Part shown: positions 1 through 64,000 of the stretch, one piece after another
How the letters are laid out: every line of letters starts with the position of its first letter
Numbering within the stretch: position 1 is the first letter of the stretch
From: Pseudomonas sp. RSB 5.4
GTDB taxonomy: Bacteria; Pseudomonadota; Gammaproteobacteria; Pseudomonadales; Pseudomonadaceae
Assembly: GCF_037126175.1 (NCBI RefSeq)
Contig: NZ_CP146986.1
Coordinates: 2,012,501-2,076,500, forward strand
Reading direction: 5' to 3'
Length of the DNA: 64,000 nucleotides
The notes under the pieces: model-generated
Told to the model about the DNA's origin: nothing
Databases searched by the model: none
Seen by the model: the letters and a program-made list of their open reading frames with translations, nothing else
Program-made: the position numbers and the translations under genes

Positions 1-809
1 AACTGGCGGTATTTGAAATGGTGGTATTCGAGGTTGGCGAGGCTATGGCACATGTTGGCTTCGCCGCTGAGGAATTCGTTCTGCCACAGCACTTCACCGT
101 TACGCAGGATGCGGCTGGTGCCGGCCAGATGCTGCGGCAGTTCGCCGGTGCGCAGTTCCGGGCCGTAGCTGCAACTGCGCAGTTTCGAATGCGCCAGGTA
201 CAGGTAGTTCTTGCGCTCCATGACGTGGTCGGAGAACTCGTTGCCCACCGCAAAACCGAGGCGCCAAGGTTTGCCGTCGTGGCCAATGACGTAGAGCCCG
301 GCCATTTCCGGTTCCTCGCCGGCATCCTCGGCAAACGGTGGCAACGGGAACGCCTCGCCCGGACGCACGACGATGCTGCCGTCGCCCTTGTAAAACCATT
401 CCGGCTGCACGCCCGCCTGCCCCGCCGCCGGTTTGCCGCCCTCCACGCCCCATTTGAAGATGCGCATGGTGTCGGTCATTTGCGCTTCGTCGCCGGCCTG
501 TTGATGCATCTTGTCCCGGGCCGAAGCGCTGCCCAAATGCGTCAGGCCGGTGCCGCTGACCAGCAGGTGCGCAGGATCGGGATGGTCCAGCGGTGGCAGG
601 ATGCGCCGGGTGTTCAGTAACTCCGCGTAGTCATGATCGATGCCGAGGCCGTGGGTCTGCACTTGCTGTTCAAGGGTGCTGCCGGCCTCGATCGCGGCCA
701 ACGCCAGATCGCGTACGCTGCGGGCGTCCTGCACTTCGCGGATCAGCCCGATGTCGACCACGCCGACGCGGCGCTCGCCGTTAATCAATTCGAATTGAAC
801 CAGATGCAT
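1..809 (-). CDS. AraD1 / fumarylacetoacetate hydrolase-type sugar-acid enzyme (3' end outside window)
   Basis: The minus-strand frame is open from an ATG at 809 to the window edge, so about 269 N-terminal residues are visible and the C-terminus is missing. The protein begins MHLVQFELINGERRVGVVDI and contains GTGLTHLGSA and a region reading VGNEFSDHVMERKNYLYLAHSKL split over the middle third. These resemble the AraD1 branch of the fumarylacetoacetate hydrolase fold, which acts on 2-keto-3-deoxy sugar acids. GGAGAGGAC just before the ATG is a good ribosome binding site. The next genes, an MFS anion transporter and an IlvD/Edd sugar-acid dehydratase, fit a role after the dehydration step. The family call is from recognised residues and context; the exact substrate is inferred. 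A plain FAH-family hydrolase remains possible. Confidence 0.75.
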   Translation of the reverse strand, partial: MHLVQFELINGERRVGVVDIGLIREVQDARSVRDLALAAIEAGSTLEQQVQTHGLGIDHDYAELLNTRRILPPLDHPDPAHLLVSGTGLTHLGSASARDKMHQQAGDEAQMTDTMRIFKWGVEGGKPAAGQAGVQPEWFYKGDGSIVVRPGEAFPLPPFAEDAGEEPEMAGLYVIGHDGKPWRLGFAVGNEFSDHVMERKNYLYLAHSKLRSCSYGPELRTGELPQHLAGTSRILRNGEVLWQNEFLSGEANMCHSLANLEYHHFKYRQ

Positions 810-853
810 ATGTCCTCTCCTGTAAACCAGTCTTCAGTTCGACGCCGATCCAT

Positions 854-943
854 TGTGGGAGCGGGCTTGCTAGCGAAAGCGGTGTGTCATTCAACGATGA
901 GGGTGGCTGACCCTCCGCATTCGCGAGCAAGCCCGCTCCCACA
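854..943. repeat. REP inverted pair (REPIN)
   Basis: Two inverted copies of the REP unit (TGTGGGAGCGGGCTTGCT and its complement) enclose a short variable spacer. This is the main Pseudomonas fluorescens-type extragenic palindrome of the window. It lies between the AraD1-type gene and the MFS gene, which have the same direction. It may affect transcript ends, but nothing here proves that. Confidence 0.9.
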
Positions 944-967
944 TGGGTTCCATGTTGTTCTGCCGAT

Positions 968-2290
968 TCAGGTTCGCGTGGCACCGCGTGCGCTGGCGGC
1001 AAATTGCTCGGCCGGCAGCACGTGTTTGCGCTCGAGCACGCGGTAGACGATGGCTGTGAGGATCAATCCGCACACCATCACGCCCGACAGGAAATACAAC
1101 CCCGAAGCCAGACTCCCGGTGTACTCCTTCAGCGCCCCGATCACGAACGGGCCAATGTAGCCGCCGAGATTGCCCACCGAGTTGATCAGGGCGATCCCCG
1201 CCGCTGCACTCGCGCCGGCAAAGAACCGCCCCGGCAAGGTCCAGAACACCGCCGTGCAAGAAAACAGCGCGAACGCCACCAGACACAGCGCCGCCAATTG
1301 CGCCACCGGCAGGGTCAGCCACGCGCTGAAGAACAGGCCCAGCGCGCCCAGCACATAGAGCACCGCCAGATGGCCGTAGCGATCATTCATGCGGTCGGAA
1401 CTGCGCGGCACGATCAGCAGACCGACGATGCCGAAGATGTACGGCACCGCCGAGACAAAACCGGTCACCAGATCGCTGCCGCCGAACTGTTTGATCAGCG
1501 TCGGCAGCCACAGGCCGAGGCCATAAATGCTCAGGGTCACCGGCAGGTAAAACAGCGCCAGCAGCAACACGCGTTTGTCTTTGAGCGCATGCAGCGGGTT
1601 GCCGTGACGGGTCTGGCCGTATTCCTGAAGATCTTTTTTCAGTTCGCCGGTCAGCCAGTCTTTCTCGGCCTGATCCATCCACTTCACGTTCTGCGGGCCA
1701 TCGGGCAGCCAGCGCAATACCGGCCAGGTCAGGAGGATCGCCGGGGTGCCGATGACGATGAACAGCCATTGCCAGCCGTGCAGACCGAGGATGCCGTCCA
1801 TGCCCAGCAAGCCGCCGGATACCGGGCCGGTGATCATCATCGCGATCGGTTGAGAGAGGATGAACAGGCCGAGGATCTTGCCGCGATGGCGCACCGGGAA
1901 CCATTGGGTGATGTAGTAGAGAACGCCGGGGAAGAACCCCGCCTCCGCCGCGCCGAGCAGAAAGCGCATCACGTAGAAACTGTGCGGCCCCTGGACGAAG
2001 GCCATGCCGATGGTGATTGCGCCCCAGGTGATCATGATCCGCGCAAACCAGCGCCGCGCACCGAAGCGTTCGAGCATCAGGTTGCTGGGGATTTCGAGAA
2101 GAAAGTAGCCAATGAAAAACAGCCCGGCACCGAGGCCATAGGCCGCGTCACCGATGCCGATGTCGGCGCCCATGTGCAGCTTGGCGAAGCCGACGGCGGA
2201 GCGATCCACATAGGCGATCAGGTACAGCAGGATCAGGAAGGGAATCAGTTTCAGCGTGATGCGCCGGACAAGCCGCAGTTCCTGGCTCAT
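968..2290 (-). CDS. MFS transporter, anion:cation symporter (ACS) type
   Basis: This 440-residue inner-membrane protein has about twelve hydrophobic segments. Its N-terminal region (LIAYVDRSAVGFAK, then LGAGLFFIGYFLLEIPSNL and RFGARRW) is typical of the ACS family, which imports organic and sugar acids. The length matches the family. It lies divergently from the dehydratase at 2485 and runs towards the AraD1-type gene, so it probably takes up the sugar acid (possibly L-arabonate) that the two enzymes degrade. The substrate is inferred from context only. The intergenic stretch before it holds a palindrome at 2385-2395 that could be the operator of the FadR-type regulator encoded at 4445. Confidence 0.85.
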   Translation of the reverse strand: MSQELRLVRRITLKLIPFLILLYLIAYVDRSAVGFAKLHMGADIGIGDAAYGLGAGLFFIGYFLLEIPSNLMLERFGARRWFARIMITWGAITIGMAFVQGPHSFYVMRFLLGAAEAGFFPGVLYYITQWFPVRHRGKILGLFILSQPIAMMITGPVSGGLLGMDGILGLHGWQWLFIVIGTPAILLTWPVLRWLPDGPQNVKWMDQAEKDWLTGELKKDLQEYGQTRHGNPLHALKDKRVLLLALFYLPVTLSIYGLGLWLPTLIKQFGGSDLVTGFVSAVPYIFGIVGLLIVPRSSDRMNDRYGHLAVLYVLGALGLFFSAWLTLPVAQLAALCLVAFALFSCTAVFWTLPGRFFAGASAAAGIALINSVGNLGGYIGPFVIGALKEYTGSLASGLYFLSGVMVCGLILTAIVYRVLERKHVLPAEQFAASARGATRT

Positions 2291-2384
2291 GGGATCGGTC
2301 TCCGATTGTTGTTTTTATAGAACCTCGGGGGACGCCTCTCGCGGAAAACCGCCAGGGCCAATCCCTCCACCGAAAACGACTATA

Positions 2385-2395
2385 TAGTAATACTA
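2385..2395. promoter_or_regulatory. Candidate GntR/FadR operator between divergent sugar-acid genes
   Basis: TAGTAATACTA is an imperfect palindrome with the GT/AC half-sites usual for FadR-subfamily operators. It sits between the divergent MFS gene and dehydratase gene, overlapping AT-rich promoter-like sequence. The nearby FadR-type regulator (4445-5164) is the natural candidate to bind it. The assignment is inference; only one clear copy is seen. Confidence 0.35.
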
Positions 2396-2484
2396 ATTAC
2401 CCAACAACACTTCCAAAGCGGTGATTTTGCGCTTATGTTTAGCCATGACTCGCAAACAATAGTCTTACAATAAGAGAACCGATC

Positions 2485-4221
2485 ATGTCTGAGAAGAAAC
2501 CCACCCTGCGCTCGGCCCAATGGTTTGGCACGGCCGACAAGAACGGCTTCATGTACCGCAGCTGGATGAAGAATCAGGGCATCGCCGACCACCAGTTCCA
2601 CGGCAAGCCGATCATCGGCATCTGCAACACCTGGTCGGAACTGACCCCGTGCAACGCGCATTTCCGCCAGATTGCGGAGCACGTCAAACGCGGGGTGATC
2701 GAGGCTGGCGGTTTTCCGGTGGAATTTCCGGTGTTCTCCAATGGCGAGTCGAACCTGCGCCCGACCGCCATGCTCACTCGCAACCTGGCGAGCATGGACG
2801 TCGAAGAAGCGATTCGCGGCAACCCGATTGACGGCGTGGTGCTGTTGACCGGCTGCGACAAAACCACTCCGGCGCTGCTGATGGGCGCGGCCAGTTGCGA
2901 TGTGCCGGCGATCGTCGTCACCGGCGGGCCGATGCTCAACGGCAAGCACAAGGGCAAGGACATCGGCTCCGGCACGGTGGTCTGGCAGCTCAGCGAACAG
3001 GTCAAGGCCGGCACTATCACCATCGACGATTTCCTCGCGGCCGAGGGCGGCATGTCGCGCTCGGCGGGCACCTGCAACACCATGGGCACCGCGTCGACCA
3101 TGGCCTGCATGGCCGAAGCACTGGGCACGTCCCTGCCGCACAACGCGGCGATTCCGGCAGTCGATGCGCGGCGTTATGTGTTGGCGCACATGTCCGGCAT
3201 GCGCGCGGTGGAGATGGTGCGCGAAGACTTGCGCCTGTCGAAGATCCTGACCAAGGAAGCCTTTGAAAACGCCATTCGGGTCAACGCGGCTATTGGCGGT
3301 TCGACCAACGCAGTGATTCACCTGAAAGCCATCGCCGGTCGCATCGGCGTTGAACTGGATCTGGACGACTGGACGCGCATCGGGCGCGGCATGCCGACCA
3401 TCGTCGACCTGCAACCGTCCGGGCGTTTCCTGATGGAAGAGTTTTACTACGCCGGGGGCTTGCCGGCGGTGCTGCGGCGTCTCGGCGAGGCCAATCTGAT
3501 CCCCAATCCCGACGCGCTGACCGTCAACGGCAAGACACTGGGCGAGAACACCCAGAACGCGCCGATCTACGGCGAAGACCAAGTGATCCGAACCCTCGAC
3601 AATCCGATCCGCGCCGACGGTGGTATCTGCGTGTTGCGCGGTAATCTGGCGCCGCTGGGTGCGGTGCTCAAACCGTCCGCCGCCACGCCTGAATTGATGC
3701 AGCATCGGGGTCGCGCGGTGGTGTTTGAAAACTTCGATATGTACAAGGCGCGGATCAATGATCCGGAACTGGATGTCGATAAAGATTCGATTCTGGTGAT
3801 GAAGAACTGCGGGCCGAAGGGTTATCCGGGCATGGCCGAGGTGGGCAACATGGGCCTGCCGGCCAAGCTGCTGGCTCAGGGCGTGACCGATATGGTGCGC
3901 ATTTCTGATGCGCGAATGAGCGGCACCGCGTATGGCACGGTGGTTTTGCACGTTGCCCCGGAAGCGGCGGCCGGCGGGCCGTTGGCGGTGGTGCAGGAAG
4001 GCGACTGGATCGAGCTGGATTGTGCCAGCGGGCGTTTGCATCTGGACATTCCGGATGCCGAACTGGCGGCGCGCATGGCGGATCTGCAGCCACCGCAGCA
4101 GCTGTTGGTCGGCGGCTATCGTCAGTTGTACATCGACCATGTGCTGCAGGCGGATCAGGGCTGTGACTTTGATTTCCTGGTCGGCTGCCGAGGGGCTGAA
4201 GTCCCGCGCCATTCCCACTGA
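2485..4221 (+). CDS. IlvD/Edd-family sugar-acid dehydratase, probably L-arabonate dehydratase
   Basis: This 578-residue protein belongs to the iron-sulfur dehydratase family of IlvD and Edd. Conserved cysteines that fit the cluster ligands are C56 (ELTPCN), C124 (TGCDKTTPA) and C197 (GTCNTMGTAST). The metal-binding lysine lies in the GCDKTTP stretch. The C-terminal region has RISDARMSGTAYGTVVLHVA, the usual catalytic serine region. FMYRSWMKNQG near the start is typical of the sugar-acid branch rather than IlvD. The enzyme would dehydrate an aldonate to a 2-keto-3-deoxy acid for the AraD1-type enzyme at 1-809. L-arabonate is the best guess from context; galactonate or another pentonate or hexonate is possible. 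Confidence 0.85.
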   Translation: MSEKKPTLRSAQWFGTADKNGFMYRSWMKNQGIADHQFHGKPIIGICNTWSELTPCNAHFRQIAEHVKRGVIEAGGFPVEFPVFSNGESNLRPTAMLTRNLASMDVEEAIRGNPIDGVVLLTGCDKTTPALLMGAASCDVPAIVVTGGPMLNGKHKGKDIGSGTVVWQLSEQVKAGTITIDDFLAAEGGMSRSAGTCNTMGTASTMACMAEALGTSLPHNAAIPAVDARRYVLAHMSGMRAVEMVREDLRLSKILTKEAFENAIRVNAAIGGSTNAVIHLKAIAGRIGVELDLDDWTRIGRGMPTIVDLQPSGRFLMEEFYYAGGLPAVLRRLGEANLIPNPDALTVNGKTLGENTQNAPIYGEDQVIRTLDNPIRADGGICVLRGNLAPLGAVLKPSAATPELMQHRGRAVVFENFDMYKARINDPELDVDKDSILVMKNCGPKGYPGMAEVGNMGLPAKLLAQGVTDMVRISDARMSGTAYGTVVLHVAPEAAAGGPLAVVQEGDWIELDCASGRLHLDIPDAELAARMADLQPPQQLLVGGYRQLYIDHVLQADQGCDFDFLVGCRGAEVPRHSH

Positions 4222-4272
4222 CACCAAAAGATCGCAGCCTGCGGCAGCTCCTACCTTGGAATGCATGCCCAT

Positions 4273-4360
4273 TGTGGGAGCGGGCTTGCTCGCGAAGAGG
4301 GAGTGTCAGCGCCATATCTTTGGCTGATACTCCGCTTTCGCGAGCAAGCCCGCTCCCACA
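4273..4360. repeat. REP inverted pair (REPIN)
   Basis: A head-to-head REP pair with the TGTGGGAGCGGGCTTGCT unit lies between the dehydratase and its regulator. A single half of another palindromic family (AAAGATCGCAGCCTGCGGC) lies just before it, near 4229-4256. Confidence 0.9.
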
Positions 4361-4444
4361 TTTGGCTACTGTGTCTGCCTCAATACAGTGTCGTGCCTGC
4401 TATGATGCGCGGCATCTCCATCGCTCAGGATCGCGCCGTTCCCC

Positions 4445-5164
4445 ATGGATTACCGCAAACCTTCCGACCGCAAAAGCATGCACTCGCGCATTGTCCAGGA
4501 ACTGGGCATGCAGATCGTCTCCGGACGTTTTTTGCCCGACGACAAACTGCCCGCCGAAGCGCTGTTGTGCGAGGAATACGCGGTCAGCCGCCCGGTGTTG
4601 CGTGAAGCCACGCGAGTGCTGGTGGCCAAGGGACTGGTGTACTCCAAACCGCGTGTCGGCACGGTGGTCAAGGCCCGACGTGAATGGCACATGCTCGATC
4701 CGGACGTGCTGCACTGGCTGATGCAAAGCAGCCCGCAGAATGAATTCTTCAATGTGCTGACCAGCGTGCGCAGCATCATCGAACCGGCAGCCGCCGCCCT
4801 CGCCGCTCAGCACGCGACCGAGGCCGACATCGCCGCCATCGGCGAAGCCTATCAACGCATGGAAGCCGCGCCGACCCCGGAGGCCCTGCTGCAACCGGAC
4901 CTGGACTTCCACAGCCGCATCGCCGACGCGACCCATAACGATCTGTTGGCGAACCTGTGCAACATGTTGTCGGTAGCGATTGCCGAGGCGTTGAAGCATT
5001 CCAACCAGCGGCCGAATTTGCATGAGCTGGCGCTGCCACGGCACAAGGCGATTCTTACGGCGATCGAGAACCGTGATGCCCTTGGCGCCCGCCACGCGAC
5101 GCTGGTTCAGCTGGATGATGCGCGCAGTGCCTTGAGTGTTGTGCTTGGGGCGGATCTTTCGTAA
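4445..5164 (+). CDS. FadR/GntR-family transcriptional regulator (FCD type)
   Basis: The 239-residue protein has an N-terminal winged helix (about residues 10-75, with LCEEYAVSRPVLREATRVL) and a helical FCD ligand domain. In the latter, RSIIEPAAAALAA and DLDFHSRIADATHND carry the conserved acidic and histidine metal ligands. It follows the dehydratase in the same direction and is separated from it only by a REP pair, so it is probably the local repressor of the sugar-acid genes, with the sugar acid or keto acid as inducer. The role is inferred; the family is clear. Confidence 0.85.
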   Translation: MDYRKPSDRKSMHSRIVQELGMQIVSGRFLPDDKLPAEALLCEEYAVSRPVLREATRVLVAKGLVYSKPRVGTVVKARREWHMLDPDVLHWLMQSSPQNEFFNVLTSVRSIIEPAAAALAAQHATEADIAAIGEAYQRMEAAPTPEALLQPDLDFHSRIADATHNDLLANLCNMLSVAIAEALKHSNQRPNLHELALPRHKAILTAIENRDALGARHATLVQLDDARSALSVVLGADLS

Positions 5165-5178
5165 GCCTTGAGACCGCT

Positions 5179-5401
5179 TGCCCTCACCCTAGCCCTCTCC
5201 CCGAGGGAGAGGGGACCGATCCGGGAATATTGACGACCTACACCGACGTGAACGATTTGCTTTGAATCCATAATCGGCTGGTATCTCAAATCTCATGATT
5301 TGCTGTGAATCCATAATCGATTCGGTATTTCCAGGTCGATGTATCAAGCCGCACACCTCGGTCAGTCCCCTCTCCCCCCGGGAGAGGGCTAGGGTGAGGG
5401 G
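5179..5401. repeat. Inverted pair of CCCTCACCCTAGCCCTCTCC elements around a tandem pair
   Basis: An element starting CCCTCACCCTAGCCCTCTCC occurs at about 5182-5213, and its inverted copy ends near 5400. Each arm also folds on itself (CCTCTCCC/GGGAGAGG). Between the arms are two direct copies of a unit beginning GATTTGC and containing GAATCCATAATCG, at 5254 and 5297 (43 bp apart). This is a palindromic extragenic element different from the main REP family. The stretch 5165-5425 holds no gene. Confidence 0.7.
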
Positions 5402-5417
5402 CTTTTGATCTTGACTC

Positions 5418-6741
5418 ATAAAAAAGGTTCTTCACGGAATCCCGGGAAACACAGAAACAAGAACGCCGATTTGATTGATGATGTTCGTGCGAGCAAACAC
5501 ATCTAACAAACCGGCGTTCTTATGCGCGATATTAATACTTTCCTTCCGTTTTGGGAGGGCTTTTCTGTCGTCAACATCAAGCCTGATGGTGACGCCCTAC
5601 AGATCGAACTGATTCCCCACGCCACCCGATTTCCTTCCTGTGGCGGCTGCCAGAAACCCTGTTCAACCACACATGAGTATTGTGAGCGAACCGTCCGCGA
5701 TTTGCCGATTCTCGGCCGTGCGGTGCGCCTCAGCGTGTTGCTCAGGCGGGTTGGCTGTCGTGACTGCGGTAAACGCATGGAGGCGGTCAGTTGGCTGGAC
5801 CGTTATGCCCGCATGACGCGGCGCTTGGCCGAGGCGGTCATTCAGGCCTGCGAACGCCTCCCCACACTGCACGTGGCTCAACTGTTTGGGCTGCATTGGG
5901 ACACCGTTCGGTTGCTGGAGCGTCGAGCTTTGCAAGCGGCGTTGAGCATTTTGCCAACGGCACAACCGCGACGTCTGGTGATGGACGAATTCGCCCTGTT
6001 CAAAGGTCATCGTTACGCCAGCGTGGTGCTGGATGCGGATACACGCCGCGTGCTGTGGATCGGTGAGGGCCGCAGCCGAGCAGCGGTCAGGCCCTTCTTC
6101 GAAGAGCTGGGGCCCGAGGGATGCGCACGCATCGAAGCGGTGGCGATGGACATGAATACCGCTTTTGACCTGGAGGTTCGCCAGCACTGTCCCAACGCGC
6201 GAGTGATCTACGACCTCTTCCATGTAGTGGCCAAATATGGCCGAGAGGTGATTGATCGGGTCCGCGTTGACGAGGCTAACCGGTTGCGTCACGACAAGCC
6301 GGCCCGCAAGGTCATCAAGCAGGCGCGATGGCTGTTGCTGCGCAATCCGCAGAACTTGAAAACGCCGGAACAACAGGTCCGCCTGGAGGATCTGCTGGCG
6401 GCCAACCAAGCGTTGATGACGGTCTACTTGATGAAGGCTGAACTCAAAACACTCTGGACCCCGAGTACTGCCTGGGGTTGGCGATCGGCCTGGAAGCAAT
6501 GGCTGCGCCATGCGCATGAAAGCGAAATTCCAGCTCTGATCCAGTTCGCCACACGGCTAAAGGGTTACTGGCGGGGCATCGTGAGCCGGGTTCGCTGGCC
6601 GATGCACACCGGTCAGTTGGAAGGAATAAACAATCGAATAAAGGTCATCAAGCGGATGGCGTACGGTTACCGGGATAGCGAATTCTTTTTCATGAAGATC
6701 AAGAGCGTCTTTCCCGGTAATCCGTGATGAACCATAAAAAA
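5418..6741 (+). mobile_element. Complete ISL3-family insertion sequence with 8-bp target duplication
   Basis: The element runs from 5426 to 6733 (1308 bp). Its ends are inverted repeats: GGTTCTTCACGGAATCCCGG at the left (5426) and GGTTCATCACGGATTACCGG read inwards from the right (6733). An exact 8-bp duplication ATAAAAAA flanks it at 5418-5425 and 6734-6741, the target size known for ISL3 elements. The right copy is the T-tract of the terminator after the exporter gene at 6786. One intact transposase gene fills the element, so it may still be active. Confidence 0.93.
5522..6727 (+). CDS. ISL3-family transposase
   Basis: The 401-residue protein starts with a zinc-binding region (CGGCQKPC, then CRDCGKRM, within about residues 35-85). 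It continues with the DDE transposase core: LVMDEFALFKGHRYASVV (first Asp), AVAMDMNTAF (second Asp) and LEGINNRIKVIKRMAYGYRD near the C-terminus (Glu). Length and motif order match the ISL3 group. The stop lies 6 bases before the right end of the element. No frameshift or stop breaks the frame. Confidence 0.95.
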   Translation: MRDINTFLPFWEGFSVVNIKPDGDALQIELIPHATRFPSCGGCQKPCSTTHEYCERTVRDLPILGRAVRLSVLLRRVGCRDCGKRMEAVSWLDRYARMTRRLAEAVIQACERLPTLHVAQLFGLHWDTVRLLERRALQAALSILPTAQPRRLVMDEFALFKGHRYASVVLDADTRRVLWIGEGRSRAAVRPFFEELGPEGCARIEAVAMDMNTAFDLEVRQHCPNARVIYDLFHVVAKYGREVIDRVRVDEANRLRHDKPARKVIKQARWLLLRNPQNLKTPEQQVRLEDLLAANQALMTVYLMKAELKTLWTPSTAWGWRSAWKQWLRHAHESEIPALIQFATRLKGYWRGIVSRVRWPMHTGQLEGINNRIKVIKRMAYGYRDSEFFFMKIKSVFPGNP

Positions 6742-6764
6742 GCCGCAACCCTAAGGTTGCGGCT
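6736..6764 (-). terminator. Intrinsic terminator after the exporter operon
   Basis: AGCCGCAACC-CTAA-GGTTGCGGCT forms a perfect 10-bp stem. On the minus strand it is followed by a run of six T. It ends the minus-strand operon 6786-10210. Its T-tract is exactly the ISL3 target duplication, so the element inserted at the terminator tail. Confidence 0.85.
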
Positions 6765-6785
6765 TCGTCGTTTCAGGCATCCGGA

Positions 6786-9170
6786 TCAGTGAGCAAACAG
6801 CGAGTTGCCCTTCTGCCCCGCCAGCTTTTCCGGTTTGATCAAGAACTTCGCCAGGGCCGGCAGCAGCCACAGCGCACCGAACATGTTCCACAGCAACATG
6901 AAGGTCAGCATCAGGCCCATGTCGGCCTGGAACTTGATCGCCGAGAAGATCCAGGTACACACGCCGATGGCCAGGCACAAACCGGTGAACAGCACCGCTT
7001 TACCGGTGGATTTCAGGGTCTGGTAATAGGCTTCCTGCAACGGCAGCCCGGCGCGCAGGAAACTCTCCAGACGGCTGTAGATGTAGATCCCGTAGTCCAC
7101 GCCAATCCCCACACCCAGCGCCACCACCGGCAGGGTCGCGACCTTGACGCCGATGCCCATGAACGCCATCAGCGCGTTGCCCAGCACCGAGGTCAGCACC
7201 AGCGGCAGGACGATGCACAGGGTCGCCGCCCATGAACGGAAGGTGATCATGCACATCACCGCGACGCAGATGTACACCAGGATCAGGATGGTCAGTTCGG
7301 CCTGTTTGATCACTTCGTTGGTGGCCGCCTCGATCCCGGCGTTACCGGCGGCGAGGATGAATTCCAGGCCGTCCTTGTTGTTGGCCTTGGCGAATTCCTG
7401 CACCGCGTGTACCGCACGGTCGAGGGTTTCGGCCTTGTGGTCGTTGAGGAAGATCAATACCGGCGCCAGCGAACAGCTGTTGTTGTACAGGCCGTCGGCG
7501 CGGGCGATCGAGTTGTTCAGCACATCCGGGTTGCGCGACAGGGTTTCCCATTTCAGGTTGCCCTCGTTCATGCCCTTGATCATCTGCTTGGACACGGTTA
7601 CCAGCGAGATCGCCGACTGCACGCCCTCGGTGTTCTGCATCTTCCACATCAGCTCATCGATCGGCGCCATGGCTTCGTAGCGCGAGCAGCCTTCGGTGGC
7701 GGTCTTGACCATCACCACCAGCACATCGGAACTGGTGGAATAGTTGTTGATGATGAAGTTGTTGTCCTTGTTGTAGCGCGAGTCCGGGCGCAGCTCCGGC
7801 GCACCTTGATCGAGGTCGCCGATTTTCAGGTTCTGGCTGTACCAGAGGCCGCCGCCGAAAGCGATCAGCGCCAGAGCGATGGAGATCGGTGCGACTTTCG
7901 GGCTGGCGAAGTTCGACAGGAAACGCCAGAACGGATGTTCGCGATTCGCGTCCTTCTTGCTCTTGGCAATCGCGCGTTTGCTGATGCCGACATAGGAAAT
8001 CGCCACCGGCAGCAGGATCAGGTTGGTGAACACGATCACCGCCACGCCGATGGAGGCGCCGATCGCCAGTTCGCGGATCACCCCGATGTCGATGATCAGC
8101 AGCGTGATGAAGCCCACGGCGTCGGCAAGAATCGCGATCATCCCCGGCAGGAACAATTGCCGGAAAGTGCGCCGCGCCGCCGTCAAGGCGTTATCGGCTT
8201 CGCTGGATTGCAGGGCGATCCCGTTGATCTTCTGCACACCGTGGGAAATGCCGATGGCGAAGATCAGGAACGGCACCAGCATCGAATACGGATCGAGTCC
8301 GAAACCGAAGAAGTGCATCAGCCCGAGCTGCCAGACCACCGCCACCAGTGTGGTGCTCAACACCGCCACGGTACTGCGCAGGCAGTTGGTGAACCACAGC
8401 AGCAGGATCAGGGTGATGACGAAAGCGATGCCGAAGAACATCACCACCATCACCAGACCGTCGATCAGGTCACCGACCTTCTTGGCGAACCCGACAATAT
8501 GGATCTTGACGTTGGGGTTCTGCGCTTCGAACTTGTTGCGGATCTTATCTTCCAGTTCATGGGAGAACTGGCGATAGTCCAGCGCGAGCAGCTTGCCCTG
8601 ATCCTGCGGATCCGGGTAGGACTCCAGCAGCGGGATGTCGACAATACTCGACTTGAAGTCGTTGGCCACCAGACGCCCGACCTGCCCGGACTTGAGGACG
8701 TTGTTGCGCAACATGTCGAGGCTTTCCGGCGAGCCGTCGTAGCTCTGCGGGATCACTTCACCACCGGCAAAGCCTTCTTCGGTCACTTCGGTCCAGCGTA
8801 CGCTCGGGCTCCACAGCGACTTGAGGCCGGAACGGTCGACGCCGGAGATGTAGAACACCTCGTCGTTGATCTGGCGCAGGGTCTCCATGTACTCCTTGGA
8901 GAAGATGTCGCCGTCGGTGGCTTCCACCGAGATCCGCACGGTGTTGCCCAGGTTCGCCAGGTCGTTGCGGTGCTCCATCATCTTCTCGATGAACGGATGC
9001 TTGAGCGGAATCATTTTTTCGAAACTGGTGGAAGGCCGGATCAGCGTGGCCTGCCAGAACAGGAAGATGCTGACCACCAGGCAGATCAGGATCACTGCCG
9101 GGCGGTTGTTGAAAATCAGACGTTCGAGGAACGTCGCCTTGTCCTGATGATGATTGCTCAAGGAAGTCAT
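6786..9170 (-). CDS. MMPL/RND-superfamily exporter
   Basis: The 794-residue protein has an N-terminal membrane anchor, a large periplasmic domain, six clustered membrane helices, a second periplasmic domain and six more helices. This is the duplicated SSD/MMPL layout. AVVMCMITFRSWAATLCIVLP and LPVVALGVGIGVDYGIYIYS mark the second helical bundle, with the transmembrane Asp used for proton coupling. Its start overlaps the stop of the YCF48-like gene (ATGA at 9167-9170), so the two are translationally coupled. In related Pseudomonas such pairs often sit near DUF1302/DUF1329 genes and are thought to move hydrophobic compounds. Those partners are absent here. The substrate is unknown. Confidence 0.85.
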   Translation of the reverse strand: MTSLSNHHQDKATFLERLIFNNRPAVILICLVVSIFLFWQATLIRPSTSFEKMIPLKHPFIEKMMEHRNDLANLGNTVRISVEATDGDIFSKEYMETLRQINDEVFYISGVDRSGLKSLWSPSVRWTEVTEEGFAGGEVIPQSYDGSPESLDMLRNNVLKSGQVGRLVANDFKSSIVDIPLLESYPDPQDQGKLLALDYRQFSHELEDKIRNKFEAQNPNVKIHIVGFAKKVGDLIDGLVMVVMFFGIAFVITLILLLWFTNCLRSTVAVLSTTLVAVVWQLGLMHFFGFGLDPYSMLVPFLIFAIGISHGVQKINGIALQSSEADNALTAARRTFRQLFLPGMIAILADAVGFITLLIIDIGVIRELAIGASIGVAVIVFTNLILLPVAISYVGISKRAIAKSKKDANREHPFWRFLSNFASPKVAPISIALALIAFGGGLWYSQNLKIGDLDQGAPELRPDSRYNKDNNFIINNYSTSSDVLVVMVKTATEGCSRYEAMAPIDELMWKMQNTEGVQSAISLVTVSKQMIKGMNEGNLKWETLSRNPDVLNNSIARADGLYNNSCSLAPVLIFLNDHKAETLDRAVHAVQEFAKANNKDGLEFILAAGNAGIEAATNEVIKQAELTILILVYICVAVMCMITFRSWAATLCIVLPLVLTSVLGNALMAFMGIGVKVATLPVVALGVGIGVDYGIYIYSRLESFLRAGLPLQEAYYQTLKSTGKAVLFTGLCLAIGVCTWIFSAIKFQADMGLMLTFMLLWNMFGALWLLPALAKFLIKPEKLAGQKGNSLFAH

Positions 9171-10210
9171 AGCCCCGCCTTCTTATTATTGATCTCGGCG
9201 CCGTTTGGCTGCGTGGTGTGCACGCCGCCCTGCCCTGTAAGAATCAGATTACCGTCGCCGGCCGCCGTCACCGAGGACAGCGAGATGCGGTCCGGGCGGT
9301 TGAACACGCTGAAGGTTTCGCCGTTATCGCTGCTGCTGATGACCGAGCCGCCGTTGCCGACGATCACGATCGAGCCGTCGGCAAGCAGGGTCGCGCCGGA
9401 CAGACCGAACTCCAGCGCACCGCGCGCGGCCTTGAGTTCAACCTGCTGCCAGGTGCTGCCGAAGTCGGTGGAGCGATAGAGGTTGCCGCGCAGGCCATAC
9501 GCCAGAAGAGTCTGGGGTTGTGCGGTGCCGATTACACCGAACAGCGAGCCTTGATACGGGCCCTGGAGCTTTTCCCAGGTCTGGCCCCAGTCCGGGGAAC
9601 GGAACATGCTGCCCTGCTCGCCGACGATGAACAGCCCGGCGTCCTTGACGGCGGCGATGGCGTTGAGGTGGAACTGGTCCTGGTTGTCGAGGCGGTCACT
9701 GACGTCTTGCCAGTTCTTGCCGCCGTCGGTGGTTTCCAGCAGGGCGCCGTAGGCACCGACCGCCACACCGTGATTGACGTTCTGGAACCAGACGTCAAGC
9801 AGCGGCGCTTCGCGCTTGAGGTCTTCGAACTGTTTGCTCCAGGTCAGGCCGCCGTCTTCGCTGGCGAGGATCTGCGCGTCGTGGCCGACCGCCCAGCCGT
9901 GCTTGTCGTCGACGAAATACACCGCCGTCAGCAGTTGCCGGGTCGGCACCTTGGCCTGGGTCCAGGTCTTGCCCTGGTCGTCGGAATAGAGAATGTGCCC
10001 GCGATCACCCACCGCCACCAACCGGGTGCCGGCGTGGACGACATCGAGCATCAGGCTTTTTGCGGCTTTGGCCGATTCGGTGGAATACACCCCGTCGGCT
10101 GGCGCTTCAGCGGCCAGCACGGGTGCCGACAAGGCAGCACAGCCCAGCAGGGTGAGTGCTGTGGCCAGCAACGCGGTGTTGCGAAACGCCGGCGGGCGGC
10201 AACGACTCAT
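9167..10210 (-). CDS. YCF48/BNR-repeat periplasmic protein
   Basis: The 347-residue protein has a signal sequence (TALLATALTLLGCAALSAPVL, cleavage near residue 34). It then has repeated blade motifs of the type GKTW, GLTWSK, GKNWQD and GQTWEK spaced 40-60 residues apart, as in YCF48/HCF136 and other BNR-repeat propellers. It is coupled to the exporter gene downstream, so it probably works with that exporter in the periplasm. Homologues help assemble photosystem II in plants, but that job does not apply here. GGGGAAGG before the ATG is a good ribosome binding site. The exact role is unknown. Confidence 0.8.
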   Translation of the reverse strand: MSRCRPPAFRNTALLATALTLLGCAALSAPVLAAEAPADGVYSTESAKAAKSLMLDVVHAGTRLVAVGDRGHILYSDDQGKTWTQAKVPTRQLLTAVYFVDDKHGWAVGHDAQILASEDGGLTWSKQFEDLKREAPLLDVWFQNVNHGVAVGAYGALLETTDGGKNWQDVSDRLDNQDQFHLNAIAAVKDAGLFIVGEQGSMFRSPDWGQTWEKLQGPYQGSLFGVIGTAQPQTLLAYGLRGNLYRSTDFGSTWQQVELKAARGALEFGLSGATLLADGSIVIVGNGGSVISSSDNGETFSVFNRPDRISLSSVTAAGDGNLILTGQGGVHTTQPNGAEINNKKAGL

Positions 10211-10427
10211 AGACCTTCCCCTATTTATTATTGTTAGGCCATTCGGCCTTAGGGCGCCGCAAGGGTGCTCGTGGTGACTGACAGGTCACAAGCATAGCCG
10301 TGAAACCCGCAGTCCAGAGCGCCTTGGGAAGCTGGCTCATCCTATCGGGCTTTGGAAACGTCTGACAATCGGCGCCACGTTATCTTTTGTTAACCAAAAG
10401 CGGCCCCCTGTAACGAAGGAATTTCCC

Positions 10428-10518
10428 TGTGGGAGCGGGCTTGCTCGCGAATGCGTTGTGTCAGGCACCAGAGATGTCGACTGATCCACCGCTTTCGGGA
10501 GCAAGCCCCCTCCCACAG
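10428..10518. repeat. REP inverted pair with unequal arms
   Basis: The left arm is the usual TGTGGGAGCGGGCTTGCTCG. The right arm is the variant GGGAGCAAGCCCCCTCCCACA, so the pair combines two REP subtypes. The pair at 42377-42466 is similar on the right but has the variant on both sides. Confidence 0.85.
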
Positions 10519-10621
10519 GGTTCAATGGTGTTTGTGAGATTGGGGCTGGCGGTGAATACATGACCATTCGCCGGAGTGATGCGGCAAAAGTTATCGGGGG
10601 GGGACTTGCACGATCGGTATT

Positions 10622-10633
10622 ATGGTATACCAT
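10622..10633. promoter_or_regulatory. Operator ATGGTATACCAT (site 1 of a putative GntR regulon)
   Basis: This is a perfect 12-bp palindrome 40 bases before the DUF1185 start codon. The core GGTATACC has the GT/AC half-sites of FadR-subfamily operators. Near copies (10-11 of 12 bases) occur at 16453, 17805, 17820, 41633 and 41806, each before a related transcription unit. The likely binder is the GntR protein at 14688-15440. Confidence 0.7.
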
Positions 10634-10672
10634 CAGACGCACAGACACTCTTAATCCCCTACGGAGCAGCTC

Positions 10673-11263
10673 ATGAGTTTCGAAATTCGCAAGATCGTCA
10701 GCTATGTCGAAGAAACCTTCATCGAAGGCGGCAAGGCCACTGACAAGCCAGTGACCATGGTCGGCCTGGCCGTGGTGATGAAAAACCCGTGGGTCGGCAA
10801 CGGTTTCGTTGAGGATCTGAAACCGCAGATCCGCGCCAACTGCTTCGACCTCGGCGCAATGATGGTCGAGCGCCTGGTGGGCATCATCGGCGGTGCGGAC
10901 AAGATCGAGGCGTACGGCAAGGCTGCAGTGGTCGGCGCCGACGGCGAAATCGAACACGCCTCAGCGGTGATCCACACCCTGCGCTTCGGCAATCACTACC
11001 GCGAGGCGGTCAAGGCCAAGAGCTACCTGAGCTTCACCAACAAGCGCGGCGGCCCGGGCACTTCGATTCAGATCCCGATGATGCACAAGGACGACGAAGG
11101 CCAGCGCTCGCACTACATCACTCTGGAAATGCAGATCGAAGACGCGCCGCGTGCCGACGAAATCGTCGTGGTGCTCGGTTGCGCCGACGGTGGTCGCTTG
11201 CACCCGCGCATCGGCAACCGCTACATCGATCTGGAAGAACTGGCCGCCGAAAAAGCCCAGTAA
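10673..11263 (+). CDS. DUF1185 'amino acid synthesis' family protein
   Basis: The 196-residue protein begins MSFEIRKIVSYVEETFIEGG and contains EAVKAKSYLSFTNKRGGPGT and GCADGGRLHPRIGNR. These match the DUF1185 family, whose biochemical function is not established; the common name 'amino acid synthesis protein' is not backed by a known reaction. A related structure is said to have a chorismate-mutase-like trimeric fold (from memory). It is the first gene of an operon behind operator site 1 and is followed after 31 bases by an alpha/beta hydrolase. An enzymatic or carrier role in the catabolic pathway is inferred. Confidence 0.75.
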   Translation: MSFEIRKIVSYVEETFIEGGKATDKPVTMVGLAVVMKNPWVGNGFVEDLKPQIRANCFDLGAMMVERLVGIIGGADKIEAYGKAAVVGADGEIEHASAVIHTLRFGNHYREAVKAKSYLSFTNKRGGPGTSIQIPMMHKDDEGQRSHYITLEMQIEDAPRADEIVVVLGCADGGRLHPRIGNRYIDLEELAAEKAQ

Positions 11264-11294
11264 TCACAATAAAAAGGCATTGCAGGAGCGCTCC

Positions 11295-12128
11295 ATGATT
11301 CGGCTCACCGCTGAACTCACCCCGGCTGGCACCAGTTACCTGGCGACCGGCCAAGGCCAGCCCGTGGTCTTGATCCACGGCGTGGGCCTGAACAAAGAAA
11401 TGTGGGGCGGCCAGATCGTTGGCCTGTCTGCCCAATACCAGGTGATCGCCTACGACATGCTCGGCCACGGCGCGAGCCCGCGCCCGGCCAGCGGCACCGG
11501 CCTGCTCGGTTATGCCGATCAGTTGCTGGAGCTGCTCGATCACCTGAATCTGCCCCATGCAGCGGTGATCGGTTTCTCCATGGGCGGGCTGGTGGCGCGG
11601 GCGTTTGCCCTGCACTATCCGGAGCGCCTGCAAAGCCTGGTGGTACTGAACAGCGTGTTCAACCGCAGCGAGGAGCAACGTGCCGGGGTCATTGCACGCA
11701 CCGCTCAAGCTGCCGAACACGGGCCGGACGCCAACGCCGAAGCGGCGCTGTCACGCTGGTTCAGCCGTGAATATCAGGCGGCCAACCCGGCGCAGATCGC
11801 GGCCATTCGCCAGACCCTGGCCGGCAACGATCCGCAGGGTTACCTGACCACCTACGAATTGTTCGCGACCCAGGACATGTACCGCGCCGACGACCTCGGC
11901 AGCATTCAGGCGCCGACGCTGATCGCCACCGGCGAACTCGACCCCGGGTCCACCCCGGAAATGGCCGAGCAACTGGCCCGACGCATCCCCGGCGCGAAGG
12001 TTGCGGTGCTGCCCGAGCAACGGCATATGATGCCGGTAGAGTCGCCGCGGCTGGTCAACCAGACGTTGCTGGAATTTCTCGAATTCGCACACTCCCGACA
12101 AAATCAAATAAAGGGGATCGTTGCATGA
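11295..12128 (+). CDS. Alpha/beta-fold hydrolase (RutD-like)
   Basis: The 277-residue protein has the alpha/beta hydrolase layout: oxyanion region HGVGLNKEMW (about residues 29-37), nucleophile S95 in GFSMGG, an acid in ATGELDPGSTPE, and catalytic H244 in EQRHMMPVE. The ATG at 11295 follows GCAGGAGCG, a good ribosome binding site. Its stop overlaps the aldehyde dehydrogenase start (ATGA at 12125). Together with a flavin reductase and an LLM monooxygenase in the same putative regulon, it resembles RutD of pyrimidine ring breakdown, which speeds hydrolysis of an intermediate. The substrate is not known. Confidence 0.8.
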   Translation: MIRLTAELTPAGTSYLATGQGQPVVLIHGVGLNKEMWGGQIVGLSAQYQVIAYDMLGHGASPRPASGTGLLGYADQLLELLDHLNLPHAAVIGFSMGGLVARAFALHYPERLQSLVVLNSVFNRSEEQRAGVIARTAQAAEHGPDANAEAALSRWFSREYQAANPAQIAAIRQTLAGNDPQGYLTTYELFATQDMYRADDLGSIQAPTLIATGELDPGSTPEMAEQLARRIPGAKVAVLPEQRHMMPVESPRLVNQTLLEFLEFAHSRQNQIKGIVA

Positions 12129-13606
12129 CACTCGCACGCTTCCAGATGTGCATCGGCGGAGAATGGGTCGACGCCCTCTCCGGCAAGACCTTCGAAAGCC
12201 TCAACCCGGCCAGCGCGCAAGCCTGGGCCGAACTGCCCGACGCCGATGAAGCCGATGTCGAACGCGCCGTGCAAGCCGCACAAACGGCATTCGACAGCCC
12301 GGCCTGGCGCGGCCTCACCGCCACCGCTCGCGGCAAGCTGCTGCGGCGTCTCGGTGACCTGATCGCGGACAACAAGGAACAACTGGCGCAGCTGGAAAGC
12401 CGCGACAACGGCAAACTGATCCGCGAAACCCGTGGTCAGGTCGGTTATCTGCCGGAGTTCTTCCACTACACCGCAGGCTTGGCCGACAAGCTTGAAGGCG
12501 GCACCCTGCCGCTGGACAAGCCCGACCTGTTTGCCTACACCGTGCACGAAGCGATGGGTGTGGTCGCCGCGATCATTCCGTGGAACAGCCCGCTGTACCT
12601 GACCGCGATCAAACTGGCCCCGGCCCTCGCCGCCGGCAACACCATTGTGATCAAGCCGTCCGAACACGCTTCGGCGACCATCCTTGAGCTGGCGCGACTG
12701 GCGCTGGAAGCCGGGATTCCGCCGGGCGTGGTCAACGTCGTCACCGGTTACGGCCCGAGCACCGGCGCCGCCCTCACCCGCCATCCGCTGATCCGCAAGA
12801 TCGCCTTCACCGGCGGCGCGGCCACGGCCCGGCACGTGGTGCGCAGCAGCGCCGAAAACTTCGCCAAACTGTCGCTGGAACTGGGCGGCAAGTCGCCGAA
12901 CATCATCTTCGCCGACGCCGATCTGGACAGCGCGATCAACGGCGCAATCGCCGGGATTTATGCGGCCTCCGGTCAGAGTTGCGTGTCCGGCTCACGCCTG
13001 CTGGTGCAGGACGAAATCTACGACGAGTTCGTCAACCGCCTGGTCGAACGCGCCCAGCGCATCCGCATCGGCAACCCGCAGGAGGACCACAGCGAAATGG
13101 GTCCGATGGCTACTGCGCAGCAACTGGCGGTGGTCGAAGGTCTGGTGGCCGATGCCATCGCTGAAGGTGCGCGGTTGCGCACCGGCGGCAAGCGTCCGGC
13201 GGATCTGGGTGACGGCTGGTTCTACGAGCCGACGCTGTTCGAGTGCGACCGCAACTCGATGAAGATCATGCAGGAAGAGGTCTTCGGCCCGGTGGCTTCA
13301 GTGATTCGCTTTAAAGACGAGGCCGAGGCGCTGGCAATCGCCAACGATTCGCAGTTCGGCCTCGCCGCCGGCATCTGGACCCGCGATCTGGGCCGTGCCC
13401 ATCGCCTGGCGCGCGACGTGCGTTCGGGGATCATCTGGGTCAATACCTACCGTGCAGTGTCGGCGATGGCGCCGATCGGCGGCTTCAAGAACAGTGGCTA
13501 TGGACGCGAAAGCGGCATCGATTCGGTGCTGGCCTACACCGAACTGAAAACGGTGTGGATCAATCTCTCTCAGGCCCCGATGCCTGATCCGTTTGTGATG
13601 CGCTAG
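12125..13606 (+). CDS. NAD(P)-dependent aldehyde dehydrogenase
   Basis: The 493-residue protein has the full aldehyde dehydrogenase set: IPWNSPLYLTAIKLAPALAA, the cofactor region IVIKPSEHAS, FTGGAATAR, the general base Glu in LELGGKSP, catalytic C286 in GQSCVSG, and EVFGPVASV. The length is normal. It overlaps the alpha/beta hydrolase gene by 4 bases and is followed after 12 bases by a flavin reductase, so the genes form one operon. It should oxidise an aldehyde or semialdehyde made by the pathway to the acid in the cytosol. The exact aldehyde is unknown. Confidence 0.9.
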   Translation: MTLARFQMCIGGEWVDALSGKTFESLNPASAQAWAELPDADEADVERAVQAAQTAFDSPAWRGLTATARGKLLRRLGDLIADNKEQLAQLESRDNGKLIRETRGQVGYLPEFFHYTAGLADKLEGGTLPLDKPDLFAYTVHEAMGVVAAIIPWNSPLYLTAIKLAPALAAGNTIVIKPSEHASATILELARLALEAGIPPGVVNVVTGYGPSTGAALTRHPLIRKIAFTGGAATARHVVRSSAENFAKLSLELGGKSPNIIFADADLDSAINGAIAGIYAASGQSCVSGSRLLVQDEIYDEFVNRLVERAQRIRIGNPQEDHSEMGPMATAQQLAVVEGLVADAIAEGARLRTGGKRPADLGDGWFYEPTLFECDRNSMKIMQEEVFGPVASVIRFKDEAEALAIANDSQFGLAAGIWTRDLGRAHRLARDVRSGIIWVNTYRAVSAMAPIGGFKNSGYGRESGIDSVLAYTELKTVWINLSQAPMPDPFVMR

Positions 13607-13618
13607 GAGTCCTGCGAC

Positions 13619-14104
13619 ATGATCGAACCCGGCATTTACAAAGACGTCATGAGCTCGTTTCCGTCCGGGGTCACGGTGGTCACCACCCTCGACCCGGAGG
13701 GCGCCATCGTCGGCATCACCGCCAGCGCCTTCAGCGCGCTGTCGATTGATCCGGCGCTGGTGCTGTTCTGCCCCAACTACGCTTCCGACACCTACCCGGT
13801 GCTGCGCGACAGCAAGAAATTCGCAATCCATTTGCTGTCCGCCGACCAGACCGCCGAGGCCTACGCTTTCGCCGGTAAAGGCAAGGACAAGGCCAAGCAC
13901 ATCGAGTGGCATTTGAGCGAACTCGGTAACCCGATCCTCGCCAAGGCCACGGCGATCATCGAGTGCGAGTTGTGGCGTGAATACGACGGTGGTGATCACG
14001 CGATCATCGTAGGCGCGGTGAAGAACCTGATTCTGCCCGAACAGCCGGTGACGCCGATGATTTATCACAAGGGCAAGCTCGGACCTTTGCCGACATTGTC
14101 CTGA
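13619..14104 (+). CDS. Flavin reductase family protein (first copy)
   Basis: The 161-residue protein matches the short-chain flavin reductases that feed reduced FMN to two-component monooxygenases (HpaC and RutF group). SSFPSGVTVVTT near the N-terminus and GITASAFSALSIDPALVLFC bind flavin. GDHAIIVGAVKNL carries the conserved histidine. It is closely similar over its whole length to the protein at 41868-42353. TAGGAG is the ribosome binding site. No flavin monooxygenase lies in this operon; the only LLM enzyme in the window is next to the second copy at 42508. Confidence 0.88.
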   Translation: MIEPGIYKDVMSSFPSGVTVVTTLDPEGAIVGITASAFSALSIDPALVLFCPNYASDTYPVLRDSKKFAIHLLSADQTAEAYAFAGKGKDKAKHIEWHLSELGNPILAKATAIIECELWREYDGGDHAIIVGAVKNLILPEQPVTPMIYHKGKLGPLPTLS

Positions 14105-14122
14105 TGGATACACACGTCCCCA

Positions 14123-14212
14123 TGTGGGAGCGGGCTTGCTCGCGAATGCGGTGGATCATTCAACATTGATGTCGACTGACACGACGCCTTCGCGAGCAAG
14201 CCCGCTCCCACA
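14123..14212. repeat. REP inverted pair inside an operon
   Basis: A standard REP pair sits in the 135-base gap between the flavin reductase and the CMD-family gene, although both look like members of one operon. It could cause partial termination or mRNA protection and so alter downstream expression. Confidence 0.9.
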
Positions 14213-14239
14213 AGGAGAACCAGGGTGACAGGAGGAATG

Positions 14240-14629
14240 ATGAGTAATGACAAGTACGAAAAAGGCCTGAAGATCCGCACCCAGGTGCTGGGCGAAGCCT
14301 ACGTGCAGCGTTCAATAGAGAACGCCGACGACTTCACCCGTCCATTGCAGGAGATGGTCACCGAATACTGCTGGGGCCATGTCTGGGGGCGTGAGGGTTT
14401 GTCGCTCAAGGAGCGCAGCATGATCAACCTGGCGATGATCTCGGCGCTCAACCGCCCGCACGAACTCAAGCTGCATGTGCGCGGCGCCTTGCGTAACGGC
14501 CTGAGTCGTGAGCAAATACGCGAAATTCTGCTTCAGGTCGGTATTTATTGCGGCGTCCCGGCAGCCGTGGACAGTTTCCGGCTCGCCCGTGAAGCCTTCG
14601 CCGAAGCCGACGCCGAGGCCTCCAGTTAA
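14240..14629 (+). CDS. Carboxymuconolactone decarboxylase (CMD)-family protein
   Basis: The 129-residue helical protein contains EYCWGHVWGREGLSLKERSM and LLQVGIYCGVPAAVDSF, typical of CMD and AhpD-like proteins. Family members decarboxylate 4-carboxymuconolactone or act as small redox proteins. No other protocatechuate-pathway gene is near, so the decarboxylase label should not be read as a pathway. AGGAGG at 14230-14235 favours the ATG at 14240 over the ATG at 14237. It lies between the flavin reductase and the GntR regulator. Confidence 0.75.
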   Translation: MSNDKYEKGLKIRTQVLGEAYVQRSIENADDFTRPLQEMVTEYCWGHVWGREGLSLKERSMINLAMISALNRPHELKLHVRGALRNGLSREQIREILLQVGIYCGVPAAVDSFRLAREAFAEADAEASS

Positions 14630-14687
14630 CCCCTCGGCTGTTTTGATGCCCGTCTGGCATGGACAGCCACAGTAAAGAGCGGACCCC

Positions 14688-15440
14688 ATGAAACGCCAGC
14701 CACTCGACGACAGCTTCAAGGTCAATCGCAACCCCGTTACCCTGCGCGAAATCGTGCTGGATAAACTGCGTAGCGCGATCATGAATTTCCAGCTCATGCC
14801 CGGTGATCGTCTGGTGGAGCGCGATCTGTGCGATCGCCTCGGTGTCAGCCGTACATCGGTGCGCGAAGCCTTGCGTCACCTGGAGTCCGAAGGTCTGGTC
14901 GAGTTCGCCGATGCCAAAGGCCCACGGGTGGCGATCATCACCCTCGCCGATGCGGTCGACATCTACGAGCTGCGCTGCGTGCTCGAAGGCCTGATCGTCC
15001 AGTTGTTCACCCTGCGCGCCAAGGCCAAGGACATCAAGGCCCTGGAAAAAGCCCTCGACGAGAACCGCAAGGCACTCAAGGACGGCGAACTGCAACAGGT
15101 GATCGACTCGGTGCAGGGTTTCTACGACGTGCTGCTCGAAGGCTCGGGCAACCATGTCGCGGCCACTCAACTGCGCCAGTTGCAGGCACGCATCAGCTAC
15201 CTGCGGGCGACTTCGGTGTCCCAGGAAAACCGTCGCGGCGCGAGTAATCAGGAAATGGAAAAGATGGTCGAGGCGATCAAGAGCGGTGATGCGCTGGCGG
15301 CGCATCAGGCCTGCGTCGATCACGTGCGCGCCGCGGCCGCCGTGGCCCTCGATTACCTCAAGCGCAAACAGGAAGAGACCGGCGCGACGCCGAACATCAC
15401 CCTGCCGATCGCGCTGAAAGAACCGCGCATAGGTCACTGA
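14688..15440 (+). CDS. GntR/FCD-type transcriptional regulator of the flavin regulon (putative)
   Basis: The 250-residue protein has a GntR winged helix (about residues 18-85, with LCDRLGVSRTSVREALRHLE) and a helical FCD domain (YELRCVLEGLIVQLF onwards). It lies inside the catabolic operon, 2 bases before the Nudix gene. It is the only GntR protein in this locus, and FCD-type regulators bind GT/AC palindromes. It is therefore the best candidate to bind the ATGGTATACCAT-like sites before five units. No such site lies directly before the gene itself; it would be controlled from site 1. Regulon membership is inference from the sites. Confidence 0.85.
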   Translation: MKRQPLDDSFKVNRNPVTLREIVLDKLRSAIMNFQLMPGDRLVERDLCDRLGVSRTSVREALRHLESEGLVEFADAKGPRVAIITLADAVDIYELRCVLEGLIVQLFTLRAKAKDIKALEKALDENRKALKDGELQQVIDSVQGFYDVLLEGSGNHVAATQLRQLQARISYLRATSVSQENRRGASNQEMEKMVEAIKSGDALAAHQACVDHVRAAAAVALDYLKRKQEETGATPNITLPIALKEPRIGH

Positions 15441-15441
15441 C

Positions 15442-16005
15442 ATGTTCAGCCCGAGCTTTTGCCCGAAATGCGGTGGCCCTGACCTCGGTCAGCAGGTACC
15501 GCCGGGCGATACGCACGAGCGCCTGATGTGCCGCGGCTGCGGCTACATCCACTACGTCAATCCGAAGATCATCGCCGGCTGCATTATCGAGCAGGACGGC
15601 AAATACCTCTTGTGCCAACGGGCGATCCCCCCGCGTCCGGGCACCTGGACACTGCCGGCCGGCTTCATGGAAAGCGGCGAAACCACCGAGCAGGCGGCGC
15701 TGCGTGAAGTCTGGGAAGAAAGCGGCGTGCGCGCGGAAATCGTCTCGCCCTACTCGATTTTCAGCGTGCCGAAGATCAGCGAGGTGTACATCATCTTCCG
15801 CGCCCTCGCGCTGGAGATCACCGGCCAGTTCGGCCCTGAGACCATGGACTACAAGTTCTTCGCCCCCGAAGACATTCCGTGGGACAAGATCTATTACCCG
15901 GCGATCCGGCAGATCCTCGAGCGCTATATCGAGGAGCGTCAGGCCGGGGTGTATGGGATCTATATGGGCAATGATGACAGCGGGAAAATCCACTTTATCC
16001 GCTAA
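15442..16005 (+). CDS. Zinc-ribbon Nudix hydrolase, possibly FAD pyrophosphatase
   Basis: The 187-residue protein has an N-terminal zinc ribbon (CPKCGG and CRGCGY, residues 8-34). A complete Nudix box follows: GFMESGETTEQ then AALREVWEESGV, with all the conserved Gly, Arg and Glu residues. The arrangement and local sequence recall plant chloroplast NUDX23-type FAD pyrophosphatases (comparison from memory). Such an enzyme splits FAD to FMN and AMP. Other genes of the putative regulon need FMN (flavin reductases, LLM monooxygenase) or make a riboflavin precursor, so a flavin substrate is attractive but unproven. It starts 2 bases after the GntR stop. Confidence 0.8.
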   Translation: MFSPSFCPKCGGPDLGQQVPPGDTHERLMCRGCGYIHYVNPKIIAGCIIEQDGKYLLCQRAIPPRPGTWTLPAGFMESGETTEQAALREVWEESGVRAEIVSPYSIFSVPKISEVYIIFRALALEITGQFGPETMDYKFFAPEDIPWDKIYYPAIRQILERYIEERQAGVYGIYMGNDDSGKIHFIR

Positions 16006-16021
16006 CGATCACCGACGCCCC

Positions 16022-16111
16022 TGTGGGAGCGGGCTTGCTCGCGAATGCGGTCAATCATTCAACATTTCTATCGACTGACACGACGCCTTCGCGAGCAAGC
16101 CCGCTCCCACA
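16022..16111. repeat. REP inverted pair (REPIN)
   Basis: A standard REP pair separates the convergent Nudix and DUF1330 genes. Confidence 0.9.
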
Positions 16112-16129
16112 GGGGATTTGGGATGTTGC

Positions 16130-16426
16130 TTAAAGTGGAGCAATGCCCTCGACAATGACGATCTCCGCCCTCGCCCATTCCTCGCGATAACGTTTCGCCT
16201 CCTGATACGCCGCCGAGTGGTAGCACGCCAGCGCCTGCTCGTAGCTCTCGAACTCGATCACCACGCTACGCTGAGGCGTAGCCCTGCCCTCCACCGCCTG
16301 GCTGCGCCCGCCCCTGGCCAGAAACTTGGCGCCGAATTCGGCAAACGCCTTCGGTGCGCGCTGGGTGTATTGGCTGTAGTGCTCGGCATCGTCGACATCC
16401 ACGTGGGCAATCCAGTACGCCTTCAT
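16130..16426 (-). CDS. DUF1330 protein (dimeric alpha/beta barrel)
   Basis: The 98-residue protein begins MKAYWIAHVDVDDAEHYSQY and contains RSVVIEFESYEQALACYHS and YQEAKRYRE. This is the DUF1330 signature, a small ferredoxin-like fold that usually dimerises. The function of the family is not settled. It is divergent from the RibB-type gene, and operator site 2 (16453-16464) lies between the two starts, so it probably belongs to the same regulon. Confidence 0.8.
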   Translation of the reverse strand: MKAYWIAHVDVDDAEHYSQYTQRAPKAFAEFGAKFLARGGRSQAVEGRATPQRSVVIEFESYEQALACYHSAAYQEAKRYREEWARAEIVIVEGIAPL

Positions 16427-16452
16427 AGTGACCTCTTTGTTGATTTTGTATT

Positions 16453-16464
16453 ATGGTATACCAA
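16453..16464. promoter_or_regulatory. Operator ATGGTATACCAA (site 2)
   Basis: It matches 11 of the 12 bases of site 1. It lies between the divergent DUF1330 gene (start 16426) and RibB-type gene (start 16495), 30 bases before the latter, and could repress both. Confidence 0.65.
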
Positions 16465-16494
16465 TATATTTCCAACAAACCCTGAGAGTCCAGC

Positions 16495-17604
16495 ATGGCC
16501 TTCAACAGCATCGAAGAAATCCTCGAAGATTATCGCCTCGGCAAAATGGTCCTGCTGGTCGATGACGAAGATCGGGAAAACGAAGGCGACCTGCTGCTGG
16601 CCGCCGACTGCTGCACACCCGAGGCGATCAGCTTCATGGCGCGTGAGGCGCGCGGGCTGATTTGCCTGACACTGACCGACGAACACTGCCAGCGCCTGGG
16701 CCTTGAGCAAATGGTGCCGAGCAACGGCAGCGTGTTCAGCACCGCGTTTACCGTGTCGATTGAAGCGGCAGTCGGCGTCACCACCGGCATCTCTGCGGCT
16801 GACCGCGCGCGAACGGTCGCTGCCGCGGTGGCGAAAGACGCCCGTGCTGAAGACCTGGTGCAACCCGGGCACATCTTCCCGCTGCGCGCCAAGGAAGGCG
16901 GCGTGCTGACCCGCGCCGGCCACACCGAGGCCGGATGCGATCTGGCGCGCCTCGCCGGTTTCACCCCGGCCTCGGTGATCGTCGAGGTGATGAACGATGA
17001 CGGCACCATGGCTCGCCGGCCCGATCTGGAAGTGTTTGCGCGCAAGCACGGGATCAGGATCGGCACCATCGCTGACCTGATCCACTACCGTCTGAGCACC
17101 GAGCACACCATTGAACGCATCGGCGAGCGTGAACTGCCGACGGTGCATGGCACTTTCCGTTTGATCACTTTCGAAGACCGCATCGAGGGTGGCGTGCACA
17201 TGGCGATGGTCATGGGCGATCTGCGTCGCGAAGAGCCGACGCTGGTGCGCGTGCATGTGATCGATCCGCTGCGTGATCTGGTCGGCGCCGAATACAGCGG
17301 GCCGAGCAACTGGACGCTGTGGGCGGCGCTGCAGCGGGTCGCGGCTGAAGGGCACGGGGTTGTGGTGGTGTTGGCCAATCATGAATCGTCCCAGGCGCTG
17401 CTGGAGCGCGTGCCGCAATTGACCCAGCCGCCGCGACAGTTCAGTCGTTCGCAATCGCGGATTTATTCGGAGGTCGGTACCGGGGCGCAGATTCTGCAGA
17501 ACCTGGGGGTGGGCAAGCTGCGGCATCTGGGGCCGCCACTCAAATATGCGGGGCTGACCGGGTATGACCTGGAGGTGGTAGAGAGTATCCCCTTCAGCGA
17601 ATAA
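16495..17604 (+). CDS. RibB-type 3,4-dihydroxy-2-butanone 4-phosphate synthase with degenerate RibA-like domain
   Basis: The N-terminal half (about residues 1-200) is a RibB domain: [16 protein letters not shown] (acidic metal-binding loop), [17 protein letters not shown] and [20 protein letters not shown]. It would make the four-carbon riboflavin precursor from ribulose 5-phosphate. The C-terminal half resembles GTP cyclohydrolase II, but the zinc-binding cysteine cluster is missing. Around [20 protein letters not shown] no Cys is seen where RibA has CLTGD and CDCG. It is thus probably a RibB enzyme with an inactive second half. Its place behind operator site 2, with flavin-using genes, suggests an inducible extra copy for flavin supply. 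Confidence 0.85.
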
Positions 17605-17627
17605 CTCCACAGAACACCACGCTCCCC

Positions 17628-17717
17628 TGTGGGAGGGGGCTTGCTCCCGAAGGCGCCGTATCAGTCGACATCAATGTTGAATGACCCAACGCATTCGCGA
17701 GCAAGCCCGCTCCCACA
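17628..17717. repeat. REP inverted pair (mixed arms)
   Basis: The left arm is TGTGGGAGGGGGCTTGCTCC and the right arm is the standard GCGAGCAAGCCCGCTCCCACA. It follows the RibB-type gene. Confidence 0.88.
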
Positions 17718-17804
17718 AGGGGTTTTGCGTTTCAGCCCCATTTCCTCGAACGACAAAAAATGGCTCCGCCAGATAACCGGTAAGGCAAAGTGCTTGCACA
17801 AAGT

Positions 17805-17831
17805 TTGGAATACCATAATATGATATTCCAT
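17805..17831. promoter_or_regulatory. Double operator before the ABC transporter (site 3)
   Basis: TTGGAATACCAT (17805-17816) and ATGATATTCCAT (17820-17831) each match 10 of 12 bases of site 1 and are 15 bases apart centre to centre. Together they form a larger inverted repeat with arms TGGAATA and TATTCCA. The pair lies about 95 bases before the transporter start. Confidence 0.55.
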
Positions 17832-17925
17832 AGACCGAGCGACCTGAAAAACCGTCCGGCTACTGCTCCCGACAGGCGGGCAACAACGCAAGCCCGCTCA
17901 AAAACACAACAATGAGGGCGTGAAA

Positions 17926-18951
17926 ATGGTGTTGAACAAAGCTGCAACCGCAATCCTTTTTGCGGGACTGCTGAGCGTGACCGGCCAGGCTGCAATGGCC
18001 GCCGAAAGCGTGAACTTCGTCAGCTGGGGCGGTAGCACCCAGGATGCGCAGAAACAGGCCTGGGCCGATCCGTTCAGCAAAGCCAGCGGCATCACCGTGG
18101 TGCAGGACGGCCCGACCGACTACGGCAAACTCAAGGCCATGGTCGAAAGCGGCAACGTGCAATGGGACGTGGTCGATGTCGAAGCCGATTTCGCCCTGCG
18201 CGCCGCGGCCGAAGGCCTGCTCGAACCCCTCGACTTCAAAGTCATTCAGCGCGACAAGATCGACCCGCGTTTCGTCAGCGATTACGGCGTCGGCTCGTTC
18301 TTCTTCTCCTTCGTCCTCGGCTACAACGAAGGCAAGCTCGGCGCGGCCAAGCCGCAAGACTGGACCGCGCTGTTCGACACCAAGACCTACCCCGGCAAAC
18401 GCGCCCTGTACAAATGGCCAAGCCCCGGCGTGCTCGAACTGGCGCTGCTGGCCGACGGCGTGCCGGCCGACAAGCTCTACCCGCTGGACCTTGATCGCGC
18501 CTTCAAGAAACTCGACACCATCAAGAAAGACATCGTCTGGTGGGGCGGCGGCGCGCAGTCGCAGCAACTGCTGGCCTCCGGTGAAGCGAGCATGGGCCAG
18601 TTCTGGAACGGCCGCATTCACGCCCTGCAGGAAGACGGCGCCCCCGTCGGCGTGAGCTGGAAACAGAACCTGGTCATGGCCGACATTCTGGTGATTCCAA
18701 AAGGCTCGAAAAACAAGGACGCGGCGATGAAGTTCCTGGCCAATGCCAGCAGTGCCAAAGGCCAGGCCGACTTCTCCAACCTGACCGCCTACGCCCCGGT
18801 CAACGTCGACAGCGTGGCGCGCCTGGACTCGGTGCTGGCCCCGAACCTGCCGACTGCCTACGCTAAGGATCAGATCACTCTTGATTTCGCGTACTGGGCC
18901 AAGAACGGTCAAGCCATCGCGACACGGTGGAACGAATGGCTGGTCAAATGA
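17926..18951 (+). CDS. Polyamine-type ABC transporter substrate-binding protein
   Basis: The 341-residue protein starts with a signal peptide (ending QAAMAAES) and continues with VNFVSWGGSTQDAQKQ, the layout of PotD/PotF-like periplasmic proteins. WDVVDVEADFALRAAAEGLL and WWGGGAQSQQLLASGEASM are typical ligand-cleft regions. GAGGG at 17914-17918 favours the ATG at 17926 over the in-frame GTG at 17920. Two permease genes and an ATPase gene follow directly. The ligand need not be a polyamine: the family also binds other small cationic or zwitterionic compounds. Operator site 3 links it to the catabolic genes, so it may import the pathway substrate. Confidence 0.88.
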   Translation: MVLNKAATAILFAGLLSVTGQAAMAAESVNFVSWGGSTQDAQKQAWADPFSKASGITVVQDGPTDYGKLKAMVESGNVQWDVVDVEADFALRAAAEGLLEPLDFKVIQRDKIDPRFVSDYGVGSFFFSFVLGYNEGKLGAAKPQDWTALFDTKTYPGKRALYKWPSPGVLELALLADGVPADKLYPLDLDRAFKKLDTIKKDIVWWGGGAQSQQLLASGEASMGQFWNGRIHALQEDGAPVGVSWKQNLVMADILVIPKGSKNKDAAMKFLANASSAKGQADFSNLTAYAPVNVDSVARLDSVLAPNLPTAYAKDQITLDFAYWAKNGQAIATRWNEWLVK

Positions 18952-19892
18952 AAATGGCGGCCACCGCGTCCCGTCCCTCCACTGCCACCGGGAGCGCCAC
19001 GAGCGCTGCCGGTCCGGCCACAGGCAAGGCGAGTGCAATGGCGCAAGCCCCGTCCCTCAGACAACGCTGGCGCGGCGCCGGCAACCTCGTCCCGGCACTG
19101 CTGTTCCTCGGCCTGTTCTTTCTCGCGCCGTTGATTGGCCTGCTGTTGCGCGGCGTGCTGGAACCGACCCCGGGCCTTGGCAACTATGAACAACTGTTCG
19201 CCAACTCGGCGTATGCACGGGTGCTGCTCAACACCTTTTCGGTGGCCGGACTGGTAACGATTTTCAGCCTGTTGCTGGGCTTTCCGCTGGCCTGGGCGAT
19301 CACCCTGGTACCGCGCGGCTGGGGCCGCTGGATTCTCAACATCGTGTTGCTGTCGATGTGGACCAGCCTGCTCGCCCGCACCTATTCGTGGCTGGTGCTG
19401 CTGCAAGCCTCGGGCGTGATCAACAAGGCGCTGATGGCGCTGGGGATCATCGATCAGCCGCTGGAAATGGTGCACAACCTGACCGGCGTGGTGATCGGCA
19501 TGAGTTACATCATGATCCCGTTCATCGTCCTGCCGTTGCAGGCGACCATGCAGGCCATCGACCCGATGATCCTGCAGGCCGGCTCGATCTGCGGCGCGAG
19601 TCCCTGGACCAATTTCTTCCGGGTGTTCCTGCCGCTGTGCCGGCCGGGTCTGGCATCCGGCGGGTTGATGGTGTTCGTGATGTCGCTCGGGTACTACGTC
19701 ACCCCGGCGCTGCTCGGCGGGGCGCAGAACATGATGCTGCCGGAGTTCATCATTCAGCAGGTGCAATCGTTCCTCAACTGGGGCCTGGCCAGTGCCGGCG
19801 CCGCGTTGCTGATCGCGATCACCCTGGTGCTGTTCTACTTCTACCTGAAGCTTCAGCCGGAATCCCCGGTTGGCGCCAGCAACGCGAGGTAA
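18948..19892 (+). CDS. ABC transporter permease (PotB-like)
   Basis: The 314-residue inner-membrane protein has a polar N-terminal tail of about 45 residues, then six membrane segments. The cytoplasmic loop DPMILQAGSICGASPWTNFFR is the EAA loop that contacts the ATPase. The ATG at 18948 overlaps the stop of the binding-protein gene (ATGA); an upstream ATG at 18927 would give a longer overlap and is less likely. It pairs with the next permease. Confidence 0.88.
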   Translation: MKMAATASRPSTATGSATSAAGPATGKASAMAQAPSLRQRWRGAGNLVPALLFLGLFFLAPLIGLLLRGVLEPTPGLGNYEQLFANSAYARVLLNTFSVAGLVTIFSLLLGFPLAWAITLVPRGWGRWILNIVLLSMWTSLLARTYSWLVLLQASGVINKALMALGIIDQPLEMVHNLTGVVIGMSYIMIPFIVLPLQATMQAIDPMILQAGSICGASPWTNFFRVFLPLCRPGLASGGLMVFVMSLGYYVTPALLGGAQNMMLPEFIIQQVQSFLNWGLASAGAALLIAITLVLFYFYLKLQPESPVGASNAR

Positions 19893-19898
19893 GCCGAG

Positions 19899-20708
19899 AT
19901 GCTCCTGACTCCCAATGCCATGAACCGCCGGATGCGTTTCGGGCTCTACGCCACCACCGGCCTGATCGGCTTGTTCCTGCTGTTGCCGATCGTGTTCATC
20001 GTCCTGCTGTCGTTCGGTTCGTCGCAGTGGCTGGTGTTCCCGCCGCCGGGCTGGACGCTGAAATGGTACGGCCAGTTCTTCTCCAACGCCGACTGGATGA
20101 ACGCCGCTGCGGCCAGCCTCAAGGTTGCCGTGCTGACCACGATCTGCGCCGTGGCCCTCGGTTTGCCAACCGCGTTTGCTCTGGTGCGCGGACGCTTCCC
20201 CGGCCGGGAAATGCTTTACGGTCTGTTCACCCTGCCGATGATCGTGCCGCTGGTGATCATCGCGGTGGCGGTGTACGCGCTGTTTCTCAAGCTCGGTTAC
20301 ACCGGGACCCTGTTCGCCTTCGTGGTCAGCCATGTGATCGTCGCGCTGCCGTTCACCATCATCTCGATCATCAACTCGCTGAAGCTGTTCGATCAGTCGA
20401 TTGAAGACGCGGCGGTGATCTGCGGCGCCTCACGCCTGCAAGCGGTGTTCAAGGTGACCTTTCCGGCGATCCGCCCGGGCATGGTCGCCGGCGCCCTCTT
20501 CGCCTTTCTGGTTTCGTGGGACGAAGTGGTGCTCAGCGTGATGATGGCCAGTCCGACCCTGCAAACCCTTCCCGTGAAAATGTGGACCACCCTGCGCCAG
20601 GACCTGACCCCGGTGATCGCCGTCGCTTCGACGCTGCTGATCGGCCTGTCGGTGTTGGTCATGGTGATCGCCGCCGCGCTGCGCCGGCGCAACGAAATCA
20701 GCGCCTGA
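19899..20708 (+). CDS. ABC transporter permease (PotC-like)
   Basis: The 269-residue protein has six membrane segments and the EAA loop EDAAVICGASRLQAVFKVTF. FPPPGWTLKWYGQFF near the N-terminus is typical of PotC-type permeases. It starts 6 bases after the previous permease and is followed after 17 bases by the ATPase gene. It forms the second half of the membrane channel. Confidence 0.88.
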   Translation: MLLTPNAMNRRMRFGLYATTGLIGLFLLLPIVFIVLLSFGSSQWLVFPPPGWTLKWYGQFFSNADWMNAAAASLKVAVLTTICAVALGLPTAFALVRGRFPGREMLYGLFTLPMIVPLVIIAVAVYALFLKLGYTGTLFAFVVSHVIVALPFTIISIINSLKLFDQSIEDAAVICGASRLQAVFKVTFPAIRPGMVAGALFAFLVSWDEVVLSVMMASPTLQTLPVKMWTTLRQDLTPVIAVASTLLIGLSVLVMVIAAALRRRNEISA

Positions 20709-20725
20709 GCGCCCAGGAGTACGAC

Positions 20726-21880
20726 ATGAGTGCCGTGATCAAAGACGCATCCCAGCAGAACGACAAACCCCTGGTCAGCCTGCGCAATCTGAACAAGCAC
20801 TACGGCGACTTTGCCGCCGTCGACAACATCTCGCTGGACATCAAGGACGGCGAGTTCCTGACCTTCCTCGGTTCCAGCGGCTCGGGCAAAAGCACCACGC
20901 TGTCGATGCTCGCCGGGTTCGAAACCCCGAGCAGCGGCGAGATCCTGGTCAACGGTCAGTCGCTGGTCAACGTGCCGCCGCACAAACGCGACATCGGCAT
21001 GGTGTTCCAGCGCTATTCGCTGTTCCCGCATCTGTCGGTGCGCGACAACATCGCTTTCCCGTTGGCGATTCGCAAACTCGCTGCCGCCGAACGTGACAAG
21101 CGTGTCGATGCGATGTTGAAACTGGTGCAGCTCGAACAATTCGCCCATCGCCGCCCTTCGCAGTTGTCTGGCGGACAACAGCAACGCGTCGCCATCGCCC
21201 GGGCGCTGGTCTATGAGCCACGCATCCTGCTGATGGACGAACCGCTCGGCGCGCTGGATAAAAAACTGCGTGAAGACTTGCAGGATGAACTGCGCCAGCT
21301 GCATCGGCGCCTGGGCATCACCATCGTCTACGTCACCCACGATCAGGAAGAAGCGATGCGTCTGTCGCAGCGCATCGCGATTTTCAGTCACGGCAAGATT
21401 GTTGGTTTGGGCAGCGGTTATGACCTGTATCAGAACCCGCCGAATGCGTTTGTCGCGTCGTTCCTCGGCAACTCGAACTTCCTCAAGCTCAAGGCGCAAG
21501 GCAATGCGGCGGCGAGCTTTGAGGGGCAGTCGTTGTCGATTCGCCTGACCGCCGGCTTGCACACCGAGCAGGATGTGCTGCTGATGGTGCGGCCGGAAAA
21601 GGCTGTGGCGCTGAGCGTACAGCAGGCGAGCGAGGAGCCGTTGGCAGCGGGTTGGAATGAAGTGTCGGCCAAGGTCGTGGAGGTGCTGTTTCTCGGCGAA
21701 AGCCAGACCTGCAGCGTGGTGACGTCGGGCGGTACTTCGATGACGGTTAAAGCGCTGTCGGCGGCGGGCATGCCGCTCAAGGCTGGCGAACCGGTGCGAG
21801 TGCGCTGGGCGACGGCGGACGCCTGCGTCTACACCGAATGGACCGACAGCGACCTCAACAAAGCCGCCGGCGCCCACTGA
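20726..21880 (+). CDS. ABC transporter ATP-binding protein (PotA-like)
   Basis: The 384-residue protein has Walker A (GSSGSGKST), the Q-loop (GMVFQRYSLFPH), the signature LSGGQQQR, Walker B (ILLMDEPLGALD) and the switch histidine (YVTHDQEEA). A C-terminal TOBE-like domain follows (about residues 270-384). GCCCAGGAG before the ATG at 20726 supports this start; the open frame extends further upstream but overlaps the permease. It powers the importer encoded by the three genes before it. Confidence 0.92.
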   Translation: MSAVIKDASQQNDKPLVSLRNLNKHYGDFAAVDNISLDIKDGEFLTFLGSSGSGKSTTLSMLAGFETPSSGEILVNGQSLVNVPPHKRDIGMVFQRYSLFPHLSVRDNIAFPLAIRKLAAAERDKRVDAMLKLVQLEQFAHRRPSQLSGGQQQRVAIARALVYEPRILLMDEPLGALDKKLREDLQDELRQLHRRLGITIVYVTHDQEEAMRLSQRIAIFSHGKIVGLGSGYDLYQNPPNAFVASFLGNSNFLKLKAQGNAAASFEGQSLSIRLTAGLHTEQDVLLMVRPEKAVALSVQQASEEPLAAGWNEVSAKVVEVLFLGESQTCSVVTSGGTSMTVKALSAAGMPLKAGEPVRVRWATADACVYTEWTDSDLNKAAGAH

Positions 21881-21907
21881 GGATCTCGGTAACCCCGCAA
21901 ATCCCCT

Positions 21908-21997
21908 TGTGGGAGCGGGCTTGCTCGCGAAGACGGTGTGTCAGTCACTGTTTATGTTGAATGACACACCGTCTTCGCGAGCAAGCCCGCTCCCACA
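21908..21997. repeat. REP inverted pair (REPIN)
   Basis: A standard REP pair lies between the convergent ABC transporter operon and map. Confidence 0.9.
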
Positions 21998-22011
21998 GTT
22001 TTTTGTGGCGC

Positions 22012-22803
22012 TTAGTTAATCGGTGCAAATCCTTCAATCTGATCCGGCCACGCCGTCAGGATTTCAAAACCCGTCTCCGTCACCGCGACCATATGCTCCC
22101 ACTGCGCCGACAGCGAGCCATCCTTGGTCAGCACCGTCCAGCCGTCCGGCATGTTCTTCACATGGCGCTTGCCGGCATTGAGCATGGGTTCGACGGTGAA
22201 GATCATCCCCGCCTTGAGCTTCATGCCCTGATTGGGAAAGCCGTAATGCAGGATCTGCGGTTCATCGTGATACACCTTGCCAATGCCATGCCCGCAATAC
22301 TCGCGCACCACGCTGAAACCTTCGCTCTCCGCCAGGCTCTGGATCGCATGACCGATGTCGCCCAGTGTCGCGCCCGGACGCACCATGCGGATGCCCGCGC
22401 ACATCGCGTCGTAGGTGGTTTTGATCAGGTGTTGTGCTTCAGGCGTCGCCTCGCCGACCACGTACATGCGGCTGGTGTCGCCGAACCAGCCATCCTTGAT
22501 TACCGCGATGTCGAGGTTGACGATGTCGCCATCCTTCAGCGGCGTGCCCGACGGGATGCCGTGGCACACCACATCGTTGACCGAGGCGCAGACGGTTTTC
22601 GGGAAGCCGTGATAACCGACGTTGGCCGGAATCGCTTTCTGCACGTTGACGATGTAGTCGTTGCACAACCGATCCAGCTCATCGGTAGTCACCCCGGCCT
22701 TGACGTGCGGCACCAGCATCGCCAGCACGTCGGCGGCCAGCTTGCCGGCAGCACGGGACTGGGCGATTTCGGCGGGGGTATTGATCTTGATCTGGTTTCT
22801 CAT
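22012..22803 (-). CDS. map: Type I methionine aminopeptidase
   Basis: The 263-residue enzyme removes the N-terminal Met from new proteins. The five metal ligands are visible: two Asp in VNLDIAVIKDGWFGDTSRMY, His in YCGHGIGKVYH, Glu in FTVEPML and Glu in AQWEHMVAV. The ATG at 22803 overlaps the stop of the ParD-like gene (ATGA), so both are translated from one message. A housekeeping map copy normally sits next to rpsB. This copy sits beside a ParD-like gene instead, so it may be a second, accessory paralogue. Confidence 0.93.
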   Translation of the reverse strand: MRNQIKINTPAEIAQSRAAGKLAADVLAMLVPHVKAGVTTDELDRLCNDYIVNVQKAIPANVGYHGFPKTVCASVNDVVCHGIPSGTPLKDGDIVNLDIAVIKDGWFGDTSRMYVVGEATPEAQHLIKTTYDAMCAGIRMVRPGATLGDIGHAIQSLAESEGFSVVREYCGHGIGKVYHDEPQILHYGFPNQGMKLKAGMIFTVEPMLNAGKRHVKNMPDGWTVLTKDGSLSAQWEHMVAVTETGFEILTAWPDQIEGFAPIN

Positions 22804-23027
22804 GCGCTGACGGCTTCCTGAGTCAGTTGATGCAGATCCAGCCCGCCGTTCTGTTCGGCGCGGATCAGCAAGCGGCAAATGGCGCTGTGGTCGAGGTTGG
22901 GGTGCAGCTCGGCGAGCATGCCGATGCGCATCCAGTGCTCGGCCTGCGCGTTGATCGAGCGGCTGAGTGCGTTGCTGGAGATGCGCAGGTTCTCGTGCAT
23001 GTCTTCTGAAATCTTTACGATGCCCAT
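22800..23027 (-). CDS. ParD-like family protein
   Basis: The 75-residue protein begins MGIVKISEDMHENLRISSNA and continues with LSRSINAQAEHWMRIGMLAE. This resembles the ribbon-helix-helix fold of ParD-like antitoxins. No ParE toxin gene follows; map overlaps its 3' end instead. Many proteobacteria have this ParD-like gene next to map (from memory), so it may be a regulator of that operon rather than an antitoxin. Confidence 0.75.
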   Translation of the reverse strand: MGIVKISEDMHENLRISSNALSRSINAQAEHWMRIGMLAELHPNLDHSAICRLLIRAEQNGGLDLHQLTQEAVSA

Positions 23028-23119
23028 ATCCGATTCCGATACGAAGTGTATATGGATCGTATATTAGCCAGACGACGGCCACGATTGCAAACCTTGCGTG
23101 GGATTGCCAAATCGCGGGC

Positions 23120-23145
23120 AAAAAAAAGCTGCCCAAAGAGGCAGC
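23120..23145 (-). terminator. Intrinsic terminator without an upstream gene
   Basis: GCTGCC-CAAAGA-GGCAGC (23128-23145) forms a 6-bp GC-rich stem. On the minus strand it is followed by eight T, so it works leftwards. No minus-strand gene ends here. Confidence 0.7.
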
Positions 23146-23172
23146 AAAAACTTTAAGAACACGCGATGTATT
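23120..23172 (-). ncRNA. Candidate Pho-controlled small RNA of about 50 nt
   Basis: The minus strand carries a Pho box (23196-23213), then a -10-like TATCCT (23184-23179) 11 bases further on, as in known Pho promoters. About 30-50 bases later comes an intrinsic terminator (stem GCTGCC/GGCAGC, then eight T). No ORF lies between them. Transcription from about 23172 to 23120 would give a transcript of about 50 nt. The box and terminator are seen directly; the RNA is inference. Confidence 0.4.
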
Positions 23173-23195
23173 GGGGTCAGGATAGTCGCCGGATA

Positions 23196-23213
23196 ATGAC
23201 AGTGTCATGACAG
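23196..23213 (-). promoter_or_regulatory. Exact Pho box
   Basis: Read on the minus strand, the sequence is CTGTCAT-GACA-CTGTCAT, two perfect 7-bp PhoB repeats with the usual 4-base spacer. It points leftwards, away from the Ppx/GppA gene, whose start is 110 bases to the right. A -10-like TATCCT lies 11 bases after it. Confidence 0.75.
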
Positions 23214-23323
23214 CCGATAATTCACTGAACCGCCCCTGCCCCGTCATCAGGATGTCATCAACCGCACCGCAGAATCCTCGCAAACCGTCTTGAGCCTTCG
23301 ACGGATGCTTTGCAGGGATTCCC

Positions 23324-24259
23324 ATGAAAGAAGACGCCTCGCTGTTTGCCGCCATCGACCTGGGTTCGAATGCGTTTCGGATGATGATCGGTCAGTCGGT
23401 GCGCAGTCGTAAGGGTTTCATGATTCAGGAGGTCAAAACCCTGCGTGAACCGGTGCGGTTGGCCGAGGGCTTCGATGGCGGTGCGCTGGACGAAATGGCG
23501 CTGGATCGTGGCTGGCAGGCGCTGGCGCGGTTCGGCAAGAAACTGCGCGGCTTCGAGGCCGGCAAGGTGCGGGCAGTGGCGACCAGCGCGGTGCGCGAGG
23601 CCGACAATGCACAGTTGTTTCTGCACAGTGCCGAACGTCATCTGGGCTTTCGCATCGACGTCATCTCCGGCCATGAAGAGGCGCGACTGGTCTATGCCGG
23701 CGTCGCCCATACCCTGCCGGGCGCCGAAGACATGCGCCTGGTGGTCGACATCGGCGGTGGTTCCACCGAGCTGATTCTCGGCCAGGGTTCGCAGCCGCTA
23801 CTCACCGAAAGCATCGCCATCGGCAGCGGCACTCTGGGCGCACGCTATTTCCCTGACGGACGCATTGCGCCCGGTGCACTGCAGGAAGCCGAGCGCGTGG
23901 CGATCCTGCAATTCGAGAAAGTCGCCCGCCGCTATCGCGCTCAGGGCTGGCAACAGACCATTGGTTCCTCCGGCACGGCGCGGATGCTGGCGAAGGTGCT
24001 CAAGGCCAATCGCTTGAACGATTTCGGTCAGGACGGCATTACCTATGGCGGGTTGTTGCGTTTGTCGCTGTTGCTGCTGAAAGTGAAGAACGTTCAGCAA
24101 TTGAAACTGGCAGGTTTGCAGCCGCATCGCCAGAGCATTTTGCCCGGTGGGCTGGTGCTGATGCTGGCGGCGTTCAAGGTGTTTGGGATTTCGCAGATGG
24201 TGCCGTCGGAACCGGGGCTGCGCCTCGGTGTGTTGCACGGTTTGATGAGCCGTCACTGA
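23324..24259 (+). CDS. Ppx/GppA-family phosphatase
   Basis: The 311-residue protein has the actin-like ATPase fold of exopolyphosphatase/guanosine pentaphosphatase. FAAIDLGSNAFRMMIGQ is the first phosphate loop and LVVDIGGGSTELILGQ the second; GSGTLGARYFPDGRI follows. It is much shorter than classical Ppx (about 500 residues) and lacks the C-terminal HD-like part, so it belongs to the short branch. It would release phosphate from polyphosphate or pppGpp. A Pho box upstream points the other way but may link the region to phosphate control. Confidence 0.85.
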   Translation: MKEDASLFAAIDLGSNAFRMMIGQSVRSRKGFMIQEVKTLREPVRLAEGFDGGALDEMALDRGWQALARFGKKLRGFEAGKVRAVATSAVREADNAQLFLHSAERHLGFRIDVISGHEEARLVYAGVAHTLPGAEDMRLVVDIGGGSTELILGQGSQPLLTESIAIGSGTLGARYFPDGRIAPGALQEAERVAILQFEKVARRYRAQGWQQTIGSSGTARMLAKVLKANRLNDFGQDGITYGGLLRLSLLLLKVKNVQQLKLAGLQPHRQSILPGGLVLMLAAFKVFGISQMVPSEPGLRLGVLHGLMSRH

Positions 24260-24276
24260 CACCCTACACACTCCAG

Positions 24277-24365
24277 TGTGGGAGCGGGCTTGCTCGCGAA
24301 GGCGGAGTGTCAGTCGAAAATTATTTAGCTGACACTCCGCTTTCGCGAGCAAGCCCGCTCCCACA
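24277..24365. repeat. REP inverted pair (REPIN)
   Basis: A standard REP pair lies between the convergent Ppx/GppA and metE genes. Confidence 0.9.
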
Positions 24366-24382
24366 GAGACGGAGTTAGCGCT

Positions 24383-26671
24383 TTACGCCAGTTCTTTGCG
24401 CAACTGCCGGGCAGCGGCAACCATGTGCACCAGCGCCGCTTCTGTCTCCGGCCAGCCACGGGTTTTCAAGCCGCAATCCGGATTGACCCACAACCGCTCC
24501 GCCGGAATCCGCTGCGCCGCCTTGCGCAGCAGGTTGGCCATCTCCGAAGCATCCGGCACCCGTGGCGAGTGAATGTCGTAGACGCCTGGGCCGATCTCGT
24601 TCGGGTAATCGAAGGCCTCGAACGCCTCCAGCAGTTCCATGTCCGAGCGCGAGGTTTCGATGGTGATCACGTCGGCGTCCATCGCCGCGATGGACTCGAT
24701 CACATCATTGAACTCGCTGTAGCACATGTGCGTATGGATCTGCGTTTCATCGCGTACACCGGAGGCACATAGGCGGAACGCTTCGGTTGCCCAGTCCAGA
24801 TAGTGCTGCCATTGCGCGCGGCGCAGCGGCAGACCTTCGCGAAATGCGGCTTCGTCGATCTGCACGATCCTGATCCCGGCGGCTTCCAGATCCACCACTT
24901 CGTCACGGAGCGCCAGCGCCAGTTGCCGCGCCTGCACTTCACGGGACACATCTTCGCGCGGGAACGACCACATCAGCATGGTCACAGGTCCCGTCAGCAT
25001 GCCTTTCATGACCTTGCCGGTCAGGCCCTGCGCGTAGCGAATCCACTCCACGGTCATGGCTTGCGGACGGCTCAAATCACCGAAGATCACCGCCGGTTTC
25101 ACGCAGCGCGAACCGTAGCTCTGTACCCAGCCAAAACGGGTGAACGCATAGCCGTCGAGTTGCTCGGCGAAGTACTCGACCATGTCGTTGCGCTCGGCTT
25201 CTCCGTGCACCAGCACATCAAGGCCCAACTGTTCCTGGATTTGCACGGCGTGGCGAATTTCGCTGTACATGGCTTCGGTGTATTCGGCTTCGCTCAGTTT
25301 GCCTAGCTTGAACGACTGCCGCGCCAGACGGATCGACGCGGTTTGCGGGAACGAACCGATAGTCGTGGTCGGAAACAGCGGCAGATCAAGACCGGCGCGT
25401 TGCTGGGCAATGCGCTGGGTAAATGGCGATTGGCGCTGACTGTCCTGCGCGGTAATGGCCGCCACACGGGCCTGCACCGCCGGTTTATGAATGCGTGGCG
25501 AGGCGGCGCGACTGGTCTGCACCGAGCGACTTTGGGCCAAGGCGCGCAGCACTTTCGGCGCTTCCGGCTGGTTGACCGCCTGCGCCAGCACGGCGACTTC
25601 CTCGCACTTCTGCACGGCAAACGCCAGCCAGCTTTTCAGCTCGGCATCGAGTTTGTCTTCGCGGCCCAGATCCACCGGGCTGTGCAGCAACGAGCAGGAC
25701 GGCGCGACCCACAGGCGATCACCCAGACGCTCATGTGCGTGCTGCAAAGTCGCCAGCGCATGTTCCAGATCGCAGCGCCAGACGTTGCGGCCGTTGACCA
25801 CACCCAGCGACAACACTTTGTAGGTCGGCAGGCGATCAAGGATGGTCGGATACTGTTCCGCTGCACGCACCAGATCGATGTGCAGGCCATCGACCGGCAG
25901 ATTGGCGGCCAGACCGAGGTTTTCTTCCAGACCACCGAAGTAGGTGGCGAGCAGTTTCTTCAGCGGATCACGCTGGATCTGGTTGTAGGCACGCTCGAAA
26001 GCGTTCTTCCACTCCTGCGGCAGATCGAGCACCAGAATCGGCTCGTCGATCTGCACCCATTCCACACCGAGGGCGGCCAGCCGCGCGAAGATCTGCCCGT
26101 ACAGCGGCAGCAGGCGATCGAGCAGTTCCAGCTTGTCGAACTCGGCGCCTTTGGCCTTGCCCAGCCACAGGTACGTCAGCGGGCCGATGATCACCGGTTT
26201 GACGTTATGCCCCAAGGCGCGGGCTTCTTCGACTTCTTCGAACAACTGTTCCCAACCGAGCTGGAATTGTTGATCAACGCTGAATTCCGGGACCAGATAG
26301 TGGTAGTTGGTGTCGAACCACTTGGTCATTTCCTGCGCGTGTGCACCGCCGCAGCAGCTGTCGCTGACGCCACGGGCCATGCTGAACAGGGTCTGCAGGC
26401 TGGCCTTGCCATCGTGCGGACGGAAACGCTCGGGGATCACCCCGAACATCAGCGAATGGGTCAGCACCTGGTCGTACCAGGCAAAATCCCCCACCGGCAG
26501 CAGCTCGATCCCGGCGTTCTTCTGCAACGCCCAGTGGGCCTTGCGCAACTCGCGACCCACTTCACGCAGGCCGGCCTCGTTCAGTTCTCCTTTCCAGAAC
26601 GCCTCTTGCGCTTTTTTCAGTTCGCGGTCGCGACCGATGCGCGGAAATCCGAGGGAATGGGCCAGTGCCAT
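24383..26671 (-). CDS. metE: Cobalamin-independent methionine synthase
   Basis: The 762-residue enzyme transfers a methyl group from 5-methyltetrahydropteroyl-triglutamate to homocysteine. It starts [20 protein letters not shown], the usual MetE N-terminus. The second barrel carries the zinc and substrate residues in [28 protein letters not shown] and [26 protein letters not shown] before the ATG at 26671 supports this start over the in-frame ATG at 26707. Length matches the family. No cobalamin riboswitch was recognised upstream. Confidence 0.96.
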
Positions 26672-27063
26672 GACAAACAACTCCAATGTTTTGTTGATGG
26701 CGGCCATTGTCGAGAACGAGCACTAGTGAGACAAACTCATTTTAATCTTGATGATCACAAGTTTCCCTCATGATCATTGATCAACTGCATTCCCGCTAAA
26801 AACACGGTTTGCCCTGCAGGATACTCCTGCGCGAATCAAGCGATCGAGCGCAGTCACGACGCCCTTTGAATACTCGATGGCGCCTAGATGTAAACCCTCT
26901 GAAACCGCGCCGTTGCAGGCTTCGATTCTGTTCTATGGTTAGATCGAAATGGATGTATCCGCGACCGGTTAAAGGTTGCGACAGATCATGTCTGAGCCTA
27001 TGTTGCACGCGAGCTTTTCCCCGCGAATGGAACGCGATCAACACCACTACAAGAGGTGAAGAA
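26672..27063. other. Divergent intergenic stretch, metE/CBS
   Basis: This gap has no supported gene. It contains TGAGACAAACTCA (26727-26739), an inverted repeat with 5-base spacing like MetR sites (TGAA-N5-TTCA) but not identical, and several TGATCA palindromes at 26750-26783. A role in metE control is possible but weak. Confidence 0.35.
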
Positions 27064-28440
27064 ATGTCAAAGGATTCACGCCCTGCCGTACTTGGGCTGA
27101 TCGGCAATACGCCGCTGGTACAAGTTACCCGCTTCGATACCGGCCTCTGCACACTGTTTCTCAAACTGGAATCACAAAACCCCGGCGGCTCGATCAAGGA
27201 CCGCATCGGTCTGGCGATGATCGATGCCGCTGAACGCGACGGCCGCCTGCAACCGGGCGGCACCATCGTCGAGGCCACCGCCGGCAACACCGGTCTGGGC
27301 CTGGCACTGGTCGGCCGCGCCAAAGGCTACCGCGTGGTGCTGGTCGTCCCGGACAAAATGTCCACCGAGAAAGTCCTGCACTTGAAAGCCATGGGCGCCG
27401 AAGTGCATATCACCCGCTCCGATGTAGGCAAGGGCCACCCCGAGTATTACCAGGACGTGGCTGCACGCCTGGCTAAAGACATTCCCGGCGCGTTTTTCGC
27501 CGACCAGTTCAACAACCCCGCCAACCCGCTGGCACACGAGTGCAGCACCGCGCCAGAAATCTGGGCGCAGACCGAGCATGATCTGGACGCGATCGTGGTC
27601 GGTGTCGGTTCCTCCGGCACCCTGACCGGCCTCAGCCGCTTCTTCAAACGGGTGCAACCGGATCTGGAAATGGTTCTCGCCGACCCGGTCGGTTCGGTGA
27701 TGGCGCAATACAGCCGCGACGGCACGATGCCCACCCCCGGTTCATGGGCGGTAGAAGGCATCGGCGAAGATTTCATTCCGTCGATCACCGACCTCAGCAG
27801 CGTGCGCCACGCCTACTCGATCAGCGATGAAGAAAGCTTCGACCACGCGCGTCAGTTGTTGCGCGCCGAAGGCATTCTCGGTGGCTCGTCGACCGGTACC
27901 CTGCTCGCCGCCGCGCTGCGTTACTGCCGCGAACAGACCGAGCCGAAACGCGTGGTCAGCTTCGTCTGCGACACCGGCACGCGTTATCTGTCGAAGGTCT
28001 ACAACGATCAGTGGATGACCGATCAGGGCCTGTTGCAGCGCAAACGCTATGGCGACCTGCGCGATCTGATCGCCCGGCGTTTCGAAGATGGCCGCGTGAT
28101 CAGCGTCGGCCCCGACGACACCCTGCTGACCGCGTTTCAGCGCATGCGTCTGGCGGACGTTTCGCAGCTGCCGGTGCTGGTTGAAGGCAAACAACTGGTC
28201 GGCGTGATCGACGAATCGGACATCCTGCTGCCCGTGCACGAAGACGCTGCGCGCTTCAGTCAGTCCGTCTCCAGCGTGATGACCGACAAACTGCAAACCC
28301 TCGCCCCCGGTGCGCCCCTCTCTGAGCTGGAATCGGTGCTCAGTCGCGGCCTGGTGGCGATCATCGCCGACGCCTCGGGCTTCCACGGTCTGATCACCCG
28401 CACCGACATGCTCAACCAATTACGGAGATCCCTCGCATGA
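27064..28440 (+). CDS. Cystathionine beta-synthase with CBS domain pair
   Basis: The 458-residue protein has a PLP-dependent synthase domain: NPGGSIKDRIGLAMI holds the PLP lysine, EATAGNTGLGLAL the substrate loop and VGVGSSGTLTGL the phosphate cradle. Two C-terminal CBS domains follow (about residues 340-458). It lacks the N-terminal haem domain of the human enzyme. It joins serine and homocysteine to cystathionine. AAGAGGTGAAG before the ATG at 27064 supports the start. It overlaps the next gene by 4 bases, so the two form a reverse transsulfuration operon that makes cysteine from homocysteine. Confidence 0.92.
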   Translation: MSKDSRPAVLGLIGNTPLVQVTRFDTGLCTLFLKLESQNPGGSIKDRIGLAMIDAAERDGRLQPGGTIVEATAGNTGLGLALVGRAKGYRVVLVVPDKMSTEKVLHLKAMGAEVHITRSDVGKGHPEYYQDVAARLAKDIPGAFFADQFNNPANPLAHECSTAPEIWAQTEHDLDAIVVGVGSSGTLTGLSRFFKRVQPDLEMVLADPVGSVMAQYSRDGTMPTPGSWAVEGIGEDFIPSITDLSSVRHAYSISDEESFDHARQLLRAEGILGGSSTGTLLAAALRYCREQTEPKRVVSFVCDTGTRYLSKVYNDQWMTDQGLLQRKRYGDLRDLIARRFEDGRVISVGPDDTLLTAFQRMRLADVSQLPVLVEGKQLVGVIDESDILLPVHEDAARFSQSVSSVMTDKLQTLAPGAPLSELESVLSRGLVAIIADASGFHGLITRTDMLNQLRRSLA

Positions 28441-29609
28441 GTCAGCACGACGATAAATCCCAAGGCTTCGCGACCCGGGTGATCCACGCCGGGCAAGAGC
28501 CGGACCCGACCACCGGCGCGCTGATGCCGCCGATCTACGCCAACTCGACGTACCTGCAAGACAGCCCCGGCGTGCACAAGGGCTTCGACTACGGGCGTTC
28601 GCACAACCCGACGCGCTTTGCGCTGGAGCGCTGTGTGGCGGATCTGGAAGGTGGCACCCGGGCGTTCGCTTTCGCTTCCGGGCTGGCGACGATTTCCACT
28701 GTCCTCGAACTGATCGATGCCGGATCGCACGTGATCTCCGGCAATGACCTGTACGGCGGCACGTTCCGCCTGTTCGACAAGGTCCGTCAGCGCAGTGCCG
28801 GGCACCGTTTCAGCTACGTCGATCTGACTGACCTGGTGGCGTTCGAAGCGGCGCTGCAGGACGACACCCGTCTGGTCATTGTCGAGTCCCCGACCAACCC
28901 GCTGCTGAGCCTGTCGGATCTGGCTGCGATTGCGCGCATCTGCCGCGCACGCGGGATCATCAGCGTCGCCGACAACACCTTCGCCAGCCCGTATATCCAG
29001 CGTCCGCTGGAGCTGGGTTTCGACATCGTGCTGCACTCGACCACCAAGTACCTGAACGGTCACTCCGATGTGATCGGTGGTATCGCGGTGGTCGGTCAGA
29101 ATGCCGAACTGGCGGACAGACTCGGCTTCCTGCAGAACGCGGTCGGCGCGATTTCCGGCCCGTTCGATGCGTTCCTGACCCTGCGCGGGGTAAAAACCCT
29201 GGCGCTGCGCATGGAGCGTCATTGCAGCAACGCGCTGGAACTGGCCAAGTGGCTGGAGCAGCAACCGCAGGTCAAACGTGTCTACTACCCGGGCCTGCCG
29301 TCGCACCCGCAGCATGAGTTGGCCAAACGGCAGATGCATGGTTTTGGCGGGATGATCTCGGTGGATCTGAACAGTGATCTGGAGGGCGCACGGCGTTTTC
29401 TGGAAAACGTGAAGATCTTTGCCCTGGCCGAAAGCCTGGGTGGCGTTGAAAGCCTGATCGAGCATCCGGCGATCATGACCCACGCGACCATTCCCGCTGA
29501 AACCCGCGCCAAACTGGGTATCGGCGATGGCCTGGTGCGTCTGTCGGTGGGTGTCGAAGACCTCGAAGACCTGCGCGCCGATCTGGCGTACGCGCTGACC
29601 AAAATCTGA
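28437..29609 (+). CDS. Cystathionine gamma-lyase-type PLP enzyme
   Basis: The 390-residue protein is a Cys/Met-metabolism PLP enzyme: [32 protein letters not shown] and the PLP lysine in [12 protein letters not shown]. It overlaps the cystathionine beta-synthase gene (ATGA), which makes gamma-lyase (cystathionine to cysteine) the most likely activity. Cystathionine gamma-synthase or homocysteine lyase activities are close relatives and cannot be excluded by sequence alone. Confidence 0.9.
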
Positions 29610-29624
29610 CCCTGCAACAACGAC

Positions 29625-29648
29625 AAAGCCCGCAGCAATGCGGGCTTT
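29625..29648 (+). terminator. Probable terminator after the transsulfuration operon
   Basis: AAAGCCCGC-AGCAAT-GCGGGCTTT forms a strong stem 15 bases after the stop. The T-tract is short. Confidence 0.65.
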
Positions 29649-30115
29649 GGTGTTCGAGTAGGCGGCCAGTGCTGGTCTCTGGCTTACAAGGTTTATCGGG
29701 CCTCTCACAGTACAAAAGCAACCATGGAAAAAGAGCGGTGCTTTGCTGCCTCACACGGCATAAGGGCTGGATCTCAGCGCGGAGATCTTTCTAACCGTGT
29801 ACCCTTCGGAACGCGCCCCACGTCCCCTTGCTATCCGCTTGCGCATCAGTCTGCGTCTTCGCCTACACCCTTGAGCCTAGCAAAAGCCACAAGATCCGCC
29901 TCGGTGTTTTTAGACTGATTTCCTTTTTTGCACCGGCCTGCAAGGAAGCTAAACGACTATCGCCTCGGGCCGCACTAGCACATTTGTGCTAATCGACCGC
30001 CCCGCCCACCGGCGTTATATTCCCTCGCAACCCCCGATGCTCCCCACCATTGCCGCTGTGCAGTGCGCGGGATCGTTGTGCCTGGAAATCAGAACAACAC
30101 CAAGGAAGAAACACC
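29649..30115. other. Unexplained intergenic stretch
   Basis: About 470 bases lack a supported gene. A 64-codon plus-strand ORF (29724-29918) is open but starts without a clear ribosome binding site and matches no family I recognise. A decayed gene or a structured RNA is possible. No tRNA, tmRNA or REP element was seen. Confidence 0.4.
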
Positions 30116-30430
30116 ATGAAACTGCATTCCAACCTCTGCAGAGTGGCCATTGTCAGCGCTCTGCTGCTTGGCGCCAGCGGCTGCCAGACCGCCAAGCCCA
30201 CCGAAGCCAGCATGAAAGAGCGCGCCCAGACGGTCATCGGTAAACCGGTGTCGAAAATCGACAACATCCGCAGCGACAGCACCCTCACCTACTACACCGC
30301 CTACACCCCGGCCGGCGAATACAACTGCGAGTTGCCCAGCGGCGCGATTGTCGCCGTGGCGAGCATGGGCATCATGAGCCCGCCACTGTCGTGCCTGCCG
30401 AAAGGCGCCTCACCGATTCCGTTCCAATAA
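30116..30430 (+). CDS. Small lipoprotein of unknown function
   Basis: The 104-residue protein has a lipoprotein signal with the lipobox LLGASGC (Cys at about residue 23). The mature part, with KPVSKIDNIRSDSTLTYYTA and GEYNCELPSGA, is about 80 residues. Two later cysteines (NCEL and LSCL) may form a disulfide. AAGGAAG precedes the ATG. It lies 33 bases before a second lipoprotein gene, so they may form one unit. I do not recognise its family. Confidence 0.75.
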   Translation: MKLHSNLCRVAIVSALLLGASGCQTAKPTEASMKERAQTVIGKPVSKIDNIRSDSTLTYYTAYTPAGEYNCELPSGAIVAVASMGIMSPPLSCLPKGASPIPFQ

Positions 30431-30463
30431 TCCCTCATCCCCGGTAAAGGACTACGTTCCATC

Positions 30464-30772
30464 ATGAAAACCCTGATCGCAACTCTCACCCTCACCGCCC
30501 TCGCCCTGAGCGGCTGCGCCACGCCCAAACAGTGGGAGGCCACCGGCGGCAGCAAGAACGACGGTGTCGTCCAGGTCTCCTACGAATTGGGTCAGTTCGA
30601 AAGCGGCCAGACCAACGCCGCTCAAGGCCTGACTGTCGCGATGGAGCGCTGCAAGACCTGGGGCTACAAGAACGCCGAGGTGACCGGTTCGGAGAAAAAT
30701 ATCTGCCGCACCATGGGCCAGTTCAACTGCCTGCAAACCACCATCACTCAGGACTACCTCTGCAAGCGTTGA
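30464..30772 (+). CDS. YecR-like lipoprotein
   Basis: The 102-residue protein has a signal peptide with lipobox ALSGC (Cys at about residue 18), followed by KQWEATGGSKNDGVVQVSYE and AMERCKTWGYKNAEVTGSE. This pattern matches small YecR-like lipoproteins. The function is unknown. Its stop is only 2 bases from the convergent histidine kinase gene. Confidence 0.8.
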   Translation: MKTLIATLTLTALALSGCATPKQWEATGGSKNDGVVQVSYELGQFESGQTNAAQGLTVAMERCKTWGYKNAEVTGSEKNICRTMGQFNCLQTTITQDYLCKR

Positions 30773-30774
30773 AA

Positions 30775-32400
30775 TCAGACCTGCTCGGCCGGCTCGGTTT
30801 GCCGGTCGCGCAGGGTTCGCAAGGTCGCGCGCAGCTCGGCCGGGCGTACCGGTTTGGACAGGATGGCAATTTGGCGGTCGTGCAAGGCCGCCTGTATTTT
30901 TTCCATGTCATGCCCGGTGATGATCATCGCCGGCACCGCAAAACCACGCTGGCGCCGCACAGCGTCAATGCACTCGATACCCGTGGAATGCGTTCCCAGA
31001 TCGTAATCGGCGACGATGATGTCGCAATCGGTGACCAGACCCTGTCCGCTCAACTCGCCCTGCACCACGCAGCCCCAGCGCTCCAGCAGCGCGGACGTCG
31101 CCAGCAGCACGTTGCGGTCATCTTCCACCAGACACACCTTCAGCCCGGTCAACAGGCCGGCCTGCCGCACATCGTCACGATTGACCGGCAACCGGGGTGC
31201 CATGGCCAGCGGCAAGCCATACAGCGTGACCGCCGTGCCGCGCCCAAGCTGCGAGCGCAACGCGACATCGACGCCAATCAACTGCCCCAGACGCTTGACG
31301 ATCGACAGCCCGAGGCCGACGCCTTCCACGTCCTTGTCGCGCACCTGACGCACCCGATAAAACTCCTCGAAGACCTTCGGCAGGTGCTCCTCGGCAATGC
31401 CGTTGCCGCGGTCATAAACCACGATGGCCAGCCCGCTGCCGCGTCTGCGCACGCCAATCAGCACCGGGCGTTGCGCGCCGTACTTGAAGCAGTTGGAAAG
31501 CACGTTCTGCACCATGGTCGCGAGCAACGCCGGATCGCTCTGCACCCAGTGTTTGCACGGGCGCAGGCGCAACTCCACGCCGGCCCAGCGCGCGGCCTCG
31601 GCGTTCTGGCGGATCAGGTCGGCCAGCCACTCGCCGAGAGTGAACACCTGCAGCCTGGGCAGAATGCGCCCGTTGTCGAGAGTGTAGAGGTCGAGAATCG
31701 AACGGAACAACTGCGAGACGTTGAGCAGCGAACGGTCGATGTTGTCGACCAGTTGCCGCTCCTGCTCGCCCAGCCGCGACTCGCGCAGGCACGCGGTAAA
31801 CAGGCCGATGGAGTGAATCGGCTGGCGCAGATCATGGCTGGCCTGAGCGAGAAACCGCGACTTTTCCAGATTGGCCGCGACGGCTTCTTCCGACGCCTTG
31901 CGCGTGCGCTCCAGCAGCAAGTGCGCGTAGAACGGGATCACGGTGCTGGTGAGCATCAACATCAGCACCATGTACGGCTGCGCCTGCCACACCGGCGTCA
32001 ACCGATAGACCGCCAGCAACGCCAGCAGCGCCAACCCCGTGGCAATCGCCAGATAACGCGAGCCGTAGCGCATGCCATTTCCGAGGTTGACCCAGATTAT
32101 CACTGCGTACAGAGGCAACGCCGCCTCACCGCCGAGCACCAGGCCGAAACAGGTGCCGGTGTAATCGTGGATCATCGCGAATATTCGCCGAGCCGGGTAA
32201 TGCCCCGGCCAGCTTGCAATGGCCTGACGCAAGACAATCGACGCCAGCAGAAACAGCGCGATGTAGATCACCACCGGCAGATAAGTATCGAAGCGCTGAC
32301 CCGGCAAAACACCGAGCACGCCTATGTAAACCATGGCAATGCTGGCGATGATGATCCGCAGATTGGCCTGGTCGAGTTCGGTGTTTTTCTCGAACTTCAT
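30775..32400 (-). CDS. Hybrid sensor histidine kinase/response regulator
   Basis: The 541-residue protein has about six N-terminal membrane segments (residues 15-175). Next come a dimerisation domain with the phosphoacceptor His in FLAQASHDLRQPIHSIG, an ATPase domain (VQNVLSNCFKYGAQ, DRGNGIAEEHL, GVGLGLSIVKRLGQ) and a receiver domain with Asp in IIVADYDLG. There is no HPt domain. The ATG at 32400 has AAGGACG before it; the open frame runs 26 codons further up but has no better start. It is divergent from the LuxR-type regulator, its probable partner. The signal is unknown. Confidence 0.9.
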   Translation of the reverse strand: MKFEKNTELDQANLRIIIASIAMVYIGVLGVLPGQRFDTYLPVVIYIALFLLASIVLRQAIASWPGHYPARRIFAMIHDYTGTCFGLVLGGEAALPLYAVIIWVNLGNGMRYGSRYLAIATGLALLALLAVYRLTPVWQAQPYMVLMLMLTSTVIPFYAHLLLERTRKASEEAVAANLEKSRFLAQASHDLRQPIHSIGLFTACLRESRLGEQERQLVDNIDRSLLNVSQLFRSILDLYTLDNGRILPRLQVFTLGEWLADLIRQNAEAARWAGVELRLRPCKHWVQSDPALLATMVQNVLSNCFKYGAQRPVLIGVRRRGSGLAIVVYDRGNGIAEEHLPKVFEEFYRVRQVRDKDVEGVGLGLSIVKRLGQLIGVDVALRSQLGRGTAVTLYGLPLAMAPRLPVNRDDVRQAGLLTGLKVCLVEDDRNVLLATSALLERWGCVVQGELSGQGLVTDCDIIVADYDLGTHSTGIECIDAVRRQRGFAVPAMIITGHDMEKIQAALHDRQIAILSKPVRPAELRATLRTLRDRQTEPAEQV

Positions 32401-32513
32401 GGGCAACGTCCTTGTGCAACAGTCGTCAGATTCAACACCAATCGACAGGCGACCCTGGCGCGCGGTGCTATGGTGCATGCCATAAACAACACTGATCCAG
32501 GGAGGGTCACGTC

Positions 32514-33128
32514 ATGACTTGCCGCATCATCATAGCCGACGATCACCCGTTGTTTCGCGAAGCCATGCGGCGCACCGTGCAGCGCCTGTTGCCCGGGGCG
32601 ACTATCGAAGAAGCCGGCGACCTCGACGCCGTGCTGGCCTTGCTGCCCGACGGCAGCGAGCCGGACACACTGATTCTCGACCTGCGCTTCCCCGGCCTGA
32701 CCTGCATCAGCCAACTCGCCGAGCTGCGCCAAAAACTGCCGCGCACCACGCTGATCGTGGTGTCGATGGTCGACGACGAGGCGCTGATCGGTGAAGTGAT
32801 GGCGGCAGGCATCGACGGTTTCATCGGCAAGAACATCGCCCCGGATGAGATCGGTCAGGCGATTCTGGCGATTCGTGAAGGCGAAGTGTTGGTCAGGTTT
32901 GCGCCTTCCGGGCTGTTGCCGCTGGAGACCGGCACCGCCCTTACCCCGCGTCAGCAGGATGTGCTGCGGTTGATCGCCCAAGGCAAGACCAACAAGGAAA
33001 TCGCCCGGGAACTGGATATTTCGCCGTTCACCGTGCGCATCCATGTGTCGTCGTTGTTGCGCACACTCAATGTGCCGTCGCGGGCAGCCGCGGCGGTGAA
33101 GTATTCGGGAGGCAGTGGCGCAATTTAA
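32514..33128 (+). CDS. LuxR/NarL-type response regulator
   Basis: The 204-residue protein has a receiver domain ([16 protein letters not shown], with phosphoacceptor Asp in [10 protein letters not shown]) and a C-terminal helix-turn-helix ([20 protein letters not shown], then [18 protein letters not shown]). It is divergent from the hybrid kinase gene with a 113-base gap, so the two probably form a two-component system. Its targets cannot be read from the sequence. Confidence 0.9.
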
Positions 33129-33182
33129 ATGAACCCTGCGCGCCGAGGCTCACCTAACTGAAAGACCATCAGGAGGTAGCCC

Positions 33183-33377
33183 ATGCAAATTGAACCCGTC
33201 TGGATCGTACTCGCCGTCGTTCTTGTGCTCATTGAATTGTGGGCGATCAACCGGGTGCGCAAAAGCGCCGGTAAAGGCAGCAACAAAGGCGTGTGGATTA
33301 TCGCCATCGTGTTCGTGCCGTTGTTTGGCCTGATTGCCTGGGCACTGGCCGGGCCGAAACACGTTACTCAGGATTGA
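33183..33377 (+). CDS. PLDc_N-type small membrane protein
   Basis: The 64-residue protein has two membrane segments (IVLAVVLVLIELWAINRV and VWIIAIVFVPLFGLIAWALA) joined by a basic loop. This is the layout of the cardiolipin synthase N-terminal (PLDc_N) domain standing alone. AGGAGGTAGCCC before the ATG is a near-perfect ribosome binding site. Function unknown. Confidence 0.75.
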   Translation: MQIEPVWIVLAVVLVLIELWAINRVRKSAGKGSNKGVWIIAIVFVPLFGLIAWALAGPKHVTQD

Positions 33378-33392
33378 CACAACAAAATCCAC

Positions 33393-33465
33393 TGTAGGAG
33401 CTGCCGAAGGCTGCGATCTTTTGATCTTGAAAGTCAAAAGATCGCAGCCTTCGGCAGCTCCTACA
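33393..33465. repeat. Palindromic extragenic element (second REP family)
   Basis: TGTAGGAGCTGCCGAAGGCT and its complement form a near-perfect inverted repeat around a short loop. A related half lies at about 4229-4256. It separates two convergent genes and could also act as a bidirectional transcript end. Confidence 0.85.
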
Positions 33466-33477
33466 GGGAAGCAGTGT

Positions 33478-34476
33478 TTATGGATCAACCTGCGCCATCA
33501 ACTCCGGCACCGATTCCGGCCGTTTGGCATAACGCTGCGCCAGCACCGCACAAACCATCAGCTGAATCTGATGGAACAGCATCAGCGGCAGAATCAACAC
33601 GCCGATGGTGCTGCCGGCAAACAACACCTGCGCCATCGGCACGCCGGTGGCCAGGCTCTTTTTCGAACCGCAGAACAGAATGGTGATGCGGTCCTCCTGA
33701 CTGAAGCCGAACGCCTTGCCCAGCAGGGTCGACGCCAGCAGCACCAGCGCCAGCAGGATGCAGCAGACCACCACCAACCCCAGCAGATCGACCACCGGAA
33801 TCTGATGCCAGATGCCTTCGTTGACCGCCTCGCTGAACGCGCTGTAGACCACCAGCAGAATCGAACCCTGATCGACAAACTTCAGCCAGTTCTTGTTGCG
33901 TCCGACCCACGCACCGATCCAGCGCCGAGCGATCTGCCCGGCAATGAACGGCAGCAGCAGTTGCACGCTGATCTTCAGAATTGCATCCAGGGTCGAGCCA
34001 CCATCGCCGTGTACGTTCAACAACAGGGTCACCAGTAACGGCGTGAGGAAGATCCCGAACAGGCTCGAGGCCGCCGCACTGCAGATCGCCGCCGGGATAT
34101 TGCCTCGGGCCAGCGAGGTGAAGGCAATCGCCGACTGCACGGTGGCGGGCAACGCGCAGAGGTAGAGCATGCCCATGTACAGCTTGTCGCCGATCAGCGG
34201 AGACAACAGCGGTTTCAATGCCAGGCCGAGGATCGGGAACAGCACAAAGGTCAGACCGAACACCAGCAGATGCAGGCGCCAGTGGCCGGCGCCGGCAATG
34301 ATTGATTCACGCGAAAGTTTGGCGCCGTGGAGGAAGAACAGCAGCGCGATGGCAATGTTGGTCAGCCAGCCAAACCCCACCGCGACCTGCCCGCTGGCCG
34401 GCAGGAAACTGGCCAGCAGCACGACGCTGATCAGGGTCAGGGTGAAGTTGTCGGGCAGGAATCTTGGGCGGGTCAT
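33478..34476 (-). CDS. Bile acid:sodium symporter family transporter (SLC10A7-like)
   Basis: The 332-residue protein has about ten membrane segments. LTNIAIALLFFLHGAKLSRE and LCALPATVQSAIAFTSLARG are typical of the SBF/SLC10A7-like branch, as is FCGSKKSLATGVPMAQVLF. The substrate in bacteria is not settled. It is divergent from an AraC regulator gene (84-base gap), which may control it. Confidence 0.85.
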   Translation of the reverse strand: MTRPRFLPDNFTLTLISVVLLASFLPASGQVAVGFGWLTNIAIALLFFLHGAKLSRESIIAGAGHWRLHLLVFGLTFVLFPILGLALKPLLSPLIGDKLYMGMLYLCALPATVQSAIAFTSLARGNIPAAICSAAASSLFGIFLTPLLVTLLLNVHGDGGSTLDAILKISVQLLLPFIAGQIARRWIGAWVGRNKNWLKFVDQGSILLVVYSAFSEAVNEGIWHQIPVVDLLGLVVVCCILLALVLLASTLLGKAFGFSQEDRITILFCGSKKSLATGVPMAQVLFAGSTIGVLILPLMLFHQIQLMVCAVLAQRYAKRPESVPELMAQVDP

Positions 34477-34560
34477 GGTTTGCTCATCCGGGGGTTGCCA
34501 GTACGTGAATGCGACTCTAACGTGAGTGGGAATTACCGACTAACGCCGAAGAGCCAACAG

Positions 34561-35349
34561 ATGCCGCCTAAAGGACATGAGAAAAGCTTCCGGCGCAGCA
34601 TTCCCGGACTGCCCAGCCTGCCGCGTCCTCTATACGGGCGCACCGAATCGCTGCCCAATCGTGCACTGACCCGGCGCCACAGTCACCCGTGGGTGCAATT
34701 GTCGTACGCGATTCAGGGCGTGCTCGAAGTGCAGACCGGCGCTGGACGCTTCGTTGCCCCACCGGAGCGCGCGGTGTGGATTCCGGCGGGCGTACCGCAC
34801 CGTGTGTTCAGCTCGCCGCACACGGAAATGCGCAGCCTGTACATCGACTGCAGCGTGGCCGGCTGGGCGCTTGAACGTTGTCATGTGTTGGGCGTCAGCG
34901 ACCTGTTGCGCGAGCTGATTCGCGCGTTCAGTCTGGTCCCGGTGGAGTACGACGAGCGCGGCGCGCATGGCCGCCTGGCCCAGGTGATCCTCGATCAACT
35001 GGCCGAGGCGCCGCAGATCGACCTGATGCTGCCACTGCCCCAGGACAGCCGTCTGCGACAGATCTATCAAAGCCTGGAGCAACATCCGGAACAGCAGACC
35101 ACGCTGCAGCACTGGAGCGACAAATTCGGCGTCACCGAAAAAACCCTCAGCCGCCTGTTTTTACGTGACACCGGCCTGACCTTCCGTGCCTGGCGTCAGC
35201 GCTTGCGATTGCTCGGCGCACTGACCCCGCTGGAACGTGGCGAACGCGTCACCGACGTGGCTCTGGCCTGCGGTTATGACTCGACCTCGGCGTTCATCGC
35301 TGCGTTCCGGCAACAGTTTGGCGAGACGCCGGGAGAATTTTTTCGCTGA
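34561..35349 (+). CDS. AraC-family transcriptional regulator
   Basis: The 262-residue protein has an N-terminal cupin (RRHSHPWVQLSYAIQGVLE, then WIPAGVPHRVFSS) and a C-terminal double helix-turn-helix (LQHWSDKFGVTEKTLSRLFL, then DVALACGYDSTSAFIAAFRQ). The start at 34561 gives the usual length; the open frame extends upstream into the divergent promoter region. It may regulate the divergent transporter at 33478. An inverted repeat (TCGATA-TT-TATCGA, 35356-35369) lies just after its stop, before the amidase gene. Confidence 0.88.
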   Translation: MPPKGHEKSFRRSIPGLPSLPRPLYGRTESLPNRALTRRHSHPWVQLSYAIQGVLEVQTGAGRFVAPPERAVWIPAGVPHRVFSSPHTEMRSLYIDCSVAGWALERCHVLGVSDLLRELIRAFSLVPVEYDERGAHGRLAQVILDQLAEAPQIDLMLPLPQDSRLRQIYQSLEQHPEQQTTLQHWSDKFGVTEKTLSRLFLRDTGLTFRAWRQRLRLLGALTPLERGERVTDVALACGYDSTSAFIAAFRQQFGETPGEFFR

Positions 35350-35488
35350 GTTTTGTCGATATTTATCGAATTAGCACATGCCATTCGGCAAAGTTCAGGG
35401 TAGAGTTTCGTCCATACGAAATTCTCTATGCGTTTCGACCATAACCATAATGACCCACCCCTTTAGCGAACCTGTCGGCGGTAACAGC

Positions 35489-37201
35489 ATGATCGAAGTC
35501 ACTGAAGTCTCCATTGCTCAATTACGCGCGGCGCTCGAAGCCGGCCAGACCACCGCGGTTGAACTGGTGCAGGCCTATCTGGCCCGGATTGACGCCTATG
35601 ACGGCCCGAACACCGCCACTGCACTGAACGCCGTGGTCGTACGCAATCCCGAAGCACTGGCCGAAGCCCAGGCGTCCGATGCACGCCGCGCCAAGGGCGA
35701 AACCCTCGGCCCGCTCGACGGTATCCCCTACACCGCCAAGGATAGCTATCTGGTCAAGGGCCTGACCGCCGCCTCGGGCAGCCCGGCCTTCGCCGATCTG
35801 GTGGCGCATCGCGACGCCTTCACCATCGAACGCCTGCGTGCCGCCGGAGCGATCTGCCTGGGCAAGACCAATATGCCGCCGATGGCCAATGGTGGCATGC
35901 AACGCGGCGTCTATGGCCGTGCCGAAAGTCCGTACAACGCGGCCTACCTGACCGCGCCGTTTGCCTCCGGCTCGTCCAACGGTGCCGGCACCGCCACTGC
36001 CGCGAGTTTTTCGGCGTTCGGTCTGGCGGAAGAAACCTGGTCGAGTGGTCGCGGCCCGGCGTCGAACAACGGTTTGTGCGCCTACACGCCGTCACGCGGG
36101 GTGATTTCGGTGCGCGGCAACTGGCCGCTGACGCCGACCATGGACGTGGTGGTGCCGTACGCCCGAACCATGGCCGACCTGCTCGAAGTGCTCGACGTGG
36201 TGGTCGCGGAAGACCCTGACACCCGTGGCGATCTGTGGCGCCTGCAGCCGTGGGTGCCGATCCCGAGCGTCGACTCGGTGCGCCCGGCCTCTTACGCCGA
36301 ACTGGCAGTGAAACCCGATGCACTGGCCGGCAAACGCCTCGGCGTGCCGAAGATGTACATCAACGCCGATCCTGAAGCCGGCACCAGCGAAGCGCCGGGC
36401 ATCGGCGGCCCGACCGGACAGCGGATCAACACCCGCGCTTCAGTGATCGACCTGTGGAAACAGGCCCGCGCCGCGCTGGAAGCGGCCGGCGCCGAAGTCA
36501 TCGAAGTAGACTTCCCGCTGGTTTCCAACTGCGAAGGCGATCGTCCGGGCGCACCGACCGTGTTCAATCGCGGCATCGTCTCCAAGGAGTTCCTGCATCA
36601 TGAACTGTGGGACCTGTCGGCCTGGGCCTTCGATGATTTCCTGCGCGCCAACGGCGATCCGAAGCTCAATCGCCTGGCCGATGTCGACGGGCCGAAGATC
36701 TTCCCGCACGACCCGGGCACCCTGCCCAACCGTGAGGGCGACCTGGCCGCCGGCATGGACGAATACGTGCGCATGGCCCAACGCGGCATCGCCCCGTGGG
36801 ACCAGATCCCGACCCTGCCGGACGGCCTGCGCGGCCTGGAAAAGACCCGCAAGCTCGATCTGGAAGACTGGATGGATGCACTGAAACTCGACGCGGTGCT
36901 GTTCCCGACCAACGCCGACGTTGGTCCGGCAGATGCCGATATCAATCCGGAATCGGCGGACATCGCCTGGAGCAATGGCGTCTGGGTCGCCAACGGCAAC
37001 CTGGCGATCCGGCATCTCGGCGTGCCGACTGTCACCGTACCAATGGGGATCATGGCCGACATCGGCATGCCGGTCGGCCTGACCTTCGCCGGTCGCGCCT
37101 ACGATGACTCGAATCTGCTGCGTCTGGCCTCCGCGTTCGAGGCGACGGGATCGAAACGTCAGGTGCCGCCGCGCACTCCGGCGTTGGCTGCCGCCAAGTA
37201 A
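35489..37201 (+). CDS. Amidase (amidase signature family)
   Basis: The 570-residue protein belongs to the amidase signature family. The catalytic Lys lies in YTAKDSYLVKG, and the two catalytic serines lie in ASGSSNGAG and EETWSSGRGPAS. It hydrolyses an amide bond; the substrate is unknown. The ATG at 35489 gives a protein starting MIEVTEVSIAQLRAALEAG, the usual start of such enzymes. An in-frame ATG at 35450 would add 13 residues. It has no operator of the ATGGTATACCAT type, so I see no direct link to the putative regulon on either side. Confidence 0.85.
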   Translation: MIEVTEVSIAQLRAALEAGQTTAVELVQAYLARIDAYDGPNTATALNAVVVRNPEALAEAQASDARRAKGETLGPLDGIPYTAKDSYLVKGLTAASGSPAFADLVAHRDAFTIERLRAAGAICLGKTNMPPMANGGMQRGVYGRAESPYNAAYLTAPFASGSSNGAGTATAASFSAFGLAEETWSSGRGPASNNGLCAYTPSRGVISVRGNWPLTPTMDVVVPYARTMADLLEVLDVVVAEDPDTRGDLWRLQPWVPIPSVDSVRPASYAELAVKPDALAGKRLGVPKMYINADPEAGTSEAPGIGGPTGQRINTRASVIDLWKQARAALEAAGAEVIEVDFPLVSNCEGDRPGAPTVFNRGIVSKEFLHHELWDLSAWAFDDFLRANGDPKLNRLADVDGPKIFPHDPGTLPNREGDLAAGMDEYVRMAQRGIAPWDQIPTLPDGLRGLEKTRKLDLEDWMDALKLDAVLFPTNADVGPADADINPESADIAWSNGVWVANGNLAIRHLGVPTVTVPMGIMADIGMPVGLTFAGRAYDDSNLLRLASAFEATGSKRQVPPRTPALAAAK

Positions 37202-37213
37202 GCGAATACGGGC

Positions 37214-37243
37214 GGGATTGAGGTTGTAAAAGGTCTCAATCCC
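37214..37243. terminator. Possible terminator hairpin after the amidase
   Basis: GGGATTGAG and CTCAATCCC form a 9-bp stem around a 12-base loop, 12 bases after the stop. No strong T-tract follows, so it is only a possible terminator. Confidence 0.4.
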
Positions 37244-37385
37244 GTCTCGGCTATTCTCACTCCCTGATCGCGACACTTCGCTTTTCCCGAACTGTTGCTC
37301 AGGAATAAGCGATTTTTCTTACAACCAAACTCGCCGCTAGCATGGCCCTGCCTGACCCTCATTCAATAAAAGCAGGGAGCCAGCC

Positions 37386-38357
37386 ATGCCAACCACCAAC
37401 ATCAATATCGGCGAACCGTGGATGTGGGGCGCGTTTATCGTCTTCGTCCTCGCCATGCTTGCGCTGGACCTGTTCGTTTTCGGCGGACGCAAGGCGCACC
37501 GCGTTTCAGTGCGGGAAGCGTCCTGTTGGGTGATCGCCTGGTGCGCACTGGCCATGGCTTTCGCCGGCTTGCTCAGGTGGTATTTGCACGGCGAGTTCGG
37601 CGCCGAGATTGCGCAGCGCAAGACACTGGAATTCCTCACCGGTTATTTGATCGAGCAGTCGCTGTCGATCGACAACATGTTCGTCTTCGTGATGATCTTC
37701 AGCTACTTCGCCGTGCCACCGGAATTGCAACGGCGGGTGCTGTTGTATGGCGTACTCGGGGCAATCGTGATGCGCGCAGCGATGATCTTCGCCGGGGTGT
37801 GGCTGGTGTCGCAGTTCGAGTGGCTGCTGTATGCCTTCGGCGCATTTCTGATCTTTACCGGGATCAAGATGCTGATGTTCGCCGAGCAACAACCGGACCT
37901 CGATAAAAACCCGTTGCTGCGCTGGGTGCGCGGGCACATGCGGATCACTCAGGGCTTTCATGGCGAACGCTTTTTCGTGCGGCAGAACGGCGTGCGCTGG
38001 GCGACGCCGATGTTCCTGGTGCTGGTGCTGATCGAGGCCAGCGACCTGATGTTCGCGGTCGACAGCATCCCGGCGATCTTCGCGGTCACTACCGATCCGT
38101 TCATTGTCTTCACCTCGAACATCTTCGCGATCATGGGCCTGCGCGCGCTGTACTTCCTACTGGCAGACATGGCCGACCGCTTTCATCTACTCAAGTACGG
38201 ACTGGCGATTGTGCTGGTGTTCATCGGCGGCAAGATGACGCTGATGCCGTGGTTTCACATGCCGGTGGAGTGGTCGCTGGCGGTGGTCGGTGGGGTGATA
38301 CTGGGGTCGGTGGTGTTGAGTCTGGTGATGAGTAAAAACGCGCCACAAAACCTGTAG
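37386..38357 (+). CDS. TerC/Alx-family membrane protein
   Basis: The 323-residue protein has seven to nine membrane segments. It has the TerC hallmarks LIEQSLSIDNMFVFVMIFSY and IEASDLMFAVDSIPAIFAVT, each with conserved acidic residues in the membrane. Relatives are linked to manganese efflux and tellurite resistance. The typical manganese riboswitch (yybP-ykoY) was looked for upstream but not seen. It stands alone between the amidase and a REP cluster. Confidence 0.9.
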   Translation: MPTTNINIGEPWMWGAFIVFVLAMLALDLFVFGGRKAHRVSVREASCWVIAWCALAMAFAGLLRWYLHGEFGAEIAQRKTLEFLTGYLIEQSLSIDNMFVFVMIFSYFAVPPELQRRVLLYGVLGAIVMRAAMIFAGVWLVSQFEWLLYAFGAFLIFTGIKMLMFAEQQPDLDKNPLLRWVRGHMRITQGFHGERFFVRQNGVRWATPMFLVLVLIEASDLMFAVDSIPAIFAVTTDPFIVFTSNIFAIMGLRALYFLLADMADRFHLLKYGLAIVLVFIGGKMTLMPWFHMPVEWSLAVVGGVILGSVVLSLVMSKNAPQNL

Positions 38358-38717
38358 GAGTGAGCCTGCTCACAATGCGGTGCGACATTCAATAAAGGTG
38401 TCGGCGGATCAGACGCCTTCGCGAGCAAGCCCGCTCCCACAGGTGATAGTTGGTGGATGGAGAAGCCGGGGCTGGCCGAGATCAATGGGTGGGAGTGGGC
38501 TTACTCACGAAGGGGCCGGCACATTCAGCATCCATGTTGCCTGACCCGACGCCTTCGCGAGCAAGCCCGCTCCCACAGGTGATAGTCAGTGGATGGAGGA
38601 GCCGGGGCTGGCCGAGATCAAAGGGTGGGAGTGGGCTTGCTCACGAAGGGGCCAGCACATTCAGCATCCATGTTGCCTGATCCTGCGCCTTTGCGAGCAG
38701 GCTCACTCCTCCAGAGG
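38354..38717. repeat. REP cluster with a 136-bp tandem duplication
   Basis: A REP pair (38354-38442) is followed by two direct copies of a 136-bp unit starting TGATAGT at 38444 and 38580. Each unit has a spacer (GGAGCCGGGGCTGGCCGAG type) plus a further REP pair. The last right arm is degraded (GAGCAGGCTCACTCCTCCAG). No gene lies in this gap. Confidence 0.85.
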
Positions 38718-38725
38718 GTGTGCGG

Positions 38726-39826
38726 CTACTTGTCGGATTTGATGCTGGTCCACACCCGCGTGCGTACACGTTCGAGTTTTTGCGGCAGTGGCTGGACCAC
38801 GTACAGGGTTTTCAGCGCTTCGCTGGTCGGCGTCAGGTTCGGGTTGCCGGTGATGTCTTTGTTCACCAGCGGCATCGAATCCTTGTTCACGTTCGGGTAG
38901 CCGAGGAAGTCGCTGATCGGCGCAATGACTTTTGGATCGAGCAAGGTGTTTAGGAATTCATGCGCCTCTTCGACATTCTTCGCGCTCTTCGGAATCGCGA
39001 AAGTATCGAACCAGATCGGCGCGCCTTCCTTCGGCAGGCGCCAGTCAACCACCACACCGTTGCCCGCCTCTTTCGCGCGGTTACCGAACTGGTAGAAGCT
39101 GCCGGAATAGCCGATGGCCACGCAGATGTCGCCATTGGCGATGTCGGTCATGTACTTGGCCGAGTTGAAGTAGGTCACGTACGGGCGAATCTTCAGCATC
39201 AGATCCTTGGCCTTTTCATAGTCGGCCGGGTTCTGGCTGTTCGGGTCGAGGCCGAGGTAATGCAGGGCCAGCGGGAGGATTTCCGACGGCGAATCGAGCA
39301 TCGCTACGCCGCAGGATTTGAGCTTCTCCATGTTCTCCGGTTTGAACACCAGATCCCAGCTGTCCACCGGCGCGTTGTCGCCAAGCGCGGCCTTGACCTT
39401 GGCCGGGTTGAAACCGATCAGCACCGTGCCGTACATGTAGGGCACGCCATACTGGTTGCCTGGGTCGTTGGCGTCGAGCAACTTGAGCAGCGCCGGATCC
39501 TGGTGGCTCCAGTTCGGCAGTTTCGACTTGTCGAGTTTCTGGAACACGCCGGCCTTGATCTGGGTGTCGATGAACTGGTTCGACGGCACCACCAGGTCGT
39601 AGCCGGAGTTGCCGGTGAGCAACTTGGCCTCCAGCGATTCGTTGGTGTCGAAGGTGTCCCAGGTCACTTTGATGCCGGTCTTCGCGGCGAAATCCTTGGG
39701 TACCGACGGCAGGATGTAATCCGCCCAGTTGTAGACCCGCAGCTCGCGCTGTTCGGCGTGTACCGCGCTGGCCAGCAGCGTCAGCCCACAAACGGTGGCA
39801 CCCAGAATGCGTTTCATCGTGACCAT
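38726..39826 (-). CDS. Putrescine-type ABC transporter substrate-binding protein (PotF-like)
   Basis: The 366-residue protein has a signal peptide (MVTMKRILGATVCGLTLLAS, cleaved after VHA) and the PotF/PotD start ELRVYNWADYILPSVPKDFA. Ligand-cleft regions include DLVVPSNQFIDTQI and CVAIGYSGSFYQFGNRA. GGGGAAACAACC before the ATG at 39826 supports this start. No permease or ATPase gene is adjacent, so it is an orphan binding protein that may use another transporter. It lacks the regulon operator. The likely ligand is a polyamine, inferred from the family. Confidence 0.88.
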   Translation of the reverse strand: MVTMKRILGATVCGLTLLASAVHAEQRELRVYNWADYILPSVPKDFAAKTGIKVTWDTFDTNESLEAKLLTGNSGYDLVVPSNQFIDTQIKAGVFQKLDKSKLPNWSHQDPALLKLLDANDPGNQYGVPYMYGTVLIGFNPAKVKAALGDNAPVDSWDLVFKPENMEKLKSCGVAMLDSPSEILPLALHYLGLDPNSQNPADYEKAKDLMLKIRPYVTYFNSAKYMTDIANGDICVAIGYSGSFYQFGNRAKEAGNGVVVDWRLPKEGAPIWFDTFAIPKSAKNVEEAHEFLNTLLDPKVIAPISDFLGYPNVNKDSMPLVNKDITGNPNLTPTSEALKTLYVVQPLPQKLERVRTRVWTSIKSDK

Positions 39827-40046
39827 GGTTGTTTCCCCGGATTGCGACGTGAGATCGATGGTTTTTATGTTCTGTACACGGCAGCGGCTGTAAAGGTAGC
39901 CAAGGGCAAGGAAGGTCCAGCGTTTCGTTGTGGCTTTGATTCTTGCCGACCGCGGGGTCGCGGCACAGTGGGGGATGGGCCAAAAGGGGATCGAAATGGC
40001 CAATATGAATGACCACACGAATGCGGAGGCAGGGCGAGGATCACTT

Positions 40047-40166
40047 GTGGCGAGGGGATTCATCCCCGATGGGGCGCGAAGCGGCCCCCTTTACATCTCA
40101 AAGAGGGCCGCACTCGCTGTTTTCACGACTGCTTCGCAGCCGATCGGGGATAAATCCCCTCGCCAC
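40047..40166. repeat. Third palindromic family (GTGGCGAGGGGATT type)
   Basis: GTGGCGAGGGGATTCATCCC at the left and its complement at the right (ending TCCCCTCGCCAC) enclose about 80 bases. The right part overlaps the 3' end of the NCS1 permease gene. Confidence 0.8.
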
Positions 40167-41550
40167 GTTGCTTCTGCATCTGCCCGCGTGTGGCGAGGCA
40201 GTAATACAGCGGCACTGTCACCACCAGGCCAAACAGCCACGACAGATCCGCACCGTCCACCAGATTGGCGTACGGCCCGACGTACAGCGAGGTATTGGCG
40301 AACGGCAGCTGCACAATGATGCCGATGAAGTAGGCAATGATCGCGTGCAGATTGAAGCGCCCGTAAATGCCGCCGTCCGCGCGGAAAATCGAGCTGATGT
40401 CATAGCTGCCGCGCTTGATCAGATAGAAGTCGATCAGGTTGATCGACGCCCACGGCACCAGCACCAGCAGCAACGCCAGAATCAGCCCGATGAACTGCGA
40501 AATGAAATCCGCCGAAGCACCGAGCGCCACCACGCAACAAGCCGCCAGCACCACGCTCGACAACACCACGCGCACCTTGATGCTTGGCGTCCACTGGCTG
40601 GCGAAGGTCTGGATCGAGGTGATGATCGACAGCACCGCGCCGTACAGATTCAGCGCGTTGTGGCTGATGATATTGAGCAAAAACAGCACCATCAGAATCG
40701 GCCCCAGCCACCCGGTGGACTGCTTGACCGCCACCATCGCCTCGGTGCCTTCCGGCGTTGCCAGCACCGCAACGGCGCCAAAGCTGAACGACAGAATCGT
40801 GCCCAGCGTCGCGCCCAGGTAAGTGGCCCAGAACGGTTTGGCGATACCGATATCCGCCGGCAGGTAACGCGAATAGTCGGACACATACGGCGAGAAGCTG
40901 ATCTGCCAGATGATCCCCAGCGACACCGTCGCCAGCCAGCCCGACAGGTTGAAACTGCCGCGCGTCAGGAAGTCTGCCGGCAAGTCGTGAGCGAAGATGT
41001 AAATGAAACCGGCGAGCAGCGCGCTGCCCATCACCCAGGTGCCGATGCGGTTCAGTGTATGGATGAAGTTGTAGCCGATCACACCAATCGCCGTGGCCGC
41101 CAGTGCGCCAATCAGAATGCTCAGCGGCGCCGGTACCGACGGTGCGATACCGACAATCGATTTACCGGCAAGCACGATGTTGGAAATGAAGAAACCGATG
41201 TAGATCAGCGCCGCAAAAAACACGATCAGCAGTGCGCCGTAACGCCCGAACTGGCCACGACTCTGGACCATTTGCGGAATGCCCATGCGCGGGCCTTGCG
41301 CCGACGCCAGAGCGATCACCACCCCGCCGATCAGGTGCCCCAGCGCAATCGCCAGCAGCCCCCAAAGCAAGTCGAGATGGAACACCTGAACCACCATGGC
41401 GCCGGTGACGATGGGCAGTGGCGCGATGTTGGTGCTGAACCATAAGGTGAAAAGGTCGCGGGCCTTCCCGTGGCGTTCCGCGAGTGGGACGTAGTCGACC
41501 GTGTGATTCTCGATCAACGGATCTTGCCGGGACATCTGGGACATATGCAT
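40123..41550 (-). CDS. NCS1-family (cytosine/purine/allantoin-type) permease
   Basis: The 475-residue protein has about twelve membrane segments and NCS1 features such as FTLWFSTNIAPLPIVTGAMV, GIPQMVQSRGQFGRYGALL and SFSPYVSDYSRYLPAD. The family imports nucleobases and related N-heterocycles (cytosine, allantoin, hydantoin), coupled to protons or sodium. Operator site 4 (41633) lies 83 bases before the start. The last dozen residues (RGEGIYPRSAAKQS) are encoded by an extragenic repeat, so the original C-terminus was replaced. Several ATGs at the start (41550, 41544, 41535) are possible. It is divergent from the flavin reductase/LLM genes and probably imports their substrate. Confidence 0.88.
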   Translation of the reverse strand: MHMSQMSRQDPLIENHTVDYVPLAERHGKARDLFTLWFSTNIAPLPIVTGAMVVQVFHLDLLWGLLAIALGHLIGGVVIALASAQGPRMGIPQMVQSRGQFGRYGALLIVFFAALIYIGFFISNIVLAGKSIVGIAPSVPAPLSILIGALAATAIGVIGYNFIHTLNRIGTWVMGSALLAGFIYIFAHDLPADFLTRGSFNLSGWLATVSLGIIWQISFSPYVSDYSRYLPADIGIAKPFWATYLGATLGTILSFSFGAVAVLATPEGTEAMVAVKQSTGWLGPILMVLFLLNIISHNALNLYGAVLSIITSIQTFASQWTPSIKVRVVLSSVVLAACCVVALGASADFISQFIGLILALLLVLVPWASINLIDFYLIKRGSYDISSIFRADGGIYGRFNLHAIIAYFIGIIVQLPFANTSLYVGPYANLVDGADLSWLFGLVVTVPLYYCLATRGQMQKQRGEGIYPRSAAKQS

Positions 41551-41632
41551 GAACTCGAGTTTGTCTGTTCTTATCTTTGTATGAAGCCAAACCGGGGGGT
41601 CTCTGGGTCGCCCCTCAGATGAAGACCATATT

Positions 41633-41644
41633 ATGGTATTCCAA
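41633..41644. promoter_or_regulatory. Operator ATGGTATTCCAA (site 4)
   Basis: It matches 10 of 12 bases of site 1 and lies before the NCS1 permease gene on the minus strand. Confidence 0.55.
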
Positions 41645-41805
41645 ACATTTCACAAGACTGATCCGTAGTTTACAGCGCTATCTGATCCGCCATCCTCACT
41701 GATACTGCAGCCTTCAGGCCAGCCACAAGCCCAATAAATGCTGAGTTTCCGACGAAAGCACCACGTTTATCGGTTCAGCCTAAAAGCCCTTGCAAAGAAA
41801 AAATA

Positions 41806-41817
41806 CTGGTATACCAT
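41806..41817. promoter_or_regulatory. Operator CTGGTATACCAT (site 5)
   Basis: It matches 11 of 12 bases of site 1. It lies 51 bases before the second flavin reductase start, in front of the reductase/LLM monooxygenase pair. Confidence 0.65.
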
Positions 41818-41867
41818 CAGACCAACAAGTACATAAAAATCGCGTCACAACACCCGAGGACCGTCCA

Positions 41868-42353
41868 ATGATCGATGCTGCCATCTACAAACAAGTCATG
41901 GGCTCGTTTCCGTCCGGCGTCACTGTCATCACCACGCTGGACGATGACGGCCAGATCGTCGGCCTCACCGCCAGCGCCTTCAGTTCACTGTCGATGGACC
42001 CAGCCCTGGTGCTGTTCTGCCCCAACTACAGCTCCGACTCCTACCCTGTGCTGATCAAGAACAAGCGCTTCGCGATCCACGTCCTGTCCGGCGGCCAGCA
42101 AAGCGAAGCCTACGCCTTCGCCCGTAAAGGCAAAGACAAGGCGCAGGGCATCGAGTGGACGTTGAGCGAGCTGGGCAACCCGATCCTGGCCAATGCGACG
42201 GCTATCATCGAGTGTGAGTTGTGGCGCGAATATGAAGGTGGTGATCACGCGATCATGGTCGGTGCGGTGAAGAACCTGATCGTCCCGGAGCAGCACACCG
42301 GGCCGCTGGTGTATTGCCACGGCAAGATGGGCGCCCTGCCCGTTCTGGCCTGA
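41868..42353 (+). CDS. Flavin reductase family protein (second copy)
   Basis: The 161-residue protein is very similar over its whole length to the one at 13619-14104: FPSGVTVITT, GLTASAFSSLSMDPALVLFC and GGDHAIMVGAVKNL. CGAGGACCG before the ATG at 41868 supports this start over the in-frame ATG at 41790. It should supply reduced FMN to the LLM monooxygenase encoded 155 bases downstream. Operator site 5 lies just upstream. Why the regulon needs two reductases is unclear. Confidence 0.88.
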   Translation: MIDAAIYKQVMGSFPSGVTVITTLDDDGQIVGLTASAFSSLSMDPALVLFCPNYSSDSYPVLIKNKRFAIHVLSGGQQSEAYAFARKGKDKAQGIEWTLSELGNPILANATAIIECELWREYEGGDHAIMVGAVKNLIVPEQHTGPLVYCHGKMGALPVLA

Positions 42354-42376
42354 TCGTCAGCCCTACACAAATCAAC

Positions 42377-42466
42377 TGTGGGAGGGGGCTTGCTCCCGAA
42401 AGCGATGTGTCAGCCACCAGAGATGTCGATTGATCCACCGCTTTCGGGAGCAAGCCCCCTCCCACA
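42377..42466. repeat. REP inverted pair (GGGGGCTTGCTCCCG variant)
   Basis: Both arms are the TGTGGGAGGGGGCTTGCTCC variant. The pair lies between the flavin reductase and the LLM monooxygenase genes. Confidence 0.88.
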
Positions 42467-42507
42467 CAGTCTTGTAGCCACAACAATAAAAGACCCGAGG
42501 AAGCGTC

Positions 42508-43551
42508 ATGAAATTTTCCCTGTTCATCCACATGGAACGCTGGGACGAAAGCGTCAGCCACCGCCAACTGTTCGAAGATCTGACCGAACTGACCCTGATG
42601 GCCGAGGCCGGCGGTTTCAGCACCGTGTGGATCGGCGAACACCACGCGATGGAATACACCATCTCGCCAAGCCCGATGCCGCTGCTGGCCTACCTCGCCG
42701 CCAAAACCACCACCATCCACCTCGGCGCCGGCACCATCATCGCGCCGTTCTGGCACCCACTGCGGGTCGCTGGTGAATGCGCGCTGCTCGACGTCATCAG
42801 CAACGGACGCATGGAAGTCGGCCTGGCGCGCGGCGCCTATCAGGTCGAATTCGATCGCATGGCCGGCGGCATGCCCGCCTCCAGCGGCGGCCAGGCCCTG
42901 CGCGAAATGGTCCCGGTGGTCCGCGCCCTGTGGCAAGGCGACTACGCCCACGACGGCGACATCTGGAAATTCCCGACCTCGACCAGCGTGCCGAAGCCGA
43001 TTCAGAAGCCCAACCCACCGATGTGGATCGCCGCCCGCGACCCGGATTCGCACAACTTCGCCGTGGCCAACGGCTGCAACGTGATGGTCACACCGTTGAT
43101 GAAAGGTGACGAAGAAGTCGTCGACCTGAAAAACAAATTCCAGACCGCGCTGGACAACAACCCAGACGTACCGCGTCCACAACTGATGGTGCTGCGCCAC
43201 ACCCATGTGCACTCGGCTGACGACCCAGAAGGCTGGAAAGTTGGCGCGAAAGCGATCTCACGGTTCTATCGCACCTTCGATGCGTGGTTTGGCAACAAGG
43301 AGGTGCCGGTCAACGGCTTCCTTGCCCCAAGCCCTGAAGAGAAGTTTGCCGGGCGTCCGGAGTTTGAACTGGAGAGCCTGCACAAGACGGCGATGATTGG
43401 TACGCCGGAGGAGATTATTCCGCGGATCAAGTATTACCAGGAACTTGGGGTGGATGAGTTTAGTTTCTGGTGTGACAACAGTCTGCCGCATGCGGAGAAG
43501 AAGAAGTCGTTGGAGTTGTTTATCAGGGATGTGGTGCCGGCGTTTCGCTGA
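42508..43551 (+). CDS. LLM-class flavin-dependent monooxygenase
   Basis: The 347-residue protein is a luciferase-like (TIM-barrel) monooxygenase: SLFIHMERWDESVSHRQLFE at the start, GFSTVWIGEHHAMEYTISPS, LGAGTIIAPFWHPLRVAGE and EVGLARGAYQVEFDRM. It uses reduced FMN from a separate reductase, here encoded just upstream. RutA, which opens the uracil ring, belongs to the same superfamily. The reaction here is unknown, but context (NCS1 permease, alpha/beta hydrolase, aldehyde dehydrogenase) suggests oxidative attack on a nitrogen compound. GACCCGAGGAAGCGTC gives a ribosome binding site. Confidence 0.88.
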   Translation: MKFSLFIHMERWDESVSHRQLFEDLTELTLMAEAGGFSTVWIGEHHAMEYTISPSPMPLLAYLAAKTTTIHLGAGTIIAPFWHPLRVAGECALLDVISNGRMEVGLARGAYQVEFDRMAGGMPASSGGQALREMVPVVRALWQGDYAHDGDIWKFPTSTSVPKPIQKPNPPMWIAARDPDSHNFAVANGCNVMVTPLMKGDEEVVDLKNKFQTALDNNPDVPRPQLMVLRHTHVHSADDPEGWKVGAKAISRFYRTFDAWFGNKEVPVNGFLAPSPEEKFAGRPEFELESLHKTAMIGTPEEIIPRIKYYQELGVDEFSFWCDNSLPHAEKKKSLELFIRDVVPAFR

Positions 43552-43561
43552 GCTGACTTGT

Positions 43562-43589
43562 AAAAAACCGGGCATTAGCCCGGTTTTTT
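43562..43589. terminator. Bidirectional terminator after the LLM gene
   Basis: AAAAAACCGGGC-ATTA-GCCCGGTTTTTT is a symmetric stem with A and T runs. It ends the LLM unit and any leftward transcript from the CDI array. Confidence 0.9.
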
Positions 43590-43642
43590 ATAGGTGTCTC
43601 CGAAACAGTTCGAATATCAAAGGAAACTTTGCAATCAACAAT

Positions 43643-43951
43643 TCAGCATTGATAATCCGCAAAGAAAAATATCGCATATAAAAAGAACGCAAAACTTGCC
43701 AATACCGCCCGCCCGGCGGGGTCAGCATCCCTGCCTAATCCACCGGGTGCAATGGCAACCGTTGCCCCTCTTAAATAGTTATAAACACCTTGAGCAAACC
43801 ATAACTGAACAGCAAGTATCGTAAAAAAACGCCCCCAACTGCCATTGAACTGAAAGTAGCCATTGAGTAGTGCTGCGAGCATTAGACCCACCCCCACCCA
43901 GTCATGGCATTTAAATAGCAAGCTGATTATTGATTTACTTGTTATAGGCAT
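43643..43951 (-). CDS. Small membrane protein, possible orphan immunity protein
   Basis: From the ATG at 43951 the protein has 102 residues and three hydrophobic segments (GVGLMLAALLNGYFQ, RFFTILAVQLWFAQGVY and AVLASFAFFLYAIFFFA). I do not recognise a family. It is the last gene of the AT-richer array downstream of CdiA and has a repeat of the ACGGGGACAGACCAC family (44051-44112) on its 5' side like the other orphan immunity genes. Membrane immunity proteins exist for pore-forming toxins, so that role is possible. Confidence 0.5.
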   Translation of the reverse strand: MPITSKSIISLLFKCHDWVGVGLMLAALLNGYFQFNGSWGRFFTILAVQLWFAQGVYNYLRGATVAIAPGGLGRDADPAGRAVLASFAFFLYAIFFFADYQC

Positions 43952-44004
43952 CGACAGTTCTTTTAACGATATGATCCCAAACGTCCTGCGCATCCGAAAA
44001 GTTG

Positions 44005-44060
44005 GGTTAACGGGGGTCTGGGTTAACGTGGTTAACGGGTTCTAGCGACAGGTTAACGGG
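44005..44060. repeat. Four short GTTAACG repeats
   Basis: GTTAACG occurs four times in about 55 bases just before repeat copy a. The last copy runs into the element itself (GGTTAACGGGGTC), so they may be remnants of repeated element ends. Confidence 0.5.
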
Positions 44061-44112
44061 GTCAGACCACATTTTCGGAGGGATTTCTAAACGTAGGCTG
44101 TCCCCATTTACC
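44051..44112. repeat. CDI-array palindromic repeat, copy a
   Basis: ACGGGGTCAGACCACATTTT and the opposite half TAGGCTGTCCCCATTTA, around a short loop, form a degraded copy of the repeat family linked to the REP transposase at 46315-47007. Confidence 0.8.
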
Positions 44113-44164
44113 CCTTTCCAAGGTATGTAGACATGCAACTCAACAACCACCTAATCGCCTACGA

Positions 44165-44749
44165 TCATACAAAGCGTAACTTCCAATAGTCCCTGCCATC
44201 CACTATCCAGTATCTTTCACGCGCGGGAATCAGAAAACTAAAATCATAGCACTCAGAAATCCAATCCGCATAAACATATTTCTCGTGAAACCGACCTTCA
44301 TCCATATGCATGAATATCTTTCGATCAAAATTTATATAAAAAGTTGGAAGGCGCGAACTAACAATATTGGCCAACTTATACAAATCGGCGCTCAAACCTT
44401 TACCTGTCAGGTAGTAACTCTCAACTGCCTCAAAGACAGTTTCATCCGCCCCAACAAAGCCCTGCAAATCCAACGACGATAGTATTTTCTCTCGCGAACC
44501 ATCAAGGTACTTCGGAAAATTCTCCGAAGTCAACTGCGCAAGCCCTCCCCTGTAGTTTTGGCGAAACTGTTCATATTGTTCCTTTTGAATTTCTCCACTT
44601 TCCAGAGAGGCACTGAGACTGATATCCATATCCAAAGTAAAATTCTCTTTTTCATCCACAACCCAGAAGCATTTTTCAGAATGAACAAAAAAACAGATAT
44701 TTTTTTCGCCGTCCCACAGGTCATCAAAAATCACTTCATTTACGGTCAT
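44165..44749 (-). CDS. Putative orphan immunity protein
   Basis: The 194-residue acidic protein begins MTVNEVIFDDLWDGEKNICF. It is cytosolic-looking, with no signal or membrane segment, and AT-rich in codon use compared with the core genes. I do not recognise its family. Its ATG overlaps the end of a short upstream reading frame (AAATGA), as toxin/immunity pairs often do, and repeat copy b lies 30 bases upstream. Position in the array downstream of CdiA supports an immunity role; this is inference. Confidence 0.55.
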   Translation of the reverse strand: MTVNEVIFDDLWDGEKNICFFVHSEKCFWVVDEKENFTLDMDISLSASLESGEIQKEQYEQFRQNYRGGLAQLTSENFPKYLDGSREKILSSLDLQGFVGADETVFEAVESYYLTGKGLSADLYKLANIVSSRLPTFYINFDRKIFMHMDEGRFHEKYVYADWISECYDFSFLIPARERYWIVDGRDYWKLRFV

Positions 44750-44778
44750 TTATTAAACTCTTAGGAAAACGGGAAGGA

Positions 44779-44837
44779 AAACGGGGACAGACCACATTTT
44801 CCGAGTGCTTTCTAAACGTGGTCTGTCCCCATTTACC
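44779..44837. repeat. CDI-array palindromic repeat, copy b
   Basis: ACGGGGACAGACCACATTTT, a short loop, then ACGTGGTCTGTCCCCATTT. It lies between an orphan toxin remnant (44841-44939) and the immunity gene at 44165-44749. Confidence 0.9.
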
Positions 44838-44840
44838 CTT

Positions 44841-44939
44841 TTCGAGAAATCCCTGCTTGCGCGGCAGATCTTCTCTCAGGCCGACACGCGCAATTGCAGA
44901 AGTGGCCGGCACTTCAGCTGCACCAGTCGCTTTACACCA
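44841..44939 (-). pseudogene. Orphan CdiA toxin-module remnant
   Basis: Directly after the stop of the next immunity gene, the minus strand stays open and reads GAAEVPATSAIARVGLREDL, then PRKQGFLEKG. It is then cut by repeat copy b. This resembles the start of a known type of CdiA C-terminal toxin module (recognised from memory). Only about 33 codons remain and there is no start codon, so it is a fragment. Confidence 0.5.
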
Positions 44940-45248
44940 TCAGCCTTTCATGCGCTCCAAGAACTCGGCCATTGCCTTTGGATCACGCTCCACAAGCTCT
45001 TCAATCAAATCTTCCGCTGCCCAATGCAGAATCATGTCCCCTCCCTCCCCATCCTTGCAGAGGATGAGATCATTTGACAGAGAAGAGTCAACGACATTGA
45101 CCTCTCTATCACTGAGCGACATCAGGCCACCGTAGCCATCATAAGGAATAACCCAGTAAAAGCGCTCGCTCTCTATCCAGTAAATACCAAACACCTGCAC
45201 AGGCTCTTCTCGCCCAATTTCTCGAACAATCATATCCACATCACTCAA
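44940..45248 (-). CDS. Putative orphan immunity protein
   Basis: The protein has about 100 residues. The body MIVREIGREEPVQVFGIYWI, then YDGYGGLMSLSDREVNVVDS and a helical acidic tail (EELVERDPKAMAEFLERMKG), is a likely small cytosolic immunity protein of unknown family. The start is uncertain: a TTG at 45248 overlaps the stop of an upstream toxin remnant, a GTG lies at 45239 and an ATG at 45233. A longer open frame runs through repeat copy c and is not a real N-terminus. Confidence 0.55.
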   Translation of the reverse strand: MSDVDMIVREIGREEPVQVFGIYWIESERFYWVIPYDGYGGLMSLSDREVNVVDSSLSNDLILCKDGEGGDMILHWAAEDLIEELVERDPKAMAEFLERMKG

Positions 45249-45298
45249 TAGTCCTTCCGGGCTGCAGCGCAGGCGGCAGCTGTTGCGGCGTTGCGGGT
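45246..45298 (-). pseudogene. C-terminal scrap of an orphan toxin
   Basis: Between repeat copy c and the immunity gene, one minus-strand frame reads TRNAATAAACAAARKDY and stops at a TGA overlapping the immunity start. It looks like the last residues of a toxin whose upstream part was removed at the repeat. The evidence is short and partly positional. Confidence 0.35.
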
Positions 45299-45357
45299 CA
45301 ACGGGGACAGACCACATTTTCCGAGTGTTTTCTAAACGTGGTCTGTCCCCATTTACC
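45299..45357. repeat. CDI-array palindromic repeat, copy c
   Basis: ACGGGGACAGACCACATTTT, loop, ACGTGGTCTGTCCCCATTTA. It is nearly identical to copies b and f. Confidence 0.9.
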
Positions 45358-45424
45358 TGAGGGGGAGTTTCGATCCGGTTGCTGTCACGGGTGACATAAA
45401 TATCATGCAGTATTTGCCACAAAG

Positions 45425-45466
45425 GGCGAAAAGATTGATTTCGCTTACCGATCTTTCGCCTTTTTT
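45425..45466 (+). terminator. Plus-strand terminator-like hairpin without a gene
   Basis: GGCGAAAAGAT and ATCTTTCGCC form a stem (one bulged base), followed by six T on the plus strand. No plus-strand gene ends here, so it is probably a relic of inserted DNA. Confidence 0.5.
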
Positions 45467-45529
45467 GCCTTGGGTCATTTTCCTCAGACTAGTACACATA
45501 AAGAAATGCTAACAGCAAGAGTCGGGCAA

Positions 45530-46033
45530 TCATTTATCGGGATTTTTTGGAAGGACTTCTTCCGCCTGACTTAGTAACTCTCTAAGTGCCCTTCCATCAG
45601 AAGTAGCCAGTAACAAAGCCTCGTCATACCCGTCCAGATCTTCGTCAAGCAAAAACTCTCCCGCCCGTACAACATGAGCCTTCACCGAAGCGCCAAACTC
45701 ATCACTCGACACAATGACTTGAAGTTTTTCGGAATGCGAGGCAATAGACCAGCCTTCAAGCAGGCGGCTGGCAAACTGGAGCGCGCTAACCAACCAGTTA
45801 TTATCAACGTAGTCATCGATATGAATCGAGTTTATAAAGCACTCGTAACCCGTTCGGTCCTCGAAATGACTCAATCCGACGTGGATGGTTGATTCCTTAA
45901 AGAAGCTTAGAAACTCACACCCGTCCTTTTGGAAAAATCCTTGTTCAACTATCGAGGACAATTCAACAGAAAGAGGGGCTGACAAATCCAAAGCTAATAA
46001 AGCATCAGCCATTGCAGCGTTGTATCTCAACAT
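45530..46033 (-). CDS. Putative immunity protein for the type 17-like toxin fragment
   Basis: The 167-residue acidic protein starts MLRYNAAMADALLALDLSAP. It has no signal peptide. The ATG at 46033 overlaps the stop of the toxin fragment (TGATG), with GGAGAACG as the ribosome binding site inside the toxin gene. This tight overlap is typical of toxin/immunity pairs. I do not recognise the family. It probably protects against a toxin whose 5' part has been lost. Confidence 0.65.
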   Translation of the reverse strand: MLRYNAAMADALLALDLSAPLSVELSSIVEQGFFQKDGCEFLSFFKESTIHVGLSHFEDRTGYECFINSIHIDDYVDNNWLVSALQFASRLLEGWSIASHSEKLQVIVSSDEFGASVKAHVVRAGEFLLDEDLDGYDEALLLATSDGRALRELLSQAEEVLPKNPDK

Positions 46034-46278
46034 CAACGTTCTCCAAGGTACTTTTTCATGCCTTTATCAACTGCTTTCTTGAAGTCGGGTCTCTCCAGTA
46101 ATTTATTCACAGACTTCGGCGCCCCGACAAATGTATTGGTAGTTGGATCATAGAGGTACTTCACATTATTACTATCCTGGTAATGCAACTGACCCGCTCG
46201 CTGACCTGGACTAGGGTTCTCTACATCAAGTCTTTCTTTTCCAACACCCTTCCAAATCGTCTTACTGGGAGTCTTCAC
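46033..46278 (-). pseudogene. Orphan polymorphic-toxin C-terminal fragment (type 17-like)
   Basis: The last 80 codons of a toxin module remain. GKERLDVENPSPGQRAGQLH, then KYLYDPTTNTFVGAP and PDFKKAVDKGMKKYLGE, match the end region of many polymorphic toxins that I recall as type 17-like (name from memory). The frame runs back only to repeat copy d (46291-46312) and has only a weak GTG start (46278). It therefore has no secretion or delivery part and is an orphan piece. It could be returned to CdiA by recombination, or be dead. Confidence 0.6.
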
Positions 46279-46290
46279 ACCGTTGGAAGA

Positions 46291-46312
46291 AAACGGGGAC
46301 AGACCACGTTTT
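46291..46312. repeat. CDI-array repeat, half copy d (downstream side of REP transposase)
   Basis: ACGGGGACAGACCACGTTTT is one arm of the palindromic repeat. It lies immediately downstream of the transposase stop. The matching other arm is half copy e at 47099. Confidence 0.8.
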
Positions 46313-46314
46313 CA

Positions 46315-47007
46315 CTAGATGGTCGAATTTTTTGGCCGTCCCGGGCTCCCCCTCTGCACGCGGCGACCGAGCATTGTTTCGACCTCAACAGCAAATTTTG
46401 AACCGCCAAAAACATTATTTCCATTGGTCGCCTCACGAACCTGGTCAACCAATTCAGAATCTAAGTCATTTTTGAACAGTTCGCGGTAAGCATCTGCCGG
46501 GTGCCCGCCCCGCCGTCCAAGCGCCAAATACTGTTCATGAGGGGTAACAATGTGTGAGCGTTCTGATTGTGCATTAACACGGTAACTTGACCAGCGATAT
46601 TCTGCTGGATGAATTACCATTTTCGCTCTAACGGGATTCATTTCGATGTATCGATAACAGCACAACAAATATCGTTCACTTTCAACAAGGCAGGAGCGAT
46701 ACCGGCCTTCCCACAAACTTCCGCTGCGACCATACGTACGATTTATATATTGGACGTATCTCTGGCCAACACCTTTCATTAGCAGGCTTGCGCTGTTGGC
46801 ATTATGAGGACTTACTAACAAATGAACGTGATTAGTCATTAGGCACCACGCATGAATATCACAATTACTTTTTAAACCCTGCTCGACCAAAAGCTCCAGG
46901 TAAAAAAGGTAGTCTTCCTCGGTAAAAAAACAAACAGATCTATTATTTCCTCGTTGAATCAAGTGCAGTGGTACGCCTGGTATCAAAACTCGGGGTCTAC
47001 GCGGCAT
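46315..47007 (-). CDS. REP-associated tyrosine transposase (RAYT, IS200-like Y1)
   Basis: The 230-residue protein has the Y1/HUH layout: GVPLHLIQRGNNRSVCFFTE near the start, the HUH motif in MTNHVHLLVSP and the catalytic Tyr in CYRYIEMNPVRAKMVIHP. SLWEGRYRSCLVESERYLL between them is also typical. Such proteins act on REP-like single-stranded DNA. It lies between two opposite arms (d and e) of a palindromic repeat that is scattered through this array, so that repeat is probably its cognate substrate. The ATG at 47007 is chosen over the TTG at 47010. Confidence 0.9.
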   Translation of the reverse strand: MPRRPRVLIPGVPLHLIQRGNNRSVCFFTEEDYLFYLELLVEQGLKSNCDIHAWCLMTNHVHLLVSPHNANSASLLMKGVGQRYVQYINRTYGRSGSLWEGRYRSCLVESERYLLCCYRYIEMNPVRAKMVIHPAEYRWSSYRVNAQSERSHIVTPHEQYLALGRRGGHPADAYRELFKNDLDSELVDQVREATNGNNVFGGSKFAVEVETMLGRRVQRGSPGRPKNSTI

Positions 47008-47098
47008 CAATGAGTCCTTTCAATTGGTCAAACTGAAAGCTTAGCGCGCTGCAAGACTCAAATGACGGCAAAATTTTACGGATTGTTTCAGCCGATTA

Positions 47099-47126
47099 CA
47101 TTAAACGTGGCCTATCCCCATTTACT
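47099..47126. repeat. CDI-array repeat, half copy e (upstream side of REP transposase)
   Basis: TTAAACGTGGCCTATCCCCA is the second arm of the palindromic repeat with two changes. With half copy d it brackets the transposase gene. Confidence 0.75.
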
Positions 47127-47128
47127 CC

Positions 47129-47522
47129 CTATAAACAATCAAGCCAATCATCGGACTTTATGCCTTGATTCTTCCTAAGAAACTCATCATACCGAGGCTT
47201 GTTCTTCTCAAAACTGTCATCCTCAAGTTCTATACAAATAAAGCTTCCCCCTCTCTCTTCAACAAATATAGAGGTTGCCTTAACCTTTGCCGGCAAGACA
47301 TCCTCTAAAACACCGGCAATCCTCGCCCGATGAAAAATAGAACTTTTTCCGCCACCCAAAGGAAGAATTTTATCCATTATGGAAAACATTATTTCCGGCC
47401 TGGATATTTCAATCCTATCACCTTCCTCGTAATTTTTCAGAATACTCCTCAGGCACGAGAAAGGGCCTAAAACCAATAACCACCAGCCACCCTTCCAACT
47501 CAACAACGTCGCCGATATTCAT
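47129..47522 (-). pseudogene. Frameshifted orphan immunity gene
   Basis: The ATG at 47522, with AGGAAAATAGTC before it, opens a frame reading MNIGDVVELEGWLVVIGF that soon stops. A neighbouring frame continues with ILKNYEEGDRIEISRPEIMF and IFVEERGGSFICIELEDDSF to a stop at 47129. Joining the two near 47468 gives a plausible protein of about 130 residues. In contrast, the single-frame version would begin with an odd Trp-rich stretch (SWKGGWWLLVLG) from TTG. A one-base frameshift in a small immunity-type gene is therefore likely. The family is not recognised. Confidence 0.55.
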
Positions 47523-47550
47523 GACTATTTTCCTAGGTCAACGGGTAGGT

Positions 47551-47608
47551 CAACGGGGACAGACCACATTTTCCGAGTGTTTTCTAAACGTGGTCTGTCC
47601 CCATTTAC
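47551..47608. repeat. CDI-array palindromic repeat, copy f
   Basis: ACGGGGACAGACCACATTTT, loop, ACGTGGTCTGTCCCCATTTA. An extra half (GTCCCCATTTACCC) follows at 47611-47624. Confidence 0.9.
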
Positions 47609-47625
47609 CTGTCCCCATTTACCCC

Positions 47626-47788
47626 TCGCCTGCTCTTCCAAGGAGGCGCTACTGTTAATTCGGGCTGGGATTTCTGCTTCTTTAGACAAATACCAAGCTC
47701 TAGCCTCTCTATCAGTTAAGTTTTTTGGCTGTGCTAGATCATCCCACCATTTAGCGTAAGACGCAGAGTCGTCTATCGCTTTTGCACC
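47626..47788 (-). pseudogene. Orphan CdiA C-terminal module start, 163-bp duplicate
   Basis: This segment repeats 48305-48467 of the intact CdiA gene with one visible mismatch (47771). It codes GAKAIDDSASYAKWWDDLAQ and onwards to the SLEEQA region, then is cut by repeat copy f. It begins right after the stop of CdiI. It is a remnant of an earlier toxin module that shared the same entry sequence. Confidence 0.85.
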
Positions 47789-47791
47789 AAA

Positions 47792-48076
47792 TCAATCTAC
47801 GAGATTAAATCTCCGGATTATTTTTTTAGACAAAGCACTTGCACTTTTCTCCATGGAAATAAAACATCCCTCAAAGGATCCACTAGTCAAAATCAAGGTG
47901 TTGCCTTCATAACAAGCTGAAACCAATACTGAATATGGGCCAAATCTACGGGCTTCTTCTTTGATCCTCAGAGTTTTTAAGACGACACTCACAAACTCTT
48001 CGAACCTTTCCTCCTCATAATCATCGAAAAATATGAAATGATTAGTTTCAGAACTTGACTCGGAGAATCGAAACAT
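47792..48076 (-). CDS. cdiI: CdiI-type immunity protein (partner of the intact CdiA)
   Basis: The 94-residue protein begins MFRFSESSSETNHFIFFDDY and is acidic and cytosolic. Its ATG at 48076 lies 4 bases after the CdiA stop; GGGGATG at the end of the CdiA gene is the ribosome binding site. This position defines it as the immunity protein of the current CdiA toxin tip. The family itself is not recognised, as is usual for these fast-changing proteins. An upstream in-frame ATG at 48100 would overlap CdiA. Confidence 0.7.
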   Translation of the reverse strand: MFRFSESSSETNHFIFFDDYEEERFEEFVSVVLKTLRIKEEARRFGPYSVLVSACYEGNTLILTSGSFEGCFISMEKSASALSKKIIRRFNLVD

Positions 48077-48080
48077 AAAA

Positions 48081-51000
48081 TTACATCCCCAACCCATCAT
48101 TAACAGACGTTCGAGAAGACTGTGACTTTTCTATGATCTTCGACCACAATTCATCTCCTGATAGACCTTGCCCAGAATATTTATCCACAATTTCACTCCA
48201 AGTTCTATTTGGGTCAGTCTTATTCAAGGAGTCAGCCAATGTCCTGTTAGACATTAACTCTCGTGCCGTTGACCTCAAATCATTTCTCATATCAAAAGCC
48301 TGCTTCGCCTGCTCTTCCAAGGAGGCGCTACTGTTAATTCGGGCTGGGATTTCTGCTTCTTTAGACAAATACCAAGCTCTAGCCTCTCTATCAGTTAAGT
48401 TTTTTGGCTGTGCTAGATCATCCCACCATTTAGCGTAAGACGCAGAGTCATCTATCGCTTTTGCACCGGGCCCTTCCTTCGTGTCGGCAGCACCGTCCTT
48501 CGTCCCTCCTTTCCCGCCTTTGCCCCCTCCAGGCAACTTGATTGTCGGCCCCATCGCGGACACGCCCATCGCGAAGCCTTCGACGGCCGCCATCGCCACT
48601 TCGTGACTGATACCAAGTGTCTGGACCAGCGTATCGGCAATGGCCGCGACGGTATGGCCAGCGGTAATACCGGCCAACATGTTCTGGAAGCCATTGTTCT
48701 CGGTAATCAACAGATCAAAAAAATGCGCCGCTTCAGGCGATGCAGAGGCCGCCAGGTCCTTGAGTTTCTGGGTTTTAGCCTCTGCTTCCGCAACCAGACT
48801 GGAGAACGTGGCGCACTGACCAGGATCGGCCGCACACTTTGCAACCGCCTCGATATCCTGCTTCTGGCTCAGTTCATGGTACTCGCCATAAGCCTTGTTT
48901 GCGCAGGTAGAGTCACTTCCGCAGTTGATCATCTCCTTCGCTGCTCGCTCAAGATCCGAGTGAGACAGGAAGTTGTACTGGGTTGCGGTTGCAGCAATAT
49001 TCGCTGCGATGTTCGGGTCGGTACCCGCAACCACTGCAGAAAGCACGGCGATCAACTGGGACATCGCCAACAAATTGGCTTTTGCCTGGTCCGCACCCGG
49101 CATATTCGGAACGTAATTATCAGGAAGTATCAAGCCCGCCAGGTATTGCACCATGGCTTCGTTGGCACCTCCAGCGAGTGCACCCGTCTTGAAGTCACCG
49201 CCCATTGCCATGGACTTTAAGCCGCCCACTAATGCATGTGCGGCAATCTTGGTCGGACTGCCGTCGACCAGATTGAGGTTACCGACCTTGTTGGCAGCAA
49301 TAGCGCCACCAATGTCGATAACAGCGCCCAGGATATTATTGATGAAGTTATCACTCAGGCTGCCACCCTGTAGAGCCGTCTGGGCGAGCGTGTCGGCACT
49401 CGTCTTGAGAACAACCTGCCCGGCACTGTTCCAGTCGAACCCAAGCTCCGTCGGGTTATAACCAAGCCCCGTGCCGATACCGCCCAGCATCCCCGAGAGT
49501 ACGTATCCCTGCAGGTTTTCGCTGCTGAAGACATCCTTAAGAACTGAGCCCAGATCGCCCTTGTTACTGATGGCGCTGTTAGCTGCTGTGGTTTCCACAG
49601 CAATCAATACAGCGTTGGCAAAACCTGCCGAGAATGTACCTGCAGTGGCCCCGATCAAACCGGCGCCCGCGCCGCCCGTGACCGCTGCCAACATGATTGC
49701 CAATGCCAATTGTGCGGCGACACCAAGTCCGGATGTCGAGTATTTGAAGCTCTTGTGAATTTCCTCCACACGGCGCCAATCAACATCGCCGCGCAGTTCT
49801 GCCTCTTTAAGCCACGCCAGTTTCGGATCAGCCGCGACCATCGTGTCGATGGTCTGGCTGACACTTTTCTGGTCGATCTGTTTGATATCGATCTTGAGAC
49901 CATCAACCGCTTTGATTACAAGCTTTCCGTTGGCAATCAACTCGCTCTGGCGCAGGGTCTCATCGGTATTGCCTCTACCTTTGGCGGAGTTCCAGCCTGC
50001 GTTGCTATTGCTCTTGGTATGGCTCTCGTCATGGAGGTCCTTGACCCCCTCAAACGTAATGACGCCGCCACTGTCCAGAGTGAGATCGTTGCCACTTTCA
50101 AGCTTCGCTACCTGATAGCGCTGATCACCGTCACTTTTTAGCGTCAGGTTACCGCCAGCAGAAATTTCACTGCCCACATGGGTGATCTTGGTAACTTCAT
50201 CGCGCTTGGTTTTGAGGCTGCCAAAGCTGCCTTTTTTCTTTTTGTCATAGAGCGAATAGTCACTGTCCTGTTTGGCAAGAATTTCCAGATTATCGCCAGC
50301 CACCAGATAGGCTTCATCTCCAGCAGTCACGCGACTGGAAACCACACTCAAATCTTTACCGGCGTCCAGCCTGACGTCACCGCCGGCTGAAATACCGGAC
50401 ATGACCTGGCTGACATGGTCTTCCTGGACGGTGAGTTTCTTGCTCTTGGATAGCGAGTGCTCTTCATCTGCCGCCGATGTGATCAGCAGATCTCCGGTTG
50501 CCTTGATGGCAACGTCGCGCTTGGCGTCAATCTGACTCGCGATAACACTGATATCGCGTTTGGCATCAGCCTTGAAGTCACGCCCAGCATCAATGTCAGC
50601 ACCCAGTTGGGCGATGTCGCTGCTGTTGTGCCGATCGTCATGGAACACGCTGTTGGTGACTTGCACCGACGACACGTTAATGTCACGACCCGCATTCAGG
50701 ACCATGTCCTGGCCGCTTTTCATCACGCCGCCGGTGATGTTGATGTCCTTGGCCGCTTTGACGGTCAGGTCATTGGCCGCCTCGATCCGCGCCGCGTTAT
50801 CGGCGTAGTCATGATGCTGGGTGCCGAAGCGGGTGCTGTTGTCGGAGGAGGTGATGGTCCGTTCGTTGATCACATTCCCGGTGCGAGTGGTCAGGTTCAC
50901 ATCGCGCCCGGTAATGATCCCGCCGGACTTGTTGACGATATTGTTGGTCGCCAACAGATCCAGTCGGTTGCCCGCCTCGATCACGCCACTGTTGACCAGG

Positions 51001-54000
51001 TCCTTGCCCGCGGTCGCCGACAGATTATTCGTCGCCTTCAATGTCCCGACGTTGTCAAGATTCTCACCGGCAATCAGTGTCACATCGTTACCGGCAATCA
51101 ACGCACCGGTCGGGCCGAGGCGACCATTGGCCTGCGCCAGATAAACCACCGGCACCAGCACTTTCTCACCGTTCACTTCGTGCTCTTCGAGCCAGACGAT
51201 GTCGTGGGTCAGCGCCGCGACTTGCTGCGAGGTGAGGCCGACGCCTACCGACAGGTTGAGGGCGTCCTTGCTGGCGATGGCGTTGTTCATCAGGTACTTG
51301 AACATGCCCTCGTTGGAGGTCTGGCCGTCGATGAACGCCTGGCCGGTGCGGGCGGTGACGGCTTGCTGGATCAGGCGTTGTTCGTAGAGGCCGTCGCCGA
51401 GGCGCTTGGCGCTCTGGTCGGGGTCGTAGCCGAGTTTTTCCAGCAGGTAGTCGGAGCTCATGAACGACTTGAGGTCGGTCAGCACCGGGTTGGTTTCGAT
51501 CAGGTATTTGTGCGCGTTGGACGGCGCCTTGGTGTCCGGCAGACCGGTGACGCGGGTCACCGGACGGGTGTCGATTGACTCCATGGCGTCGTTGCCGCGG
51601 TCTTTCATGCCCGGGCCGGCGGGTTTCACCGGCACGTTGACGTCGACCGTGCTGGCCACGGCCTGCACGACGCTCGGGGTGCGGTGGAACGTATCCACTG
51701 CGCGAGTGCTGTCGGAGACTGCGGGCGGTGCATCAATAAAAAGATTACGCGGGCCGCCGCTGCTGCCGGCGACAACGTGTGCTTCGGTAGCGACGGTTTG
51801 CCCGCCCACGGTCCAGGTCGGCGCCGGGCCGGTCGCGGCGACTGGCGCGGTATCAGCGGCGCCCTGCCCGCTCAGGCGGAACAGGCCGTTTTCCCCGGTT
51901 GGCAGGGAGAAGCCAGGAAGGGACAGCGGGTTGACCTGCTGTTGGGCGAGGTCCGGCGGCAGTTGGCTGTTGACGCGGATGATGGCGGTGCTGTTGCTGA
52001 CTTTGGTATCGGCAACTTTATTGGTGCCACCAGTGGAACCGTAGTCCTGATGGATAACGCTGTTTTCCAGGGTTTTGGCGGCCGTGATCGAGACATTGCC
52101 GCCTGCCTGGATAACTGCGTTGCGACCGGTAACGGTGCTTGTGGCACCCGTGCTGTCGAGGGCGACCTCTGTTGTTCTGTCCGGTGTTCGCTGACTCAGT
52201 TGGCTCGGCAGTGCTACCAGGTTATTCGGGTCGTATAGCGAATGCGTTGTTTTTTCGAAGCCATACTTGAGCCCCGACAGGCCTGCCCCATACTTGCGCG
52301 CACTGACGTCTTCGCCCGTTACGGAGTCTAAAAGCGCGACCCATTCGAAGTATTGTCCAAGTTCTCCACCCTGGGAGAACTCGGTCGATTCGGGTTTCGC
52401 TTTGCGGATCTCGTCCTGTGGAGCAACGTAATAAACAGTTGGAAAATCCGGATTATTCCGTTGGTTGTAAGGCATCACAACGTTGTTGAAAAATCGCTCG
52501 GTTCCACCATCGGTCAAGCCGAAGGAGTAATAGCGGGTAACTTCGATGGTTCCGGTTTTTGCACCAATGTTCTTGAGACTGTCAGCGGTGATATTGATAT
52601 TGCCACCCGCTGCCACCGTGCTTTTGCTGTTGAGAAACGTACCGCCCTGGAACACGAAGTCCTTACCGGCGTTGATCACCGCAGATTGGGTGCTATCGCT
52701 GTCAGTGCTTTGATAGGTCTCGCGAGCAGCGATCAATATGCTGTAGTTATCCCCGACGCAGTCGCCACAGCTGCCGGCGATGAAACCCGAGATCAATTTG
52801 CGATCGCCCGACATCACCGGGCCTTCAGTACGGTTCTCGAAAACATCGGCATTGATCTCGAACCCACCACCGCTCTCCATCGAACCGGAGATGTTGTAGA
52901 CCCCAGCAGCCCGCGCGGCGCCGCCGTAGCCCTTGATGGCCACATTCCCCAACCCGTAGAAATCACCGTTCTGGTTGGTCAGATTGCCGACACTGATCGT
53001 CATGTCGTTGCCGCTGAAAATCAGCCCGCGATCATTGAGCAACGAAGGTGTGTTGATGTTCAGGTTCTGCGCCGCACCGAGGGTGCCGTAGTTGGTCACA
53101 CTACCGGCATTGACGGTCAGGTCTTCACTGGAAGTGATGCGCCCGGCGTTGATGAGTGCCCCACCCACACTGATGGTCGAGGTCGCACCCGCGGCAAAAC
53201 TGCCGCCCGCGCCGATGTTCATCTGTGCAGCGGAGAGGTAAGTCCCGCGCTGGCTCGACAGTCGGCCATTACCGCTGTAGCCACCGCTCAACTGCATGTC
53301 GATCAAGCCATCACTGGCGATCAAGCCATCGTTGGTCCAGTTGCCGCCACGCACCTGCAAAAGATCCGAGGCCAGCAACTTGCCACTGGCAGTCTGGCTG
53401 AACTGCCGAACATTGACGTTCAAACGTCCAGCCTGGATGACACTGCTGTTGTTCCAGGTATCGGCATTGAGTTCCAGCAGCCCACCGGTGGTGATGCTGC
53501 CACCCGCACCGATCACATTGGCCGTGGAAATTTCGAACTTGCCGCGGCCGACGTGGTTGAGCTGCCCGCCGTCATTGAGGAAGCTGCCGACGTTGACGGT
53601 CATGTCGGTGTTGGCGGTTTCCAGTACACCGTTGCGGTTGTCGAGTTGGCCGCCGATCTGGAAGTCGGTCTTGCCCCAGTTGCCCAGCGAACGCAGTCGG
53701 CCATTCTGGTTGTTGACGCTGGCCGCTTTGACGGTGAGTTGCGTGTTGCTTTCAATGACACCCGCAACGTTGCTCAGTGCGCCGCTGAGGCCGAAGTCGA
53801 TGCGCTCGCCGGCGATCTGCCCGGCACCGTTGTCCAGGTTGGTGCCGCTGACGCTCACCAGACCTTTGGCATAAAGCACACCGTTGCGGTTATCGAACCC
53901 GGCCGTGGTGATGTTCGCGTCTGTCGCTTGCGCGGAGATGCGTCCGCCGTTGTTGTCCAGCCCGGCCAGTGCCGACAGCTTCAGACCCTGCGCCTGAATG

Positions 54001-57000
54001 ATGCCGCCCTGACGGTTGTTGTTGAGGTCGTAGCCATTGCGCAGCACACCTACCGTGCGCGCTTCGAGCGCGCCTTTGATGCTGGACAGGATGCCGCCGC
54101 GGTTATCGATGTTGGCGGCGTTGATGCTCACATCACCGTTTTGTGCGATGACCTTGCCGCTTTGGTTGTCGAGGTCGCCGCTGACTTCCAGGGTCAGGCC
54201 GCTTTCGCTTTGCAGCGCACCCTTGCCGTTGTTCAGGCTCGCCGCCTTCAGTTGCAGCGCGGAGTTCTGGCTGTAGATCAGACCGTCAGCGTTGTTGCGC
54301 ACTGCACCGCTGGAGTTGATCTGTAGCAGATCATTGGCGGCGATGGTGCCCTTGTTGCTGTTGTCCAGCGTGCCGGTCGACAAGTCCAGATTCTTCTGGC
54401 TGGCGAGTTGGCCGTTCTGGTTGCTCAGGTCAGTCACGCCCTTGATCAGCACGGGGCCCGCGCCAGCCAGTCGGCCAGCGTTGTTGTTGAGGTCGCCGCT
54501 GAGGTTGAGGGTGATCGCGTCGTTGCTGGCGATCTGGCCGCCACTGTTGTCCAGTCGCGAAACCGTGGCGGTGATCGCTTGCTGCGCATTGATCGCGCCG
54601 CCGACGTTGGTCAGCGCCATGCTCAGCAGATCCAGCGCACCGTCGCTGGCGATCAAGCCGCCCTGACTGTTATTGAGCGCGCCGCTTAGCGTGAGCGTCT
54701 GCCCTGCTCCGCTGCTCAAAATACCTTTGTTGCTGTTATCGAGACTGCCGGCCTTGACGGTCAGGCTGCCCTCGGCGACCAGCGCACCGGCGCCACTGTT
54801 GAGCAACGCGTCTTGGAGCTCGACCGCGACATCACCGAATTTGCTCGAGAGTGTGCCGCTGTCGCGGTTGTCGAGGCTGTCGCCGCTGACGCTCAACCCT
54901 TGCCAGCCGGACAGCAAGCCTTTCTGGTTGGTGATCGAGGTGCCGCGCAGCAAGAGTTTTGCGCCGCTGATCAACTTGCCGGCGTTGTTATTCACGGCAC
55001 GAGCGATGACGTCGAAACTCAGGTTGCTGGAGATCTCACCGCGCTGGTTGTTCAGGTCGCGCAGACGCTTGAGGGTCAGCGGGCCTTTGGCGGTGAGCAG
55101 ACCGTTCTGGTTGTCGAGGTCGCCGTTGGCCAGGTCCAGCGTGACGGCTTGGTCACCCAACAGGCGTCCGCCGTTCTGGGTCAACGAAGTCAGGGTGAGA
55201 TCGATGTCACCCGCCGCGGAGACTTCACCGTCATTGCTGGAATCCAGACCGGTCGCGGTCAGCGTCAGGTTGCCCTTGCTGTTGATCAAACCCTTGTCAC
55301 GGTTGTTCAGCGCCATCGCATTGAGCGTGACCGCGCTGACACCCAGCAGCGTGCCACTCTGGTTGTTCAGATCGGCGCTGCTGATGTTCAGCGCCTGCGC
55401 GGCGCTGATCAGACCGCTGGCATCGTTGCGCAACAGGCCATCGACCGTAAGCTCAAGATCGCCACGGCTGACCAGGCTGCCACCGCTGTTGTTCAGGCTG
55501 GCCGCCCGGACATCGATCGACGCCGCGCCGATCAGGCCCTTGACGTTGTCCAGCGCGTTGGCGATGCGCAGGGTCAGGCCCTGATTGCTCAAGAGTTTGC
55601 CGTTGCTGTTGTCCAGGCTCTGCGCGGTAAGGGTGAACGCTTCAGTGCTGGAGATCGTGCCGCCCTGGTTGTTGACACCGTTGAGTTGTTTGAGCAGCAG
55701 AGTGCCGGGCGCGCTGATCACGCCGTTGATGTTGTTCAACTGGCCGTGGTTCAGGTCCAGGCTCAGGCGCGTGTTGCTGAGCAGCTTGCCGCCCTGTTGA
55801 TCGAAGCCTGTCACCGAAGCGGTGAGTGCGCCCTGGCTGCCGATACTGCCGGCATCGCTGTTGGTGACCTGGCCGGCGACGAGATCGAGCGTGTCGGCGC
55901 TGCTCAGCGAACCGCTGCTGTTATCGAAGTCACCGGTCGTGACCGTGACCGCACCTTTGCCGCTGAGGGTTCCCTTCTGCCGGTTATCGAGGCCAGTACT
56001 TTTCAGCACGAGGGCGCCATCGGTGACGATCCTGCCAGCCTGGTTATCGATGTTGCCGCCGCTGTCGAGGGTCAGATCCGCCGCGCTGGACAGGCTGCCA
56101 CCGGTGTTGCTCAGTTGCGCAGTATTGACGGTCAGCGCGCCTTCGCTGCTGACTTTGCCGAGGTGGTTGGTGAAGTCGCCGCTGAGGTTCAGCAACGTGT
56201 CCTGCTGGCTGAGCAATTCACCGCCGCTGTTGTCCAGCGTACGACCTTGCAGCTTCAGCAGCGTGCCCGTGTCGATCAGGCCCTTGTTGCGGTTGAGCAA
56301 CTGATCGACCGTGAGCGTCAGTACCTGGCTGGTGAAGACCTTGCCGCCATCGCTGTTATCGAGTTTTTTACCGGTCAGCAGCAGATCGCTGTTGGTGGAG
56401 ATTTCGCCGCCACGGTTGTCCAACTCATCGACCGTCAGGGTCATCGCCTTGGTCGAACCGAGCAAGCCACCCTGGCGGTTGTCGAGGGTCTCGGCGCTCA
56501 GTTTGAGCATACCGGTGGCGATCAGTTTACCGTTCTGGTTGTTCAGGCTTTTGACCTGAATACTGGCATCGGACTTGCCGGCAATACTGCCCTGCTGGTT
56601 GACCAGCGTATCGGCGGTCAGCGTCAGTTCACCGTCGGCGATGAGAGTGCCTGACTGGTTGTTCAAGGTCTTGTCGGTGGTCAGCAGCAATGGGCCGCGA
56701 CTACTGATCAAGCCATCCTGGTTGTCGAGGCTCACGGAATGGCTGTCGAGTGCCGCCGCAGAAATTACGCCTTTGAGGTTATTCAGCGCTTGAGCAATAC
56801 GCAGCGTCAGCCCTTGCTGGCTGATCAGCTTGCCGTTGCTGTTGTCCAGGTCATTGGCCGCGAGCGTGAATGCTTGCTGGCTGGAGATTTCGCCGCTGTG
56901 GTTGTTCACGCCATTGAGGTTTTTCAGCAGCAGCGTGCCGGGCGCGTTGATCAAACCGTTCTGGTTGTTCAACTGACCGTTGTTCAGATCAAGGGTCAGG

Positions 57001-59819
57001 TCTGCCTTGCTGAACAGCTCGCCACCCTGCTGATCCAGCCCGGTGACCGATACGTTCAACGCTTGCTGGCTGGCAATCCGGCCAGTGGCGTTGTTGACCT
57101 GAGCGGCCTTGAACGTCAGAGACGCTTCACTGGTGAGTTTGCCGCCCAGGCTGTTGTCGAAGTCGCCGGTATCGACATGGCTGGCGCCTTTGGCGCTGAT
57201 CAAACCGTTCTGGCTGTTATCGAGGCTGGCGCTGGTCAGGGTCAACGTGTTGTCGGTGCCGATCGAACCCGCCCGATTGAGTACCAGGCCACGGCTGGTT
57301 ACCGACAAGACGCCGGCTGTGCTCAGGCTACCGGCACTGTTGTCGAACCGGCCGAGATTGGCCGTCAGCGAGCCCTCGCTGCTGATAGTGCCCTGCGCGT
57401 TGATCAGGGCATCGTCGAGGGTAATCACCAGGCCGTTGAGGCTGTTGAAGCGACCGCCGCTGTTATCCAGGCTGCTGCCGGTCAGCGTGGTTGTGCCCTT
57501 GGCGCTGATCAGGCCTTTATTCAGGTTGATCAGTTTCGCCACGGCGAGGCCCAGATCGGTGCCGGCCAGCAGCTTGCCGCTGTCGCTGTTGTCCAGGCGC
57601 TGGCCCTTGATGTTCAACAGCAGACTGCTGGAGAGTTCGCCGTTGCGGTTGTCGATGTCGTCGACAATCAGGCTCAGCGCTTTTGTGGTGCCGACCAGAC
57701 CGCCATTGCGGTTGTCGAGCGTCTTGCCGGTCAGGCTCAGATTGCCCTGAGCGACCAGCGCACCACCCTGCTGTTGCAGCAAACCGATGGCCGCAGTCAG
57801 ATCGCCTTGGCTGGAGATCCGACCTGCGGCGTTTTGCACTTCGCCCGCGTTGAGGCTGACCGGACCGACCGCACTGATGAGTCCGCCGCTGTTGTCCAGA
57901 CGTGTACCGGCGTAAGCGATACCGGACTTGCCGGTGATCTGGCCCTTGTCGCGGTTGTCCAGACGATCGACGTTGAGCGTCAGTTGCTGATCAGCCTGGA
58001 TCACGCCTGTGCGGTTGTCTGCCGTATCGCTGCGCAGTGCCAGTGTGGTTTTGCCGATGACTTTGCCGTCGCGGTTGTCGAGGCTGCCGGCTTGCGCATC
58101 GATGGCGCCCTTGGCAGTGATTTCGCCTTTGTTGCGGTTATCGAGCAAGCCGCGCACGCGCAAGGTCAGGCCACCGTCGCTGACCAGCACACCGCCATCG
58201 CGGTTATCGAGGCTGGCAGCCTGCAGATTCACCGACTGGCCGGAGCCGAGCACGCCGTCACGGTTGTCCAGCGCGCCACTGAGGTCGATATTCAACCCCA
58301 GATCGCCAAGGATCTGACCGCTGCGATTATTCACTGCTGCCGCGTTGAGACGGGTGACGCCACTGCTGGAAACCTCACCGTTGCTGTTGTCCAACTGGCC
58401 AAGATTGCCGTTCAGGTTGCCTGCGCTGTGGATCAGTCCTTGCGTGTTGAATAGCTGATTGGCGCTGAGGTTCACTGTCGCGGTACCGAGCACACGGCCG
58501 GCATTGCGGTTGTCTAGTGTGTTAGCGCTGACCGTCGTGGTTTGAGCGCTCAACGTACCGCCCTGGTTGTTCAGGGTTTGCGCGGTGCTGACGGTGAGAT
58601 TGCGGCTCGCCAACAGACTCTTGCCGCTGTTGTTGAGGTTCTGCGCATTCAGGCTCAGATCACCGTTGGCGTTGCGGCTGCCGTCGGCGTTGACCCCGGC
58701 CTCAATGGCGCCGGCGTTGGTCAGTTGACCGCCGGCACTAAGGGCGATGCTGTCGCGGGCGGCGAGTGTCTGGCGGTTGGTCAGGTTGCCCTGGGTCTGC
58801 ACGTTCAATGCCGTGCCAGCATACACCGGCCCGCGCGCATCGAGACTGGCCGCCTTGACGTTGACCGCGCCGGTCGCCGAAGTATCGGCCAGGCTCAATT
58901 GACCGTTGGCATCAAGTTGAATATCGCCACCGCTGGCGATCAGTTTGCCGTCGAGCTTCACCCCGACCCCGGCCTCGGTGCCGACCAGTTTGATCGCCCC
59001 GGCATACATGCCGCCCAGCGCCGAGGAGTCAATCGCCAGTTGCGGTTTGGTGCTGCCGTCATCGGCACGGGCCGTGGCGTTCAAGGTCTGTGCGTTGACG
59101 TCGTTGCGCCCGGCAACAATCGTCAGGTTCTGCGCCTGGAGCTCAGCGTTGATCTTCGCGCTGCGGGTGATGATTTCGAAGCGGTCGACGTTGTTGGCGT
59201 TGAGGCCGGCGCCTTCGATGGCCACAGAACCCTGATCAACCTGAAAACGATCCAGCCGGCCCGCGCCATCCAGCACCGGTTTGCCGGTGGTCAGCGTGAC
59301 CCGTGGCGAGTTGATGAAGCCGCAGCCATTACAGGTGATGCCATACGGGTTGGCGACGATCACTCGCGCTGACTGCCCCGCCACTTCGGTGTAACCGCGT
59401 AACTGACTCGGGTTGCCGCTGATGACCTCGTTGAGAATCGCCTGCGCCGAACCACTGTTTTTCAGGTTCGGGTTGCCGATGATGTGCCCGGCCAACTGGG
59501 TGTTCGAGGTTTGCGTCGAGCCGTTGTTGAGGATGACGCCCTGCGCGCCGACGTTGTAATCGTGAAACTGGTTGTGCGACAGCCCGCTGCCGTTGGGCGT
59601 GGCGATATTGATGATCGGCACGCCATTGCCGGCCCGATCCAGCGCGGTGTTCGGGTTGGCCACGACAATGCCGTCGGCCTGCGCCCACATCGGTTGCCAG
59701 AACATGACGTTCGCCAGCAGGAACGCCAGCCCGCGCTTGGGCATGCCCAGAAACGACTCACGGTTTTTTACGGCCGCAGAAGGCTGGCCTGCAAGGAAGG
59801 CGAACTGACGAACATCCAT
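48081..59819 (-). CDS. cdiA: CdiA/FhaB-type giant exoprotein with C-terminal toxin
   Basis: The 3912-residue protein has, in order: a long signal region (to about residue 48, ending WAQA); a TPS secretion domain with NPNL and NPYGITCNGCGF (about residues 50-300); a long stretch of filamentous haemagglutinin repeats of the LDNRDG/LNNQNG type (about 330-2250); a middle region with SCGDC; more repeats (VIEAGNRLDLLATNNIVNKS); a DUF637-like hydrophobic domain (ALAIMLAAVTGGAGAGLIGA, about 3370); and a toxin tip of about 130 residues from GAKAIDD to GLGM. It should be exported by CdiB and carry the toxin into neighbouring cells. The toxin activity is not recognised. The tip is clearly AT-richer than the rest, with the change near 48467, a sign of module exchange. 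Confidence 0.92.
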   Translation of the reverse strand: MDVRQFAFLAGQPSAAVKNRESFLGMPKRGLAFLLANVMFWQPMWAQADGIVVANPNTALDRAGNGVPIINIATPNGSGLSHNQFHDYNVGAQGVILNNGSTQTSNTQLAGHIIGNPNLKNSGSAQAILNEVISGNPSQLRGYTEVAGQSARVIVANPYGITCNGCGFINSPRVTLTTGKPVLDGAGRLDRFQVDQGSVAIEGAGLNANNVDRFEIITRSAKINAELQAQNLTIVAGRNDVNAQTLNATARADDGSTKPQLAIDSSALGGMYAGAIKLVGTEAGVGVKLDGKLIASGGDIQLDANGQLSLADTSATGAVNVKAASLDARGPVYAGTALNVQTQGNLTNRQTLAARDSIALSAGGQLTNAGAIEAGVNADGSRNANGDLSLNAQNLNNSGKSLLASRNLTVSTAQTLNNQGGTLSAQTTTVSANTLDNRNAGRVLGTATVNLSANQLFNTQGLIHSAGNLNGNLGQLDNSNGEVSSSGVTRLNAAAVNNRSGQILGDLGLNIDLSGALDNRDGVLGSGQSVNLQAASLDNRDGGVLVSDGGLTLRVRGLLDNRNKGEITAKGAIDAQAGSLDNRDGKVIGKTTLALRSDTADNRTGVIQADQQLTLNVDRLDNRDKGQITGKSGIAYAGTRLDNSGGLISAVGPVSLNAGEVQNAAGRISSQGDLTAAIGLLQQQGGALVAQGNLSLTGKTLDNRNGGLVGTTKALSLIVDDIDNRNGELSSSLLLNIKGQRLDNSDSGKLLAGTDLGLAVAKLINLNKGLISAKGTTTLTGSSLDNSGGRFNSLNGLVITLDDALINAQGTISSEGSLTANLGRFDNSAGSLSTAGVLSVTSRGLVLNRAGSIGTDNTLTLTSASLDNSQNGLISAKGASHVDTGDFDNSLGGKLTSEASLTFKAAQVNNATGRIASQQALNVSVTGLDQQGGELFSKADLTLDLNNGQLNNQNGLINAPGTLLLKNLNGVNNHSGEISSQQAFTLAANDLDNSNGKLISQQGLTLRIAQALNNLKGVISAAALDSHSVSLDNQDGLISSRGPLLLTTDKTLNNQSGTLIADGELTLTADTLVNQQGSIAGKSDASIQVKSLNNQNGKLIATGMLKLSAETLDNRQGGLLGSTKAMTLTVDELDNRGGEISTNSDLLLTGKKLDNSDGGKVFTSQVLTLTVDQLLNRNKGLIDTGTLLKLQGRTLDNSGGELLSQQDTLLNLSGDFTNHLGKVSSEGALTVNTAQLSNTGGSLSSAADLTLDSGGNIDNQAGRIVTDGALVLKSTGLDNRQKGTLSGKGAVTVTTGDFDNSSGSLSSADTLDLVAGQVTNSDAGSIGSQGALTASVTGFDQQGGKLLSNTRLSLDLNHGQLNNINGVISAPGTLLLKQLNGVNNQGGTISSTEAFTLTAQSLDNSNGKLLSNQGLTLRIANALDNVKGLIGAASIDVRAASLNNSGGSLVSRGDLELTVDGLLRNDASGLISAAQALNISSADLNNQSGTLLGVSAVTLNAMALNNRDKGLINSKGNLTLTATGLDSSNDGEVSAAGDIDLTLTSLTQNGGRLLGDQAVTLDLANGDLDNQNGLLTAKGPLTLKRLRDLNNQRGEISSNLSFDVIARAVNNNAGKLISGAKLLLRGTSITNQKGLLSGWQGLSVSGDSLDNRDSGTLSSKFGDVAVELQDALLNSGAGALVAEGSLTVKAGSLDNSNKGILSSGAGQTLTLSGALNNSQGGLIASDGALDLLSMALTNVGGAINAQQAITATVSRLDNSGGQIASNDAITLNLSGDLNNNAGRLAGAGPVLIKGVTDLSNQNGQLASQKNLDLSTGTLDNSNKGTIAANDLLQINSSGAVRNNADGLIYSQNSALQLKAASLNNGKGALQSESGLTLEVSGDLDNQSGKVIAQNGDVSINAANIDNRGGILSSIKGALEARTVGVLRNGYDLNNNRQGGIIQAQGLKLSALAGLDNNGGRISAQATDANITTAGFDNRNGVLYAKGLVSVSGTNLDNGAGQIAGERIDFGLSGALSNVAGVIESNTQLTVKAASVNNQNGRLRSLGNWGKTDFQIGGQLDNRNGVLETANTDMTVNVGSFLNDGGQLNHVGRGKFEISTANVIGAGGSITTGGLLELNADTWNNSSVIQAGRLNVNVRQFSQTASGKLLASDLLQVRGGNWTNDGLIASDGLIDMQLSGGYSGNGRLSSQRGTYLSAAQMNIGAGGSFAAGATSTISVGGALINAGRITSSEDLTVNAGSVTNYGTLGAAQNLNINTPSLLNDRGLIFSGNDMTISVGNLTNQNGDFYGLGNVAIKGYGGAARAAGVYNISGSMESGGGFEINADVFENRTEGPVMSGDRKLISGFIAGSCGDCVGDNYSILIAARETYQSTDSDSTQSAVINAGKDFVFQGGTFLNSKSTVAAGGNINITADSLKNIGAKTGTIEVTRYYSFGLTDGGTERFFNNVVMPYNQRNNPDFPTVYYVAPQDEIRKAKPESTEFSQGGELGQYFEWVALLDSVTGEDVSARKYGAGLSGLKYGFEKTTHSLYDPNNLVALPSQLSQRTPDRTTEVALDSTGATSTVTGRNAVIQAGGNVSITAAKTLENSVIHQDYGSTGGTNKVADTKVSNSTAIIRVNSQLPPDLAQQQVNPLSLPGFSLPTGENGLFRLSGQGAADTAPVAATGPAPTWTVGGQTVATEAHVVAGSSGGPRNLFIDAPPAVSDSTRAVDTFHRTPSVVQAVASTVDVNVPVKPAGPGMKDRGNDAMESIDTRPVTRVTGLPDTKAPSNAHKYLIETNPVLTDLKSFMSSDYLLEKLGYDPDQSAKRLGDGLYEQRLIQQAVTARTGQAFIDGQTSNEGMFKYLMNNAIASKDALNLSVGVGLTSQQVAALTHDIVWLEEHEVNGEKVLVPVVYLAQANGRLGPTGALIAGNDVTLIAGENLDNVGTLKATNNLSATAGKDLVNSGVIEAGNRLDLLATNNIVNKSGGIITGRDVNLTTRTGNVINERTITSSDNSTRFGTQHHDYADNAARIEAANDLTVKAAKDINITGGVMKSGQDMVLNAGRDINVSSVQVTNSVFHDDRHNSSDIAQLGADIDAGRDFKADAKRDISVIASQIDAKRDVAIKATGDLLITSAADEEHSLSKSKKLTVQEDHVSQVMSGISAGGDVRLDAGKDLSVVSSRVTAGDEAYLVAGDNLEILAKQDSDYSLYDKKKKGSFGSLKTKRDEVTKITHVGSEISAGGNLTLKSDGDQRYQVAKLESGNDLTLDSGGVITFEGVKDLHDESHTKSNSNAGWNSAKGRGNTDETLRQSELIANGKLVIKAVDGLKIDIKQIDQKSVSQTIDTMVAADPKLAWLKEAELRGDVDWRRVEEIHKSFKYSTSGLGVAAQLALAIMLAAVTGGAGAGLIGATAGTFSAGFANAVLIAVETTAANSAISNKGDLGSVLKDVFSSENLQGYVLSGMLGGIGTGLGYNPTELGFDWNSAGQVVLKTSADTLAQTALQGGSLSDNFINNILGAVIDIGGAIAANKVGNLNLVDGSPTKIAAHALVGGLKSMAMGGDFKTGALAGGANEAMVQYLAGLILPDNYVPNMPGADQAKANLLAMSQLIAVLSAVVAGTDPNIAANIAATATQYNFLSHSDLERAAKEMINCGSDSTCANKAYGEYHELSQKQDIEAVAKCAADPGQCATFSSLVAEAEAKTQKLKDLAASASPEAAHFFDLLITENNGFQNMLAGITAGHTVAAIADTLVQTLGISHEVAMAAVEGFAMGVSAMGPTIKLPGGGKGGKGGTKDGAADTKEGPGAKAIDDSASYAKWWDDLAQPKNLTDREARAWYLSKEAEIPARINSSASLEEQAKQAFDMRNDLRSTARELMSNRTLADSLNKTDPNRTWSEIVDKYSGQGLSGDELWSKIIEKSQSSRTSVNDGLGM
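48305..48467 (-). repeat. 163-bp direct repeat inside CdiA (intact copy)
   Basis: This part of the CdiA toxin-entry region is duplicated at 47626-47788 with one visible mismatch. The pair offers homology for exchange of the intervening toxin tip and CdiI. Confidence 0.9.
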
Positions 59820-59843
59820 GTCGATGGTCTCGAAGAATTTGAA

Positions 59844-61550
59844 TTAGATGAAAAAGTCGAGGCGGAAATAGATCGGCGCTTCACGCTCGGTCAGCACATC
59901 CGGGCGTTCGAGGGAGTGAGCAAAAGTCACGCTGGCAGCCACATGCTCACCACGGGCGAACAGTTCCAGCGAGTTGCTCGACATGCGCCCGTGCTGATCG
60001 CCGTTGTAACGATCGCCACGAATCACGCCCTGGTCGTAACCGAGGCTGGTGCCGTATTCAGCGAACACCGGGCGCAGCCATTCGACGTTGATCGGACGGC
60101 TCCAGCGCAGATCGTTGCGCCAGTAGCCGCCGCTGTCGCCGGACAGCGACTGATCCTTGTAGCCACGGATCGACGACAGCCCGCCGAGGCTGGTGCGTTG
60201 TGAACTGAACAGCACATCCTCGCTGCGCTGGCCGGTCATCAGGCTACTGAAGGTGAAGGATTCGCCCCACACCTTGAACGGTTGCAGGTAGCTCAGGGTC
60301 GCGGTGTATTTGCGGTAGCGTGCGTCCGGTTCGCCCGGGCCCGGATCGTGGCTGCCCTGCGCGTCGAACGCGCCGATGCCTTCCTGCATGCCGGCATCGA
60401 AGTTGACGAAGGCGCTGCCGATGCGGCGACCGTGGTTGAAGCCGAACTGCGCTTCGCTGATGCGGTTGCTGCTCAGCTTGAGCTTGCTGTCTTCGATGTA
60501 GTTGTTGGTGCGCAGGTAGGACAGGCCGGCGCTGAGCGAGGTCTTGCTCACCGAGTCGCGATGGATCACCCGTTCGGCGCGCAGCTGATGGTTTTCGCTG
60601 TCGCCGGTCTGCTTGAAGTTGTAGCCGTTGGCGGCGATCTGCGAGCGGTAGTCGCTCTGGCTGTAGGTGTAGCTGAAGTTCCACCAGCCCCATGGGAGGT
60701 TGTAATTGAGCATGGCGTTGCTGGAGGTGTGCTGGTGGTCGGTCATTGCATCGTGACCGCCGCGCAGGCTCAACTGATCGGCCAGGCCCAGCGGGCTGTC
60801 CCAATCGAAAGTGGTGCCCCACTGCTGTTCACCGGTGCTGCGCTGGCCGTCGTTGCTGCGCGACAGTCCGGCACGCCATGGCTTCTGCGGCGTATTGGTG
60901 ACCAGCACTTCACTGCCGCCGACGTTCTTGCCCGGCGCCAGTTCCATCTTGGCCTGATTGGACGGCAGGCGATTGAGCTGATCGACCATCTGCTCGATCT
61001 CGCGCAGGTTGACCAGATCGCCGGACTTGCCGGGAAACGCCATCGCCAGTTCACGCTCCGAAAGCTTGCTGTTCTCGGCGCCCTTCATGCCTTCGAGCTT
61101 GCCTTCGACCACCAGCACTTTCAGATGCCCGCCAGACAAATCCTGCTGCGGCAGGTAAGCACGGCTGGTGACCAGGCCTTTCTCGATGTAATGGTCGGTG
61201 ATGACTTTCAGCAGCTCGTTGAGCTGCGGTACACCGAGGCACTGGTCGATGTAGGGCTTGAGCAGACGGGTTCTGTCGCTGTCGGACAGACTGTCGGCGC
61301 CCTTGAGCTCGATGTCCTTGATCGGGAAACAACGGGCGTCGGTGGGCGCCGCTGGTTGCGCCGGACCTGCCTCTTTGCCGGGCAGATTTTTCAGGTCTTC
61401 AAGACGCCGCTGCTGCTCTTCGAGCAAGCGATTCTGGCGATCGCGGATCAGGTCGGTTTCACCGGGGGTGGGTGCAGCGAAGGCAATCTGAAGTGGAGAC
61501 AGGCACAGCAAAGCTGAGCACAACCTCGCCGCGAGGGCGGGTGGGTACAT
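59844..61550 (-). CDS. cdiB: CdiB/ShlB-type outer-membrane transporter (TpsB)
   Basis: The 568-residue protein has a signal peptide (ending QIAFA) and a periplasmic coiled start rich in Arg/Glu (RQNRLLEEQQRRLEDLKNL). POTRA domains follow (about residues 80-220, with KDIELKGADSLSD and LVVEGKLEG). The rest is a beta-barrel ending in an aromatic residue pattern (YFRLDFFI). SSIRGYKDQSLSGDSG is the conserved barrel motif of the family. It exports the CdiA protein encoded 24 bases downstream. GAGGGATCG before the ATG at 61550 supports this start over upstream candidates. A strong promoter lies at 61593-61621. Confidence 0.92.
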   Translation of the reverse strand: MYPPALAARLCSALLCLSPLQIAFAAPTPGETDLIRDRQNRLLEEQQRRLEDLKNLPGKEAGPAQPAAPTDARCFPIKDIELKGADSLSDSDRTRLLKPYIDQCLGVPQLNELLKVITDHYIEKGLVTSRAYLPQQDLSGGHLKVLVVEGKLEGMKGAENSKLSERELAMAFPGKSGDLVNLREIEQMVDQLNRLPSNQAKMELAPGKNVGGSEVLVTNTPQKPWRAGLSRSNDGQRSTGEQQWGTTFDWDSPLGLADQLSLRGGHDAMTDHQHTSSNAMLNYNLPWGWWNFSYTYSQSDYRSQIAANGYNFKQTGDSENHQLRAERVIHRDSVSKTSLSAGLSYLRTNNYIEDSKLKLSSNRISEAQFGFNHGRRIGSAFVNFDAGMQEGIGAFDAQGSHDPGPGEPDARYRKYTATLSYLQPFKVWGESFTFSSLMTGQRSEDVLFSSQRTSLGGLSSIRGYKDQSLSGDSGGYWRNDLRWSRPINVEWLRPVFAEYGTSLGYDQGVIRGDRYNGDQHGRMSSNSLELFARGEHVAASVTFAHSLERPDVLTEREAPIYFRLDFFI

Positions 61551-61592
61551 GTTCGATCCCTCGATACGGAATGACATCAAAATAGTGGCGCG

Positions 61593-61621
61593 ATATTAGA
61601 TGGCCATCATTTTGGCGTCAA
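61593..61621 (-). promoter_or_regulatory. Promoter of the cdi operon (copy 1 of a shared block)
   Basis: On the minus strand, TTGACG (-35) and TAATAT (-10) are exactly 17 bases apart. The spacer contains the perfect palindrome GATGGCCATC. The start of transcription would be about 36 bases before the CdiB ATG. The same block, 56 bp with 5 differences, lies before the lipoprotein pair (62788-62843). Confidence 0.75.
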
Positions 61622-61692
61622 ACAATCGTTTCAACCTTTTGTCGGTTTTGTATCAAGGAATTAACAAAGGAAGCGTGTGCCGTTAAGCCATG

Positions 61693-61734
61693 AAAAAGGG
61701 GCGCATCCATTGGCCAGATTGGATGCACCCCTTT
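61693..61734. terminator. Terminator after the lipoprotein pair
   Basis: GGGGCGCATCCA and TGGATGCACCCC form a long stem with A/T runs on both sides. It separates the lipoprotein unit from the cdi promoter. Confidence 0.8.
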
Positions 61735-61749
61735 CTTGCGCAGACCGAC

Positions 61750-62160
61750 TCAACCGCGAATACGGTGCTCGGTGAACTCGTAGTCTTCCTGGCAATCGCC
61801 CGAAGGGTCCTTCGCCACATTGACGTAATGCACCGTGTCGGCATCGATCAGTTTGTAGGTATAGATATCGGGCAGGGGCACGCCGGCGGTTCGCAACTCG
61901 TTCTTGCCATTGGCCGCCTTCCAGATGCCGTGTTCGGTCTGGATCGGCTGGGTCTGCTGGGCATCCCGGAAGAAAGTAATGTTGAAGGTGCCGTCAGGCT
62001 TGAAGTTGTTTTTCCAGGACAGGAACTGGCATTTGCCGGTTTCCGACCGCACACCTTTCCATGAACCGATCAGGGATGGATCGTTGACCGGTTTGTTGGC
62101 GGCACAGCCACCCAGTGTTGCAGCCAGGACGATGAGAGCCAGGCAGAGATTGCGTTTCAC
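61750..62160 (-). CDS. Lipoprotein of unknown function
   Basis: The 136-residue protein has a lipoprotein signal with lipobox LGGC (Cys at about residue 19). The mature part contains LIGSWKGVRSETGKCQFLSW and DGTFNITFFRDAQQTQP, a pattern like small calycin-type beta-barrels. It lies 48 bases after a second lipoprotein gene; both probably share the promoter at 62813-62841. The shared promoter with cdiB hints at a surface-related role, which is inference. Confidence 0.75.
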   Translation of the reverse strand: MKRNLCLALIVLAATLGGCAANKPVNDPSLIGSWKGVRSETGKCQFLSWKNNFKPDGTFNITFFRDAQQTQPIQTEHGIWKAANGKNELRTAGVPLPDIYTYKLIDADTVHYVNVAKDPSGDCQEDYEFTEHRIRG

Positions 62161-62208
62161 TTGGTATTTCCTTTCTTCAACTGAATTCCATGCATCGCGT
62201 ATGCAGGA

Positions 62209-62757
62209 TCAACCTGCTACAGGAATGCGCTGCTGGGGTTGGGTAACGTCGTAGACGTGCTGCTCGCAGAGATCACCGGAGAACTGGAATTCCACCTGGT
62301 ACACCTTGCCCTGTTGCGGAGTGAAGGCACTTTTCAGCGGCCCACAGGTATAAATGCCTGCGCTCACCCGGCTGTTCGAATACCCCGAGACCTCAAACGG
62401 CTTGCCGGCATCGGCCTGTGCTTCCAGTTGCGGAAAGCGTTTGACCGTGGCGCTGTTGGCCACTTCGTTGAGTTTGGCGATCCAGCCGAACACCTTGCCA
62501 CGACCGGAATCCACAACGGTGCCGAGCACTTCCATGCGGCGGTCGGGATCATCGGCGCGGCGAATGGAAAACTCCACCGGATAGGTGCCACCCGATGATT
62601 TCATGATGACTTTGGCGTGCTGGGCATCCACCACCACCGGGTCTTGATGCAACTGGATGCCGTCTTTCAGCAGGCTGGGGGAAGAGTCACGCACATTGGA
62701 ATGGCAGCCTGGCAGCGCGAGCAGCAGGGTCAACGTCACAAGCACACGTTTATTCAC
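62209..62757 (-). CDS. Lipoprotein of unknown function
   Basis: From the GTG at 62757 the protein has 182 residues with lipobox ALPGC (Cys at about residue 17). The mature part includes GTYPVEFSIRRADDPDRRME and VSGYSNSRVSAGIYTCGPLK. I do not recognise a family. No good ATG start exists; TTG at 62778 is an alternative. It is the first gene behind the shared promoter block. Confidence 0.7.
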   Translation of the reverse strand: MNKRVLVTLTLLLALPGCHSNVRDSSPSLLKDGIQLHQDPVVVDAQHAKVIMKSSGGTYPVEFSIRRADDPDRRMEVLGTVVDSGRGKVFGWIAKLNEVANSATVKRFPQLEAQADAGKPFEVSGYSNSRVSAGIYTCGPLKSAFTPQQGKVYQVEFQFSGDLCEQHVYDVTQPQQRIPVAG

Positions 62758-62812
62758 GCAGGAATCTCTATTGAACAAGCAGGACGGGGAATGACATCAA
62801 AACAACGCCGCG

Positions 62813-62841
62813 ATATTAGATGGCCATCATTTTGACGTCAA
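62813..62841 (-). promoter_or_regulatory. Promoter of the lipoprotein pair (copy 2 of the shared block)
   Basis: TTGACG and TAATAT with a 17-base spacer containing GATGGCCATC, identical in design to the cdi promoter. In this copy the -35 also lies in a perfect palindrome (TTTGACGTCAAA). Confidence 0.75.
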
Positions 62842-62861
62842 ACCTATGTTGCAACTGCCTG

Positions 62862-63326
62862 TCAGCGTTCAACGCCTGTCTTCGTCGCCACCTCGTGCGG
62901 TGCAAGCAAGCGGCCATCAGCCGACATCAATTGCAGCTTGCGAATCGGCTGGCGATCTTTTGCATCAACCATCACCGAACCCGACTCACCCGGCGCATAC
63001 AGGTGCTCCCCGCCCCACTGCGACAGCGCGACGATCACCGTCTGCAGGGCCTTGCCGCGTTCGGTCAGCACGTATTCCTTATAAGCACTGCCATCGGCGG
63101 CCGGCACCGTTTGCAGAATCCCCTGCTCCACCAGAGCCTTGAGCCGGGCGCTAAGCATGTTCTTGGCGATGTTCAGATTCTTCTGAAAATCACTGAAGCG
63201 ACGGATGCCCTCCAGCGCATCGCGGATGATCAGCAGCGACCACCAGTCGCCGATCAGGTCCAGCGTACGGGCGACCGGGCAGGCGTTGCCGTGCAGGCTT
63301 TTGCGCTTCACAGGGTGTTTCTCCAT
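62862..63326 (-). CDS. HxlR-family transcriptional regulator
   Basis: The 154-residue protein has the HxlR winged helix: [20 protein letters not shown] (with the usual N-terminal Cys), [20 protein letters not shown] and [13 protein letters not shown]. The ATG at 63326 gives the normal family size; the open frame extends far upstream but without support. It is divergent from the chloroperoxidase-like gene, and a palindrome (63401-63416) lies between them. Such regulators often respond to electrophiles or oxidants through the conserved Cys. Confidence 0.88.
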
Positions 63327-63400
63327 CAAAACCGGCGTGTGGTTGCATCTTACAACTGTGACGCTGGAAAAGAACCAAACCGCCCTGTCCGGCAATTCAG

Positions 63401-63416
63401 CACTTGCGTACAAGTG
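63401..63416. promoter_or_regulatory. Candidate HxlR operator
   Basis: CACTTG-CGTA-CAAGTG is a perfect inverted repeat in the divergent region, with a central GTAC-like core common in HxlR sites. It is the only clear palindrome between the two genes. Confidence 0.5.
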
Positions 63417-63500
63417 ACGGCAGCGATTTGCGCCGATAGTGATCGACGGCCATTGCGGCATCCGGCCTTCCTGAACGATTGCCCACAGCAAGGAGTTTCC

Positions 63501-64000
63501 ATGAGCACATTCACTACCGATGACGGCACACAGATCTATTTCAAGGACTGGGGCAGCGGCAAACCCGTGTTGTTCAGCCATGGCTGGCCGCTGGATGCCG
63601 ACATGTGGGAATACCAGATGGAGTACCTGAGCAGTCGCGGCTACCGCACAATTGCCTTCGACCGCCGTGGTTTCGGGCGCTCCGATCAACCGTGGACCGG
63701 CTACGACTACGACACCTTTGCCGATGACATCGCGCAACTGATCAAGCACCTCGACCTGCGCGATGTCACGCTGGTGGGCTTCTCCATGGGTGGCGGCGAC
63801 GTCAGCCGCTACATCGCCCGCCACGGCAGCGAGCGCGTTGCCGGGCTGGTGCTGCTCGGGGCGGTGACGCCGCTGTTCGGCAAGAAGGCCGACTACCCGC
63901 AAGGCGTCGACCACTCGGTGTTCGACGGGATCAAGGCCGGCCTGCTCAAGGATCGCGCGCAGTTCATCGCTGATTTCGCCGCGCCGTTCTACGGCACCAA
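63501..64000 (+). CDS. Alpha/beta hydrolase, non-haem chloroperoxidase-like (3' end outside window)
   Basis: The visible 166 residues begin [20 protein letters not shown] and include the oxyanion region [27 protein letters not shown] and the nucleophile Ser in [13 protein letters not shown]. This is the pattern of cofactor-free chloroperoxidase/esterase enzymes. AAGGAG precedes the ATG. It is divergent from the HxlR regulator, which probably controls it. The catalytic Asp and His would lie beyond the window. Confidence 0.85.

Follow-up and report, generated by a model that had tools for sequence, protein, structure and literature searches.

Two distant loci of Pseudomonas sp. RSB 5.4 quite probably form a single regulon of the GntR protein encoded at 14688, serving Tgn-type uptake and breakdown of a nitrogenous plant compound that is most likely trigonelline. 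We analyzed one stretch of this genome, hereafter the window (64,000 nt, GCF_037126175.1, NZ_CP146986.1:2,012,501-2,076,500, forward strand). The initial annotation had proposed that the two loci constitute one GntR regulon, and this proposal is supported by sequence evidence of four kinds: the operators that the loci share, the conservation of these operators, the linkage of the two loci, and their co-occurrence with the 14688 GntR.

Operator sites in the window and the genome

All six palindrome copies listed in the initial annotation (10622, 16453, 17805/17820, 41633, and 41806) were found at these positions (Table 1). Relative to ATGGTATACCAT, the copy at 10622 is exact, those at 16453 and 41806 carry one mismatch, and those at 17805, 17820, and 41633 carry two. 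Allowing up to two mismatches, the window contains 6 matches compared with 0.53 expected, and none of 100 shuffled windows contained 6 (the largest count was 4). There are no further sites at this threshold, in agreement with the earlier remark that no copy lies within a gene or before the unrelated genes. Each copy had also been placed just before a transcription unit; this holds for all six, but the layout is one of four intergenic regions serving six units. The 16453 site lies between the divergent genes for DUF1330 (- strand) and RibBA (+ strand), the 41633 site serves the NCS1 permease gene on the - strand, and the 41806 site precedes the gene for flavin reductase 2, the gene for the luciferase-like monooxygenase (LLM) having no site of its own in the window.

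The core TGGTATACCA occurs three times in the 6.24-Mb genome, always within this regulon, and the three sites genome-wide with at most one mismatch to ATGGTATACCAT all reside in the window. Exactly two mismatches are found at 30 sites, of which 27 lie outside the window and 3 inside it; together with the stronger sites this makes 33, compared with 17 for a reversed-pattern control. The genome scan for equally good sites elsewhere thus gave a split answer: there were none for the strong sites, but because of the 27 other two-mismatch sites, those at 17805, 17820, and 41633 are not set apart by mismatch count in their own genome. These weaker sites are supported because they are conserved, before the ABC operon in 67/67 countable loci and before the NCS1 gene in 7/7. 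A promoter scan of the four operator regions returned two weak matches (shuffle means, 0.1-0.5), and a predicted -10 element at 17819-17824 overlaps operator 3b. We found no description of this operator in searches of the open-licence literature, a minority of which queried the motif itself and gave no paper that was bacterial by its title.

Table 1. Operators and genes of the proposed regulon, with window coordinates
Feature	Position	Strand	Context or support
Operator 1, ATGGTATACCAT	10622..10633		Before DUF1185 operon; site in 78/78 countable loci
DUF1185 / AA_synth protein (TgnF kind)	10673..11263	+	PF06684 E 1.4e-70; PDB 2qtp, 3byq
Alpha/beta hydrolase	11295..12128	+	PF00561 E 7.2e-32
Aldehyde dehydrogenase	12125..13606	+	Below every curated cut-off shown
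Flavin reductase 1	13619..14104	+	PF01613
Carboxymuconolactone-decarboxylase-family protein (CMD)	14237..14629	+	PF02627
FCD-type GntR regulator (candidate binder of every operator)	14688..15440	+	PF00392 + PF07729
NUDIX hydrolase	15442..16005	+	PF00293
DUF1330 protein	16130..16426	-	PF07045
Operator 2, ATGGTATACCAA	16453..16464		Between divergent DUF1330 and RibBA; 67/67 countable loci
RibBA	16495..17604	+	PF00926/PF00925
Operator 3a, TTGGAATACCAT	17805..17816		Before ABC transporter operon; 67/67 countable loci
Operator 3b, ATGATATTCCAT	17820..17831		15 bp after 3a; 65 occurrences of this sequence across 67 loci
ABC substrate-binding protein, close to GABA-sensor scaffold	17920..18951	+	PDB 6dgv, 9d57, 4eq7
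ABC permease 1	18927..19892	+	ORF; gene order in distant stretches
ABC permease 2	19899..20708	+	ORF; gene order in distant stretches
ABC ATPase	20726..21880	+	ORF; start from distant stretches
NCS1-family permease	40123..41550	-	TIGR02358/TIGR00800, below their cut-offs
Operator 4, ATGGTATTCCAA	41633..41644		Before NCS1 permease (- strand)
Operator 5, CTGGTATACCAT	41806..41817		Before flavin reductase 2 and LLM
Flavin reductase 2	41868..42353	+	NF045630 E 7.4e-42, below cut-off
Luciferase-like FMN monooxygenase, LLM (TgnB kind)	42508..43551	+	PF00296 E 5.7e-55

Conservation, linkage, and co-occurrence of the two loci

We investigated 80 Pseudomonas loci around close orthologues of the 14688 GntR (the best 80 of 305 relatives); part of the conservation among them reflects recent ancestry, because their GntRs are 94-100% identical. 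Genes less than 300 bases from a locus end, or with a match starting after query residue 15, were left out of the counts, by which permease 1 fell out entirely. A site was present upstream of every countable DUF1185 (78/78), DUF1330, RibBA, and substrate-binding protein gene (67/67 each) and, for the second locus, upstream of 7/7 NCS1 and 8/8 flavin reductase 2 genes. The internal genes had none (alpha/beta hydrolase, aldehyde dehydrogenase, flavin reductase 1, and NUDIX, 0/79 each; CMD, 0/70; GntR, 0/80; permease 2, 0/67; ATPase, 0/47). Sites lay within 300 bp of 7/7 and 18/18 countable NCS1 genes and of 8/8 and 19/20 countable flavin reductase 2 genes. Among 30 LLM loci, including that of the window, the LLM gene had its own site within 300 bp in 15, and one locus (L121) had no site at up to two mismatches.

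Overall, the 80 loci contained 304 sites, compared with 18 in one Markov draw. Ten sites appeared to be strays. On reading, true strays numbered four (L026, L034, L043, and L050), and the others were DUF1185 sites at locus ends (L056 and L081), two NCS1/flavin reductase 2 sites (L064), and two sites preceding LLM genes that are truncated at the boundary of the locus (L080 and L083). L079 has an NCS1 match with no site in its stretch and was not countable, and G138 has a two-mismatch site inside flavin reductase 1. In other species with separate RibBA/DUF1330 loci, all 16 second exact sites read, taken from among the matches listed, lie between DUF1330 and RibBA; 7 of these are on a contig other than that of the GntR gene, 7 are at least 133 kb from it, and the remaining two (G015 and G007) are 18-20 kb from it. 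The palindromes thus keep roughly their spacing to the genes that they precede, wherever in the genome these genes lie, with one operator before each transcription unit and few elsewhere. Such conservation supports the prediction of one regulon.

The co-occurrence of the loci, suggested earlier as a check, was confirmed across 149 Pseudomonas genomes: LLM and GntR were found together in 84, GntR only in 2, an LLM orthologue only in none, and neither in 63 (Fisher p ~3e-40, with the relatedness of the genomes ignored). For these counts, the LLM matches of G044 and G119, only 42-43% identical, were not accepted as orthologues, whereas a partial LLM (G046), an LLM in two pieces (G080), a GntR in two pieces (G076), and a GntR with an internal stop (G077) were kept. 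The two loci of the window are 24 kb apart. In at least 10 of the 80 loci, the same stretch also contained the second locus, in part or completely; this is a lower bound because the flanks end at 10 kb. Of 23 single-contig genomes, 5 had the two loci separated by more than 100 kb.

Beyond the close Pseudomonas relatives, we took 9 of the 14 non-genus genomes with LLM and read 10 of 1238 plasmid records. Among 19 stretches from more distant relatives, 17 retained an operator; the site before DUF1185 was absent in Arthrobacter, whose GntR is 30% identical, and in G789, a short contig. Five sites in the 19 stretches lay away from the cluster (L133:2497, L145:1824, L148:2864, L151:1858, and L159:1068). 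In alpha- and betaproteobacteria, relatives of the 14688 GntR are clustered with the operator, and relatives of the substrate-binding protein share a cluster with the luciferase-like monooxygenase. A single Burkholderia stretch contains nearly all kinds of both loci, and the Arthrobacter cluster includes genes annotated as riboflavin kinase and as succinate-semialdehyde dehydrogenase. The G871 stretch has a GC content of 41.5%.

The regulator

The 14688 protein matches the GntR winged-helix (PF00392, 63.7 bits) and FCD (PF07729, 87 bits) domains, both above cut-off. It is inherited together with its operator and targets: the exact operator was found in 84 of 86 GntR-positive genomes versus 1 of 63 GntR-negative genomes, and the two exceptions among the positives carry one-mismatch sites, so that regulator and exact operator are jointly present or jointly absent in 146 of the 149. 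FadR-type proteins bind GT/AC palindromes, and the FadR subfamily (FCD) includes the regulators PdhR, LldR, UxuR/ExuR, and VanR. Our system resembles these regulons in its FCD GntR, its short GT/AC palindrome, and a catabolic operon that contains its own regulator. The operator resembles the UxuR/ExuR type, although the pathway is unrelated. In the FCD domain, a histidine usually binds metal; the 14688 protein carries FY where nearly all FCD paralogues of the genome compared carry FH, and thus lacks this histidine. The 14688 protein is the best candidate binder of the operators and very probably binds them, probably as a repressor rather than an activator. Autoregulation is likely, since operator 1 precedes the DUF1185 operon, which includes gntR.

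Two other accounts of the palindromes can be weighed against these observations. If they were chance occurrences or a common repeat with no regulatory role, the 27 other two-mismatch sites in the genome would be unsurprising; the window shuffles, the genome counts, and the conservation in the 80 loci, where the sites keep their approximate spacing to their genes even when these have moved, lead us to reject this account, whose probability is negligible. Alternatively, a different regulator could read the operators; one example is the second FCD-type GntR of the window, a member of the same family encoded at 4445-5164, and the genome offers 15 FCD matches as potential readers. We consider this highly improbable, given the concordance of the 14688 protein with the exact operator and the presence of its relatives with the operator in other classes. 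The residues FY are common to all 21 regulon GntRs aligned but absent from the 4445-5164 protein, which we rejected as the binder on this ground, and from 13 further genomic paralogues; the 4445 protein and 12 of these 13 have FH instead. The motif LE.E(G/H)LV is likewise absent from 13 of these 14 paralogues and is present in L172.

Catabolic genes and the likely substrate

The gene set matches the type of the Tgn pathway for trigonelline, as judged by the kinds of enzymes. Trigonelline (tgn) catabolism was reportedly described in Acinetobacter baylyi ADP1 by Perchat et al. (PNAS, 2018). Like that system, ours comprises a flavin reductase, a luciferase-like monooxygenase, an aldehyde dehydrogenase, a hydrolase, and a DUF1185 protein. 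The monooxygenase and reductase are recognized by PF00296 and PF01613, and the DUF1185, aldehyde dehydrogenase, and hydrolase genes share one unit; the LLM and the flavin reductases do not reach curated NCBIfam cut-offs. We take the alpha/beta hydrolase to be of the TgnD kind, the aldehyde dehydrogenase of the TgnC or TgnE kind, and both flavin reductases of the TgnA kind. The Tgn pathway uses two aldehyde dehydrogenases, TgnC and TgnE; the window operon has only one, and in Arthrobacter, G642, G874, G871, and G138 extra aldehyde dehydrogenase matches adjoin the cluster. In contrast to ADP1, many Pseudomonas genomes distribute the genes among at least two loci, with RibBA, NUDIX, DUF1330, CMD, and ABC and NCS1 transport added under one operator. 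The set also resembles the Rut system (RutA-G) in its luciferase-like monooxygenase, RutF-like reductase, RutD-like hydrolase, and nucleobase-type permease, but differs in having DUF1185. A Rut-type pyrimidine pathway was rejected, as the equivalog scores were far below cut-off (RutD, 95.1 versus 238.5 bits; RutF, 64.5 versus 254.75 bits).

The second RibBA and the NUDIX hydrolase are reasonably likely to serve cofactor (flavin) supply. This RibBA is one of two RibB-domain (PF00926) genes in the genome. Control of it by an FMN riboswitch was rejected: no Rfam match reached the gathering score within the window, and the single FMN riboswitch found in the genome lies at 2987026. In several distant clusters, flavin reductase and NUDIX matches run in line, with the NUDIX-homologous stretch after the flavin reductase and the annotated flavin reductases spanning 308-320 residues by coordinates.

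The substrate-binding protein of the ABC transporter is nearly identical to 6dgv, a precursor of a fluorescent GABA sensor, over 276 residues and the C-terminus, and is also close to 4eq7; the protein of the S. meliloti pSymA cluster is even nearer to 4eq7 (607 bits), which we take to be Agrobacterium Atu4243, a GABA-binding protein. The similarity to the sensor scaffold could mean that GABA, and not trigonelline, is the cargo. The regulon would then serve GABA or GABA-like compounds, with the ABC transporter importing GABA and the enzymes acting on a GABA-yielding compound. We regard this as improbable: GABA can be used without an NCS1 permease, flavin reductases, or a monooxygenase of the luciferase-like kind, and what an engineered sensor binds is no proof of what its parent protein binds in nature. 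A difference from the known GABA-binding proteins is that the gene here is controlled by the operator of a regulon for heterocycle catabolism. A different pyridine or pyridinium substrate (homarine, N-methylpyridinium, or a nicotinate derivative) is less far-fetched but still rather unlikely. Luciferase-like monooxygenases with flavin reductases serve several heterocycles (RutA/F and pyridine monooxygenase), and substrates may differ because the LLM matches in the Proteobacteria read, Pseudomonadaceae and G706 apart, are only 48-56% identical. Against this stands the combination of DUF1185, hydrolase, aldehyde dehydrogenase, LLM, and flavin reductase, which is that of Tgn. Published work states that TgnA/TgnB open the trigonelline ring and argues, for steric reasons, that they are unlikely to act on homarine (PMC8269262). 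It also places TgnB, in A. baylyi Q6F9F6, among the luciferase-like monooxygenases (PMC11354265), and describes TgnF of Acinetobacter baylyi as homologous to a DUF1185 protein, although those authors could not demonstrate that the DUF1185 protein of their own study stimulates in the manner of TgnF (PMC7913881). On balance, we favor trigonelline (N-methylnicotinate) as the substrate. More tentatively, and with some doubt, the transporter family behind the GABA sensors might be a natural importer of trigonelline or a related cyclic zwitterion, in a regulon coupled to a dedicated, riboswitch-free flavin supply, with an operator near ATGGTATACCAT across three proteobacterial classes although gene positions changed.

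Proposed model and implications

We propose that the 14688 GntR would act as a local repressor that controls six transcription units, its own operon among them, by binding palindromes of the ATGGTATACCAT type in the four intergenic regions, and would be released by the pathway substrate or an early intermediate. The regulon would take up a pyridinium-type heterocycle through the ABC transporter and the NCS1 permease and degrade it by the Tgn route. Flavin reductase and the luciferase-like monooxygenase would open the ring, and the aldehyde dehydrogenase, the DUF1185 protein, and the alpha/beta hydrolase would process the chain in the direction of succinate semialdehyde. The second RibBA and the NUDIX hydrolase would raise flavin supply, since a two-component monooxygenase needs flavin.

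Trigonelline is abundant in legumes. It is also abundant in coffee (PMC10146819), and the regulon is therefore likely a plant-association trait. Sixteen loosely annotated genes gain a candidate regulator, an operator, and a likely pathway, with regulator and monooxygenase present in over half of the sampled Pseudomonas genomes. Our results indicate that scattered loci can remain one regulon, and they point to direct tests of the inducer, of the substrate, and of what the protein underlying the GABA sensors binds in nature.

An operator shared by two loci

The initial annotation had proposed that the DUF1185 locus and a distant locus, comprising an NCS1 permease, a second flavin reductase and a luciferase-like monooxygenase (LLM), form a single GntR regulon marked by a recurring palindrome. 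A pattern search recovered all six of the named sites matching ATGGTATACCAT at up to two mismatches, and no more, where 0.53 were expected by chance and 0 of 100 shuffles reached six. The idea that equally good sites are confined to these loci held for the better matches: the core TGGTATACCA occurs three times in the 6,243,169-base genome, always inside the window, and the only three sites with at most one mismatch are these same three. On this genome alone it did not hold for sites with two mismatches, 27 of which (of 30) lie outside the window; the genome total of 33 compares with 17 for a reversed-pattern control. Since two-mismatch sites are common in the genome, the three weaker sites in the window need conservation to be credible. 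REP-like inverted repeats (gtgggagcgggcttgctcgcgaa...), seen by eye, separate transcription units.

Features of the window and of related stretches (L numbers)
Feature	Position	Remark
Operator sites, at most one mismatch	10622, 16453, 41806	
Operator sites, two mismatches	17805, 17820, 41633	
FCD-type GntR	14688-15440 (+)	in DUF1185 operon
ABC substrate-binding protein	17920-18951	
REP-like repeats	10432-10520, 16022-16115, 17625-17720	by eye
Dehydratase-like ORF	2485-4221	by eye
Second FCD-type GntR	4445-5164	downstream of dehydratase-like ORF
Transposase-like ORF	5522-6727	after second GntR; by eye
Flavin reductase/NUDIX homology	L146:11054-11989	continuous
Mesorhizobium gene	L148:10208-11995	1788 bases
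Arthrobacter cluster, plasmid pDCT5	L132:10342-21068	compact

Conservation and co-inheritance

Comparison with related sequences backs the three weaker sites. We examined 80 loci, the best 80 of 305 relatives of the window's GntR found by scanning genomes with the protein (94-100% identical, close kin). The exact 12-mer lies upstream of DUF1185 in all 78 countable genes. Among countable genes of the same set, a site precedes the divergent DUF1330 and RibBA in 67/67, the ABC operon in 67/67 (with a second site in 65), NCS1 in 7/7 and flavin reductase 2 in 8/8. Operon-internal genes had none: hydrolase abH, aldehyde dehydrogenase (ALDH), flavin reductase 1 and NUDIX (each 0/79), the carboxymuconolactone-decarboxylase-family gene (CMD, 0/70), GntR (0/80), permease 2 (0/67) and ATPase (0/47); this tally leaves out permease 1. 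At least one upstream site (≤2 mismatches) was present in 29 of 30 LLM loci, the sole exception, L121, having none at that threshold. Some or all of the second-locus genes follow the ABC operon in at least 10 of the 80 loci, a lower bound because the retrieved flanks stop at 10 kb, and this adjacency alone is enough to link the two loci.

Across 149 Pseudomonas genomes, LLM orthologues were found in 84 (86 matches minus two at 42-43% identity) and GntR in 86, bearing out the expected co-occurrence of the two loci: both were present in 84, GntR alone in two (G058, G076) and neither in 63, and LLM never occurred without GntR. The exact operator was found in 85 genomes, comprising 84 of the 86 with GntR and one of the 63 without. 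The GntR-positive genomes lacking an exact site (G043, G080) hold one-mismatch sites, no regulon gene lies in the 3-kb stretch around the site of G099, the one genome with the operator but without GntR, and the reversed-pattern control matched 2/149 genomes. Fisher tests of co-inheritance, which ignore relatedness, gave p ~2e-38 and, for LLM with GntR, ~3e-40. G058 carries an apparently decaying operon (L192), with the operator, a partial DUF1185 and GntR left and the flavin reductase in pieces; this 13-kb stretch has neither an ALDH nor a hydrolase match, and the LLM orthologue is absent from the genome.

In 23 single-contig genomes, GntR and LLM lie from 5 kb to more than 1 Mb apart (over 100 kb in five), and in the two with the widest spacing (G019, G029) the LLM locus keeps two sites (L105, L110). 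Second exact sites retrieved from 16 other genomes (seven on a contig other than that of GntR, seven at ≥133 kb and two at 18-20 kb) sit between DUF1330 and RibBA in 16/16. Together with the varied spacing, this indicates that species split the regulon differently and that the operator travels with the pieces. Site conservation, co-inheritance and site retention at split loci thus support the single-regulon interpretation.

Beyond the genus, we inspected 19 stretches (10 plasmid regions and nine from genomes of other genera). In 17 of the 19, regulon genes such as DUF1185 or LLM have a site (≤2 mismatches) upstream, the exact site lying ahead of DUF1185 in Leisingera (Roseobacteraceae), Mesorhizobium, Azospirillum and G338, and ahead of LLM in G874. 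At this threshold none was found in Arthrobacter, whose GntR is 30% identical, or in G789; five additional sites lie apart from the cluster. A Burkholderia multivorans plasmid stretch unites the ABC transporter, two GntR, DUF1330, DUF1185, hydrolase, two flavin reductases, LLM, ALDH, NCS1 and CMD, that is, everything in the two Pseudomonas loci apart from RibBA and a stand-alone NUDIX gene. The Arthrobacter LLM, from another phylum, is 78% identical to that of the window, which suggests transfer between phyla. In S. meliloti KH46 the cluster resides on pSymA; older work reportedly located the trigonelline catabolism genes of S. meliloti on the symbiotic plasmid.

The regulator

All 21 aligned cluster regulators, including the window's, share two signatures: LE.E(G/H)LV, which follows the recognition helix, and an FY within the FCD domain. 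FH replaces FY in the second GntR of the window, in Arthrobacter and in 12 of 13 other paralogues, the remaining one having neither; one paralogue (L172) has the LE.EGLV part. The histidine of FH binds metal in many FCD proteins. If this usual model holds, FY represents a lost metal ligand in the window's GntR and its 20 relatives, and the window's regulator may therefore sense its ligand without the usual metal. The regulator is most likely a repressor, given that a site lies 39 bp upstream of the DUF1185 start, that the two weak promoter matches found by a promoter scan both overlap operators, and that the regulator gene is part of the operon under its putative control; it may instead act by activation.

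Probable flavin supply and the trigonelline proposal

Of two RibB-domain genes in the genome, the window copy carries the operator, and a riboswitch search of the window found none. In alpha- and betaproteobacterial clusters (L133, L134, L146, L147), flavin reductase and NUDIX homology is continuous within one gene-sized stretch, annotated reductases in such clusters have 308-320 residues, and the single annotated Mesorhizobium gene spans hydrolase, flavin reductase and NUDIX matches. These observations point to fusions and suggest a joint role. RibBA and NUDIX would raise FMN for the monooxygenase.

Set against the trigonelline (Tgn) pathway, TgnC and TgnD steps included, the window holds every kind of enzyme as judged by domain searches, but only one ALDH. 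Annotations in the Arthrobacter cluster include a succinate-semialdehyde dehydrogenase and a riboflavin kinase. The lead came from a passage in a coumarin-degradation paper stating that its own DUF1185 protein is homologous to Acinetobacter baylyi TgnF, which reportedly stimulates TgnE in oxidising succinate semialdehyde, an effect that, according to the same passage, could not be demonstrated for the study's own protein (PMC7913881). A section of another report describes trigonelline ring opening by TgnA/TgnB, with homarine an unlikely substrate, and less effective growth of Ruegeria pomeroyi on homarine than on trigonelline (PMC8269262); a figure legend groups TgnB with luciferase-like monooxygenases (PMC11354265).

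The ABC substrate-binding protein aligns with 6dgv, the precursor of a fluorescent GABA sensor, at residues 29-304 and 303-343; ~15 differences fall within the first 276 positions (counted by eye). It is nearly identical to the sensor scaffold (6dgv, 9d57) and related to 4eq7, against which the binding protein of the S. meliloti cluster scores 607 bits. Whereas the sensor is named for GABA, its close relative here belongs to a ring-opening regulon. Trigonelline combines a carboxylate with a positive ring nitrogen, as do known cyclic GABA analogues, and by this likeness may be the protein's natural cargo.

Overall, our analysis supports an FCD-GntR catabolic regulon of an already known type, to which we add the trigonelline pathway proposal. 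Its added interest lies in the scattered loci, the conserved operator and the relative of a GABA sensor.
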